Of a DNA stretch of 64,000 nt, positions 1 to 64,000 are shown in pieces. The stretch is from the NCBI GenBank assembly GCA_032622095.1, contig CP136062.1, positions 150,220,875-150,284,874 of the forward strand, written 5' to 3'. The stretch is from Siphonodentalium dalli (lineage: Eukaryota > Mollusca > Scaphopoda > Gadilida > Siphonodentaliidae). The translations under genes and the position numbers were made by a program. The notes under the pieces are model-generated. The model was not told where the DNA came from. It worked only from the letters and a program-made list of their open reading frames with translations, and made no database searches. How positions within the stretch are numbered: the stretch's first letter is position 1; every line of letters begins with the position of its first letter.

Positions 1-268
1 GCACGGGCTCGGCGACCCGATAAAATTCGTATTCGGGGCAAGATACATTCACATACCAAATTTCAAGTCGATAGCTCCACCCGTTTCCGAGATCTCTTCT
101 GCGCATGCGCTGCACGGGCGTCGCACGGGCTCGCCAATACGACAACGTCCACCGCCTGGTCAAACTATACACACGTACCAAGTTTCGTCCCGATCGGTCG
201 TGAATCGTAGATTTGTATTAATGACAAACATACAAACATACAGACAAACATACAAACAAACAGACAGA
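1..268. repeat. Fragment of an unclassified dispersed repeat with a short-repeat tail
   Basis: The motif GCACGGGC occurs three times (1, about 112 and 123), and the stretch ends in an imperfect ACAAACAT/ACAGAC tail at about 223-268. A GC-richer body followed by a CATACAAACA-type tail is typical of old non-autonomous repeats in invertebrate genomes. No coding capacity, terminal inverted repeat or target duplication is visible, and the left end is cut by the window. The class (SINE or MITE) is unknown. Confidence 0.4.
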
Positions 269-310
269 GGTCTATAAAATATATATGAGATTATATTATA
301 ATTTATATTT

Positions 311-367
311 ATGGCTAATAATATGATCTTGGTGGCGTTACCATTTCTGACTATGGTTTTCTTGTTA
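311..367 (+). repeat. Dispersed repeat family A, copy 1
   Basis: The core TAATAATATGATCTTG, a short gap, then GCGTTACCATTTCTGACTAT and a TTTTCTTGTTA end recur at 2785-2893, 4756-4867 and 10118-10172 in the same orientation. This copy shows only the 3' core; its upstream part is AT-rich and does not match copies 2 and 3. It is probably part of a small mobile element. Confidence 0.55.
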
Positions 368-927
368 CTCGTGCAGTTGTGCCAGTTTATGTGAAATTGG
401 AGTACAGAAGCGAATAGAGTGCCACGGACAGAAAATAATACAATCGCGGACATGAAGTGGCTGTCAAAAGGGGCGCAACTACAAGCCATGACACGACGAA
501 AGCAACAATCTTCTTCTTTAATTCATTATATGTATGTATTTGTTAATGTTATTATTTTTATTCAGTGGGGTTTGTTGAACTTTGTTCCGAAATAATTCCC
601 CAGACTTTTGACACATTTTGTCTCGCTATAACAGGTTTATTTGCATACTTCCGGAACATCCTAAGCGTTTGGTCCTTTTACATCCTTTCACACCGAAGTT
701 TAATCTATTGAATTTCTCATTTTGAGAAATATTGTTTGGCGAATAGAATATTATACGATATTTTGTTAATAAATTGTTATGCTTTACAACTGTAAAGTCC
801 ATATGCTATAACTGTATTTTTTTAATTCAGTATTACCGTGCAATTTGACTATTTATCTTTAAAATTCGGTATTTTACGCTATTATCTTTGCGCCACCCCT
901 CGCTCCAGGTCTCTTTGTGTTTCTGTG
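368..927. other. AT-rich intergenic sequence, no feature seen
   Basis: No convincing reading frame, structured RNA or repeat is visible. The short open frames on either strand have no recognisable similarity and are at lengths expected by chance. Confidence 0.5.
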
Positions 928-1085
928 CACCCATCGATCCATCTATCCGTCCATCAACTCATCGATCCATCAACTTATTCATCCGTCAATCAGTCCATCC
1001 ACCCATTAACTCATATCTACCCGTCCGTCCGGTCCATCCATCTATATTCATTCCATTCACCCATCTATCCATTCATCCGCCCACC
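928..1085. repeat. Degenerate (CCAT/ATCC)n tetranucleotide tract
   Basis: About 160 bases of imperfect CCAT, ATCC and CCGT tetranucleotides (CCATCTATCC, CCATCAACTC and similar). Two overlapping open frames rich in His, Pro and Ser cross it, but this is what such a repeat yields when translated, so no gene is called. Confidence 0.8.
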
Positions 1086-1144
1086 GGTCTGCCTTATTTC
1101 GCCCTCCAGGTGTATAATAATCTACAGTTTCTTGGTATCCTATG

Positions 1145-1266
1145 GGCGCTGGGGGTTTTATTTATAGAAATTGGGATTTTTGGGACGCAATAAAAGTTGT
1201 AATGCGACCCGAGGACGAGTCCGGTAAAAGGTGTAGTTGGGAATTTCAATTTCGTTTATTGTCGTT
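1145..1266. repeat. Dispersed repeat family B, copy 1
   Basis: This segment matches 9251-9366 over most of its length. The shared blocks are TTTTATTTATAGAA, GAGTCCGGTAAAAGGTGTAG and TTTCAATTTCGTTTATTGTC. The two copies differ by scattered substitutions and small indels, so the duplication is old. No coding capacity is seen. Confidence 0.6.
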
Positions 1267-1945
1267 TTCATTATTATTTCATGCAGCGGGCGTTTCTGGA
1301 GAAATGATTGATTGACCCATGGCTTGTTATTTGCAAGCAAAGAAGTGCGAGGCGATTAATTCTAACGGGAATTCGCGCGTTAACCATTAGCGGACTGCGC
1401 GTTATGTGTTTCTATTGTTCTTTAACCTGCTTTGTTGCATTGTTATTTGAACATCTTTCGTTTATTTTTCACGTGACATAAATCGGAATGCTATCTACTA
1501 TTATACTGCACGGGGATTTGACGATTGTATAAGAAGTTTAATTAGAACATGAATCGTACTAGCTAAATATAGCTAGGCGTTTGTTTATATCGGTGTTTAA
1601 CATGTTATTTAATATCGTTTAGTGAACTTTTTCATTCAGTTATACGCGACAAATATCGGAATGTTATATTCTAAATGAATTGGGATGGTAATTATTAACC
1701 AATTCCAACGTTATTCCTTCGTTCTGTTTGTAAATATTGACTTTTCATTTCTTTGTATGCGGAATATATCGGAGCTATGAATATAGATGTTATTAAGAAA
1801 AATTCCAACACTAATCCTTCACATTGGTTGTTTAACATACAATGTGGCCTAATTCTGAACATCATTTTTATTTATGTGCACCGATGATATATCAGAATTC
1901 TAATGCTATATGAATTGAAGAATGTTCAGAAATTACCTCCCCTTC
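1267..1945. other. AT-rich intergenic sequence, no gene seen
   Basis: Low-complexity AT-rich sequence. Partly similar phrases around TATATCGGA and TAATATCG hint at very old repeats, but nothing can be delimited. Confidence 0.4.
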
Positions 1946-2482
1946 CCGTGACCATGTTTTAATTGATCCTTATCGAGGAGGGGGCATATTATAATTAGTC
2001 CTCATTGGACCATATTTTAATTGACCCTCATGGGACTATATTGTATTTCACCCCAGTGGGACCGTAGTTTAATCCCACTGATGACACCATATTTTTATTT
2101 TAATTAACCCTCATAATGGGACCATATATTTATTCTTTAATTAAGTCACGTTACCATATTTTAATTGACCTTAATGGGACCATATTTCAATTAATCCCGA
2201 TGGGTCCATATTTTTATTAACCCTCATGGGACGATATTTTAATTAACAATCAAGGTACAATTTTAATTAACCATCATGGGACCATATTTTTTATTAACCC
2301 TCATTGGACGATATATTAATTAACCCTCATGGGACCATATTTTATTTAACATTGATGTGACCATATTATAATTTACCCTCATCGGACCATATTTCAATTA
2401 ACCCTCTCTAAGTGTGGCCATATTTTCAATTACCCTCATGGAACCATACATGTATTTTAATTAATCCTTATGAAAGGTCATA
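1946..2482. repeat. Degenerate 26-28 bp minisatellite
   Basis: Around twenty tandem copies follow the pattern GGGACCATATTTTAATTAAC followed by CCTCAT, with individual copies between about 22 and 40 bases. Copies diverge by substitutions (GGGACGATA, TGTGACCATA) and indels, so this is an old, no longer homogenised array, in contrast to the nearly identical units to the right. No open frame runs through it. Confidence 0.85.
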
Positions 2483-2784
2483 TCAGGAGTGCATTGCCTG
2501 AGGCCATTCTTAGATCAGCATTACGCTCTCCTATGGTGTATATTGGGAAGTATATCTGACCCTGTCGCAGGAGGTGGTGGACTAAATGTGATTAAAACAG
2601 ACTCGGTATTTGCGTAATTGGATACTAAATGTGATTAGAAATGTACTCGTACTTGAACCATGTTACGAAGATCGCAATTTTTTGCCCGATTATTATTCTG
2701 CATGCTATATCATGCGCTATTCAGACCACTATTTCAAATGAAATTAGAAAAAAAAAATCACATATAATAAACTACATAGGCGTT
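2483..2784. other. Intergenic sequence, no feature seen
   Basis: The only open frame of note is a 70-codon one starting near 2641. It is low-complexity, without recognisable similarity, and overlaps the repeat that follows. I regard it as chance. Confidence 0.4.
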
Positions 2785-2893
2785 ACCTATATACCGATTT
2801 TTCACAATCACCACATTAAGGTTGTTATATTGCATATATGGTTAATAATATGATATTGAGGGCGTTACCATTTCTGATTATGGTTTTCTTGTC
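2785..2893 (+). repeat. Dispersed repeat family A, copy 2 (longer form)
   Basis: Besides the family core (TAATAATATGATATTGAG then GCGTTACCATTTCTGATTAT), this copy shares an upstream block with copy 3: ACCTATATAC, then TTTTCACAATCAC and ACATTAA. The family is therefore at least about 110 bases long. No terminal repeats or flanking duplication are obvious. Confidence 0.6.
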
Positions 2894-3245
2894 TATTTAT
2901 TGGTGTGCGTTTATCTGTCCTCTAGCTGTTGATTTGTACGGGTGTATACTGCCAGTGTGATCTGGCCGTGTCAATTGAGCTATGGGGATATATCGCAGAA
3001 CAACACATTACGGGTTTCACGATATGCGAGTTATTTTAGGAAATTGTATAGTAGAACGAAGAGTAATGTCCTATTCGTACACTATAACTTCTTCTTCTTG
3101 TTGTTCTTCGTCTGTAAGGTGTTTCGTGTATACACAGTATTGCACCGTGCATTAATCAAGGGTTTAATGGTTCTGAATCTATGAGCTACTGGTAAGGATT
3201 TGTTTAAGTTTTGAGGTTGGCTCACCATCATTAATGAGTGAAAAA
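2894..3245. other. Intergenic sequence, no gene seen
   Basis: An open frame of 80 codons (2942-3184) has no recognisable similarity. The end of this stretch abuts the 3' end of the minus-strand LINE relic and may include its 3' untranslated part. Confidence 0.35.
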
Positions 3246-4252
3246 CTACCCACTCTGCCAAGCTGTTCCAATCTTTAACAGTTCTGGATATGAAGATGAA
3301 TTTGTAGGCGTCTGAGTCTGCCTGGGTCTGATGAAATGTTTCGAATGCATTTTACTTGTAAACCTTTCTGGTGGTTGAAGATTATTAATTGTAATATTTG
3401 CCGCACCAGTCAGACCCTTAATGAATACACATAGCCGCAATATTTTTCTCCTCTCCTACAGTGTCTGATGTTTTAGAGTTTCATTAATTTTAGTCATAGA
3501 ATTAGGTGAATAGTCATAATTTTGCACAATAAATCTGGACTGCAAAGAGCTTATTGGTTAACGTGATAGTATGATGATCCCATGCAAATAGAAGAGTAAT
3601 ACAGAAGAGGTCGGATGAGGCCAGTGTAGGCTTGAAGTCTCATATCTGTTGGGCACATCTTTAAATTTATATTAACAAGACCAAGAGTTCTGCCTTTTTG
3701 CATATATAGTCCACGTGCATATTCCACTTAAGGTCTTTTGTTATGTTGACGCCTAAATATTTTATAGAATCCACCAGGTTTAGGGACGATCTTTCAAGTG
3801 TATAGCTGCTTAGAATGGGTTCCTCTATGCGATACAATTGCATGGTGTTACATTTTTCCTGTTGGAACCGCATTTCCCATGTCCTTGCCCGAGCTCCGAG
3901 ATGGTCGATGTCACATTGGACCTCCACAATTTCACCTTTGGAGTTGATTTGACGGTCACAAACACACTCATCTGCGAAGAGTCTAATTTCTGATGAAATT
4001 CCTTGCACTATGTCATTAATATACACTGATAATAATAAGGGTCCTAGTACGTCTCCTGAGGGACTCCATATACCACACGGGAGCAGGAAGACGTATTGCC
4101 ATTCACAACGCATTGTTTTCACAGACAGGAATGAGTCGATCCATCGTAGAATGTCGGGTCGGATACCATATTTGGGTAGTTTTGCATTCAAAAGTTCATT
4201 GGGCACTGTGTCGAAAGCTTTTTCGAAGTCCAGAATGAAGGAGTCAACTTGT
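3246..4252 (-). pseudogene. Decayed LINE reverse transcriptase, CR1/Jockey-like, 5'-truncated
   Basis: Read on the minus strand, the sequence starts at RT motif A (LDFEKAFDTVP, just below 4252) and runs through the fingers/palm. The GVPQG box is split by a frameshift near 4055-4068, followed by VLGPLLLSVYIND. The catalytic FADD box is degraded to FADE (3968-3979). Next come the thumb motif SIKYLGVNITKDLKW and the C-terminal region typical of these LINEs, including RPLLYYSS and, at 3440-3246, ELLKIGTAW. Stops and frameshifts lie between 3660 and 3440. The endonuclease and the first half of the RT are missing, as expected of a 5'-truncated copy. It cannot make active protein. Confidence 0.85.
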
Positions 4253-4755
4253 TTCCTTTTTTATTACATATATATCAACGTAATTTGCATGATCGCACGA
4301 GTTTCCAGGCGTGTGATAATTCTCAGAATCGCACTAGTGCAATCTGTCGACGGAACTATTTCATTCAGTGTTAAAACTCAATTAAATCCACATTTTCTGT
4401 ACTGGAGATGTACGACTGTGAGTCAGCTTACTATGATACGGAGATATGGATTTTGACCAATTATCGCACTCAAATGTCGTATAAGAGAACCGAGAAGCTA
4501 AGTTTAGTGTATTTGCCGCGAGCTCGCAGCGCATCAACATAATACAGTGTCAATAGGCAAGTGTCAGAAACGCACTAATAACTGGAACGTATGCGCCATT
4601 TGTGAACACAGATCATACGTGACGTTCGGTGTGTACATGTTTCATAATTACCATAACTTTAGTTTGGCACGTCCAATTAAAAAAATGTTTTCACATATTT
4701 TCTCACCAAGCACACACTATATACACACATACAAAGCAATTACATATATTCAGCT
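4253..4755. other. Intergenic sequence, no gene seen
   Basis: AT-rich, with a run of ACACAC/TATATA-like phrases at about 4710-4760. No supported frame or structure. Confidence 0.4.
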
Positions 4756-4867
4756 ATACCTATATACACATATTTTCACAATCACTACATTAAAGCTCAA
4801 ATAAATGTATATGCCTAATAATATGATCTTGTGGGCGTTACCATTTCTGACTATCGTTCTCTTGTTA
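4756..4867 (+). repeat. Dispersed repeat family A, copy 3 (longer form)
   Basis: It shares the upstream block with copy 2 (ACCTATATACAC, TTTTCACAATCACTACATTAA) and the family core up to CTCTTGTTAT. Sequence after the core (GAATTTGTGAAACTCGACAG) weakly resembles that after copy 1, so the element may extend about 60 bases further. Confidence 0.6.
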
Positions 4868-5149
4868 TATAGAGTTACGCTTCCTGAATTTGTGAAACTC
4901 GACAGCATTAAAAAACTTTGGCTGCTGATTTGTTCTGCATCTGTAGTTGTTCCGTCCTAATGACCAAAACTGGCTTTTACAGTACGGTAATTGATTATAT
5001 TTCAGGGAAAACTCCCTCTGGAACAGAAATGTGATAATTTTTGTTTGGATAGCCAGGAAAAGTCTGGTGGGGTCTGGACGTTATGGAAGGGGTCTGAGTA
5101 TTTTATGCTGCTGATTTCTTGTGCCGTAGCTAAGATAGCTTACACATTG
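4868..5149. other. Intergenic sequence, possible extension of neighbouring repeats
   Basis: It contains GTCTGGACGTTATGG and GGGGTCTGAG, which recall the family C repeat that follows. No gene is seen. Confidence 0.3.
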
Positions 5150-5215
5150 TGGACTGCTCGACATCTGGGATCAAACGGTGACGGAATCTGACGATGTTTG
5201 CCGAATCTTAGCTTA
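5150..5215. repeat. Dispersed repeat family C, copy 1
   Basis: TGGACTGCTCGACATCTGGG, then CGGTGACGGAATCTGACGA and GTTTGCCGAAT. The same series occurs at 5359-5440, and a shortened one at 10336-10374. Confidence 0.5.
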
Positions 5216-5358
5216 CACTGCAATCGGCCAACCTCGGTGATTTCCGTACGCAAATAATATTATTTCTGCCAAAAACGATAATCCGAGAAGTTGTAACTGA
5301 ATGGGTTATAACATAGACTAAAAATAGAATAGATGTCGCACTGATGGTTATCAACCAT

Positions 5359-5440
5359 TCTGGACTCCTCGACCTGTGACATCTGGGTCCAAGCCATGGC
5401 CAAGCTCGGTGACGGAATCTGACGAGGTTTGCCGAATGTG
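5359..5440. repeat. Dispersed repeat family C, copy 2
   Basis: TCTGGACTCCTCGACCTG, CATCTGGGTCCAAG, then CGGTGACGGAATCTGACGAG and GTTTGCCGAAT. It lies about 200 bases after copy 1, so the pair may be a local duplication or parts of one element. Confidence 0.5.
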
Positions 5441-5699
5441 TTATCAACATGTAACGCGATTGGGTGCAGAAATTGCCTGGCCCCCTAGTGTTAAGGTAAT
5501 TCATATAATTTTTACGTTATATTTACATAGGGTTCGTGTAAGGTTGTGAAGAAATACTCGTAATAAAGTACTTTATATTAACTTTTAATCATTATGCTTT
5601 CAATGTGACATTCAATTAATGCCACTAAATGCGATTTGGTCCGTGATAGAATAGAAAGTGCCCGTAATTCGACAGCCATTTAAAAGCTACAAGAGATGG
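5441..5699. other. Intergenic sequence before the plus-strand LINE
   Basis: No supported feature. The 5' limit of the LINE that follows cannot be placed exactly. Confidence 0.3.
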
Positions 5700-6373
5700 T
5701 ACCAAAGAGAAAGGGAAAATGTGGACCAAAAATCAATTATGAATGCCCGCAAATGCTGATACCAGGAAACTGATACGACAAAAACACACATCATGGAGCC
5801 GCTACATGCATAACAGATATGTATCAACATATCAAAAATACTGCAAAATACGCAATAAAGTGCGACAAGATACCCGTACTGCCAGAAGAGAGTATGAAAG
5901 AAGATAGCAGCAGAAACTAAAACAAACCAAAAATCGATCTGGAAATATGTAAAATCTATGAGCTCAACTAAAGAAAAGGTTCAAGAACTATACAAAATCC
6001 CAGGCAACAAGAAGTCAGAATTGGCAGCAACAGATTCAGAAAAAGCAGAAGTGCTTGCAACATTCTTTGCCAGTATCTACACAAATGAACCAGATGGGAA
6101 TATTCCAACAATTGACAAGAGACCTAATAAATACTTGGACATGGAACCAATCATATACACAGATGATGTAACAAAGAGACTAAAGATGCTAAAAATAGAT
6201 CACCCGGCCCAGATAACATACATCCGCGTATGCTGAAAGAGCTAGCAAAAGAATTGTCACCAGCAATCACACATATATTTAAAACTTCACTAAATCAAGG
6301 AAAACTCCCGACAGAATGGAAAGAAGCAAAAGTATCGGCAATATTCAAAAAAGGAGACAAACGTGAAGCAGGA
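5700..6373 (+). pseudogene. Host LINE relic, first part: pre-RT region and start of reverse transcriptase
   Basis: Fragments in shifting frames spell the region before the RT of a CR1/L2/Jockey-like LINE. A basic helix-rich stretch (RKLIRQKHTSWSRY, about 5763) is followed from 5958 by SSTKEKVQELYKIPGNKKSE and EKAEVLATFFASIYT. A frameshift near 6205 separates this from PRMLKELAKELSPAITHIFK and the RT entry motif WKEAKVSAIFKKGDKREAG. The motif stops there: the expected next residues (NYRPVSL) are found only at 7905 onward, past an inserted element. The endonuclease is not visible. Dead copy. Confidence 0.8.
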
Positions 6374-6378
6374 CAATC

Positions 6379-7551
6379 ATGGCGGAAACCCCAAAAGTAT
6401 TACAACAACAACTGGACCTCTTTGAAAAATATTGCAATAAATGGAAATTAACAGTGAATATCGAGAAAACGAAAATTGTCAACTTTTCGAAGACCAGTCT
6501 TCCAAAAAAGACAAAATTTCTGTTCAAAGGAAGAAGAATCGAAACAGTAAACATATTTAATTACCTAGGAATAATATTTTGCAAATCTGGATCATTCACG
6601 ACGGCAAAAAAGGCCCTGGCAGAAAAAGCTACCAAAGCCATGTACTCAGTTATTGGCAATTCGCGAAAGCACTGTCTCTCGATCAAAACCCAACTTGATT
6701 TGTTCGACTTGCACGTTATGCCAATTTTATTATATGGTTGCGAGATTTGGGGTTTCGGTAACAATGATATTCTTGAAAAAGTTCATCGAAAATTTATGAA
6801 GCATATTCTTCACCTGAGGCCATCTACTCCCAACTTTATGCTGTATGGGGAATGTGGGAGACTACCAATTGACGTGTATATAAACACGAGAATAATAAAA
6901 TATTGGTGCAAAATTATGAACAGTGAGGAGGTGAGATATCCCAGAATACTTCTGAAATTAGCACAGACTATGTTCGATATCAACGCTAATCATTTCCCTT
7001 TGTTACACCGAATCTATGATTTATTAGACCATTGTAACCAATTACATGCATGGCACATGGAACGCATACCGGATACTGCCCAATTCGTTTCGTATATAAA
7101 GTGTAGTTTAATTTCACAATTCACGGATAATTGGGAAACTGATATGAACAACTCCAGTCGTGGTAAGATATACCAAATTTTTAAACATGACTTATCTTTT
7201 GAAAGGTATCTAACGTTGAACGTAGTAAACCGGATTACATTATGTAAATTTAGAACCAGTAATCACCATTTACCTATTGAAACAGGACGCTGGCGAAAAC
7301 CTGAACAAACTAACCGACTATGTCCACTCTGTAACTCCAGAAAGATTGGAGATGAATTTCATTATCTTCTTGAATGCGAGAGACTATCACCCGAAAGACA
7401 GCGATTACTATCAAAATTTACTAACAAAAAACAAAATACTATCACAATGAGTGAAATACTTAACCAGAACAATTCAACAGACATACGGAAATTGTGCGAC
7501 TTTATTAAAATAATCAATCGTAAACTTATAAATTCAGATAAGCTTGGGTAG
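6379..7551 (+). CDS. C-terminal 390 residues of a LINE ORF2-type protein (partial)
   Basis: The frame opens within the RT palm, directly after the missing YADD box (AETPKVLQQQLDLFEKYCN). It continues through the thumb motif FNYLGIIFCKSGSF, the LINE C-terminal connection (LLYGCEIWGF, near 6730) and a long C-terminal region. A cysteine/histidine knuckle, CPLC followed by H and C (from about residue 314), resembles the C-terminal CCHC-like motif of many LINEs. It ends at TAG at 7551. The first ATG is incidental, since the true protein would begin far upstream. No frameshift or internal stop is seen, so this copy is recent, but without its endonuclease and most of its RT it cannot move itself. 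It could be translated only from a fortuitous transcript. Confidence 0.85.
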   Translation: MAETPKVLQQQLDLFEKYCNKWKLTVNIEKTKIVNFSKTSLPKKTKFLFKGRRIETVNIFNYLGIIFCKSGSFTTAKKALAEKATKAMYSVIGNSRKHCLSIKTQLDLFDLHVMPILLYGCEIWGFGNNDILEKVHRKFMKHILHLRPSTPNFMLYGECGRLPIDVYINTRIIKYWCKIMNSEEVRYPRILLKLAQTMFDINANHFPLLHRIYDLLDHCNQLHAWHMERIPDTAQFVSYIKCSLISQFTDNWETDMNNSSRGKIYQIFKHDLSFERYLTLNVVNRITLCKFRTSNHHLPIETGRWRKPEQTNRLCPLCNSRKIGDEFHYLLECERLSPERQRLLSKFTNKKQNTITMSEILNQNNSTDIRKLCDFIKIINRKLINSDKLG

Positions 7552-7645
7552 ATACCGAAAAAGATAGTAAATGACACAGTATTCCTACGAACCTAACACG
7601 AAATAACATGTGCAAGCGACTAAACCAGAGTGGATACATACTCTT

Positions 7646-7674
7646 AATTATATTACCTCGCTGGTAATATAATT
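7646..7674 (+). other. Perfect 12-bp hairpin in the nested LINE's 3' untranslated region
   Basis: AATTATATTACC (7646-7657), a five-base loop TCGCT, then its exact complement GGTAATATAATT (7663-7674). The outer CTT/GAG pairs extend the stem with one G·T wobble. L2/CR1-type LINEs often use a 3' stem-loop as the recognition site for their reverse transcriptase, so this is a candidate for that signal. It lies about 230 bases before the element's 3' end. Confidence 0.6.
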
Positions 7675-7885
7675 GAGGGTGTCTATGCACTTTGTGTGGA
7701 TCAGTCATATATGACACCATAGTATATAGCGTCAGCAGACAGCACCTATGGCAAACAGGTATATTATTTATATTGTAAATACTTTTCATATATTATAATG
7801 TATATCATTTGTATTTCTATTATGTAAGTCATGTACATAAAATGTATTATATGTTATCTTAATACCTATGTATTATGGGTCAAAA

Positions 7886-7905
7886 AGATTAAACGAATTG
7901 AATTG
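7886..7905 (+). repeat. Short AATTG-repeat 3' tail of the nested LINE
   Basis: AAACGAATTGAATTG directly precedes the point where the host LINE resumes. Two AATTG units make a minimal tail, consistent with the short-repeat 3' ends of several LINE clades. Confidence 0.6.
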
Positions 7906-8800
7906 GAAACTACAGACCAGTGAGCCTGACATGTATTGTGTGCAAGATAATGGAACAGATCACGAGAAGCCATGTAACAACACATCTTGAGCAAAACAAA
8001 TTACTGAGCGACAACCAATATGGCTTCATTAGTGGGGGATCCACGACACTACAACTTCTACACTCCTTGGATGCATGGACGGAAGCTCTGGATGATAAAA
8101 CACCAACATGTATATATGTCATCTACTTTAACTTTAAGAACGCATTTGACACGATCCCACATAGGAGGCTAATAGAGAAACTGAACAAAATACGGCATTA
8201 AAGAGAAGACCATTACATGGATCCAGGGCTTTCTATCAGACAGATCACAAAAAGTGGCAGTTAACAATGTCCAATCATCAAGCAGAATGGTCACTAGTGG
8301 AATACCATAGGGATTTTTATTGGGGCCGCTGCTTTTTGTGATATACATCAACGACTTCCCAGATGAAACAAAATCAAACATGATGCTATACGCTGATGAC
8401 ACTAAACTGTACAGGAGCATCAGAAATGACTCCGATAGGCAAATCATACAGGATGACATAGATAAGATGGTCGAGTGGTCTGAAAAGTGGCTTTGCAGTT
8501 CCATCCTGATAAATGCAAAGCGAAGACAATTGGAGACACAAGAGGTACTCAATACACAATGATGAATCAAGGAAATAGACAAGCAATAACAGAAACCAAA
8601 CTAGAGAGAGAGAGAGAGAGACATTGGAGTGGAGATTGACAGCAAACTTAAATTCGAAGAACACATCAGCACTTTTTGAATTATTAGATCATACAAGAAC
8701 ATGAACGAGAAGATATTCAAAACAATCTACACCACTATGGTCAGAACCAAACTAGTATACGCCCAATTTGAATCTAGCAGTAGGACATTTAAACTGCCCA
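7905..8800 (+). pseudogene. Host LINE relic, second part: reverse transcriptase palm and thumb
   Basis: It resumes at NYRPVSLTCIVCKIMEQI and continues to DNQYGFISGGSTTLQLLH and motif A, which reads YFNFKNAFDTIPH: the first aspartate, a metal ligand, is Asn. A frameshift follows near 8200. The GIPQG box has a stop in place of Gln (TAG at 8308-8310). The YADD box is intact (MLYADDTKLY, about 8385-8414). Another frameshift comes at about 8500, and a (AG)n run at 8603-8621 lies before IGVEIDSKLKFEEH. Similarity fades after KLVYAQ at about 8767. GCCCAATT occurs at 8761 and again at about 8797, near the probable end. Inactive. Confidence 0.8.
8603..8621. repeat. (AG)n microsatellite inside the LINE relic
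   Basis: Nine AG units interrupt the thumb region of the decayed LINE. They probably expanded after the element died. Confidence 0.8.
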
Positions 8801-9250
8801 ATTGGTGAATTGCTTTGACTGTTCATATCTACATTATTACTGTATAGTATACACCTGATCACATCTGGCACTGGCAGTGACATGGAAATTCTTGACATCT
8901 GACAGTGACATGCAGCTGTCATTGAAATATTTCTTCCATAAAACACGTTTGGATCGGTACCCGGTATACGCGATATTCAAATTACCAATGCAACCAGGAA
9001 TGGTGTGATATATTAATTTCATTTTGAAAGTCGTTACTAACGACATTTCATTCAGGTGAAAATGACAAAAATAGAATACAGAATGTCGTGATGTTTACTA
9101 CAAAAAATGGTCTCAAACTACATAAAAACTCACCTTTCTGACTCCTCAACGGACACCCTTAGAAACGTTAGATTCTGATAATTCATTACCCGCGCGCCGC
9201 GTGTATACTGTCCTAGAGATTCTAGACAGCTGTGGACGCTGACATTAACA
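8801..9250. other. Intergenic sequence, no gene seen
   Basis: Short frames only. CTAGAGATTCTAG at about 9213 is a small palindrome. Nothing else stands out. Confidence 0.4.
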
Positions 9251-9366
9251 TGGGTGTTTTATTTATAGAATGGGAAATTTTGGGATGATTAAAAGTCGAA
9301 CTGCGAGTCGGATGCCGAGTCCGGTAAAAGGTGTAGTTGGGATTTTCAATTTCGTTTATTGTCGTT
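9251..9366. repeat. Dispersed repeat family B, copy 2
   Basis: Counterpart of 1145-1266 in the same orientation, sharing the ATTTATAGAA, GAGTCCGGTAAAAGGTGTAG and TTTCGTTTATTGTCGTT blocks. The body between the blocks differs by several substitutions. Confidence 0.6.
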
Positions 9367-9571
9367 AATTAACGTTATGTCAATAATGTTGATTTTTGGT
9401 TTGGGATAAGTTATGTCAATAACAAATAAAAGAAATGAAAACTATAATTTGTAAGTCTTATATTTCAACTTTTATAGATATTTTTCGTTCTGCGGCCCAC
9501 TGATGGTTGTGGTCGGAGACGGCCGAGTCGGCCGCCGGTTCGTTAATTAGGTGCTGGTTGTTATTGTTATT
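9367..9571. other. Intergenic sequence with a small GC-rich palindrome
   Basis: CGGCCGAGTCGGCCG near 9522 is a short dyad, and GTTATGTCAATAA occurs twice between 9374 and 9422. No gene is seen. Confidence 0.35.
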
Positions 9572-10058
9572 TTAAAGGTACTCAATCCGATAAAACTCCT
9601 CTCAATTACTATTTCAATGGCTTCGGGGGTCAAAAATATTTGATTCGAGTCGAGGAAGTCACCCATCAAAGCTCAGATTTGTTAGATATCGATTTTAGAA
9701 ATCTATTATTTTTCATTATCGGGAATTCTATCTGGCCCAGAAGACAGTCAAAATTTCGTTATTATTACCACTTGATTATAGAGTTATCCATCCTTGTCTG
9801 TTTGAATAGAGTTTTGGCGTAAAATCTCGAGCAGGTTACCAAATTGACGGCAGTTATTAGTACTCATCTCGAGAATATAACAAATTTCAAAAATCAATAT
9901 CTAATAACTCTGAGCTTTGTTTGATGGGTTCCTCGACTCGAATCAAATATTTTTTACCCCCAAAGCCAAAGAAATAGTAATATAGGACCCTCTGATCGGA
10001 TTGTTGTTGTTGGAATCTGTTGAGATGGGGACCCTCTTTGCGGATTGAGTACCTTTAA
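9572..10058. mobile_element. Foldback MITE-like element flanked by TTAA
   Basis: Both ends read TTAA then AGGTACTCAATCCG, in inverted orientation (left 9572-9589, right 10041-10058). Internal arms also match in inverted orientation: AAATATTTGATTCGAGTCGA at about 9637 pairs with its complement at about 9930-9950, and the match continues through CCCATCAAA and TAGATAT. The arms are imperfect and separated by roughly 170 bases. The element has no transposase. TTAA at both edges suggests insertion by a TTAA-specific (piggyBac-type) transposase, although the AGG terminus is not the classic CCC. Confidence 0.75.
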
Positions 10059-10117
10059 CGGAATTGTGAGTTGGTCATTCGCGAAACCAATATGTTTTAT
10101 ATTCTATTACAATCATG

Positions 10118-10172
10118 GGTATATAACATATGATCTTGAGCGCGTTACCATGTCTGACAATGGGTTTCTTTT
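10118..10172 (+). repeat. Dispersed repeat family A, copy 4
   Basis: CATATGATCTTGAG, then GCGTTACCATGTCTGACAAT and GGGTTTCTTTTAT. It is the most diverged of the four copies and matches only over the core. Confidence 0.5.
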
Positions 10173-10732
10173 ATCGGTTGGTGTACAATTAATTCAGCTT
10201 CAATAGCCGCCAGATTTTCATCTTTTTATTGCGATTATAAAGCACTGTTTTGATTAGAAGAATCTGAATTTAACTACCTTTGCCGGAGTGCGTTACCGAT
10301 TGGCCGATCAAATGACGTTGAGTGACGTATCTATAGTCTGGACTCCTCGACCTGAGGAATCTGAGGTTTGCCACCAAATATAAATTAGTAGAGTGATTTC
10401 CCCTGGGACCCCCAAGCTAGGATCAGCATAAAAAAAATCCTGGCAGCCGAATGGTCAATACTCCATGGATGAAAAGTGCACGAAAAAAAGCACAAACGTG
10501 TTTCCGGACGAGAAACATCAAATATATCCACATGATGAATGGTTAGGGCATTTGGCGAATAATTTATGGGAGGGGTTAGTTTTTTTTTTCGATGTCATTT
10601 TTTTACTCCATTTTAAGGGTAGTGTGACGTTTGTCAAAATTGCAGTGTGACGCAATACGATGACAATTAGTTTTGGGCACAATTTCGTCTATCTAAAGGG
10701 ACGTTCTTTAATTTTTATTACTCATGCAGGGT
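10173..10732. other. Flank of the kinase array, no gene seen; contains family C copy 3
   Basis: TCTGGACTCCTCGACCTGAG then GAGGTTTGCC at 10336-10374 is a shortened family C copy. A frame of 61 codons at 10465-10650 has no recognisable similarity. Single-copy-looking sequence ends at about 10732, where monomer similarity begins. Confidence 0.45.
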
Positions 10733-11558
10733 CAAATCTTTCTTCGTTTACAATGTCTTGAAAAACTATTTCACTTTGGAGCAATGACAAGTTGAGAAAC
10801 TTGGATTGTTCACTTTTGATTACGAAACAACTTTTACTATGAAAATATTTGATGATCATTTCGACGGCTTTCTTTCCATTATTGTATACGCATTCTCTGA
10901 TCTTGCCGAACGACCCTTCGCCCAGCTTTCGACACAGAATGTATCCTTTTCCACTTTGGAGCAATGACAAGTTGAGAAACTTGGATTGTTCACTTTTGAT
11001 TACGAAACAACTTTTACTATAAAAACAATCTGATGAAAGCAAGTTTCCGTGCATTTCACGGAAACTTGGAATTTCCCCACCCACGCAATCGGTTAACGTC
11101 ACAGACATGTTATAAAGGTCACGACATTGCCAACCGGACATGGATGTATAAAAGCCTCCTTTATCAAAGATTTCTTCATTTACAATGTCCTGAAAAACTA
11201 TTCCACTTTGGAGCAATGACAAGTTGAGAAACTTGGATTGTTCACTTTTGATTACGAAACAACTTTTACTATAAAAAAAATCTGATGAATAAATGTTTCC
11301 GTGCATTTCACGGAAACATGGAATTTCCCCACCCCCGCAATCGGTGAACGTCACAGACATGTTATAAAGGTCACGACATTGCCAACCGGACTTGGATGTA
11401 TAAAAGCCTCCTTTATCAAAGATTTCTTCATTTACAATGTCCTGAAAAACTATTCCACTTTGGAGCAATGACAAGTTGAGAAACTTGGATTGTTCACTTT
11501 TGATTACGAAACAACTTTTACTATAAAAACAATCTGATGAAAGCAAGTTTCCGTGCAT
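10722..11558 (-). CDS. Chimeric 278-codon frame: monomer, monomer, kinase P-loop fragment, monomer
   Basis: One uninterrupted frame reads through two and a half monomers, switches at LLQSG to kinase residues 9-39 (KGYILCRKLGEGSFGK and onward to AVEM), and returns to monomer sequence (KSCFVIKSEQ). The kinase part keeps its native frame and its GEGSFG nucleotide-binding loop but lacks the catalytic lysine and everything after. It has one substitution (Gly14 to Cys). It cannot be a kinase. Whether it is expressed is unknown. The most economical reading is a recombination relic at the array edge whose frame happens to stay open. Confidence 0.35.
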   Translation of the reverse strand: MHGNLLSSDCFYSKSCFVIKSEQSKFLNLSLLQSGIVFQDIVNEEIFDKGGFYTSKSGWQCRDLYNMSVTFTDCGGGEIPCFREMHGNIYSSDFFYSKSCFVIKSEQSKFLNLSLLQSGIVFQDIVNEEIFDKGGFYTSMSGWQCRDLYNMSVTLTDCVGGEIPSFREMHGNLLSSDCFYSKSCFVIKSEQSKFLNLSLLQSGKGYILCRKLGEGSFGKIRECVYNNGKKAVEMIIKYFHSKSCFVIKSEQSKFLNLSLLQSEIVFQDIVNEERFDPA

Positions 11559-11707
11559 TTCACGGAAACTTGGAATTTCCCCGCCCCCGCAAATTTCTTC
11601 ATTTGAAAAACTATTTCACTTTGGAGCAATGACAAGTTGAGAAACTTGGATTGTTCACTTTTGATTACGAAATAACTTTTACTATACAAAAATCTGATTC
11701 CGTGCAG
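10733..11707 (-). repeat. Edge block of the array: diverged monomers with an embedded kinase fragment
   Basis: This terminal block is shorter than the standard one. Read on the minus strand it has the truncated monomer, then A, B and a partial A, a 94-bp kinase piece, and a last partial monomer with private changes (ATTTGACCCTGC end, TTTCTTCGTTTACAATGTCTTG). Extra divergence at the outermost monomers is usual at satellite edges, where homogenisation is weakest. Confidence 0.85.
10857..10950 (-). pseudogene. 94-bp kinase N-terminal fragment at the array edge
   Basis: It matches 12535-12628 of the first complete copy (codons 8-39) with a single visible change. It is bordered on both sides by monomer sequence. 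The right junction has a short overlap (CTTTT followed by CCACTTTGGAGC), compatible with microhomology-mediated joining. Confidence 0.85.
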
Positions 11708-11841
11708 GACAAAACCATGAACTGCAAAAAAGGAAAAATTAACGGGGATTCCCCTTCCATACAAACGACAGAACCAGTCCTTGTGAGTCTTGGAAATGTT
11801 TGTATATAAAATTTGGTTGAGAATTTTTTTAAAGAAAAAAA

Positions 11842-12651
11842 TTATTGTAACCACTTATGTTCGCGGATTTCAGAGAGGGTTATGCGTTTATTCACATCTG
11901 GTTCCAGAAGTCTCAATACTAAATCGACACAGTCATTCCCAACTTCGAGCGATTTTGGCAGCAGTGTTTCTCCGGGGGTTTGATTCTTCACAATTTTCTG
12001 GATATATGAGTTGCTGAATGGCATTCTTCCAAACACCAATGAGTACATAATTATGCCCAAGCTCCATATATCTGCCATAAATGGATCGTAGTTTTCGCCC
12101 CGTATTATTTCAGGAGAAATATATGAAGAGCTCCCACAGAAAGTATTGCTCAATTCCTTCATGTTGGACATGCGCCTCGCAAAGCCAAAGTCGGTTATCT
12201 TTGCTTTGCCATTTAAGTCGAGCAGGATATTTTCCAATTTGAGATCTCGGTGCGCTATCTTCTGCTCATGCAGATTAACAACACCGTGAATAATTTGTTT
12301 GAATAATTGCTTTGCTTCGCCTTCGTTCATGGGGCCATTGTCAGTAATTTTGTCCAAGAGGTCACCTCCCCGAACCAGTTCCATGAAGATGTAAATATTT
12401 TCCTTCAGTTCGATAACATTATGCAGCTTGACAACGCTATCTGAACTAATGCTCGAGAGAACGTTTATTTCTCTCGGTAAGAACTTTTCTAGGAACTCGG
12501 GTGAAGCATTCGTCTTATTGATTATTTTCACCGCCATTTCGACGGCTTTCTTTCCATTATTGTATACGCATTCTCTGATCTTGCCGAACGACCCTTCGCC
12601 CAGCTTTCGACCCAGAATGTATCCTTTTTTCGCAAGAAATGAATTTTCCAT
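11842..12651 (-). CDS. TSSK-like serine/threonine protein kinase, copy 1
   Basis: A single-exon protein kinase of 269 residues, the size of the short TSSK family members. Visible features are the P-loop GEGSFG (18-23), ATP-binding Lys42 in AVK, the FLEKFLPREI segment with the helix C Glu61 (53-62, a hallmark of TSSKs), gatekeeper Met90, catalytic loop HRDLKLEN (134-141) and DFG (154-156). The activation segment TFCGSSSYISPE has Thr170 as the likely activating site and SPE in place of APE. Asp194 of the DIWSLG motif and the C-lobe Arg256 are also present. All catalytic residues are there, so it should be active. TSSKs act in spermatids in other animals; testis expression here is inference. The ATG is chosen because it sits close behind a TATA box and because Tyr11 starts the kinase fold. 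The frame stops right after the domain (KWLQ). Confidence 0.9.
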   Translation of the reverse strand: MENSFLAKKGYILGRKLGEGSFGKIRECVYNNGKKAVEMAVKIINKTNASPEFLEKFLPREINVLSSISSDSVVKLHNVIELKENIYIFMELVRGGDLLDKITDNGPMNEGEAKQLFKQIIHGVVNLHEQKIAHRDLKLENILLDLNGKAKITDFGFARRMSNMKELSNTFCGSSSYISPEIIRGENYDPFMADIWSLGIIMYSLVFGRMPFSNSYIQKIVKNQTPGETLLPKSLEVGNDCVDLVLRLLEPDVNKRITLSEIREHKWLQ

Positions 12652-12664
12652 TTTTATTATAGAA

Positions 12665-12696
12665 AGTTTGAACTTTGTCCATTTCCTTTATTTATA
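12665..12696 (-). promoter_or_regulatory. Core promoter of the kinase: TATA box and initiator-like site
   Basis: On the minus strand, TATAAATA (12689-12696) is followed 27 bases on by TCAAACT (12665-12671), which fits the initiator pattern YYANWYY. This would give a leader of only about 17 bases before the ATG at 12651. The box sits 38-45 bases before the ATG in every copy, with TATA starts at 15578, 18467, 21356, 24238, 27136, 29521, 32410, 35299, 38188, 41077, 42958, 45847, 47728, 50366, 53254, 56474, 59363 and 62252. Each unit thus seems to carry its own promoter. This rests on motif matching only. Confidence 0.55.
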
Positions 12697-12727
12697 GATT
12701 TTTTTCCAAACGACCCGAGCATCGGAG

Positions 12728-12752
12728 CGTGACCCTTGTCATAAAGGTCACG
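12728..12752. other. Small dyad at the promoter/monomer junction
   Basis: CGTGACC and GGTCACG form 7-bp inverted arms around an 11-base loop. The dyad is present at the same place in each unit (77-101 bases before the kinase ATG). The right arm belongs to the first monomer, while the left arm is unique to the unit. The error-rich unit has one extra base in the loop. It could be a protein-binding site or chance. Confidence 0.4.
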
Positions 12753-13279
12753 ACATTGTCAACCGGACTTGGATGTATAAAAGCCTCCTTTATCAGAGAT
12801 TTCTTCATTTACAATGTCCTGAAAAACTATTTCACTTTGGAGCAATGACAAGTTGAGAAACTTGGATTGTTCACTTTTGATTACGAAACAACTTTTACTA
12901 TTAAAAAAATTTGATGAATAAATGTTTCCGTGCATTTCACGGAAACATGGAATTTCCCCACCCCCGCAATCGGTGAACGTCACATACATGTTATAAAGGT
13001 CACGACATTGCCAACCGGACTTGGATGTATAAAAGCCTCCTTTATCAAAGATTTCTTCATTTACAATGTCCTGAAAAACTATTCCACTTTGGAGCAATGA
13101 CAAGTTGAGAAACTTGGATTGTTCACTTTTGATTACGAAACAACTTTTACTATAAAAAAAATCTGATGAATAAATGTTTCCGTGCATTTCACGGACACTT
13201 GGAATTTACCCACCCCCGCAATCGATGAACGTCACAGACAAGTTATAACGGTCACGACATTGCCAACCGGACTTGGATG

Positions 13280-13287
13280 TATAAAAG
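13280..13287 (+). promoter_or_regulatory. TATAAAAG box on the plus strand of each monomer (example)
   Basis: A perfect TATAAAAG lies 34 bases after GGTCACG in every monomer, facing away from the kinase. B monomers also hold AATAAA on the same strand about 140 bases on. The pair could drive and end short antisense transcripts, but in an AT-rich repeat both may be fortuitous. Confidence 0.3.
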
Positions 13288-13424
13288 CCTCCTTTATCAA
13301 AGATTTCTTCATTTACAATGTCCTGAAAAACTATTCCACTTTGGAGCAATGACAAGTTGAGAAACTTGGATTGTTCACTTTTGATTACGAAACAACTTTT
13401 ACTATAAAAACAATCTGATGAAAG

Positions 13425-13453
13425 CAAGTTTCCGTGCATTTCACGGAAACTTG
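13425..13453. other. A-type monomer hairpin (12-bp perfect stem, 5-base loop)
   Basis: CAAGTTTCCGTG (13425-13436), loop CATTT, then CACGGAAACTTG (13442-13453), an exact complement. It recurs in every A monomer. In RNA or single-stranded DNA this would be a stable stem-loop. Confidence 0.85.
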
Positions 13454-13677
13454 GAATTTCCCCACCCCCGCAATCGGTTAACGTCACAGACATGTTATAA
13501 AGGTCACGACATTGCCAACCGGACATGGATGTATAAAAGCCTCCTTTATCAAAGATTTCTTCATTTACAATGTCCTGAAAAACTATTCCACTTTGGAGCA
13601 ATGACAAGTTGAGAAACTTGGATTGTTCACTTTTGATTACGAAACAACTTTTACTATAAAAAAAATCTGATGAATAA

Positions 13678-13704
13678 ATGTTTCCGTGCATTTCACGGAA
13701 ACAT
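13678..13704. other. B-type monomer hairpin (11-bp perfect stem, 5-base loop)
   Basis: ATGTTTCCGTG, loop CATTT, then CACGGAAACAT. Relative to the A type, the pair next to the shared nine has flipped from A-T to T-A, so pairing is preserved. The monomer at 13174-13200 joins a B-type left arm to an altered A-type right arm (CACGGACACTT) and loses two pairs. Confidence 0.8.
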
Positions 13705-14597
13705 GGAATTTCCCCACCCCCGCAATCGGTGAACGTCACAGACATGTTATAAAGGTCACGACATTGCCAACCGGACTTGGATGTATAAAAGCCTCCTTTA
13801 TCAAAGATTTCTTCATTTACAATGTCCTGAAAAACTATTCCACTTTGGAGCAATGACAAGTTGAGAAACTTGGATTGTTCACTTTTGATTACGAAACAAC
13901 TTTTACTATAAAAACAATCTGATGAAAGCAAGTTTCCGTGCATTTCACGGAAACTTGGAATTTCCCCACCCACGCAATCGGTTAACGTCACAGACATGTT
14001 ATAAAGGTCACGACATTGCCAACCGGACATGGATGTATAAAAGCCTCCTTTATCAAAGATTTCTTCATTTACAATGTCCTGAAAAACTATTCCACTTTGG
14101 AGCAATGACAAGTTGAGAAACTTGGATTGTTCACTTTTGATTACGAAACAACTTTTACTATAAAAAAAATCTGATGAATAAATGTTTCCGTGCATTTCAC
14201 GGAAACATGGAATTTCCCCACCCCCGCAATCGGTGAACGTCACAGACATGTTATAAAGGTCACGACATTGCCAACCGGACTTGGATGTATAAAAGCCTCC
14301 TTTATCAAAGATTTCTTCATTTACAATGTCCTGAAAAACTATTCCACTTTGGAGCAATGACAAGTTGAGAAACTTGGATTGTTCACTTTTGATTACGAAA
14401 CAACTTTTACTATAAAAACAATCTGATGAAAGCAAGTTTCCGTGCATTTCACGGAAACTTGGAATTTCCCCGCCCCCGCAAATTTCTTCATTTGAAAAAC
14501 TATTTCACTTTGGAGCAATGACAAGTTGAGAAACTTGGATTGTTCACTTTTGATTACGAAATAACTTTTACTATACAAAAATCTGATTCCGTGCAGG

Positions 14598-14730
14598 ACA
14601 AAACCATGAACTGCAAAAAAGGAAAAATTAACGGGGATTCCCCTTCCATACAAACGACAGAACCAGTCCTTGTGAGTCTTGGAAATGTTTGTATATAAAA
14701 TTTGGTTGAGAATTTTTTTAAAGAAAAAAA
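14598..14730 (-). other. 3' flank of the kinase unit, with a GGGGATTCCCC palindrome and a splice-acceptor-like site
   Basis: This stretch lies between the kinase stop at 14731 and the monomers. Its features repeat in every unit. GGGGATTCCCC (14633-14643) is a full match to the NF-kB/Rel site. On the minus strand, GTTAAT then TTTTTCCTTTTTTGCAG (ending at 14611) is a good branch point, pyrimidine tract and 3' splice site, after which the monomer-like frame opens. No AATAAA is present on the minus strand here; the only candidate poly(A) signal is AATAAT overlapping the stop. A 116-codon frame (14743-14393) spans this flank and the truncated monomer. Confidence 0.5.
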
Positions 14731-15540
14731 TTATTGTAACCACTTATGTTCGCGGATTTCAGAGAGGGTTATGCGTTTATTCACATCTGGTTCCAGAAGT
14801 CTCAATACTAAATCGACACAGTCATTCCCAACTTCGAGCGATTTTGGCAGCAGTGTTTCTCCGGGGGTTTGATTCTTCACAATTTTCTGGATATATGAGT
14901 TGCTGAATGGCATTCTTCCAAACACCAATGAGTACATAATTATGCCCAAGCTCCATATATCTGCCATAAATGGATCGTAGTTTTCGCCCCGTATTATTTC
15001 AGGAGAAATATATGAAGAGCTCCCACAGAAAGTATTGCTCAATTCCTTCATGTTGGACATGCGCCTCGCAAAGCCAAAGTCGGTTATCTTTGCTTTGCCA
15101 TTTAAGTCGAGCAGGATATTTTCCAATTTGAGATCTCGGTGCGCTATCTTCTGCTCATGCAGATTAACAACACCGTGAATAATTTGTTTGAATAATTGCT
15201 TTGCTTCGCCTTCGTTCATGGGGCCATTGTCAGTAATTTTGTCCAAGAGGTCACCTCCCCGAACCAGTTCCATGAAGATGTAAATATTTTCCTTCAGTTC
15301 GATAACATTATGCAGCTTGACAACGCTATCTGAACTAATGCTCGAGAGAACGTTTATTTCTCTCGGTAAGAACTTTTCTAGGAACTCGGGTGAAGCATTC
15401 GTCTTATTGATTATTTTCACCGCCATTTCGACGGCTTTCTTTCCATTATTGTATACGCATTCTCTGATCTTGCCGAACGACCCTTCGCCCAGCTTTCGAC
15501 CCAGAATGTATCCTTTTTTCGCAAGAAATGAATTTTCCAT
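14731..15540 (-). CDS. TSSK-like kinase, copy 2
   Basis: Intact 269-codon frame with the same protein as copy 1. I see no nucleotide difference from copy 1 by eye. It is separated from copy 1 by the seven-monomer block 1. Confidence 0.9.
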   Translation of the reverse strand: MENSFLAKKGYILGRKLGEGSFGKIRECVYNNGKKAVEMAVKIINKTNASPEFLEKFLPREINVLSSISSDSVVKLHNVIELKENIYIFMELVRGGDLLDKITDNGPMNEGEAKQLFKQIIHGVVNLHEQKIAHRDLKLENILLDLNGKAKITDFGFARRMSNMKELSNTFCGSSSYISPEIIRGENYDPFMADIWSLGIIMYSLVFGRMPFSNSYIQKIVKNQTPGETLLPKSLEVGNDCVDLVLRLLEPDVNKRITLSEIREHKWLQ

Positions 15541-15629
15541 TTTTATTATAGAAAGTTTGAACTTTGTCCATTTCCTTTATTTATAGATTTTTTTCCAAAC
15601 GACCCGAGCATCGGAGCGTGACCCTTGTC

Positions 15630-17486
15630 ATAAAGGTCACGACATTGTCAACCGGACTTGGATGTATAAAAGCCTCCTTTATCAGAGATTTCTTCATTTA
15701 CAATGTCCTGAAAAACTATTTCACTTTGGAGCAATGACAAGTTGAGAAACTTGGATTGTTCACTTTTGATTACGAAACAACTTTTACTATTAAAAAAATT
15801 TGATGAATAAATGTTTCCGTGCATTTCACGGAAACATGGAATTTCCCCACCCCCGCAATCGGTGAACGTCACATACATGTTATAAAGGTCACGACATTGC
15901 CAACCGGACTTGGATGTATAAAAGCCTCCTTTATCAAAGATTTCTTCATTTACAATGTCCTGAAAAACTATTCCACTTTGGAGCAATGACAAGTTGAGAA
16001 ACTTGGATTGTTCACTTTTGATTACGAAACAACTTTTACTATAAAAAAAATCTGATGAATAAATGTTTCCGTGCATTTCACGGACACTTGGAATTTACCC
16101 ACCCCCGCAATCGATGAACGTCACAGACAAGTTATAACGGTCACGACATTGCCAACCGGACTTGGATGTATAAAAGCCTCCTTTATCAAAGATTTCTTCA
16201 TTTACAATGTCCTGAAAAACTATTCCACTTTGGAGCAATGACAAGTTGAGAAACTTGGATTGTTCACTTTTGATTACGAAACAACTTTTACTATAAAAAC
16301 AATCTGATGAAAGCAAGTTTCCGTGCATTTCACGGAAACTTGGAATTTCCCCACCCCCGCAATCGGTTAACGTCACAGACATGTTATAAAGGTCACGACA
16401 TTGCCAACCGGACATGGATGTATAAAAGCCTCCTTTATCAAAGATTTCTTCATTTACAATGTCCTGAAAAACTATTCCACTTTGGAGCAATGACAAGTTG
16501 AGAAACTTGGATTGTTCACTTTTGATTACGAAACAACTTTTACTATAAAAAAAATCTGATGAATAAATGTTTCCGTGCATTTCACGGAAACATGGAATTT
16601 CCCCACCCCCGCAATCGGTGAACGTCACAGACATGTTATAAAGGTCACGACATTGCCAACCGGACTTGGATGTATAAAAGCCTCCTTTATCAAAGATTTC
16701 TTCATTTACAATGTCCTGAAAAACTATTCCACTTTGGAGCAATGACAAGTTGAGAAACTTGGATTGTTCACTTTTGATTACGAAACAACTTTTACTATAA
16801 AAACAATCTGATGAAAGCAAGTTTCCGTGCATTTCACGGAAACTTGGAATTTCCCCACCCACGCAATCGGTTAACGTCACAGACATGTTATAAAGGTCAC
16901 GACATTGCCAACCGGACATGGATGTATAAAAGCCTCCTTTATCAAAGATTTCTTCATTTACAATGTCCTGAAAAACTATTCCACTTTGGAGCAATGACAA
17001 GTTGAGAAACTTGGATTGTTCACTTTTGATTACGAAACAACTTTTACTATAAAAAAAATCTGATGAATAAATGTTTCCGTGCATTTCACGGAAACATGGA
17101 ATTTCCCCACCCCCGCAATCGGTGAACGTCACAGACATGTTATAAAGGTCACGACATTGCCAACCGGACTTGGATGTATAAAAGCCTCCTTTATCAAAGA
17201 TTTCTTCATTTACAATGTCCTGAAAAACTATTCCACTTTGGAGCAATGACAAGTTGAGAAACTTGGATTGTTCACTTTTGATTACGAAACAACTTTTACT
17301 ATAAAAACAATCTGATGAAAGCAAGTTTCCGTGCATTTCACGGAAACTTGGAATTTCCCCGCCCCCGCAAATTTCTTCATTTGAAAAACTATTTCACTTT
17401 GGAGCAATGACAAGTTGAGAAACTTGGATTGTTCACTTTTGATTACGAAATAACTTTTACTATACAAAAATCTGATTCCGTGCAGG
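15630..17486 (-). repeat. Monomer block 2 (seven plus truncated eighth)
   Basis: Indistinguishable by eye from block 1, including the in-frame TAA that ends the 413-codon frame (17336-16095). Confidence 0.9.
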
Positions 17487-17619
17487 ACAAAACCATGAAC
17501 TGCAAAAAAGGAAAAATTAACGGGGATTCCCCTTCCATACAAACGACAGAACCAGTCCTTGTGAGTCTTGGAAATGTTTGTATATAAAATTTGGTTGAGA
17601 ATTTTTTTAAAGAAAAAAA

Positions 17620-18429
17620 TTATTGTAACCACTTATGTTCGCGGATTTCAGAGAGGGTTATGCGTTTATTCACATCTGGTTCCAGAAGTCTCAATACTAA
17701 ATCGACACAGTCATTCCCAACTTCGAGCGATTTTGGCAGCAGTGTTTCTCCGGGGGTTTGATTCTTCACAATTTTCTGGATATATGAGTTGCTGAATGGC
17801 ATTCTTCCAAACACCAATGAGTACATAATTATGCCCAAGCTCCATATATCTGCCATAAATGGATCGTAGTTTTCGCCCCGTATTATTTCAGGAGAAATAT
17901 ATGAAGAGCTCCCACAGAAAGTATTGCTCAATTCCTTCATGTTGGACATGCGCCTCGCAAAGCCAAAGTCGGTTATCTTTGCTTTGCCATTTAAGTCGAG
18001 CAGGATATTTTCCAATTTGAGATCTCGGTGCGCTATCTTCTGCTCATGCAGATTAACAACACCGTGAATAATTTGTTTGAATAATTGCTTTGCTTCGCCT
18101 TCGTTCATGGGGCCATTGTCAGTAATTTTGTCCAAGAGGTCACCTCCCCGAACCAGTTCCATGAAGATGTAAATATTTTCCTTCAGTTCGATAACATTAT
18201 GCAGCTTGACAACGCTATCTGAACTAATGCTCGAGAGAACGTTTATTTCTCTCGGTAAGAACTTTTCTAGGAACTCGGGTGAAGCATTCGTCTTATTGAT
18301 TATTTTCACCGCCATTTCGACGGCTTTCTTTCCATTATTGTATACGCATTCTCTGATCTTGCCGAACGACCCTTCGCCCAGCTTTCGACCCAGAATGTAT
18401 CCTTTTTTCGCAAGAAATGAATTTTCCAT
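17620..18429 (-). CDS. TSSK-like kinase, copy 3
   Basis: Intact frame with the reference protein. It is exactly 2,889 bases from copy 2. Confidence 0.9.
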   Translation of the reverse strand: MENSFLAKKGYILGRKLGEGSFGKIRECVYNNGKKAVEMAVKIINKTNASPEFLEKFLPREINVLSSISSDSVVKLHNVIELKENIYIFMELVRGGDLLDKITDNGPMNEGEAKQLFKQIIHGVVNLHEQKIAHRDLKLENILLDLNGKAKITDFGFARRMSNMKELSNTFCGSSSYISPEIIRGENYDPFMADIWSLGIIMYSLVFGRMPFSNSYIQKIVKNQTPGETLLPKSLEVGNDCVDLVLRLLEPDVNKRITLSEIREHKWLQ

Positions 18430-18518
18430 TTTTATTATAGAAAGTTTGAACTTTGTCCATTTCCTTTATTTATAGATTTTTTTCCAAACGACCCGAGCAT
18501 CGGAGCGTGACCCTTGTC

Positions 18519-20375
18519 ATAAAGGTCACGACATTGTCAACCGGACTTGGATGTATAAAAGCCTCCTTTATCAGAGATTTCTTCATTTACAATGTCCTGA
18601 AAAACTATTTCACTTTGGAGCAATGACAAGTTGAGAAACTTGGATTGTTCACTTTTGATTACGAAACAACTTTTACTATTAAAAAAATTTGATGAATAAA
18701 TGTTTCCGTGCATTTCACGGAAACATGGAATTTCCCCACCCCCGCAATCGGTGAACGTCACATACATGTTATAAAGGTCACGACATTGCCAACCGGACTT
18801 GGATGTATAAAAGCCTCCTTTATCAAAGATTTCTTCATTTACAATGTCCTGAAAAACTATTCCACTTTGGAGCAATGACAAGTTGAGAAACTTGGATTGT
18901 TCACTTTTGATTACGAAACAACTTTTACTATAAAAAAAATCTGATGAATAAATGTTTCCGTGCATTTCACGGACACTTGGAATTTACCCACCCCCGCAAT
19001 CGATGAACGTCACAGACAAGTTATAACGGTCACGACATTGCCAACCGGACTTGGATGTATAAAAGCCTCCTTTATCAAAGATTTCTTCATTTACAATGTC
19101 CTGAAAAACTATTCCACTTTGGAGCAATGACAAGTTGAGAAACTTGGATTGTTCACTTTTGATTACGAAACAACTTTTACTATAAAAACAATCTGATGAA
19201 AGCAAGTTTCCGTGCATTTCACGGAAACTTGGAATTTCCCCACCCCCGCAATCGGTTAACGTCACAGACATGTTATAAAGGTCACGACATTGCCAACCGG
19301 ACATGGATGTATAAAAGCCTCCTTTATCAAAGATTTCTTCATTTACAATGTCCTGAAAAACTATTCCACTTTGGAGCAATGACAAGTTGAGAAACTTGGA
19401 TTGTTCACTTTTGATTACGAAACAACTTTTACTATAAAAAAAATCTGATGAATAAATGTTTCCGTGCATTTCACGGAAACATGGAATTTCCCCACCCCCG
19501 CAATCGGTGAACGTCACAGACATGTTATAAAGGTCACGACATTGCCAACCGGACTTGGATGTATAAAAGCCTCCTTTATCAAAGATTTCTTCATTTACAA
19601 TGTCCTGAAAAACTATTCCACTTTGGAGCAATGACAAGTTGAGAAACTTGGATTGTTCACTTTTGATTACGAAACAACTTTTACTATAAAAACAATCTGA
19701 TGAAAGCAAGTTTCCGTGCATTTCACGGAAACTTGGAATTTCCCCACCCACGCAATCGGTTAACGTCACAGACATGTTATAAAGGTCACGACATTGCCAA
19801 CCGGACATGGATGTATAAAAGCCTCCTTTATCAAAGATTTCTTCATTTACAATGTCCTGAAAAACTATTCCACTTTGGAGCAATGACAAGTTGAGAAACT
19901 TGGATTGTTCACTTTTGATTACGAAACAACTTTTACTATAAAAAAAATCTGATGAATAAATGTTTCCGTGCATTTCACGGAAACATGGAATTTCCCCACC
20001 CCCGCAATCGGTGAACGTCACAGACATGTTATAAAGGTCACGACATTGCCAACCGGACTTGGATGTATAAAAGCCTCCTTTATCAAAGATTTCTTCATTT
20101 ACAATGTCCTGAAAAACTATTCCACTTTGGAGCAATGACAAGTTGAGAAACTTGGATTGTTCACTTTTGATTACGAAACAACTTTTACTATAAAAACAAT
20201 CTGATGAAAGCAAGTTTCCGTGCATTTCACGGAAACTTGGAATTTCCCCGCCCCCGCAAATTTCTTCATTTGAAAAACTATTTCACTTTGGAGCAATGAC
20301 AAGTTGAGAAACTTGGATTGTTCACTTTTGATTACGAAATAACTTTTACTATACAAAAATCTGATTCCGTGCAGG
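18519..20375 (-). repeat. Monomer block 3 (seven plus truncated eighth)
   Basis: Standard order of monomers, with no private change noticed. Open frames are 413 codons (20225-18984) and 142 codons (18965-18537). Confidence 0.9.
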
Positions 20376-20508
20376 ACAAAACCATGAACTGCAAAAAAGG
20401 AAAAATTAACGGGGATTCCCCTTCCATACAAACGACAGAACCAGTCCTTGTGAGTCTTGGAAATGTTTGTATATAAAATTTGGTTGAGAATTTTTTTAAA
20501 GAAAAAAA

Positions 20509-21318
20509 TTATTGTAACCACTTATGTTCGCGGATTTCAGAGAGGGTTATGCGTTTATTCACATCTGGTTCCAGAAGTCTCAATACTAAATCGACACAGT
20601 CATTCCCAACTTCGAGCGATTTTGGCAGCAGTGTTTCTCCGGGGGTTTGATTCTTCACAATTTTCTGGATATATGAGTTGCTGAATGGCATTCTTCCAAA
20701 CACCAATGAGTACATAATTATGCCCAAGCTCCATATATCTGCCATAAATGGATCGTAGTTTTCGCCCCGTATTATTTCAGGAGAAATATATGAAGAGCTC
20801 CCACAGAAAGTATTGCTCAATTCCTTCATGTTGGACATGCGCCTCGCAAAGCCAAAGTCGGTTATCTTTGCTTTGCCATTTAAGTCGAGCAGGATATTTT
20901 CCAATTTGAGATCTCGGTGCGCTATCTTCTGCTCATGCAGATTAACAACACCGTGAATAATTTGTTTGAATAATTGCTTTGCTTCGCCTTCGTTCATGGG
21001 GCCATTGTCAGTAATTTTGTCCAAGAGGTCACCTCCCCGAACCAGTTCCATGAAGATGTAAATATTTTCCTTCAGTTCGATAACATTATGCAGCTTGACA
21101 ACGCTATCTGAACTAATGCTCGAGAGAACGTTTATTTCTCTCGGTAAGAACTTTTCTAGGAACTCGGGTGAAGCATTCGTCTTATTGATTATTTTCACCG
21201 CCATTTCGACGGCTTTCTTTCCATTATTGTATACGCATTCTCTGATCTTGCCGAACGACCCTTCGCCCAGCTTTCGACCCAGAATGTATCCTTTTTTCGC
21301 AAGAAATGAATTTTCCAT
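20509..21318 (-). CDS. TSSK-like kinase, copy 4
   Basis: Intact frame with the reference protein. It is the last of four apparently identical consecutive copies before the error-rich unit. Confidence 0.9.
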   Translation of the reverse strand: MENSFLAKKGYILGRKLGEGSFGKIRECVYNNGKKAVEMAVKIINKTNASPEFLEKFLPREINVLSSISSDSVVKLHNVIELKENIYIFMELVRGGDLLDKITDNGPMNEGEAKQLFKQIIHGVVNLHEQKIAHRDLKLENILLDLNGKAKITDFGFARRMSNMKELSNTFCGSSSYISPEIIRGENYDPFMADIWSLGIIMYSLVFGRMPFSNSYIQKIVKNQTPGETLLPKSLEVGNDCVDLVLRLLEPDVNKRITLSEIREHKWLQ

Positions 21319-21407
21319 TTTTATTATAGAAAGTTTGAACTTTGTCCATTTCCTTTATTTATAGATTTTTTTCCAAACGACCCGAGCATCGGAGCGTGAC
21401 CCTTGTC

Positions 21408-23264
21408 ATAAAGGTCACGACATTGTCAACCGGACTTGGATGTATAAAAGCCTCCTTTATCAGAGATTTCTTCATTTACAATGTCCTGAAAAACTATTTC
21501 ACTTTGGAGCAATGACAAGTTGAGAAACTTGGATTGTTCACTTTTGATTACGAAACAACTTTTACTATTAAAAAAATTTGATGAATAAATGTTTCCGTGC
21601 ATTTCACGGAAACATGGAATTTCCCCACCCCCGCAATCGGTGAACGTCACATACATGTTATAAAGGTCACGACATTGCCAACCGGACTTGGATGTATAAA
21701 AGCCTCCTTTATCAAAGATTTCTTCATTTACAATGTCCTGAAAAACTATTCCACTTTGGAGCAATGACAAGTTGAGAAACTTGGATTGTTCACTTTTGAT
21801 TACGAAACAACTTTTACTATAAAAAAAATCTGATGAATAAATGTTTCCGTGCATTTCACGGACACTTGGAATTTACCCACCCCCGCAATCGATGAACGTC
21901 ACAGACAAGTTATAACGGTCACGACATTGCCAACCGGACTTGGATGTATAAAAGCCTCCTTTATCAAAGATTTCTTCATTTACAATGTCCTGAAAAACTA
22001 TTCCACTTTGGAGCAATGACAAGTTGAGAAACTTGGATTGTTCACTTTTGATTACGAAACAACTTTTACTATAAAAACAATCTGATGAAAGCAAGTTTCC
22101 GTGCATTTCACGGAAACTTGGAATTTCCCCACCCCCGCAATCGGTTAACGTCACAGACATGTTATAAAGGTCACGACATTGCCAACCGGACATGGATGTA
22201 TAAAAGCCTCCTTTATCAAAGATTTCTTCATTTACAATGTCCTGAAAAACTATTCCACTTTGGAGCAATGACAAGTTGAGAAACTTGGATTGTTCACTTT
22301 TGATTACGAAACAACTTTTACTATAAAAAAAATCTGATGAATAAATGTTTCCGTGCATTTCACGGAAACATGGAATTTCCCCACCCCCGCAATCGGTGAA
22401 CGTCACAGACATGTTATAAAGGTCACGACATTGCCAACCGGACTTGGATGTATAAAAGCCTCCTTTATCAAAGATTTCTTCATTTACAATGTCCTGAAAA
22501 ACTATTCCACTTTGGAGCAATGACAAGTTGAGAAACTTGGATTGTTCACTTTTGATTACGAAACAACTTTTACTATAAAAACAATCTGATGAAAGCAAGT
22601 TTCCGTGCATTTCACGGAAACTTGGAATTTCCCCACCCACGCAATCGGTTAACGTCACAGACATGTTATAAAGGTCACGACATTGCCAACCGGACATGGA
22701 TGTATAAAAGCCTCCTTTATCAAAGATTTCTTCATTTACAATGTCCTGAAAAACTATTCCACTTTGGAGCAATGACAAGTTGAGAAACTTGGATTGTTCA
22801 CTTTTGATTACGAAACAACTTTTACTATAAAAAAAATCTGATGAATAAATGTTTCCGTGCATTTCACGGAAACATGGAATTTCCCCACCCCCGCAATCGG
22901 TGAACGTCACAGACATGTTATAAAGGTCACGACATTGCCAACCGGACTTGGATGTATAAAAGCCTCCTTTATCAAAGATTTCTTCATTTACAATGTCCTG
23001 AAAAACTATTCCACTTTGGAGCAATGACAAGTTGAGAAACTTGGATTGTTCACTTTTGATTACGAAACAACTTTTACTATAAAAACAATCTGATGAAAGC
23101 AAGTTTCCGTGCATTTCACGGAAACTTGGAATTTCCCCGCCCCCGCAAATTTCTTCATTTGAAAAACTATTTCACTTTGGAGCAATGACAAGTTGAGAAA
23201 CTTGGATTGTTCACTTTTGATTACGAAATAACTTTTACTATACAAAAATCTGATTCCGTGCAGG
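21408..23264 (-). repeat. Monomer block 4 (seven plus truncated eighth)
   Basis: Standard block. Frames are 413 codons (23114-21873) and 142 codons (21854-21426). Confidence 0.9.
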
Positions 23265-23397
23265 ACAAAACCATGAACTGCAAAAAAGGAAAAATTAACG
23301 GGGATTCCCCTTCCATACAAACGACAGAACCAGTCCTTGTGAGTCTTGGAAATGTTTGTATATAAAATTTGGTTGAGAATTTTTTTAAAGAAAAAAA

Positions 23398-24200
23398 TTA
23401 TTGTAACCACTTATGTTCGCGGATTTCAGAGAGGGTTATGCGTTTATTCACATCTGGTTCCAGAAGTCTCAATACTAAATCGACACAGTCATTCCCAACT
23501 TCGAGCGATTTTGGCAGCAGTGTTTCTCCGGGGGTTTGATTCTTCACAATTTTCTGGATATATGAGTTGCTGAATGGCATTCTTCCAAACACCAATGATG
23601 CCCAAGCTCCATATATCTGCCATAAATGGATCGTAGTTTTCGCCCCGTATTATTTCAGGAGAAATATATGAAGAGCTCCCACAGAAAGTATTGCTCAATT
23701 CCTTCATGTTGGACATGCGCCTCGCAAAGCCAAAGTCGGTTTATCTTTGCTTTGCCATTTAAGTCGAGCAGGATATTTCCAATTTGAGATCTCGGTGCGC
23801 TATCTTCTGCTCATGCAGATTAACAACACCGTGGAATAATTTGTTTGAATAATTGCTTTGCTTCGCCTTCGTTCAATGGGGCCATTGTCAGTAATTTTGT
23901 CCAAGAGGTCACCTCCCCGAACCAGTTCCATGAAGATGTAAATATTTTCCTTCAGTCGATAACATTATGCAGCTGACAACGCTATCTGAACTAATGCTCG
24001 AGAGAACGTTTTATTTCTCTCGGTAAGAACTTTTCTAGGAACTCGGGGTGAAGCATTCGTCTTATTGATTATTTTCACCGCCCATTTCGACGGCTTTCTT
24101 TCCATTATTGTATACGCATTCTCTGATCTTGCCGAACGACCCTTCGCCCAGGCTTTCGACCCAGAATGTATCCTTTTTTCGCAAGAAATGAATTTTCCAT
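23398..24200 (-). pseudogene. TSSK-like kinase, copy 5, broken by many indels (probable consensus errors)
   Basis: It runs from the equivalent ATG (24198-24200) to the equivalent stop. Compared with copy 1 there is an 11-base deletion near 23598 (the GTACATAATTA region) and about ten single-base gains or losses, mostly in or next to homopolymers (GTTTATC, GGGGTGAAG, GCCCATTT, CCCAGGCTT), with no clear substitution. Only short frames remain (23716-23489, 23595-23398). Indels without substitutions point to uncorrected long-read consensus rather than natural decay, so the underlying gene may be intact. Confidence 0.75.
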
Positions 24201-24289
24201 TTTTATTATAGAAAGTTTGAACTTTGTCCATTTCCTTTATTTATAGATTTTTTTTCCAAACGACCCGAGCATCGGAGCGTGACCCTTGT

Positions 24290-26155
24290 CCATAAAGGTC
24301 ACGACATTGTCAACCGGACTTGGATGTATAAAGAGCCTCCTTTATCAGAGATTTCTTCATTTACAATGTCCTGAAAAACTATTTCACTTTGGAGCAATGA
24401 CAAGTTGAGAAACTTGGATTGTTCACTTTTGATTACGAAACAACTTTTACTATTAAAAAAAATTTGATGAATAAAATGTTTCCGTGCATTTCACGGAAAC
24501 ATGGAATTTTCCCCACCCCCGCAATCGGTGAACGTCACATACATGTTATAAAGGTCACGACATTGCCAACCGGACTTGGATGTATAAAAGCCTCCTTTAT
24601 CAAAGATTTCTTCATTTACAATGTCCTGAAAAACTATTCCACTTTGGAGCAATGACAAGTTGAGAAACTTGGATTGTTCACTTTTGATTACGAAACAACT
24701 TTTACTATAAAAAAAATCTGATGAATAAATGTTTCCGTGCATTTCACGGACACTTGGAATTTACCCACCCCCGCAATCGATGAACGTCCACAGACAAGTT
24801 ATAACGGTCACGACATTGCCAACCGGACTTGGATGTATAAAAGCCTCCTTTATCAAAGATTTCTTCATTTACAATGTCCTGAAAAACTATTCCACTTTGG
24901 AGCAATGACAAGTTGAGAAACTTGGATTGTTCACTTTTGATTACGAAACAACTTTTACTATAAAAACAATCTGATGAAAGCAAGTTTCCGTGCATTTCAC
25001 GGAAACTTGGAATTTCCCCACCCCCGCAATCGGTTAACGTCACAGACATGTTATAAAGGTCACGACATTGCCAACCGGACATGGATGTATAAAAGCCTCC
25101 TTTATCAAAGATTTCTTCATTTACAATGTCCTGAAAAACTATTCCACTTTGGAGCAATGACAAGTTGAGAAACTTGGATTGTTCACTTTTGATTACGAAA
25201 CAACTTTTACTATAAAAAAAATCTGATGAATTAAATGTTTCCGTGCATTTCACGGAAACATGGAATTTCCCCACCCCCGCAATCGGTGAACGTCACAGAC
25301 ATGTTATAAAAGGTCACGACATTGCCACCGGACTTGGATGTATAAAAGCCTCCTTTATCAAAGATTTCTTCATTTACAATGTCCTGAAAAACTATTCCAC
25401 TTTGGAGCAATGACAAGTTGAGAAACTTGGATTGTTCACTTTTGATTACGAAACAACTTTTACTATAAAAACAATCTGATGAAAGCAAGTTTCCGTGCAT
25501 TTCACGGAAACTTGGAATTTTCCCCACCCACGCAATCGGTTAACGTCACAGACATGTTATAAAGGTCACGACATTGCCAACCGGACATGGATGTATAAAA
25601 GCCTCCTTTATCAAAGATTTCTTCATTTACAATGTCCTGAAAAACTATTCCACTTTGGAGCAATGACAAGTTGAGAAACTTGGATTGTTCACTTTTGATT
25701 ACGAAACAACTTTTACTATAAAAAAAATCTGATGAATAAATGTTTCCGTGCATTTCACGGAAACATGGAATTTCCCCACCCCCGCAATCGGTGAACGTCA
25801 CAGACATGTTATAAAGGTCACGACATTGCCAACCGGACTTGGATGTATAAAAGCCTCCTTTATCAAAGATTTCTTCATTTACAATGTCCTGAAAAACTAT
25901 TCCACTTTGGAGCAATGACAAGTTGAGAAACTTGGATTGTTCACTTTTGATTACGAAACAACTTTTACTATAAAAACAATCTGATGAAAGCAAGTTTCCG
26001 TGCATTTCACGGAAACTTGGAATTTCCCCGCCCCCGCAAATTTCTTCATTTGAAAAACTATTTCACTTTGGAGCAATGACAAGTTGAGAAACTTGGATTG
26101 TTCACTTTTGATTACGAAATAACTTTTACTATACAAAAATCTGATTCCGTGCAGG
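24290..26155 (-). repeat. Monomer block 5, with single-base indels in its left three quarters
   Basis: Seven monomers are recognisable, but the open frame is chopped into pieces by extra or missing bases (for example near 24466, 24508, 24788, 25231, 25310, 25327 and 25518). Beyond about 25530 the sequence returns to the standard form. Confidence 0.8.
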
Positions 26156-26288
26156 ACAAAACCATGAACTGCAAAAAAGGAAAAATTAACGGGGATTCCC
26201 CTTCCATACAAACGACAGAACCAGTCCTTGTGAGTCTTGGAAATGTTTGTATATAAAATTTGGTTGAGAATTTTTTTAAAGAAAAAAA

Positions 26289-27098
26289 TTATTGTAACCA
26301 CTTATGTTCGCGGATTTCAGAGAGGGTTATGCGTTTATTCACATCTGGTTCCAGAAGTCTCAATACTAAATCGACACAGTCATTCCCAACTTCGAGCGAT
26401 TTTGGCAGCAGTGTTTCTCCGGGGGTTTGATTCTTCACAATTTTCTGGATATATGAGTTGCTGAATGGCATTCTTCCAAACACCAATGAGTACATAATTA
26501 TGCCCAAGCTCCATATATCTGCCATAAATGGATCGTAGTTTTCGCCCCGTATTATTTCAGGAGAAATATATGAAGAGCTCCCACAGAAAGTATTGCTCAA
26601 TTCCTTCATGTTGGACATGCGCCTCGCAAAGCCAAAGTCGGTTATCTTTGCTTTGCCATTTAAGTCGAGCAGGATATTTTCCAATTTGAGATCTCGGTGC
26701 GCTATCTTCTGCTCATGCAGATTAACAACACCGTGAATAATTTGTTTGAATAATTGCTTTGCTTCGCCTTCGTTCATGGGGCCATTGTCAGTAATTTTGT
26801 CCAAGAGGTCACCTCCCCGAACCAGTTCCATGAAGATGTAAATATTTTCCTTCAGTTCGATAACATTATGCAGCTTGACAACGCTATCTGAACTAATGCT
26901 CGAGAGAACGTTTATTTCTCTCGGTAAGAACTTTTCTAGGAACTCGGGTGAAGCATTCGTCTTATTGATTATTTTCACCGCCATTTCGACGGCTTTCTTT
27001 CCATTATTGTATACGCATTCTCTGATCTTGCCGAACGACCCTTCGCCCAGCTTTCGACCCAGAATGTATCCTTTTTTCGCAAGAAATGAATTTTCCAT
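26289..27098 (-). CDS. TSSK-like kinase, copy 6
   Basis: Intact frame with the reference protein. It is the first clean copy after the indel-rich patch. Confidence 0.9.
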   Translation of the reverse strand: MENSFLAKKGYILGRKLGEGSFGKIRECVYNNGKKAVEMAVKIINKTNASPEFLEKFLPREINVLSSISSDSVVKLHNVIELKENIYIFMELVRGGDLLDKITDNGPMNEGEAKQLFKQIIHGVVNLHEQKIAHRDLKLENILLDLNGKAKITDFGFARRMSNMKELSNTFCGSSSYISPEIIRGENYDPFMADIWSLGIIMYSLVFGRMPFSNSYIQKIVKNQTPGETLLPKSLEVGNDCVDLVLRLLEPDVNKRITLSEIREHKWLQ

Positions 27099-27187
27099 TT
27101 TTATTATAGAAAGTTTGAACTTTGTCCATTTCCTTTATTTATAGATTTTTTTCCAAACGACCCGAGCATCGGAGCGTGACCCTTGTC

Positions 27188-28540
27188 ATAAAGGTCACGA
27201 CATTGTCAACCGGACTTGGATGTATAAAAGCCTCCTTTATCAGAGATTTCTTCATTTACAATGTCCTGAAAAACTATTTCACTTTGGAGCAATGACAAGT
27301 TGAGAAACTTGGATTGTTCACTTTTGATTACGAAACAACTTTTACTATTAAAAAAATTTGATGAATAAATGTTTCCGTGCATTTCACGGAAACATGGAAT
27401 TTCCCCACCCCCGCAATCGGTGAACGTCACATACATGTTATAAAGGTCACGACATTGCCAACCGGACTTGGATGTATAAAAGCCTCCTTTATCAAAGATT
27501 TCTTCATTTACAATGTCCTGAAAAACTATTCCACTTTGGAGCAATGACAAGTTGAGAAACTTGGATTGTTCACTTTTGATTACGAAACAACTTTTACTAT
27601 AAAAAAAATCTGATGAATAAATGTTTCCGTGCATTTCACGGACACTTGGAATTTACCCACCCCCGCAATCGATGAACGTCACAGACAAGTTATAACGGTC
27701 ACGACATTGCCAACCGGACTTGGATGTATAAAAGCCTCCTTTATCAAAGATTTCTTCATTTACAATGTCCTGAAAAACTATTCCACTTTGGAGCAATGAC
27801 AAGTTGAGAAACTTGGATTGTTCACTTTTGATTACGAAACAACTTTTACTATAAAAACAATCTGATGAAAGCAAGTTTCCGTGCATTTCACGGAAACTTG
27901 GAATTTCCCCACCCCCGCAATCGGTTAACGTCACAGACATGTTATAAAGGTCACGACATTGCCAACCGGACATGGATGTATAAAAGCCTCCTTTATCAAA
28001 GATTTCTTCATTTACAATGTCCTGAAAAACTATTCCACTTTGGAGCAATGACAAGTTGAGAAACTTGGATTGTTCACTTTTGATTACGAAACAACTTTTA
28101 CTATAAAAAAAATCTGATGAATAAATGTTTCCGTGCATTTCACGGAAACATGGAATTTCCCCACCCCCGCAATCGGTGAACGTCACAGACATGTTATAAA
28201 GGTCACGACATTGCCAACCGGACTTGGATGTATAAAAGCCTCCTTTATCAAAGATTTCTTCATTTACAATGTCCTGAAAAACTATTCCACTTTGGAGCAA
28301 TGACAAGTTGAGAAACTTGGATTGTTCACTTTTGATTACGAAACAACTTTTACTATAAAAACAATCTGATGAAAGCAAGTTTCCGTGCATTTCACGGAAA
28401 CTTGGAATTTCCCCGCCCCCGCAAATTTCTTCATTTGAAAAACTATTTCACTTTGGAGCAATGACAAGTTGAGAAACTTGGATTGTTCACTTTTGATTAC
28501 GAAATAACTTTTACTATACAAAAATCTGATTCCGTGCAGG
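27188..28540 (-). repeat. Monomer block 6, shortened to five monomers
   Basis: Exactly 504 bases (one A/B pair) are missing, so the first open frame has 245 codons (28390-27653) instead of 413. The join is seamless, as expected for unequal exchange between like monomers. Confidence 0.88.
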
Positions 28541-28673
28541 ACAAAACCATGAACTGCAAAAAAGGAAAAATTAACGGGGATTCCCCTTCCATACAAACGA
28601 CAGAACCAGTCCTTGTGAGTCTTGGAAATGTTTGTATATAAAATTTGGTTGAGAATTTTTTTAAAGAAAAAAA

Positions 28674-29483
28674 TTATTGTAACCACTTATGTTCGCGGAT
28701 TTCAGAGAGGGTTATGCGTTTATTCACATCTGGTTCCAGAAGTCTCAATACTAAATCGACACAGTCATTCCCAACTTCGAGCGATTTTGGCAGCAGTGTT
28801 TCTCCGGGGGTTTGATTCTTCACAATTTTCTGGATATATGAGTTGCTGAATGGCATTCTTCCAAACACCAATGAGTACATAATTATGCCCAAGCTCCATA
28901 TATCTGCCATAAATGGATCGTAGTTTTCGCCCCGTATTATTTCAGGAGAAATATATGAAGAGCTCCCACAGAAAGTATTGCTCAATTCCTTCATGTTGGA
29001 CATGCGCCTCGCAAAGCCAAAGTCGGTTATCTTTGCTTTGCCATTTAAGTCGAGCAGGATATTTTCCAATTTGAGATCTCGGTGCGCTATCTTCTGCTCA
29101 TGCAGATTAACAACACCGTGAATAATTTGTTTGAATAATTGCTTTGCTTCGCCTTCGTTCATGGGGCCATTGTCAGTAATTTTGTCCAAGAGGTCACCTC
29201 CCCGAACCAGTTCCATGAAGATGTAAATATTTTCCTTCAGTTCGATAACATTATGCAGCTTGACAACGCTATCTGAACTAATGCTCGAGAGAACGTTTAT
29301 TTCTCTCGGTAAGAACTTTTCTAGGAACTCGGGTGAAGCATTCGTCTTATTGATTATTTTCACCGCCATTTCGACGGCTTTCTTTCCATTATTGTATACG
29401 CATTCTCTGATCTTGCCGAACGACCCTTCGCCCAGCTTTCGACCCAGAATGTATCCTTTTTTCGCAAGAAATGAATTTTCCAT
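28674..29483 (-). CDS. TSSK-like kinase, copy 7
   Basis: Intact frame with the reference protein. Its ATG lies 2,385 bases from that of copy 6 because of the shortened block. Confidence 0.9.
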   Translation of the reverse strand: MENSFLAKKGYILGRKLGEGSFGKIRECVYNNGKKAVEMAVKIINKTNASPEFLEKFLPREINVLSSISSDSVVKLHNVIELKENIYIFMELVRGGDLLDKITDNGPMNEGEAKQLFKQIIHGVVNLHEQKIAHRDLKLENILLDLNGKAKITDFGFARRMSNMKELSNTFCGSSSYISPEIIRGENYDPFMADIWSLGIIMYSLVFGRMPFSNSYIQKIVKNQTPGETLLPKSLEVGNDCVDLVLRLLEPDVNKRITLSEIREHKWLQ

Positions 29484-29572
29484 TTTTATTATAGAAAGTT
29501 TGAACTTTGTCCATTTCCTTTATTTATAGATTTTTTTCCAAACGACCCGAGCATCGGAGCGTGACCCTTGTC

Positions 29573-31429
29573 ATAAAGGTCACGACATTGTCAACCGGAC
29601 TTGGATGTATAAAAGCCTCCTTTATCAGAGATTTCTTCATTTACAATGTCCTGAAAAACTATTTCACTTTGGAGCAATGACAAGTTGAGAAACTTGGATT
29701 GTTCACTTTTGATTACGAAACAACTTTTACTATTAAAAAAATTTGATGAATAAATGTTTCCGTGCATTTCACGGAAACATGGAATTTCCCCACCCCCGCA
29801 ATCGGTGAACGTCACATACATGTTATAAAGGTCACGACATTGCCAACCGGACTTGGATGTATAAAAGCCTCCTTTATCAAAGATTTCTTCATTTACAATG
29901 TCCTGAAAAACTATTCCACTTTGGAGCAATGACAAGTTGAGAAACTTGGATTGTTCACTTTTGATTACGAAACAACTTTTACTATAAAAAAAATCTGATG
30001 AATAAATGTTTCCGTGCATTTCACGGACACTTGGAATTTACCCACCCCCGCAATCGATGAACGTCACAGACAAGTTATAACGGTCACGACATTGCCAACC
30101 GGACTTGGATGTATAAAAGCCTCCTTTATCAAAGATTTCTTCATTTACAATGTCCTGAAAAACTATTCCACTTTGGAGCAATGACAAGTTGAGAAACTTG
30201 GATTGTTCACTTTTGATTACGAAACAACTTTTACTATAAAAACAATCTGATGAAAGCAAGTTTCCGTGCATTTCACGGAAACTTGGAATTTCCCCACCCC
30301 CGCAATCGGTTAACGTCACAGACATGTTATAAAGGTCACGACATTGCCAACCGGACATGGATGTATAAAAGCCTCCTTTATCAAAGATTTCTTCATTTAC
30401 AATGTCCTGAAAAACTATTCCACTTTGGAGCAATGACAAGTTGAGAAACTTGGATTGTTCACTTTTGATTACGAAACAACTTTTACTATAAAAAAAATCT
30501 GATGAATAAATGTTTCCGTGCATTTCACGGAAACATGGAATTTCCCCACCCCCGCAATCGGTGAACGTCACAGACATGTTATAAAGGTCACGACATTGCC
30601 AACCGGACTTGGATGTATAAAAGCCTCCTTTATCAAAGATTTCTTCATTTACAATGTCCTGAAAAACTATTCCACTTTGGAGCAATGACAAGTTGAGAAA
30701 CTTGGATTGTTCACTTTTGATTACGAAACAACTTTTACTATAAAAACAATCTGATGAAAGCAAGTTTCCGTGCATTTCACGGAAACTTGGAATTTCCCCA
30801 CCCACGCAATCGGTTAACGTCACAGACATGTTATAAAGGTCACGACATTGCCAACCGGACATGGATGTATAAAAGCCTCCTTTATCAAAGATTTCTTCAT
30901 TTACAATGTCCTGAAAAACTATTCCACTTTGGAGCAATGACAAGTTGAGAAACTTGGATTGTTCACTTTTGATTACGAAACAACTTTTACTATAAAAAAA
31001 ATCTGATGAATAAATGTTTCCGTGCATTTCACGGAAACATGGAATTTCCCCACCCCCGCAATCGGTGAACGTCACAGACATGTTATAAAGGTCACGACAT
31101 TGCCAACCGGACTTGGATGTATAAAAGCCTCCTTTATCAAAGATTTCTTCATTTACAATGTCCTGAAAAACTATTCCACTTTGGAGCAATGACAAGTTGA
31201 GAAACTTGGATTGTTCACTTTTGATTACGAAACAACTTTTACTATAAAAACAATCTGATGAAAGCAAGTTTCCGTGCATTTCACGGAAACTTGGAATTTC
31301 CCCGCCCCCGCAAATTTCTTCATTTGAAAAACTATTTCACTTTGGAGCAATGACAAGTTGAGAAACTTGGATTGTTCACTTTTGATTACGAAATAACTTT
31401 TACTATACAAAAATCTGATTCCGTGCAGG
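29573..31429 (-). repeat. Monomer block 7 (seven plus truncated eighth)
   Basis: Standard block. Frames are 413 codons (31279-30038) and 142 codons (30019-29591). Confidence 0.9.
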
Positions 31430-31562
31430 ACAAAACCATGAACTGCAAAAAAGGAAAAATTAACGGGGATTCCCCTTCCATACAAACGACAGAACCAGTC
31501 CTTGTGAGTCTTGGAAATGTTTGTATATAAAATTTGGTTGAGAATTTTTTTAAAGAAAAAAA

Positions 31563-32372
31563 TTATTGTAACCACTTATGTTCGCGGATTTCAGAGAGGG
31601 TTATGCGTTTATTCACATCTGGTTCCAGAAGTCTCAATACTAAATCGACACAGTCATTCCCAACTTCGAGCGATTTTGGCAGCAGTGTTTCTCCGGGGGT
31701 TTGATTCTTCACAATTTTCTGGATATATGAGTTGCTGAATGGCATTCTTCCAAACACCAATGAGTACATAATTATGCCCAAGCTCCATATATCTGCCATA
31801 AATGGATCGTAGTTTTCGCCCCGTATTATTTCAGGAGAAATATATGAAGAGCTCCCACAGAAAGTATTGCTCAATTCCTTCATGTTGGACATGCGCCTCG
31901 CAAAGCCAAAGTCGGTTATCTTTGCTTTGCCATTTAAGTCGAGCAGGATATTTTCCAATTTGAGATCTCGGTGCGCTATCTTCTGCTCATGCAGATTAAC
32001 AACACCGTGAATAATTTGTTTGAATAATTGCTTTGCTTCGCCTTCGTTCATGGGGCCATTGTCAGTAATTTTGTCCAAGAGGTCACCTCCCCGAACCAGT
32101 TCCATGAAGATGTAAATATTTTCCTTCAGTTCGATAACATTATGCAGCTTGACAACGCTATCTGAACTAATGCTCGAGAGAACGTTTATTTCTCTCGGTA
32201 AGAACTTTTCTAGGAACTCGGGTGAAGCATTCGTCTTATTGATTATTTTCACCGCCATTTCGACGGCTTTCTTTCCATTATTGTATACGCATTCTCTGAT
32301 CTTGCCGAACGACCCTTCGCCCAGCTTTCGACCCAGAATGTATCCTTTTTTCGCAAGAAATGAATTTTCCAT
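31563..32372 (-). CDS. TSSK-like kinase, copy 8
   Basis: Intact frame with the reference protein. Confidence 0.9.
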   Translation of the reverse strand: MENSFLAKKGYILGRKLGEGSFGKIRECVYNNGKKAVEMAVKIINKTNASPEFLEKFLPREINVLSSISSDSVVKLHNVIELKENIYIFMELVRGGDLLDKITDNGPMNEGEAKQLFKQIIHGVVNLHEQKIAHRDLKLENILLDLNGKAKITDFGFARRMSNMKELSNTFCGSSSYISPEIIRGENYDPFMADIWSLGIIMYSLVFGRMPFSNSYIQKIVKNQTPGETLLPKSLEVGNDCVDLVLRLLEPDVNKRITLSEIREHKWLQ

Positions 32373-32461
32373 TTTTATTATAGAAAGTTTGAACTTTGTC
32401 CATTTCCTTTATTTATAGATTTTTTTCCAAACGACCCGAGCATCGGAGCGTGACCCTTGTC

Positions 32462-34318
32462 ATAAAGGTCACGACATTGTCAACCGGACTTGGATGTATA
32501 AAAGCCTCCTTTATCAGAGATTTCTTCATTTACAATGTCCTGAAAAACTATTTCACTTTGGAGCAATGACAAGTTGAGAAACTTGGATTGTTCACTTTTG
32601 ATTACGAAACAACTTTTACTATTAAAAAAATTTGATGAATAAATGTTTCCGTGCATTTCACGGAAACATGGAATTTCCCCACCCCCGCAATCGGTGAACG
32701 TCACATACATGTTATAAAGGTCACGACATTGCCAACCGGACTTGGATGTATAAAAGCCTCCTTTATCAAAGATTTCTTCATTTACAATGTCCTGAAAAAC
32801 TATTCCACTTTGGAGCAATGACAAGTTGAGAAACTTGGATTGTTCACTTTTGATTACGAAACAACTTTTACTATAAAAAAAATCTGATGAATAAATGTTT
32901 CCGTGCATTTCACGGACACTTGGAATTTACCCACCCCCGCAATCGATGAACGTCACAGACAAGTTATAACGGTCACGACATTGCCAACCGGACTTGGATG
33001 TATAAAAGCCTCCTTTATCAAAGATTTCTTCATTTACAATGTCCTGAAAAACTATTCCACTTTGGAGCAATGACAAGTTGAGAAACTTGGATTGTTCACT
33101 TTTGATTACGAAACAACTTTTACTATAAAAACAATCTGATGAAAGCAAGTTTCCGTGCATTTCACGGAAACTTGGAATTTCCCCACCCCCGCAATCGGTT
33201 AACGTCACAGACATGTTATAAAGGTCACGACATTGCCAACCGGACATGGATGTATAAAAGCCTCCTTTATCAAAGATTTCTTCATTTACAATGTCCTGAA
33301 AAACTATTCCACTTTGGAGCAATGACAAGTTGAGAAACTTGGATTGTTCACTTTTGATTACGAAACAACTTTTACTATAAAAAAAATCTGATGAATAAAT
33401 GTTTCCGTGCATTTCACGGAAACATGGAATTTCCCCACCCCCGCAATCGGTGAACGTCACAGACATGTTATAAAGGTCACGACATTGCCAACCGGACTTG
33501 GATGTATAAAAGCCTCCTTTATCAAAGATTTCTTCATTTACAATGTCCTGAAAAACTATTCCACTTTGGAGCAATGACAAGTTGAGAAACTTGGATTGTT
33601 CACTTTTGATTACGAAACAACTTTTACTATAAAAACAATCTGATGAAAGCAAGTTTCCGTGCATTTCACGGAAACTTGGAATTTCCCCACCCACGCAATC
33701 GGTTAACGTCACAGACATGTTATAAAGGTCACGACATTGCCAACCGGACATGGATGTATAAAAGCCTCCTTTATCAAAGATTTCTTCATTTACAATGTCC
33801 TGAAAAACTATTCCACTTTGGAGCAATGACAAGTTGAGAAACTTGGATTGTTCACTTTTGATTACGAAACAACTTTTACTATAAAAAAAATCTGATGAAT
33901 AAATGTTTCCGTGCATTTCACGGAAACATGGAATTTCCCCACCCCCGCAATCGGTGAACGTCACAGACATGTTATAAAGGTCACGACATTGCCAACCGGA
34001 CTTGGATGTATAAAAGCCTCCTTTATCAAAGATTTCTTCATTTACAATGTCCTGAAAAACTATTCCACTTTGGAGCAATGACAAGTTGAGAAACTTGGAT
34101 TGTTCACTTTTGATTACGAAACAACTTTTACTATAAAAACAATCTGATGAAAGCAAGTTTCCGTGCATTTCACGGAAACTTGGAATTTCCCCGCCCCCGC
34201 AAATTTCTTCATTTGAAAAACTATTTCACTTTGGAGCAATGACAAGTTGAGAAACTTGGATTGTTCACTTTTGATTACGAAATAACTTTTACTATACAAA
34301 AATCTGATTCCGTGCAGG
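32462..34318 (-). repeat. Monomer block 8 (seven plus truncated eighth)
   Basis: Standard block. Frames are 413 codons (34168-32927) and 142 codons (32908-32480). Confidence 0.9.
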
Positions 34319-34451
34319 ACAAAACCATGAACTGCAAAAAAGGAAAAATTAACGGGGATTCCCCTTCCATACAAACGACAGAACCAGTCCTTGTGAGTCT
34401 TGGAAATGTTTGTATATAAAATTTGGTTGAGAATTTTTTTAAAGAAAAAAA

Positions 34452-35261
34452 TTATTGTAACCACTTATGTTCGCGGATTTCAGAGAGGGTTATGCGTTTA
34501 TTCACATCTGGTTCCAGAAGTCTCAATACTAAATCGACACAGTCATTCCCAACTTCGAGCGATTTTGGCAGCAGTGTTTCTCCGGGGGTTTGATTCTTCA
34601 CAATTTTCTGGATATATGAGTTGCTGAATGGCATTCTTCCAAACACCAATGAGTACATAATTATGCCCAAGCTCCATATATCTGCCATAAATGGATCGTA
34701 GTTTTCGCCCCGTATTATTTCAGGAGAAATATATGAAGAGCTCCCACAGAAAGTATTGCTCAATTCCTTCATGTTGGACATGCGCCTCGCAAAGCCAAAG
34801 TCGGTTATCTTTGCTTTGCCATTTAAGTCGAGCAGGATATTTTCCAATTTGAGATCTCGGTGCGCTATCTTCTGCTCATGCAGATTAACAACACCGTGAA
34901 TAATTTGTTTGAATAATTGCTTTGCTTCGCCTTCGTTCATGGGGCCATTGTCAGTAATTTTGTCCAAGAGGTCACCTCCCCGAACCAGTTCCATGAAGAT
35001 GTAAATATTTTCCTTCAGTTCGATAACATTATGCAGCTTGACAACGCTATCTGAACTAATGCTCGAGAGAACGTTTATTTCTCTCGGTAAGAACTTTTCT
35101 AGGAACTCGGGTGAAGCATTCGTCTTATTGATTATTTTCACCGCCATTTCGACGGCTTTCTTTCCATTATTGTATACGCATTCTCTGATCTTGCCGAACG
35201 ACCCTTCGCCCAGCTTTCGACCCAGAATGTATCCTTTTTTCGCAAGAAATGAATTTTCCAT
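34452..35261 (-). CDS. TSSK-like kinase, copy 9
   Basis: Intact frame with the reference protein. It is the last copy of the uniform left half of the array. Confidence 0.9.
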   Translation of the reverse strand: MENSFLAKKGYILGRKLGEGSFGKIRECVYNNGKKAVEMAVKIINKTNASPEFLEKFLPREINVLSSISSDSVVKLHNVIELKENIYIFMELVRGGDLLDKITDNGPMNEGEAKQLFKQIIHGVVNLHEQKIAHRDLKLENILLDLNGKAKITDFGFARRMSNMKELSNTFCGSSSYISPEIIRGENYDPFMADIWSLGIIMYSLVFGRMPFSNSYIQKIVKNQTPGETLLPKSLEVGNDCVDLVLRLLEPDVNKRITLSEIREHKWLQ

Positions 35262-35350
35262 TTTTATTATAGAAAGTTTGAACTTTGTCCATTTCCTTTA
35301 TTTATAGATTTTTTTCCAAACGACCCGAGCATCGGAGCGTGACCCTTGTC

Positions 35351-37207
35351 ATAAAGGTCACGACATTGTCAACCGGACTTGGATGTATAAAAGCCTCCTT
35401 TATCAGAGATTTCTTCATTTACAATGTCCTGAAAAACTATTTCACTTTGGAGCAATGACAAGTTGAGAAACTTGGATTGTTCACTTTTGATTACGAAACA
35501 ACTTTTACTATTAAAAAAATTTGATGAATAAATGTTTCCGTGCATTTCACGGAAACATGGAATTTCCCCACCCCCGCAATCGGTGAACGTCACATACATG
35601 TTATAAAGGTCACGACATTGCCAACCGGACTTGGATGTATAAAAGCCTCCTTTATCAAAGATTTCTTCATTTACAATGTCCTGAAAAACTATTCCACTTT
35701 GGAGCAATGACAAGTTGAGAAACTTGGATTGTTCACTTTTGATTACGAAACAACTTTTACTATAAAAAAAATCTGATGAATAAATGTTTCCGTGCATTTC
35801 ACGGACACTTGGAATTTACCCACCCCCGCAATCGATGAACGTCACAGACAAGTTATAACGGTCACGACATTGCCAACCGGACTTGGATGTATAAAAGCCT
35901 CCTTTATCAAAGATTTCTTCATTTACAATGTCCTGAAAAACTATTCCACTTTGGAGCAATGACAAGTTGAGAAACTTGGATTGTTCACTTTTGATTACGA
36001 AACAACTTTTACTATAAAAACAATCTGATGAAAGCAAGTTTCCGTGCATTTCACGGAAACTTGGAATTTCCCCACCCCCGCAATCGGTTAACGTCACAGA
36101 CATGTTATAAAGGTCACGACATTGCCAACCGGACATGGATGTATAAAAGCCTCCTTTATCAAAGATTTCTTCATTTACAATGTCCTGAAAAACTATTCCA
36201 CTTTGGAGCAATGACAAGTTGAGAAACTTGGATTGTTCACTTTTGATTACGAAACAACTTTTACTATAAAAAAAATCTGATGAATAAATGTTTCCGTGCA
36301 TTTCACGGAAACATGGAATTTCCCCACCCCCGCAATCGGTGAACGTCACAGACATGTTATAAAGGTCACGACATTGCCAACCGGACTTGGATGTATAAAA
36401 GCCTCCTTTATCAAAGATTTCTTCATTTACAATGTCCTGAAAAACTATTCCACTTTGGAGCAATGACAAGTTGAGAAACTTGGATTGTTCACTTTTGATT
36501 ACGAAACAACTTTTACTATAAAAACAATCTGATGAAAGCAAGTTTCCGTGCATTTCACGGAAACTTGGAATTTCCCCACCCACGCAATCGGTTAACGTCA
36601 CAGACATGTTATAAAGGTCACGACATTGCCAACCGGACATGGATGTATAAAAGCCTCCTTTATCAAAGATTTCTTCATTTACAATGTCCTGAAAAACTAT
36701 TCCACTTTGGAGCAATGACAAGTTGAGAAACTTGGATTGTTCACTTTTGATTACGAAACAACTTTTACTATAAAAAAAATCTGATGAATAAATGTTTCCG
36801 TGCATTTCACGGAAACATGGAATTTCCCCACCCCCGCAATCGGTGAACGTCACAGACATGTTATAAAGGTCACGACATTGCCAACCGGACTTGGATGTAT
36901 AAAAGCCTCCTTTATCAAAGATTTCTTCATTTACAATGTCCTGAAAAACTATTCCACTTTGGAGCAATGACAAGTTGAGAAACTTGGATTGTTCACTTTT
37001 GATTACGAAACAACTTTTACTATAAAAACAATCTGATGAAAGCAAGTTTCCGTGCATTTCACGGAAACTTGGAATTTCCCCGCCCCCGCAAATTTCTTCA
37101 TTTGAAAAACTATTTCACTTTGGAGCAATGACAAGTTGAGAAACTTGGATTGTTCACTTTTGATTACGAAATAACTTTTACTATACAAAAATCTGATTCC
37201 GTGCAGG
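35351..37207 (-). repeat. Monomer block 9 (seven plus truncated eighth)
   Basis: Standard block with the CRD form of the first A monomer. Frames are 413 codons (37057-35816) and 142 codons (35797-35369). Confidence 0.9.
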
Positions 37208-37340
37208 ACAAAACCATGAACTGCAAAAAAGGAAAAATTAACGGGGATTCCCCTTCCATACAAACGACAGAACCAGTCCTTGTGAGTCTTGGAAATGTTT
37301 GTATATAAAATTTGGTTGAGAATTTTTTTAAAGAAAAAAA

Positions 37341-38150
37341 TTATTGTAACCACTTATGTTCGCGGATTTCAGAGAGGGTTATGCGTTTATTCACATCTGG
37401 TTCCAGAAGTCTCAATACTAAATCGACACAGTCATTCCCAACTTCGAGCGATTTTGGCAGCAGTGTTTCTCCGGGGGTTTGATTCTTCACAATTTTCTGG
37501 ATATATGAGTTGCTGAATGGCATTCTTCCAAACACCAATGAGTACATAATTATGCCCAAGCTCCATATATCTGCCATAAATGGATCGTAGTTTTCGCCCC
37601 GTATTATTTCAGGAGAAATATATGAAGAGCTCCCACAGAAAGTATTGCTCAATTCCTTCATGTTGGACATGCGCCTCGCAAAGCCAAAGTCGGTTATCTT
37701 TGCTTTGCCATTTAAGTCGAGCAGGATATTTTCCAATTTGAGATCTCGGTGCGCTATCTTCTGCTCATGCAGATTAACAACACCGTGAATAATTTGTTTG
37801 AATAATTGCTTTGCTTCGCCTTCGTTCATGGGGCCATTGTCAGTAATTTTGTCCAAGAGGTCACCTCCCCGAACCAGTTCCATGAAGATGTAAATATTTT
37901 CCTTCAGTTCGATAACATTATGCAGCTTGACAACGCTATCTGAACTAATGCTCGAGAGAACGTTTATTTCTCTCGGTAAGAACTTTTGTAGGAACTCGGG
38001 TGAAGCATTCGTCTTATTGATTATTTTCACCGCCATTTCGACGGCTTTCTTTCCATTATTGTATACGCATTCTCTGATCTTGCCGAACGACCCTTCGCCC
38101 AGCTTTCGACCCAGAATGTATCCTTTTTTCGCAAGAAATGAATTTTCCAT
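37341..38150 (-). CDS. TSSK-like kinase, copy 10 (Glu55 to Gln)
   Basis: Intact frame. One substitution at 37988 turns the TSSK-typical FLEKFLPREI into FLQKFLPREI. The residue is outside the catalytic core, so activity should be unaffected. Confidence 0.9.
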   Translation of the reverse strand: MENSFLAKKGYILGRKLGEGSFGKIRECVYNNGKKAVEMAVKIINKTNASPEFLQKFLPREINVLSSISSDSVVKLHNVIELKENIYIFMELVRGGDLLDKITDNGPMNEGEAKQLFKQIIHGVVNLHEQKIAHRDLKLENILLDLNGKAKITDFGFARRMSNMKELSNTFCGSSSYISPEIIRGENYDPFMADIWSLGIIMYSLVFGRMPFSNSYIQKIVKNQTPGETLLPKSLEVGNDCVDLVLRLLEPDVNKRITLSEIREHKWLQ

Positions 38151-38239
38151 TTTTATTATAGAAAGTTTGAACTTTGTCCATTTCCTTTATTTATAGATTT
38201 TTTTCCAAACGACCCGAGCATCGGAGCGTGACCCTTGTC

Positions 38240-40096
38240 ATAAAGGTCACGACATTGTCAACCGGACTTGGATGTATAAAAGCCTCCTTTATCAGAGATT
38301 TCTTCATTTACAATGTCCTGAAAAACTATTTCACTTTGGAGCAATGACAAGTTGAGAAACTTGGATTGTTCACTTTTGATTACGAAACAACTTTTACTAT
38401 TAAAAAAATTTGATGAATAAATGTTTCCGTGCATTTCACGGAAACATGGAATTTCCCCACCCCCGCAATCGGTGAACGTCACATACATGTTATAAAGGTC
38501 ACGACATTGCCAACCGGACTTGGATGTATAAAAGCCTCCTTTATCAAAGATTTCTTCATTTACAATGTCCTGAAAAACTATTCCACTTTGGAGCAATGAC
38601 AAGTTGAGAAACTTGGATTGTTCACTTTTGATTACGAAACAACTTTTACTATAAAAAAAATCTGATGAATAAATGTTTCCGTGCATTTCACGGACACTTG
38701 GAATTTACCCACCCCCGCAATCGATGAACGTCACAGACAAGTTATAACGGTCACGACATTGCCAACCGGACTTGGATGTATAAAAGCCTCCTTTATCAAA
38801 GATTTCTTCATTTACAATGTCCTGAAAAACTATTCCACTTTGGAGCAATGACAAGTTGAGAAACTTGGATTGTTCACTTTTGATTACGAAACAACTTTTA
38901 CTATAAAAACAATCTGATGAAAGCAAGTTTCCGTGCATTTCACGGAAACTTGGAATTTCCCCACCCCCGCAATCGGTTAACGTCACAGACATGTTATAAA
39001 GGTCACGACATTGCCAACCGGACATGGATGTATAAAAGCCTCCTTTATCAAAGATTTCTTCATTTACAATGTCCTGAAAAACTATTCCACTTTGGAGCAA
39101 TGACAAGTTGAGAAACTTGGATTGTTCACTTTTGATTACGAAATAACTTTTACTATAAAAAAAATCTGATGAATAAATGTTTCCGTGCATTTCACGGAAA
39201 CATGGAATTTCCCCACCCCCGCAATCGGTGAACGTCACAGACATGTTATAAAGGTCACGACATTGCCAACCGGACTTGGATGTATAAAAGCCTCCTTTAT
39301 CAAAGATTTCTTCATTTACAATGTCCTGAAAAACTATTCCACTTTGGAGCAATGACAAGTTGAGAAACTTGGATTGTTCACTTTTGATTACGAAACAACT
39401 TTTACTATAAAAACAATCTGATGAAAGCAAGTTTCCGTGCATTTCACGGAAACTTGGAATTTCCCCACCCACGCAATCGGTTAACGTCACAGACATGTTA
39501 TAAAGGTCACGACATTGCCAACCGGACATGGATGTATAAAAGCCTCCTTTATCAAAGATTTCTTCATTTACAATGTCCTGAAAAACTATTCCACTTTGGA
39601 GCAATGACAAGTTGAGAAACTTGGATTGTTCACTTTTGATTACGAAACAACTTTTACTATAAAAAAAATCTGATGAATAAATGTTTCCGTGCATTTCACG
39701 GAAACATGGAATTTCCCCACCCCCGCAATCGGTGAACGTCACAGACATGTTATAAAGGTCACAACATTGCCAACCGGACTTGGATGTATAAAAGCCTCCT
39801 TTATCAAAGATTTCTTCATTTACAATGTCCTGAAAAACTATTCCACTTTGGAGCAATGACAAGTTGAGAAACTTGGATTGTTCACTTTTGATTACGAAAC
39901 AACTTTTACTATAAAAACAATCTGATGAAAGCAAGTTTCCGTGCATTTCACGGAAACTTGGAATTTCCCCGCCCCCGCAAATTTCTTCATTTGAAAAACT
40001 ATTTCACTTTGGAGCAATGACAAGTTGAGAAACTTGGATTGTTCACTTTTGATTACGAAATAACTTTTACTATACAAAAATCTGATTCCGTGCAGG
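38240..40096 (-). repeat. Monomer block 10 (seven plus truncated eighth), variant CCD
   Basis: First block whose first A monomer reads WQCCD instead of WQCRD (CACAACATTG near 39761). One B monomer also carries a Cys-to-Tyr change near 39144. Confidence 0.9.
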
Positions 40097-40229
40097 ACAA
40101 AACCATGAACTGCAAAAAAGGAAAAATTAACGGGGATTCCCCTTCCATACAAACGACAGAACCAGTCCTTGTGAGTCTTGGAAATGTTTGTATATAAAAT
40201 TTGGTTGAGAATTTGTTTAAAGAAAAAAA

Positions 40230-41039
40230 TTATTGTAACCACTTATGTTCGCGGATTTCAGAGAGGGTTATGCGTTTATTCACATCTGGTTCCAGAAGTC
40301 TCAATACTAAATCGACACAGTCATTCCCAACTTCGAGCGATTTTGGCAGCAGTGTTTCTCCGGGGGTTTGATTCTTCACAATTTTCTGGATATATGAGTT
40401 GCTGAATGGCATTCTTCCAAACACCAATGAGTACATAATTATGCCCAAGCTCCATATATCTGCCATAAATGGATCGTAGTTTTCGCCCCGTATTATTTCA
40501 GGAGAAATATATGAAGAGCTCCCACAGAAAGTATTGCTCAATTCCTTCATGTTGGACATGCGCCTCGCAAAGCCAAAGTCGGTTATCTTTGCTTTGCCAT
40601 TTAAGTCGAGCAGGATATTTTCCAATTTGAGATCTCGGTGCGCTATCTTCTGCTCATGCAGATTAACAACACCGTGAATAATTTGTTTGAATAATTGCTT
40701 TGCTTCGCCTTCGTTCATGGGGCCATTGTCAGTAATTTTGTCCCATAGGTCACCTCCCCGAACCAGTTCCATGAAGATGTAAATATTTTCCTTCAGTTCG
40801 ATAACATTATGCAGCTTGACAACGCTATCTGAACTAATGCTCGAGAGAACGTTTATTTCTCTCGGTAAGAACTTTTCTAGGAACTCGGGTGAAGCATTCG
40901 TCTTATTGATTATTTTCACCGCCATTTCGACGGCTTTCTTTCCATTATTGTATACGCATTCTCTGATCTTGCCGAACGACCCTTCGCCCAGCTTTCGACC
41001 CAGAATGTATCCTTTTTTCGCAAGAAATGAATTTTCCAT
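40230..41039 (-). CDS. TSSK-like kinase, copy 11 (Leu99 to Trp)
   Basis: Intact frame. Two neighbouring changes (40744 and 40746) give GGDLWDK for GGDLLDK, just after the hinge. Trp there may disturb the helix D region, so this copy could be weaker. The 3' flank has one change in the T-run at about 40215. Confidence 0.87.
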   Translation of the reverse strand: MENSFLAKKGYILGRKLGEGSFGKIRECVYNNGKKAVEMAVKIINKTNASPEFLEKFLPREINVLSSISSDSVVKLHNVIELKENIYIFMELVRGGDLWDKITDNGPMNEGEAKQLFKQIIHGVVNLHEQKIAHRDLKLENILLDLNGKAKITDFGFARRMSNMKELSNTFCGSSSYISPEIIRGENYDPFMADIWSLGIIMYSLVFGRMPFSNSYIQKIVKNQTPGETLLPKSLEVGNDCVDLVLRLLEPDVNKRITLSEIREHKWLQ

Positions 41040-41128
41040 TTTTATTATAGAAAGTTTGAACTTTGTCCATTTCCTTTATTTATAGATTTTTTTCCAAACG
41101 ACCCGAGCATCGGAGCGTGACCCTTGTC

Positions 41129-41977
41129 ATAAAGGTCACGACATTGTCAACCGGACTTGGATGTATAAAAGCCTCCTTTATCAGAGATTTCTTCATTTAC
41201 AATGTCCTGAAAAACTATTTCACTTTGGAGCAATGACAAGTTGAGAAACTTGGATTGTTCACTTTTGATTACGAAACAACTTTTACTATTAAAAAAATTT
41301 GATGAATAAATGTTTCCGTGCATTTCACGGAAACATGGAATTTCCCCACCCCCGCAATCGGTGAACGTCACATACATGTTATAAAGGTCACGACATTGCC
41401 AACCGGACTTGGATGTATAAAAGCCTCCTTTATCAAAGATTTCTTCATTTACAATGTCCTGAAAAACTATTCCACTTTGGAGCAATGACAAGTTGAGAAA
41501 CTTGGATTGTTCACTTTTGATTACGAAACAACTTTTACTATAAAAAAAATCTGATGAATAAATGTTTCCGTGCATTTCACGGAAACATGGAATTTCCCCA
41601 CCCCCGCAATCGGTGAACGTCACAGACATGTTATAAAGGTCACAACATTGCCAACCGGACTTGGATGTATAAAAGCCTCCTTTATCAAAGATTTCTTCAT
41701 TTACAATGTCCTGAAAAACTATTCCACTTTGGAGCAATGACAAGTTGAGAAACTTGGATTGTTCACTTTTGATTACGAAACAACTTTTACTATAAAAAGA
41801 ATCTGATGAAAGCAAGTTTCCGTGCATTTCACGGAAACTTGGAATTTCCCCGCCCCCGCAAATTTCTTCATTTGAAAAACTATTTCACTTTGGAGCAATG
41901 ACAAGTTGAGAAACTTGGATTGTTCACTTTTGATTACGAAATAACTTTTACTATACAAAAATCTGATTCCGTGCAGG
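41129..41977 (-). repeat. Monomer block 11, shortened to three monomers, variant CCD
   Basis: Exactly 1,008 bases (four monomers) are missing, including the stop-bearing A' monomer. The remaining three form one 226-codon frame (41827-41147). It has a private Cys-to-Ser change at about 41799. Confidence 0.88.
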
Positions 41978-42110
41978 ACAAAACCATGAACTGCAAAAAA
42001 GGAAAAATTAACGGGGATTCCCCTTCCATACAAACGACAGAACCAGTCCTTGTGAGTCTTGGAAATGTTTGTATATAAAATTTGGTTGAGAATTTTTTTA
42101 AAGAAAAAAA

Positions 42111-42920
42111 TTATTGTAACCACTTATGTTCGCGGATTTCAGAGAGGGTTATGCGTTTATTCACATCTGGTTCCAGAAGTCTCAATACTAAATCGACACA
42201 GTCATTCCCAACTTCGAGCGATTTTGGCAGCAGTGTTTCTCCGGGGGTTTGATTCTTCACAATTTTCTGGATATATGAGTTGCTGAATGGCATTCTTCCA
42301 AACACCAATGAGTACATAATTATGCCCAAGCTCCATATATCTGCCATAAATGGATCGTAGTTTTCGCCCCGTATTATTTCAGGAGAAATATATGAAGAGC
42401 TCCCACAGAAAGTATTGCTCAATTCCTTCATGTTGGACATGCGCCTCGCAAAGCCAAAGTCGGTTATCTTTGCTTTGCCATTTAAGTCGAGCAGGATATT
42501 TTCCAATTTGAGATCTCGGTGCGCTATCTTCTGCTCATGCAGATTAACAACACCGTGAATAATTTGTTTGAATAATTGCTTTGCTTCGCCTTCGTTCATG
42601 GGGCCATTGTCAGTAATTTTGTCCAAGAGGTCACCTCCCCGAACCAGTTCCATGAAGATGTAAATATTTTCCTTCAGTTCGATAACATTATGCAGCTTGA
42701 CAACGCTATCTGAACTAATGCTCGAGAGAACGTTTATTTCTCTCGGTAAGAACTTTTCTAGGAACTCGGGTGAAGCATTCGTCTTATTGATTATTTTCAC
42801 CGCCATTTCGACGGCTTTCTTTCCATTATTGTATACGCATTCTCTGATCTTGCCGAACGACCCTTCGCCCAGCTTTCGACCCAGAATGTATCCTTTTTTC
42901 GCAAGAAATGAATTTTCCAT
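42111..42920 (-). CDS. TSSK-like kinase, copy 12
   Basis: Intact frame with the reference protein. It is 1,881 bases from copy 11. Confidence 0.9.
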   Translation of the reverse strand: MENSFLAKKGYILGRKLGEGSFGKIRECVYNNGKKAVEMAVKIINKTNASPEFLEKFLPREINVLSSISSDSVVKLHNVIELKENIYIFMELVRGGDLLDKITDNGPMNEGEAKQLFKQIIHGVVNLHEQKIAHRDLKLENILLDLNGKAKITDFGFARRMSNMKELSNTFCGSSSYISPEIIRGENYDPFMADIWSLGIIMYSLVFGRMPFSNSYIQKIVKNQTPGETLLPKSLEVGNDCVDLVLRLLEPDVNKRITLSEIREHKWLQ

Positions 42921-43009
42921 TTTTATTATAGAAAGTTTGAACTTTGTCCATTTCCTTTATTTATAGATTTTTTTCCAAACGACCCGAGCATCGGAGCGTG
43001 ACCCTTGTC

Positions 43010-44866
43010 ATAAAGGTCACGACATTGTCAACCGGACTTGGATGTATAAAAGCCTCCTTTATCAGAGATTTCTTCATTTACAATGTCCTGAAAAACTATT
43101 TCACTTTGGAGCAATGACAAGTTGAGAAACTTGGATTGTTCACTTTTGATTACGAAACAACTTTTACTATTAAAAAAATTTGATGAATAAATGTTTCCGT
43201 GCATTTCACGGAAACATGGAATTTCCCCACCCCCGCAATCGGTGAACGTCACATACATGTTATAAAGGTCACGACATTGCCAACCGGACTTGGATGTATA
43301 AAAGCCTCCTTTATCAAAGATTTCTTCATTTACAATGTCCTGAAAAACTATTCCACTTTGGAGCAATGACAAGTTGAGAAACTTGGATTGTTCACTTTTG
43401 ATTACGAAACAACTTTTACTATAAAAAAAATCTGATGAATAAATGTTTCCGTGCATTTCACGGACACTTGGAATTTACCCACCCCCGCAATCGATGAACG
43501 TCACAGACAAGTTATAACGGTCACGACATTGCCAACCGGACTTGGATGTATAAAAGCCTCCTTTATCAAAGATTTCTTCATTTACAATGTCCTGAAAAAC
43601 TATTCCACTTTGGAGCAATGACAAGTTGAGAAACTTGGATTGTTCACTTTTGATTACGAAACAACTTTTACTATAAAAACAATCTGATGATAGCAAGTTT
43701 CCGTGCATTTCACGGAAACTTGGAATTTCCCCACCCCCGCAATCGGTTAACGTCACAGACATGTTATAAAGGTCACGACATTGCCAACCGTACATGGATG
43801 TATAAAAGCCTCCTTTATCAAAGATTTCTTCATTTACAATGTCCTGAAAAACTATTCCACTTTGGAGCAATGACAAGTTGAGAAACTTGGATTGTTCACT
43901 TTTGATTACGAAACAACTTTTACTATAAAAAAAATCTGATGAATAAATGTTTCCGTGCATTTCACGGAAACATGGAATTTCCCCACCCCCGCAATCGGTG
44001 AACGTCACAGACATGTTATAAAGGTCACGACATTGCCAACCGGACTTGGATGTATAAAAGCCTCCTTTATCAAAGATTTCTTCATTTACAATGTCCTGAA
44101 AAACTATTCCACTTTGGAGCAATGACAAGTTGAGAAACTTGGATTGTTCACTTTTGATTACGAAACAACTTTTACTATAAAAACAATCTGATGAAAGCAA
44201 GTTTCCGTGCATTTCACGGAAACTTGGAATTTCCCCACCCACGCAATCGGTTAACGTCACAGACATGTTATAAAGGTCACGACATTGCCAACCGGACATG
44301 GATGTATAAAAGCCTCCTTTATCAAAGATTTCTTCATTTACAATGTCCTGAAAAACTATTCCACTTTGGAGCAATGACAAGTTGAGAAACTTGGATTGTT
44401 CACTTTTGATTACGAAACAACTTTTACTATAAAAAAAATCTGATGAATAAATGTTTCCGTGCATTTCACGGAAACATGGAATTTCCCCACCCCCGCAATC
44501 GGTGAACGTCACAGACATGTTATAAAGGTCACGACATTGCCAACCGGACTTGGATGTATAAAAGCCTCCTTTATCAAAGATTTCTTCATTTACAATGTCC
44601 TGAAAAACTATTCCACTTTGGAGCAATGACAAGTTGAGAAACTTGGATTGTTCACTTTTGATTACGAAACAACTTTTACTATAAAAACAATCTGATGAAA
44701 GCAAGTTTCCGTGCATTTCACGGAAACTTGGAATTTCCCCGCCCCCGCAAATTTCTTCATTTGAAAAACTATTTCACTTTGGAGCAATGACAAGTTGAGA
44801 AACTTGGATTGTTCACTTTTGATTACGAAATAACTTTTACTATACAAAAATCTGATTCCGTGCAGG
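43010..44866 (-). repeat. Monomer block 12 (seven plus truncated eighth), variant CRD
   Basis: Full-length block with private substitutions near 43691 and 43791, the latter giving SMYGWQ. Confidence 0.9.
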
Positions 44867-44999
44867 ACAAAACCATGAACTGCAAAAAAGGAAAAATTAA
44901 CGGGGATTCCCCTTCCATACAAACGACAGAACCAGTCCTTGTGAGTCTTGGAAATGTTTGTATATAAAATTTGGTTGAGAATTTTTTTAAAGAAAAAAA

Positions 45000-45809
45000 T
45001 TATTGTAACCACTTATGTTCGCGGATTTCAGAGAGGGTTATGCGTTTATTCACATCTGGTTCCAGAAGTCTCAATACTAAATCGACACAGTCATTCCCAA
45101 CTTCGAGCGATTTTGGCAGCAGTGTTTCTCCGGGGGTTTGATTCTTCACAATTTTCTGGATATATGAGTTGCTGAATGGCATTCTTCCAAACACCAATGA
45201 GTACATAATTATGCCCAAGCTCCATATATCTGCCATAAATGGATCGTAGTTTTCGCCCCGTATTATTTCAGGAGAAATATATGAAGAGCTCCCACAGAAA
45301 GTATTGCTCAATTCCTTCATGTTGGACATGCGCCTCGCAAAGCCAAAGTCGGTTATCTTTGCTTTGCCATTTAAGTCGAGCAGGATATTTTCCAATTTGA
45401 GATCTCGGTGCGCTATCTTCTGCTCATGCAGATTAACAACACCGTGAATAATTTGTTTGAATAATTGCTTTGCTTCGCCTTCGTTCATGGGGCCATTGTC
45501 AGTAATTTTGTCCAAGAGGTCACCTCCCCGAACCAGTTCCATGAAGATGTAAATATTTTCCTTCAGTTCGATAACATTATGCAGCTTGACAACGCTATCT
45601 GAACTAATGCTCGAGAGAACGTTTATTTCTCTCGGTAAGAACTTTTCTAGGAACTCGGGTGAAGCATTCGTCTTATTGATTATTTTCACCGCCATTTCGA
45701 CGGCTTTCTTTCCATTATTGTATACGCATTCTCTGATCTTGCCGAACGACCCTTCGCCCAGCTTTCGACCCAGAATGTATCCTTTTTTCGCAAGAAATGA
45801 ATTTTCCAT
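45000..45809 (-). CDS. TSSK-like kinase, copy 13
   Basis: Intact frame with the reference protein. Confidence 0.9.
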   Translation of the reverse strand: MENSFLAKKGYILGRKLGEGSFGKIRECVYNNGKKAVEMAVKIINKTNASPEFLEKFLPREINVLSSISSDSVVKLHNVIELKENIYIFMELVRGGDLLDKITDNGPMNEGEAKQLFKQIIHGVVNLHEQKIAHRDLKLENILLDLNGKAKITDFGFARRMSNMKELSNTFCGSSSYISPEIIRGENYDPFMADIWSLGIIMYSLVFGRMPFSNSYIQKIVKNQTPGETLLPKSLEVGNDCVDLVLRLLEPDVNKRITLSEIREHKWLQ

Positions 45810-45898
45810 TTTTATTATAGAAAGTTTGAACTTTGTCCATTTCCTTTATTTATAGATTTTTTTCCAAACGACCCGAGCATCGGAGCGTGACCCTTGTC

Positions 45899-46747
45899 AT
45901 AAAGGTCACGACATTGTCAACCGGACTTGGATGTATAAAAGCCTCCTTTATCAGAGATTTCTTCATTTACAATGTCCTGAAAAACTATTTCACTTTGGAG
46001 CAATGACAAGTTGAGAAACTTGGATTGTTCACTTTTGATTACGAAACAACTTTTACTATTAAAAAAATTTGATGAATAAATGTTTCCGTGCATTTCACGG
46101 AAACATGGAATTTCCCCACCCCCGCAATCGGTGAACGTCACATACATGTTATAAAGGTCACGACATTGCCAACCGGACTTGGATGTATAAAAGCCTCCTT
46201 TATCAAAGATTTCTTCATTTACAATGTCCTGAATAACTATTCCACTTTGGAGCAATGACAAGTTGAGAAACTTGGATTGTTCACTTTTGATTACGAAACA
46301 ACTTTTACTATAAAAAAAATCTGATGAATAAATGTTTCCGTGCATTTCACGGAAACATGGAATTTCCCCACCCCCGCAATCGGTGAACGTCACAGACATG
46401 TTATAAAGGTCACAACATTGCCAACCGGACTTGGATGTATAAAAGCCTCCTTTATCAAAGATTTCTTCATTTACAATGTCCTGAAAAACTATTCCACTTT
46501 GGAGCAATGACAAGTTGAGAAACTTGGATTGTTCACTTTTGATTACGAAACAACTTTTACTATAAAAACAATCTGATGAAAGCAAGTTTCCGTGCATTTC
46601 ACGGAAACTTGGAATTTCCCCGCCCCCGCAAATTTCTTCATTTGAAAAACTATTTCACTTTGGAGCAATGACAAGTTGAGAAACTTGGATTGTTCACTTT
46701 TGATTACGAAATAACTTTTACTATACAAAAATCTGATTCCGTGCAGG
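45899..46747 (-). repeat. Monomer block 13, three monomers, variant CCD
   Basis: Same 1,008-base deletion and same joined 226-codon frame (46597-45917) as block 11, so the short form was itself copied. Private change at about 46235 (Phe to Ile). Confidence 0.88.
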
Positions 46748-46880
46748 ACAAAACCATGAACTGCAAAAAAGGAAAAATTAACGGGGATTCCCCTTCCATA
46801 CAAACGACAGAACCAGTCCTTGTGAGTCTTGGAAATGTTTGTATATAAAATTTGGTTGAGAATTTTTTTAAAGAAAAAAA

Positions 46881-47690
46881 TTATTGTAACCACTTATGTT
46901 CGCGGATTTCAGAGAGGGTTATGCGTTTATTCACATCTGGTTCCAGAAGTCTCAATACTAAATCGACACAGTCATTCCCAACTTCGAGCGATTTTGGCAG
47001 CAGTGTTTCTCCGGGGGTTTGATTCTTCACAATTTTCTGGATATATGAGTTGCTGAATGGCATTCTTCCAAACACCAATGAGTACATAATTATGCCCAAG
47101 CTCCATATATCTGCCATAAATGGATCGTAGTTTTCGCCCCGTATTATTTCAGGAGAAATATATGAAGAGCTCCCACAGAAAGTATTGCTCAATTCCTTCA
47201 TGTTGGACATGCGCCTCGCAAAGCCAAAGTCGGTTATCTTTGCTTTGCCATTTAAGTCGAGCAGGATATTTTCCAATTTGAGATCTCGGTGCGCTATCTT
47301 CTGCTCATGCAGATTAACAACACCGTGAATAATTTGTTTGAATAATTGCTTTGCTTCGCCTTCGTTCATGGGGCCATTGTCAGTAATTTTGTCCAAGAGG
47401 TCACCTCCCCGAACCAGTTCCATGAAGATGTAAATATTTTCCTTCAGTTCGATAACATTATGCAGCTTGACAACGCTATCTGAACTAATGCTCGAGAGAA
47501 CGTTTATTTCTCTCGGTAAGAACTTTTCTAGGAACTCGGGTGAAGCATTCGTCTTATTGATTATTTTCACCGCCATTTCGACGGCTTTCTTTCCATTATT
47601 GTATACGCATTCTCTGATCTTGCCGAACGACCCTTCGCCCAGCTTTCGACCCAGAATGTATCCTTTTTTCGCAAGAAATGAATTTTCCAT
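46881..47690 (-). CDS. TSSK-like kinase, copy 14
   Basis: Intact frame with the reference protein. Confidence 0.9.
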   Translation of the reverse strand: MENSFLAKKGYILGRKLGEGSFGKIRECVYNNGKKAVEMAVKIINKTNASPEFLEKFLPREINVLSSISSDSVVKLHNVIELKENIYIFMELVRGGDLLDKITDNGPMNEGEAKQLFKQIIHGVVNLHEQKIAHRDLKLENILLDLNGKAKITDFGFARRMSNMKELSNTFCGSSSYISPEIIRGENYDPFMADIWSLGIIMYSLVFGRMPFSNSYIQKIVKNQTPGETLLPKSLEVGNDCVDLVLRLLEPDVNKRITLSEIREHKWLQ

Positions 47691-47779
47691 TTTTATTATA
47701 GAAAGTTTGAACTTTGTCCATTTCCTTTATTTATAGATTTTTTTCCAAACGACCCGAGCATCGGAGCGTGACCCTTGTC

Positions 47780-49384
47780 ATAAAGGTCACGACATTGTCA
47801 ACCGGACTTGGATGTATAAAAGCCTCCTTTATCAGAGATTTCTTCATTTACAATGTCCTGAAAAACTATTTCACTTTGGAGCAATGACAAGTTGAGAAAC
47901 TTGGATTGTTCACTTTTGATTACGAAACAACTTTTACTATTAAAAAAATTTGATGAATAAATGTTTCCGTGCATTTCACGGAAACATGGAATTTCCCCAC
48001 CCCCGCAATCGGTGAACGTCACATACATGTTATAAAGGTCACGACATTGCCAACCGGACTTGGATGTATAAAAGCCTCCTTTATCAAAGATTTCTTCATT
48101 TACAATGTCCTGAAAAACTATTCCACTTTGGAGCAATGACAAGTTGAGAAACTTGGATTGTTCACTTTTGATTACGAAACAACTTTTACTATAAAAAAAA
48201 TCTGATGAATAAATGTTTCCGTGCATTTCACGGACACTTGGAATTTACCCACCCCCGCAATCGATGAACGTCACAGACAAGTTATAACGGTCACGACATT
48301 GCCAACCGGACTTGGATGTATAAAAGCCTCCTTTATCAAAGATTTCTTCATTTACAATGTCCTGAAAAACTATTCCACTTTGGAGCAATGACAAGTTGAG
48401 AAACTTGGATTGTTCACTTTTGATTACGAAACAACTTTTACTATAAAAACAATCTGATGAAAGCAAGTTTCCGTGCATTTCACGGAAACTTGGAATTTCC
48501 CCACCCCCGCAATCGGTTAACGTCACAGACATGTTATAAAGGTCACGACATTGCCAACCGGACATGGATGTATAAAAGCCTCCTTTATCAAAGATTTCTT
48601 CATTTACAATGTCCTGAAAAACTATTCCACTTTGGAGCAATGACAAGTTGAGAAACTTGGATTGTTCACTTTTGATTACGAAACAACTTTTACTATAAAA
48701 AAAATCTGATGAATAAATGTTTCCGTGCATTTCACGGAAACATGGAATTTCCCCACCCCCGCAATCGGTGAACGTCACAGACATGTTATAAAGGTCACGA
48801 CATTGCCAACCGGACTTGGATGTATAAAAGCCTCCTTTATCAAAGATTTCTTCATTTACAATGTCCTGAAAAACTATTCCACTTTGGAGCAATGACAAGT
48901 TGAGAAACTTGGATTGTTCACTTTTGATTACGAAACAACTTTTACTATAAAAAAAATCTGATGAATAAATGTTTCCGTGCATTTCACGGAAACATGGAAT
49001 TTCCCCACCCCCGCAATCGGTGAACGTCACAGACATGTTATAAAGGTCACAACATTGCCAACCGGACTTGGATGTATAAAAGCCTCCTTTATCAAAGATT
49101 TCTTCATTTACAATGTCCTGAAAAACTATTCCACTTTGGAGCAATGACAAGTTGAGAAACTTGGATTGTTCACTTTTGATTACGAAACAACTTTTACTAT
49201 AAAAACAATCTGATGAAAGCAAGTTTCCGTGCATTTCACGGAAACTTGGAATTTCCCCGCCCCCGCATATTTCTTCATTTGAAAAACTATTTCACTTTGG
49301 AGCAATGACAAGTTGAGAAACTTGGATTGTTCACTTTTGATTACGAAATAACTTTTACTATACAAAAATCTGATTCCGTGCAGG
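47780..49384 (-). repeat. Monomer block 14, six monomers with an A/B hybrid, variant CCD
   Basis: One monomer (252 bases) is missing. The first frame has 329 codons (49234-48245). Alternation breaks: after the CCD A monomer comes one with B-type IYSSDFF but A-type Lys, then a plain B. This marks an exchange inside a monomer. Confidence 0.87.
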
Positions 49385-49517
49385 ACAAAACCATGAACTG
49401 CAAAAAAGGAAAAATTAACGGGGATTCCCCTTCCATACAAACGACAGAACCAGTCCTTGTGAGTCTTGGAAATGTTTGTATATAAAATTTGGTTGAGAAT
49501 TTTTTTAAAGAAAAAAA

Positions 49518-50328
49518 TTATTGTAACCACTTATGTTCGCGGATTTCAGAGAGGGTTATGCGTTTATTCACATCTGGTTCCAGAAGTCTCAATACTAAAT
49601 CGACACAGTCATTCCCAACTTCGAGCGATTTTGGCAGCAGTGTTTCTCCGGGGGTTTGATTCTTCACAATTTTCTGGATATATGAGTTGCTGAATGGCAT
49701 TCTTCCAAACACCAATGAGTACATAATTATGCCCAAGCTCCATATATCTGCCATAAATGGATCGTAGTTTTCGCCCCGTATTATTTCAGGAGAAATATAT
49801 GAAGAGCTCCCACACAAAGTATTGCTCAATTCCTTCATGTTGGACATGCGCCTCGCAAAGCCAAAGTCGGTTATCTTTGCTTTGCCATTTAAGTCGAGCA
49901 GGATATTTTCCAATTTGAGATCTCGGTGCGCTATCTTCTGCTCATGCAGATTAACAACACCGTGAATAATTTGTTTGAATAATTGCTTTGCTTCGCCTTC
50001 GTTCATGGGTGCCATTGTCAGTAATTTTGTTCAAGAGGTCACCTCCCCGAACCAGTTCCATGAAGATGTAAATATTTTCCTTCAGTTCGATAACATTATG
50101 CAGCTTGACAACGCTATCTGAACTAATGCTCGAGAGAACGTTTATTTCTCTCGGTAAGAACTTTTCTAGGAACTCGGGTGAAGCATTCGTCTTATTGATT
50201 ATTTTCACCGCCATTTCGACGGCTTTCTTTCCATTATTGTATACGCATTCTCTGATCTTGCCGAACGACCCTTCGCCCAGCTTTCGACCCAGAATGTATC
50301 CTTTTTTCGCAAGAAATGAATTTTCCAT
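49518..50328 (-). pseudogene. TSSK-like kinase, copy 15, single +1 frameshift
   Basis: An extra T at about 50010 shifts the frame after Gly106, giving a 125-codon frame (50328-49951) that ends early. A second frame (50015-49518) holds the rest, from the helix E region through HRD and DFG. It also has Asp100 to Asn (50031) and Phe171 to Leu (about 49815). The first product lacks the catalytic loop. Three amino-acid-level changes in one copy suggest relaxed constraint, but the extra base alone could be a sequencing error. Confidence 0.75.
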
Positions 50329-50417
50329 TTTTATTATAGAAAGTTTGAACTTTGTCCATTTCCTTTATTTATAGATTTTTTTCCAAACGACCCGTGCATC
50401 GGAGCGTGACCCTTGTC

Positions 50418-52273
50418 ATAAAGGTCACGACATTGTCAACCGGACTTGGATGTATAAAAGCCTCCTTTATCAGAGATTTCTTCATTTACAATGTCCTGAA
50501 AAACTATTTCACTTTGAGCAATGACAAGTTGAGAAACTTGGATTGTTCACTTTTGATTACGAAACAACTTTTACTATTAAAAAAATTTGATGAATAAATG
50601 TTTCCGTGCATTTCACGGAAACATGGAATTTCCCCACCCCCGCAATCGGTGAACGTCACATACATGTTATAAAGGTCACGACATTGCCAACCGGACTTGG
50701 ATGTATAAAAGCCTCCTTTATCAAAGATTTCTTCATTTACAATGTCCTGAAAAACTATTCCACTTTGGAGCAATGACAAGTTGAGAAACTTGGATTGTTC
50801 ACTTTTGATTACGAAACAACTTTTACTATAAAAAAAATCTGATGAATAAATGTTTCCGTGCATTTCACGGACACTTGGAATTTACCCACCCCCGCAATCG
50901 ATGAACGTCACAGACAAGTTATAACGGTCACGACATTGCCAACCGGACTTGGATGTATAAAAGCCTCCTTTATCAAAGATTTCTTCATTTACAATGTCCT
51001 GAAAAACTATTCCACTTTGGAGAAATGACAAGTTGAGAAACTTGGATTGTTCACTTTTGATTACGAAACAACTTTTACTATAAAAACAATCTGATGAAAG
51101 CAAGTTTCCGTGCATTTCACGGAAACTTGGAATTTCCCCACCCCCGCAATCGGTTAACGTCACAGACATGTTATAAAGGTCACGACATTGCCAACCGGAC
51201 ATGGATGTATAAAAGCCTCCTTTATCAAAGATTTCTTCATTTACAATGTCCTGAAAAACTATTCCACTTTGGAGCAATGACAAGTTGAGAAACTTGGATT
51301 GTTCACTTTTGATTACGAAACAACTTTTACTATAAAAAAAATCTGATGAATAAATGTTTCCGTGCATTTCACGGAAACATGGAATTTCCCCACCCCCGCA
51401 ATCGGTGAACGTCACAGACATGTTATAAAGGTCACGACATTGCCAACCGGACTTGGATGTATAAAAGCCTCCTTTATCAAAGATTTCTTCATTTACAATG
51501 TCCTGAAAAACTATTCCACTTTGGAGCAATGACAAGTTGAGAAACTTGGATTGTTCACTTTTGATTACGAAACAACTTTTACTATAAAAACAATCTGATG
51601 AAAGCAAGTTTCCGTGCATTTCACGGAAACTTGGAATTTCCACACCCACGCAATCGGTTAACGTCACAGACATGTTATAAAGGTCACGACATTGCCAACC
51701 GGACATGGATGTATAAAAGCCTCCTTTATCAAAGATTTCTTCATTTACAATGTCCTGAAAAACTATTCCACTTTGGAGCAATGACAAGTTGAGAAACTTG
51801 GATTGTTCACTTTTGATTACGAAACAACTTTTACTATAAAAAAAATCTGATGAATAAATGTTTCCGTGCATTTCACGGAAACATGGAATTTCCCCACCCC
51901 CGCAATCGGTGAACGTCACAGACATGTTATAAAGGTCACGACATTGCCAACCGGACTTGGATGTATAAAAGCCTCCTTTATCAAAGATTTCTTCATTTAC
52001 AATGTCCTGAAAAACTATTCCACTTTGGAGCAATGACAAGTTGAGAAACTTGGATTGTTCACTTTTGATTACGAAACAACTTTTACTATAAAAACAATCT
52101 GATGAAAGCAAGTTTCCGTGCATTTCACGGAAACTTGGAATTTCCCCGCCCCCGCAAATTTCTTCATTTGAAAAACTATTTCACTTTGGAGCAATGACAA
52201 GTTGAGAAACTTGGATTGTTCACTTTTGATTACGAAATAACTTTTACTATACAAAAATCTGATTCCGTGCAGG
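50418..52273 (-). repeat. Monomer block 15 (seven plus truncated eighth), one base missing
   Basis: A G is lost near 50516 (CTTTGAGCAA for CTTTGGAGCAA), which shortens the second frame to 119 codons. Other private changes are near 51023 and 51643. The neighbouring promoter region reads CCCGTGCATCGG at 50393, a variant shared only with the next unit (53282). Confidence 0.87.
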
Positions 52274-52406
52274 ACAAAACCATGAACTGCAAAAAAGGAA
52301 AAATTAACGGGGATTCCCCTTCCATACAAACGACAGAACCAGTCCTTGTGAGTCTTGGAAATGTTTGTATATAAAATTTGGTTGAGAATTTTTTTAAAGA
52401 AAAAAA

Positions 52407-53216
52407 TTATTGTAACCACTTATGTTCGCGGATTTCAGAGAGGGTTATGCGTTTATTCACATCTGGTTCCAGAAGTCTCAATACTAAATCGACACAGTCA
52501 TTCCCAACTTCGAGCGATTTTGGCAGCAGTGTTTCTCCGGGGGTTTGATTCTTCACAATTTTCTGGATATATGAGTTGCTGAATGGCATTCTTCCAAACA
52601 CCAATGAGTACATAATTATGCCCAAGCTCCATATATCTGCCATAAATGGATCGTAGTTTTCGCCCCGTATTATTTCAGGAGAAATATATGAAGAGCTCCC
52701 ACAGAAAGTATTGCTCAATTCCTTCATGTTGGACATGCGCCTCGCAAAGCCAAAGTCTGTTATCTTTGCTTTGCCATTTAAGTCGAGCAGGATATTTTCC
52801 AATTTGAGATCTCGGTGCGCTATCTTCTGCTCATGCAGATTAACAACACCGTGAATAATTTGTTTGAATAATTGCTTTGCTTCGCCTTCGTTCATGGGGC
52901 CATTGTCAGTAATTTTGTCCAAGAGGTCACCTCCCCGAACCAGTTCCATGAAGATGTAAATATTTTCCTTCAGTTCGATAACATTATGCAGCTTGACAAC
53001 GCTATCTGAACTAATGCTCGAGAGAACGTTTATTTCTCTCGGTAAGAACTTTTCTAGGAACTCGGGTGAAGCATTCGTCTTATTGATTATTTTCACCGCC
53101 ATTTCGACGGCTTTCTTTCCATTATTGTATACGCATTCTCTGATCTTGCCGAACGACCCTTCGCCCAGCTTTCGACCCAGAATGTATCCTTTTTTCGCAA
53201 GAAATGAATTTTCCAT
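52407..53216 (-). CDS. TSSK-like kinase, copy 16
   Basis: Intact frame with the reference protein. One silent change in the Thr153 codon at 52758, just before DFG. Confidence 0.9.
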   Translation of the reverse strand: MENSFLAKKGYILGRKLGEGSFGKIRECVYNNGKKAVEMAVKIINKTNASPEFLEKFLPREINVLSSISSDSVVKLHNVIELKENIYIFMELVRGGDLLDKITDNGPMNEGEAKQLFKQIIHGVVNLHEQKIAHRDLKLENILLDLNGKAKITDFGFARRMSNMKELSNTFCGSSSYISPEIIRGENYDPFMADIWSLGIIMYSLVFGRMPFSNSYIQKIVKNQTPGETLLPKSLEVGNDCVDLVLRLLEPDVNKRITLSEIREHKWLQ

Positions 53217-53305
53217 TTTTATTATAGAAAGTTTGAACTTTGTCCATTTCCTTTATTTATAGATTTTTTTCCAAACGACCCGTGCATCGGAGCGTGACCC
53301 TTGTC

Positions 53306-55162
53306 ATAAAGGTCACGACATTGTCAACCGGACTTGGATGTATAAAAGCCTCCTTTATCAGAGATTTCTTCATTTACAATGTCCTGAAAAACTATTTCAC
53401 TTTGGAGCAATGACAAGTTGAGAAACTTGGATTGTTCACTTTTGATTACGAAACAACTTTTACTATTAAAAAAATTTGATGAATAAATGTTTCCGTGCAT
53501 TTCACGGAAACATGGAATTTCCCCACCCCCGCAATCGGTGAACGTCACATACATGTTATAAAGGTCACGACATTGCCAACCGGACTTGGATGTATAAAAG
53601 CCTCCTTTATCAAAGATTTCTTCATTTACAATGTCCTGAAAAACTATTCCACTTTGGAGCAATGACAAGTTGAGAAACTTGGATTGTTCACTTTTGATTA
53701 CGAAACAACTTTTACTATAAAAAAAATCTGATGAATAAATGTTTCCGTGCATTTCACGGACACTTGGAATTTACCCACCCCCGCAATCGATGAACGTCAC
53801 AGACAAGTTATAACGGTCACGACATTGCCAACCGGACTTGGATGTATAAAAGCCTCCTTTATCAAAGATTTCTTCATTTACAATGTCCTGAAAAACTATT
53901 CCACTTTGGAGCAATGACAAGTTGAGAAACTTGGATTGTTCACTTTTGATTACGAAACAACTTTTACTATAAAAACAATCTGATGAAAGCAAGTTTCCGT
54001 GCATTTCACGGAAACTTGGAATTTCCCCACCCCCGCAATCGGTTAACGTCACAGACATGTTATAAAGGTCACGACATTGCCAACCGGACATGGATGTATA
54101 AAAGCCTCCTTTATCAAAGATTTCTTCATTTACAATGTCCTGAAAAACTATTCCACTTTGGAGCAATGACAAGTTGAGAAACTTGGATTGTTCACTTTTG
54201 ATTACGAAACAACTTTTACTATAAAAAAAATCTGATGAATAAATGTTTCCGTGCATTTCACGGAAACATGGAATTTCCCCACCCCCGCAATCGGTGAACG
54301 TCACAGACATGTTATAAAGGTCACGACATTGCCAACCGGACTTGGATGTATAAAAGCCTCCTTTATCAAAGATTTCTTCATTTACAATGTCCTGAAAAAC
54401 TATTCCACTTTGGAGCAATGACAAGTTGAGAAACTTGGATTGTTCACTTTTGATTACGAAACAACTTTTACTATAAAAACAATCTGATGAAAGCAAGTTT
54501 CCGTGCATTTCACGGAAACTTGGAATTTCCCCACCCACGCAATCGGTTAACGTCACAGACATGTTATAAAGGTCACGACATTGCCAACCGGACATGGATG
54601 TATAAAAGCCTCCTTTATCAAAGATTTCTTCATTTACAATGTCCTGAAAAACTATTCCACTTTGGAGCAATGACAAGTTGAGAAACTTGGATTGTTCACT
54701 TTTGATTACGAAACAACTTTTACTATAAAAAAAATCTGATGAATAAATGTTTCCGTGCATTTCACGGAAACATGGAATTTCCCCACCCCCGCAATCGGTG
54801 AACGTCACAGACATGTTATAAAGGTCACAACATTGCCAACCGGACTTGGATGTATAAAAGCCTCCTTTATCAAAGATTTCTTCATTTACAATGTCCTGAA
54901 AAACTATTCCACTTTGGAGCAATGACAAGTTGAGAAACTTGGATTGTTCACTTTTGATTACGAAACAACTTTTACTATAAAAACAATCTGATGAAAGCAA
55001 GTTTCCGTGCATTTCACGGAAACTTGGAATTTCCCCGCCCCCGCAAATTTCTTCATTTGAAAAACTATTTCACTTTGGAGCAATGACAAGTTGAGAAACT
55101 TGGATTGTTCACTTTTGATTACGAAATAACTTTTACTATACAAAAATCTGATTCCGTGCAGG
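53306..55162 (-). repeat. Monomer block 16 (seven plus truncated eighth), variant CCD
   Basis: Full-length block. The adjoining 3' flank of copy 17 has GGGGAATCCCC at about 55199, the mirror form of the usual palindrome, and is interrupted by an insertion. Confidence 0.9.
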
Positions 55163-55255
55163 ACAAAACCATGAACTGCAAAAAAGGAAAAATTAACGGG
55201 GAATCCCCTTCCATACAAACGACAGAACCAGTCCTTGTGAGTCTTGGAAATGTTT

Positions 55256-55586
55256 TTATCACATAATTTGGCCATAAAAGCAGTTTCATAATTATCGGTA
55301 ATAGACACGTTTAATATCAGCGCGTGCGATGACGTCACGGCGTTCTTCAAATAACTTGCGATCGCTGTAGTTCATGATTGTTGTTTTCGATGAATATTTC
55401 GCGTTGCTTCGGGTTTATTTGATCATGTGATAAAAGGTATCTCACACTCGTCCTATTTTATACGTAATTTATCAACCTCGTCCTCTAAATTCTATTTGAG
55501 CCTCGGTAAACCTCGGCTCAAATCGAATTTAGTGAACTCGGTTGATAAATTCCGTATAAAATAGAAACTCATGTGAGATCCTCTAT
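55256..55586. mobile_element. 331-bp palindromic insertion in the 3' flank of kinase copy 17
   Basis: It breaks the unit exactly between GGAAATGTTT and GTATATAAAA and occurs in no other unit. The left part is bounded by TTTTATCACAT (55254-55264) and its complement ATGTGATAAAA (55425-55435). The right part is a foldback: ATCTCACA (55439) pairs with TGTGAGAT (55572), and CTATTTTATACG plus AATTTATCAACC pair with their complements near 55540-55565, folding around GAGCCTCGGT. No coding capacity and no clear target duplication. It looks like one composite MITE or two adjacent ones. It also contains TGACGTCA. Confidence 0.75.
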
Positions 55587-55626
55587 GTATATAAAATTTG
55601 GTTGAGAATTTTTTTAAAGAAAAAAA

Positions 55627-56436
55627 TTATTGTAACCACTTATGTTCGCGGATTTCAGAGAGGGTTATGCGTTTATTCACATCTGGTTCCAGAAGTCTCA
55701 ATACTAAATCGACACAGTCATTCCCAACTTCGAGCGATTTTGGCAGCAGTGTTTCTCCGGGGGTTTGATTCTTCACAATTTTCTGGATATATGAGTTGCT
55801 GAATGGCATTCTTCCAAACACCAATGAGTACATAATTATGCCCAAGCTCCATATATCTGCCATAAATGGATCGTAGTTTTCGCCCCGTATTATTTCAGGA
55901 GAAATATATGAAGAGCTCCCACAGAAAGTATTGCTCAATTCCTTCATGTTGGACATGCGCCTCGCAAAGCCAAAGTCGGTTATCTTTGCTTTGCCATTTA
56001 AGTCGAGCAGGATATTTTCCAATTTGAGATCTCGGTGCGCTATCTTCTGCTCATGCAGATTAACAACACCGTGAATAATTTGTTTGAATAATTGCTTTGC
56101 TTCGCCTTCGTTCATGGGGCCATTGTCAGTAATTTTGTCCAAGAGGTCACCTCCCCGAACCAGTTCCATGAAGATGTAAATATTTTCCTTCAGTTCGATA
56201 ACATTATGCAGCTTGACAACGCTATCTGAACTAATGCTCGAGAGAACGTTTATTTCTCTCGGTAAGAACTTTTCTAGGAACTCGGGTGAAGCATTCGTCT
56301 TATTGATTATTTTCACCGCCATTTCGACGGCTTTCTTTCCATTATTGTATACGCATTCTCTGATCTTGCCGAACGACCCTTCGCCCAGCTTTCGACCCAG
56401 AATGTATCCTTTTTTCGCAAGAAATGAATTTTCCAT
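55627..56436 (-). CDS. TSSK-like kinase, copy 17
   Basis: Intact frame with the reference protein. The palindromic insertion begins 40 bases past its stop codon, so its 3' untranslated region and any termination signal differ from those of all other copies. Confidence 0.9.
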   Translation of the reverse strand: MENSFLAKKGYILGRKLGEGSFGKIRECVYNNGKKAVEMAVKIINKTNASPEFLEKFLPREINVLSSISSDSVVKLHNVIELKENIYIFMELVRGGDLLDKITDNGPMNEGEAKQLFKQIIHGVVNLHEQKIAHRDLKLENILLDLNGKAKITDFGFARRMSNMKELSNTFCGSSSYISPEIIRGENYDPFMADIWSLGIIMYSLVFGRMPFSNSYIQKIVKNQTPGETLLPKSLEVGNDCVDLVLRLLEPDVNKRITLSEIREHKWLQ

Positions 56437-56525
56437 TTTTATTATAGAAAGTTTGAACTTTGTCCATTTCCTTTATTTATAGATTTTTTTCCAAACGACC
56501 CGAGCATCGGAGCGTGACCCTTGTC

Positions 56526-58382
56526 ATAAAGGTCACGACATTGTCAACCGGACTTGGATGTATAAAAGCCTCCTTTATCAGAGATTTCTTCATTTACAAT
56601 GTCCTGAAAAACTATTTCACTTTGGAGCAATGACAAGTTGAGAAACTTGGATTGTTCACTTTTGATTACGAAACAACTTTTACTATTAAAAAAATTTGAT
56701 GAATAAATGTTTCCGTGCATTTCACGGAAACATGGAATTTCCCCACCCCCGCAATCGGTGAACGTCACATACATGTTATAAAGGTCACGACATTGCCAAC
56801 CGGACTTGGATGTATAAAAGCCTCCTTTATCAAAGATTTCTTCATTTACAATGTCCTGAAAAACTATTCCACTTTGGAGCAATGACAAGTTGAGAAACTT
56901 GGATTGTTCACTTTTGATTACGAAACAACTTTTACTATAAAAAAAATCTGATGAATAAATGTTTCCGTGCATTTCACGGACACTTGGAATTTACCCACCC
57001 CCGCAATCGATGAACGTCACAGACAAGTTATAACGGTCACGACATTGCCAACCGGACTTGGATGTATAAAAGCCTCCTTTATCAAAGATTTCTTCATTTA
57101 CAATGTCCTGAAAAACTATTCCACTTTGGAGCAATGACAAGTTGAGAAACTTGGATTGTTCACTTTTGATTACGAAACAACTTTTACTATAAAAACAATC
57201 TGATGAAAGCAAGTTTCCGTGCATTTCACGGAAACTTGGAATTTCCCCACCCCCGCAATCGGTTAACGTCACAGACATGTTATAAAGGTCACGACATTGC
57301 CAACCGGACATGGATGTATAAAAGCCTCCTTTATCAAAGATTTCTTCATTTACAATGTCCTGAAAAACTATTCCACTTTGGAGCAATGACAAGTTGAGAA
57401 ACTTGGATTGTTCACTTTTGATTACGAAACAACTTTTACTATAAAAAAAATCTGATGAATAAATGTTTCCGTGCATTTCACGGAAACATGGAATTTCCCC
57501 ACCCCCGCAATCGGTGAACGTCACAGACATGTTATAAAGGTCACGACATTGCCAACCGGACTTGGATGTATAAAAGCCTCCTTTATCAAAGATTTCTTCA
57601 TTTACAATGTCCTGAAAAACTATTCCACTTTGGAGCAATGACAAGTTGAGAAACTTGGATTGTTCACTTTTGATTACGAAACAACTTTTACTATAAAAAC
57701 AATCTGATGAAAGCAAGTTTCCGTGCATTTCACGGAAACTTGGAATTTCCCCACCCACGCAATCGGTTAACGTCACAGACATGTTATAAAGGTCACGACA
57801 TTGCCAACCGGACATGGATGTATAAAAGCCTCCTTTATCAAAGATTTCTTCATTTACAATGTCCTGAAAAACTATTCCACTTTGGAGCAATGACAAGTTG
57901 AGAAACTTGGATTGTTCACTTTTGATTACGAAACAACTTTTACTATAAAAAAAATCTGATGAATAAATGTTTCCGTGCATTTCACGGAAACATGGAATTT
58001 CCCCACCCCCGCAATCGGTGAACGTCACAGACATGTTATAAAGGTCACGACATTGCCAACCGGACTTGGATGTATAAAAGCCTCCTTTATCAAAGATTTC
58101 TTCATTTACAATGTCCTGAAAAACTATTCCACTTTGGAGCAATGACAAGTTGAGAAACTTGGATTGTTCACTTTTGATTACGAAACAACTTTTACTATAA
58201 AAACAATCTGATGAAAGCAAGTTTCCGTGCATTTCACGGAAACTTGGAATTTCCCCGCCCCCGCAAATTTCTTCATTTGAAAAACTATTTCACTTTGGAG
58301 CAATGACAAGTTGAGAAACTTGGATTGTTCACTTTTGATTACGAAATAACTTTTACTATACAAAAATCTGATTCCGTGCAGG
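56526..58382 (-). repeat. Monomer block 17 (seven plus truncated eighth), variant CRD
   Basis: Standard block. Frames are 413 codons (58232-56991) and 142 codons (56972-56544). Confidence 0.9.
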
Positions 58383-58515
58383 ACAAAACCATGAACTGCA
58401 AAAAAGGAAAAATTAACGGGGATTCCCCTTCCATACAAACGACAGAACCAGTCCTTGTGAGTCTTGGAAATGTTTGTATATAAAATTTGGTTGAGAATTT
58501 TTTTAAAGAAAAAAA

Positions 58516-59325
58516 TTATTGTAACCACTTATGTTCGCGGATTTCAGAGAGGGTTATGCGTTTATTCACATCTGGTTCCAGAAGTCTCAATACTAAATCG
58601 ACACAGTCATTCCCAACTTCGAGCGATTTTGGCAGCAGTGTTTCTCCGGGGGTTTGATTCTTCACAATTTTCTGGATATATGAGTTGCTGAATGGCATTC
58701 TTCCAAACACCAATGAGTACATAATTATGCCCAAGCTCCATATATCTGCCATAAATGGATCGTAGTTTTCGCCCCGTATTATTTCAGGAGAAATATATGA
58801 AGAGCTCCCACAGAAAGTATTGCTCAATTCCTTCATGTTGGACATGCGCCTCGCAAAGCCAAAGTCGGTTATCTTTGCTTTGCCATTTAAGTCGAGCAGG
58901 ATATTTTCCAATTTGAGATCTCGGTGCGCTATCTTCTGCTCATGCAGATTAACAACACCGTGAATAATTTGTTTGAATAATTGCTTTGCTTCGCCTTCGT
59001 TCATGGGGCCATTGTCAGTAATTTTGTCCAAGAGGTCACCTCCCCGAACCAGTTCCATGAAGATGTAAATATTTTCCTTCAGTTCGATAACATTATGCAG
59101 CTTGACAACGCTATCTGAACTAATGCTCGAGAGAACGTTTATTTCTCTCGGTAAGAACTTTTCTAGGAACTCGGGTGAAGCATTCGTCTTATTGATTATT
59201 TTCACCGCCATTTCGACGGCTTTCTTTCCATTATTGTATACGCATTCTCTGATCTTGCCGAACGACCCTTCGCCCAGCTTTCGACCCAGAATGTATCCTT
59301 TTTTCGCAAGAAATGAATTTTCCAT
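58516..59325 (-). CDS. TSSK-like kinase, copy 18
   Basis: Intact frame with the reference protein. One change in the short leader (TATAGATAG for TATAGAAAG at about 59338) leaves the TATA box and initiator untouched. Confidence 0.9.
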   Translation of the reverse strand: MENSFLAKKGYILGRKLGEGSFGKIRECVYNNGKKAVEMAVKIINKTNASPEFLEKFLPREINVLSSISSDSVVKLHNVIELKENIYIFMELVRGGDLLDKITDNGPMNEGEAKQLFKQIIHGVVNLHEQKIAHRDLKLENILLDLNGKAKITDFGFARRMSNMKELSNTFCGSSSYISPEIIRGENYDPFMADIWSLGIIMYSLVFGRMPFSNSYIQKIVKNQTPGETLLPKSLEVGNDCVDLVLRLLEPDVNKRITLSEIREHKWLQ

Positions 59326-59414
59326 TTTTATTATAGATAGTTTGAACTTTGTCCATTTCCTTTATTTATAGATTTTTTTCCAAACGACCCGAGCATCGGA
59401 GCGTGACCCTTGTC

Positions 59415-61271
59415 ATAAAGGTCACGACATTGTCAACCGGACTTGGATGTATAAAAGCCTCCTTTATCAGAGATTTCTTCATTTACAATGTCCTGAAAAA
59501 CTATTTCACTTTGGAGCAATGACAAGTTGAGAAACTTGGATTGTTCACTTTTGATTACGAAACAACTTTTACTATTAAAAAAATTTGATGAATAAATGTT
59601 TCCGTGCATTTCACGGAAACATGGAATTTCCCCACCCCCGCAATCGGTGAACGTCACATACATGTTATAAAGGTCACGACATTGCCAACCGGACTTGGAT
59701 GTATAAAAGCCTCCTTTATAAAAGATTTCTTCATTTACAATGTCCTGAAAAACTATTCCACTTTGGAGCAATGACAAGTTGAGAAACTTGGATTGTTCAC
59801 TTTTGATTACGAAACAACTTTTACTATAAAAAAAATCTGATGAATAAATGTTTCCGTGCATTTCACGGACACTTGGAATTTACCCACCCCCGCAATCGAT
59901 GAACGTCACAGACAAGTTATAACGGTCACGACATTGCCAACCGGACTTGGATGTATAAAAGCCTCCTTTATCAAAGATTTCTTCATTTACAATGTCCTGA
60001 AAAACTATTCCACTTTGGAGCAATGACAAGTTGAGAAACTTGGATTGTTCACTTTTGATTACGAAACAACTTTTACTATAAAAACAATCTGATGAAAGCA
60101 AGTTTCCGTGCATTTCACGGAAACTTGGAATTTCCCCACCCCCGCAATCGGTTAACGTCACAGACATGTTATAAAGGTCACGACATTGCCAACCGGACAT
60201 GGATGTATAAAAGCCTCCTTTATCAAAGATTTCTTCATTTACAATGTCCTGAAAAACTATTCCACTTTGGAGCAATGACAAGTTGAGAAACTTGGATTGT
60301 TCACTTTTGATTACGAAACAACTTTTACTATAAAAAAAATCTGATGAATAAATGTTTCCGTGCATTTCACGGAAACATGGAATTTCCCCACCCCCGCAAT
60401 CGGTGAACGTCACAGACATGTTATAAAGGTCACGACATTGCCAACCGGACTTGGATGTATAAAAGCCTCCTTTATCAAAGATTTCTTCATTTACAATGTC
60501 CTGAAAAACTATTCCACTTTGGAGCAATGACAAGTTGAGAAACTTGGATTGTTCACTTTTGATTACGAAACAACTTTTACTATAAAAACAATCTGATGAA
60601 AGCAAGTTTCCGTGCATTTCACGGAAACTTGGAATTTCCCCACCCACGCAATCGGTTAACGTCACAGACATGTTATAAAGGTCACGACATTGCCAACCGG
60701 ACATGGATGTATAAAAGCCTCCTTTATCAAAGATTTCTTCATTTACAATGTCCTGAAAAACTATTCCACTTTGGAGCAATGACAAGTTGAGAAACTTGGA
60801 TTGTTCACTTTTGATTACGAAACAACTTTTACTATAAAAAAAATCTGATGAATAAATGTTTCCGTGCATTTCACGGAAACATGGAATTTCCCCACCCCCG
60901 CAATCGGTGAACGTCACAGACATGTTATAAAGGTCACAACATTGCCAACCGGACTTGGATGTATAAAAGCCTCCTTTATCAAAGATTTCTTCATTTACAA
61001 TGTCCTGAAAAACTATTCCACTTTGGAGCAATGACAAGTTGAGAAACTTGGATTGTTCACTTTTGATTACGAAACAACTTTTACTATAAAAACAATCTGA
61101 TGAAAGCAAGTTTCCGTGCATTTCACGGAAACTTGGAATTTCCCCGCCCCCGCAAATTTCTTCATTTGAAAAACTATTTCACTTTGGAGCAATGACAAGT
61201 TGAGAAACTTGGATTGTTCACTTTTGATTACGAAATAACTTTTACTATACAAAAATCTGATTCCGTGCAGG
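59415..61271 (-). repeat. Monomer block 18 (seven plus truncated eighth), variant CCD
   Basis: Full-length block with a private Asp-to-Tyr change near 59720 (TTTATAAAAG). Confidence 0.9.
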
Positions 61272-61404
61272 ACAAAACCATGAACTGCAAAAAAGGAAAA
61301 ATTAACGGGGATTCCCCTTCCATACAAACGACAGAACCAGTCCTTGTGAGTCTTGGAAATGTTTGTATATAAAATTTGGTTGAGAATTTTTTTAAAGAAA
61401 AAAA

Positions 61405-62214
61405 TTATTGTAACCACTTATGTTCGCGGATTTCAGAGAGGGTTATGCGTTTATTCACATCTGGTTCCAGAAGTCTCAATACTAAATCGACACAGTCATT
61501 CCCAACTTCGAGCGATTTTGGCAGCAGTGTTTCTCCGGGGGTTTGATTCTTCACAATTTTCTGGATATATGAGTTGCTGAATGGCATTCTTCCAAACACC
61601 AATGAGTACATAATTATGCCCAAGCTCCATATATCTGCCATAAATGGATCGTAGTTTTCGCCCCGTATTATTTCAGGAGAAATATATGAAGAGCTCCCAC
61701 AGAAAGTATTGCTCAATTCCTTCATGTTGGACATGCGCCTCGCAAAGCCAAAGTCGGTTATCTTTGCTTTGCCATTTAAGTCGAGCAGGATATTTTCCAA
61801 TTTGAGATCTCGGTGCGCTATCTTCTGCTCATGCAGATTAACAACACCGTGAATAATTTGTTTGAATAATTGCTTTGCTTCGCCTTCGTTCATGGGGCCA
61901 TTGTCAGTAATTTTGTCCAAGAGGTCACCTCCCCGAACCAGTTCCATGAAGATGTAAATATTTTCCTTCAGTTCGATAACATTATGCAGCTTGACAACGC
62001 TATCTGAACTAATGCTCGAGAGAACGTTTATTTCTCTCGGTAAGAACTTTTCTAGGAACTCGGGTGAAGCATTCGTCTTATTGATTATTTTCACCGCCAT
62101 TTCGACGGCTTTCTTTCCATTATTGTATACGCATTCTCTGATCTTGCCGAACGACCCTTCGCCCAGCTTTCGACCCAGAATGTATCCTTTTTTCGCAAGA
62201 AATGAATTTTCCAT
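61405..62214 (-). CDS. TSSK-like kinase, copy 19
   Basis: Intact frame with the reference protein. It is the last complete kinase in the window. Confidence 0.9.
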   Translation of the reverse strand: MENSFLAKKGYILGRKLGEGSFGKIRECVYNNGKKAVEMAVKIINKTNASPEFLEKFLPREINVLSSISSDSVVKLHNVIELKENIYIFMELVRGGDLLDKITDNGPMNEGEAKQLFKQIIHGVVNLHEQKIAHRDLKLENILLDLNGKAKITDFGFARRMSNMKELSNTFCGSSSYISPEIIRGENYDPFMADIWSLGIIMYSLVFGRMPFSNSYIQKIVKNQTPGETLLPKSLEVGNDCVDLVLRLLEPDVNKRITLSEIREHKWLQ

Positions 62215-62303
62215 TTTTATTATAGAAAGTTTGAACTTTGTCCATTTCCTTTATTTATAGATTTTTTTCCAAACGACCCGAGCATCGGAGCGTGACCCTT
62301 GTC

Positions 62304-64000
62304 ATAAAGGTCACGACATTGTCAACCGGACTTGGATGTATAAAAGCCTCCTTTATCAGAGATTTCTTCATTTACAATGTCCTGAAAAACTATTTCACTT
62401 TGGAGCAATGACAAGTTGAGAAACTTGGATTGTTCACTTTTGATTACGAAACAACTTTTACTATTAAAAAAATTTGATGAATAAATGTTTCCGTGCATTT
62501 CACGGAAACATGGAATTTCCCCACCCCCGCAATCGGTGAACGTCACATACATGTTATAAAGGTCACGACATTGCCAACCGGACTTGGATGTATAAAAGCC
62601 TCCTTTATCAAAGATTTCTTCATTTACAATGTCCTGAAAAACTATTCCACTTTGGAGCAATGACAAGTTGAGAAACTTGGATTGTTCACTTTTGATTACG
62701 AAACAACTTTTACTATAAAAAAAATCTGATGAATAAATGTTTCCGTGCATTTCACGGACACTTGGAATTTACCCACCCCCGCAATCGATGAACGTCACAG
62801 ACAAGTTATAACGGTCACGACATTGCCAACCGGACTTGGATGTATAAAAGCCTCCTTTATCAAAGATTTCTTCATTTACAATGTCCTGAAAAACTATTCC
62901 ACTTTGGAGCAATGACAAGTTGAGAAACTTGGATTGTTCACTTTTGATTACGAAACAACTTTTACTATAAAAACAATCTGATGAAAGCAAGTTTCCGTGC
63001 ATTTCACGGAAACTTGGAATTTCCCCACCCCCGCAATCGGTTAACGTCACAGACATGTTATAAAGGTCACGACATTGCCAACCGGACATGGATGTATAAA
63101 AGCCTCCTTTATCAAAGATTTCTTCATTTACAATGTCCTGTAAAACTATTCCACTTTGGAGCAATGACAAGTTGAGAAACTTGGATTGTTCACTTTTGAT
63201 TACGAAACAACTTTTACTATAAAAAAAATCTGATGAATAAATGTTTCCGTGCATTTCACGGAAACATGGAATTTCCCCACCCCCGCAATCGGTGAACGTC
63301 ACAGACATGTTATAAAGGTCACGACATTGCCAACCGGACTTGGATGTATAAAAGCCTCCTTTATCAAAGATTTCTTCATTTACAATGTCCTGAAAAACTA
63401 TTCCACTTTGGAGCAATGACAAGTTGAGAAACTTGGATTGTTCACTTTTGATTACGAAACAACTTTTACTATAAAAACAATCTGATGAAAGCAAGTTTCC
63501 GTGCATTTCACGGAAACTTGGAATTTCCCCACCCACGCAATCGGTTAACGTCACAGACATGTTATAAAGGTCACGACATTGCCAACCGGACATGGATGTA
63601 TAAAAGCCTCCTTTATCAAAGATTTCTTCATTTACAATGTCCTGAAAAACTATTCCACTTTGGAGCAATGACAAGTTGAGAAACTTGGATTGTTCACTTT
63701 TGATTACGAAACAACTTTTACTATAAAAAAAATCTGATGAATAAATGTTTCCGTGCATTTCACGGAAACATGGAATTTCCCCACCCCCGCAATCGGTGAA
63801 CGTCACAGACATGTTATAAAGGTCACGACATTGCCAACCGGACTTGGATGTATAAAAGCCTCCTTTATCAAAGATTTCTTCATTTACAATGTCCTGAAAA
63901 ACTATTCCACTTTGGAGCAATGACAAGTTGAGAAACTTGGATTGTTCACTTTTGATTACGAAACAACTTTTACTATAAAAACAATCTGATGAAAGCAAGT
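62304..64000 (-). repeat. Monomer block 19, cut by the window end, variant CRD
   Basis: The array continues past the window. Private changes occur near 63141 and in one B monomer (GIVLQD). The frame of at least 409 codons is open at the right edge. Confidence 0.9.

Follow-up and report, generated by a model that had tools for sequence, protein, structure and literature searches.

In the genome of the mollusc Siphonodentalium dalli, a complete, intronless TSSK-like kinase gene is repeated head to tail within a locus that spans ~0.78 Mb of one chromosome and comprises three subarrays. The best explanation, to which we give an even chance, is that a functional TSSK-family kinase gene, expressed in the male germ line, exists here as a tandem megasatellite kept by purifying selection. 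Huge arrays of identical coding genes have been interpreted either as devices for dosage or as selfish satellites, two views between which intact reading frames cannot discriminate. In the case of the kinase array, the subarrays have diverged just enough for a test, in which silent variants are the ones that have spread. The locus offers a workable case for studying selection on a gene homogenised in the manner of a satellite; furthermore, the TSSK family includes a member whose dose affects male fertility in the mouse, according to the available part of PMC13066092.

Kinase copies and the composite repeat unit

The window, i.e., the whole 64-kb stretch of DNA that was analysed, corresponds to C2:150,220,875-150,284,874 (C2 being CP136062.1) of a nine-contig assembly of 2.23 Gb. 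It contains 19 head-to-tail kinase copies, all on the minus strand, and 17 are intact; both counts agree with those of the original prediction. The intact ORFs encode 269 aa, with 15 of the 17 being identical in protein and 14 of the 17 in DNA. The features of the window, in window positions, are:

9246..10722, no strand: left flank common to subarrays A and B
10722..64000, minus strand: window part of subarray B, running past the right edge to ~C2:150.372 Mb
10857..10950, minus strand: 94-bp kinase fragment within satellite, at the left edge
11842..12651, minus strand: kinase copy 1, intact
12689..12696, minus strand: TATAAATA, TATA box above copy 1, beginning 45 nt before the ATG
12737..14447, minus strand: six full 252-bp satellite monomers and a partial one, separating copy 1 from copy 2
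13206..14447, minus strand: open frame of 413 aa running across 252-bp monomers, for which no gene is claimed
14731..15540, minus strand: kinase copy 2, intact
17620..18429, minus strand: kinase copy 3, intact
20509..21318, minus strand: kinase copy 4, intact
23398..24200, minus strand: kinase copy 5, disrupted by indels, 803 nt
26289..27098, minus strand: kinase copy 6, intact
28674..29483, minus strand: kinase copy 7, intact
31563..32372, minus strand: kinase copy 8, intact
34452..35261, minus strand: kinase copy 9, intact
37341..38150, minus strand: kinase copy 10, intact, E55Q
40230..41039, minus strand: kinase copy 11, intact, L99W and one silent change
42111..42920, minus strand: kinase copy 12, intact
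45000..45809, minus strand: kinase copy 13, intact
46881..47690, minus strand: kinase copy 14, intact
49518..50328, minus strand: kinase copy 15, disrupted by one additional base, 811 nt
52407..53216, minus strand: kinase copy 16, intact, one silent change
55627..56436, minus strand: kinase copy 17, intact, with different DNA from ~40 nt past its stop
58516..59325, minus strand: kinase copy 18, intact
61405..62214, minus strand: kinase copy 19, intact

Units of 2,889 bp, some of them shortened, had been described originally. This description holds for the copy spacing in 10 of the 18 intervals, the other eight measuring 1881, 1881, 2385, 2638, 2882, 2888, 2898 and 3220 bp, but it overlooked a nested satellite. 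The repeat unit is composite: a kinase cassette is set into a satellite of 252-bp monomers, which makes up most of the unit, and two to six full monomers together with partial ones separate adjacent kinase copies in the window. Since the cassette is flanked by monomer positions 199 and 21, it interrupts the satellite. The spacings of 1881, 1881, 2385 and 2638 bp correspond, within one base, to four, four, two and one monomers fewer, so that monomer number explains four of the eight deviations from 2889 bp; in the 3220-bp unit, different DNA begins ~40 nt past the kinase stop.

Upstream of the kinase, TATAAATA is found at a fixed position above 19/19 window copies, in line with the TATA box anticipated for each unit, and constitutes a putative promoter. 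Across the locus, it is present in 46 of the 47 copies whose upstream DNA was read. The sole TATA-less copy among these carries D136Y, by which the catalytic aspartate of the HRD motif is changed; the same substitution occurs in one other copy, which lies outside the 47. Neither AATAAA and ATTAAA nor three variant poly(A) signals are present in the 900 nt past the stop of one copy.

A second gene, encoded in the 252-bp satellite, was considered as a candidate and rejected. Of 203 full ungapped monomers, 157 have this frame open; silent changes are not in excess, making up 10 of 66 variants overall (~23% expected), 4/31 of those found in at least two monomers, and 0/23 of those found in at least five. 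A circular open frame as long as the 252-bp one arises in ~5% of 5000 shuffles. Because the silent shares are low and such a frame arises in shuffles, a satellite protein is not claimed. The 84-aa satellite repeat gave a single match against solved structures, at E 1.8; none of the Pfam matches of the 413-aa frame includes a stretch that passes alone, and Rfam returned 0 matches within the 64-kb window.

Extent of the locus and known parallels

The tandem array is real and larger than the 19 units described originally, continuing well beyond the window. A whole-genome protein search over the nine contigs yielded at least 113 matches with E-values of 1e-20 or lower, of which at least 103 are located on C2 at 149.827-150.604 Mb and 10 elsewhere among the matches listed. 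The three subarrays on C2, whose unit periods differ (2359, 2889, 2638 and others), are:

Subarray A, C2:149.827-149.910 Mb: 21 full copies
Subarray B, C2:150.233-150.372 Mb: 44 full copies, the window holding its start
Subarray C, C2:150.471-150.604 Mb: 19 full copies

The copy set (n = 97) comprises minus-strand matches of at least 250 nt—84 of exactly 810 nt and 13 others. An inverted fragment at C2:150,603,269, the 94-bp window fragment, and two short matches near C2:150,519,011 and 150,583,785 were omitted from it, and for one copy that was read twice, the full read was counted and the partial read omitted. In this one assembly, 81 of the 84 full-length 810-nt copies are intact, and 66 of the 84 encode an identical 269-aa protein, 15 distinct proteins being encoded altogether; the three non-intact copies all lose their last two residues to a common stop. 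Another 13 copies or more are frame-shifted, broken or truncated.

Outside the locus, a decayed copy with satellite, 97.7% identical over 769 nt, is located at C2:205.98 Mb; C9 and C4 each carry a short kinase fragment, with no satellite in the surrounding 2.0 and 1.7 kb, respectively. Apart from these, no single-copy version outside the locus was present among the matches listed in the nine contigs, and the next relatives in the genome, again among the matches listed, are at 38-42% identity. Likewise, no second homologous array was found among the matches listed in the nine contigs, though an unassembled chromosome could conceal one. Searches of the assembly for lineage markers gave 10 C1q matches and (TTAGGG)n repeats; arthropod cuticle, molluscan haemocyanin and annelid linker families gave 0 matches, but so did their controls, and these zeros do not show absence. 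The markers lean away from an arthropod and say no more than that.

The left flank listed above matches C2:149,823,508-149,825,000 at 97.2% over 1499 columns, and two further flank blocks of A versus B, the two subarrays covered by this comparison, match at 93% and 95%. Because their left flanks match, A and B seem to have a segmental duplication in common. Within the subarrays, neighbouring copies resemble each other, with a mean difference between adjacent copies of 0.84 bases versus 3.06 when shuffled; this similarity holds inside A and inside C, and not inside the near-uniform B. It would fit unequal exchange inside the subarrays.

The closest known kind of locus is the coding megasatellite RS447/USP17, and the kinase array is a variant of that kind rather than a new category. 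Both are built from head-to-tail kilobase units with a complete ORF in each. They differ in that RS447/USP17 encodes a mammalian deubiquitinase, whereas the window array encodes a kinase, in that the kinase unit is built on the nested 252-bp satellite, and in that two of the three kinase subarrays (A and B) have a duplicated flank in common. RS447 reportedly possesses a functional promoter. At human 4p16.1, each 4746-bp unit contains a complete ORF of 1593 bp, 20-103 copies are estimated, and 20 of 23 assembled chromosome-4 copies are intact, according to the excerpted text of PMC2874809; the precedent was aptly chosen in the original prediction.

A testis parallel is provided by TSPY on the human Y chromosome, for which an extract of PMC6772104 gives tandem testis genes of >99% identity, 20-64 copies in men, and a link between copy number and sperm count. 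In that system, Y linkage and expression are known and the protein is a different one, whereas the kinase array is known from sequence alone. Hagfish germline repeats were considered as a further precedent and rejected, since in the available part of PMC9734144 no ORFs are identified in those repeats. Among the matches listed from the open-licence PubMed Central literature, none describes a tandem array or megasatellite of TSSK genes.

Identity of the kinase

Among solved structures, the top sequence match of the kinase is TSSK6 (E 2.3e-56), followed by SIK3 and MARK4. In a nine-row tree, from whose rows vertebrate TSSK1-4 are absent, the kinase, TSSK6 and three genome paralogues form a group with 100/99 support; forcing the kinase together with SIK3 and MARK4 gives p-AU 0.035, the group having been named after the first tree was seen. 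In a 17-row tree, the TSSK group has support of 92/95, with two long-branch kinases falling inside it. The FLPRE motif is present in 5/5 TSSK rows of the nine-row tree and absent from SIK3, MARK4 and CAMK1D. Likeness to the TSSK family, including TSSK6 and molluscan TSSK-like genes, is evident in sequence, FLPRE motif, and tree placement. The view that the repeat unit is a complete, intronless TSSK-like kinase gene is, hence, supported by the ORFs, by the leading TSSK6 match of the search, and by the nine-row tree.

The AlphaFold model adopts a kinase fold (pLDDT 84.5). Its best 50 Foldseek matches are SIK, MARK, AMPK and CaMKII kinases, with TSSK at 0/50, and indicate a CAMK-type kinase without pointing to TSSK. 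Residues G18, G20, K42, H134-R135-D136, N141 and D154-F155-G156 are invariant in comparison with the three genome paralogues; the protein keeps the catalytic residues of an active kinase.

Intronless members exist among molluscan TSSK-like genes, while the molluscan TSSK1-like orthologues have four exons, as described in the accessible portion of PMC6905558; the intronless state of the kinase does not, therefore, prove that it arose recently as a retrogene. Members of the family are testis-predominant in abalone (PMC6905558) and mouse (PMC13066092), and, in the mouse, Tssk6-null males are infertile and heterozygotes subfertile (PMC13066092), both sources being cited from extracts. The subfertility of heterozygotes implies that the dose of a TSSK family member can matter. 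Judged by the family to which the kinase belongs, the many copies probably serve a high kinase dose in the male germ line.

Variant spectrum and competing explanations

Intact frames with almost no protein change, as emphasised in the original prediction, were indeed seen, but alone they do not argue for selection; with DNA that is itself almost the same from copy to copy, frame intactness is uninformative in this respect. The distribution of variants is more telling, with counts based on the 84 copies of exactly 810 nt and the 13 others omitted. Among these copies, 34 variant bases occur, 19 silent and 15 protein-changing, whereas the codons, at transition biases of 2 to 4, predict a silent share of ~24-27% (8-9/34; p 8e-5 to 4e-4 for the excess). 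Variants present in nine or more copies comprise 7 silent and 0 protein-changing ones; for two or three copies the numbers are 3 and 4, and for a single copy 9 and 11, where the silent excess is not clear (p 0.07). Silent markers lie at ORF positions 132, 303, 537, 567, 678, 780 and 789. Widespread and rare variants differ at Fisher p 0.011, for a cut set after the gap between three and nine copies had been seen and for frequency classes named post hoc, with the data already in view.

Typical kinase copies of A and B differ by four silent changes and no protein change, compared with a divergence of 2.8% in their ~1.5 kb common flank. Taken at the level of the sequence, the silent-biased spectrum points to purifying selection during concerted evolution of the kinase copies and would favour retained function over a purely selfish array. 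Against this reading, the 250 nt past the stop are conserved between subarrays about as well as the kinase itself; the truncating stop has reached three copies, and D136Y, K9N and V237F are found in two copies each.

The favoured explanation would begin with a kinase cassette and its short promoter coming to sit inside the 252-bp satellite. Unequal exchange between monomers and between units would have brought about expansion, shortening and homogenisation, and a larger duplication would have set subarrays A and B apart. Purifying selection would remove protein-changing variants, leaving silent ones to spread. The kinase would be expressed in the male germ line, as its TSSK family suggests, where many copies may provide much kinase or, at least, maintain its supply despite the steady decay of single copies. 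Further points against this explanation are the lack of the poly(A) signals past the stop of one copy, the like variability of ORF and spacer in the ten 2889-bp window units, the small size of the nine-row tree, the two long-branch kinases inside the TSSK group of the 17-row tree, the Foldseek list with no TSSK in it, and a copy number that comes from one assembly. The dosage device, meiotic-drive locus and selfish amplification suggested in the original prediction are each a candidate reading.

A doubtful, though serious, alternative is a young coding satellite: the 252-bp satellite would have captured the kinase and been amplified by unequal exchange, with copy number bringing no benefit and the copies being intact mainly through recency. 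The near-identical DNA (0-7 bases of pairwise difference among the ten 2889-bp window units), the dependence of unit length on the number of satellite monomers, and the at least 13 additional broken or truncated copies are all compatible with it. So are the ten 2889-bp window units, in which the ORF is no less variable (3/810) than the spacer (7/2079) and two of the three ORF changes are protein-altering. This alternative is, however, at odds with the silent excess of 19/34, which reaches 7/7 among widespread variants and separates these from rare ones, and with subarrays A and B differing in the kinase at four silent sites only, next to a flank diverged by 2.8%.

A male-germline conflict or meiotic-drive locus of the Stellate kind, whose copy number would be raised by a transmission advantage and limited by a fertility cost or small RNAs, is unlikely. 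The parallel with Stellate that had been drawn extends to tandem genes and a kinase link, but is otherwise loose: in the excerpted part of PMC7874207, Stellate encodes a protein resembling the CK2 beta regulatory subunit—not a catalytic kinase—contains introns, is silenced by piRNAs from the second, Y-linked array Su(Ste), and has a testis relative that is single-copy and 53% identical, while the male-germline and fertility-by-copy-number features are Stellate's. The window gene, in contrast, is an intronless catalytic kinase, with nearest relatives at 38-42% and no second kinase array among the matches listed in the nine contigs. Membership in a sperm-kinase family, the very high copy number, and decayed copies plus one inverted copy close to the array would suit drive; yet the inverted fragments number one only, a suppressor-like second array was not found among the matches listed, and drive has no direct support. 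Just as unlikely is a dosage-based form of conflict, in which extra sperm-kinase copies would favour their carrier chromosome in spermiogenesis; the array would grow and its copies stay catalytically competent, until their number was limited by reduced fertility or by small RNAs that decayed copies produce.

That a few true copies were multiplied by the assembler is improbable. Identical tandem units are difficult to assemble, and the exact copy number, coming from one assembly, could be wrong; however, the units vary in length and carry positional variants, these variants cluster by subarray and, in A and C, by neighbour, the subarrays differ in period, and like flanks occur at two places with 2.8% divergence. 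Least probable is a TSSK relative acting outside the male germ line, e.g., as a somatic or egg kinase: TSSK placement carries no direct tissue information, but the family members described in the extracts of PMC6905558 (abalone) and PMC13066092 (mouse) are testis-predominant.

Kinase copies with altered ends or upstream DNA

A loss of two bases near the end of the kinase gene is common to two copies in subarray A (stretch L048; C2:149,869,999 and C2:149,872,637), in both of which the reading frame remains open, now specifying 356 amino acids in total. Of the 47 copies whose upstream DNA was read, a single one, at C2:150,569,381 (stretch L052, subarray C), is devoid of a TATA box, other DNA being present in place of its upstream region, and it additionally carries the catalytic-site change D136Y. 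In the 900 nt following the stop codon of the intact copy 2 (window 14731-15540, minus strand), neither AATAAA nor ATTAAA nor any of three variant poly(A) signals was found. Outside contig C2, a 198-nt kinase start is located at C9:183,009,043 (stretch L043), adjoined by reading frames which, judged by eye, we take to resemble an element of the Penelope type that carries a GIY-YIG domain.

The open frame of the 252-bp satellite

The 252-bp monomer situated between the kinase copies (e.g., window 13206-14447, minus strand) has a single open frame, and none of the 23 common variants in that frame is silent, versus about 23% expected; since adjacent changes are not independent of each other, this deficit may reflect either chance or a rapidly changing peptide.

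The left flank of the array

The left flank of the array, inside the window, contains two reverse-transcriptase-like reading frames. That at 6379-7551 matches RVT_1 with an E-value of 0.0019, a match that falls short of the curated cut-off. The likeness of that at about 3670-4260 was judged by eye. A tandem repeat is also present, in two blocks:

1985-2063, 26-bp tandem repeat, first block
2153-2448, 26-bp tandem repeat, second block
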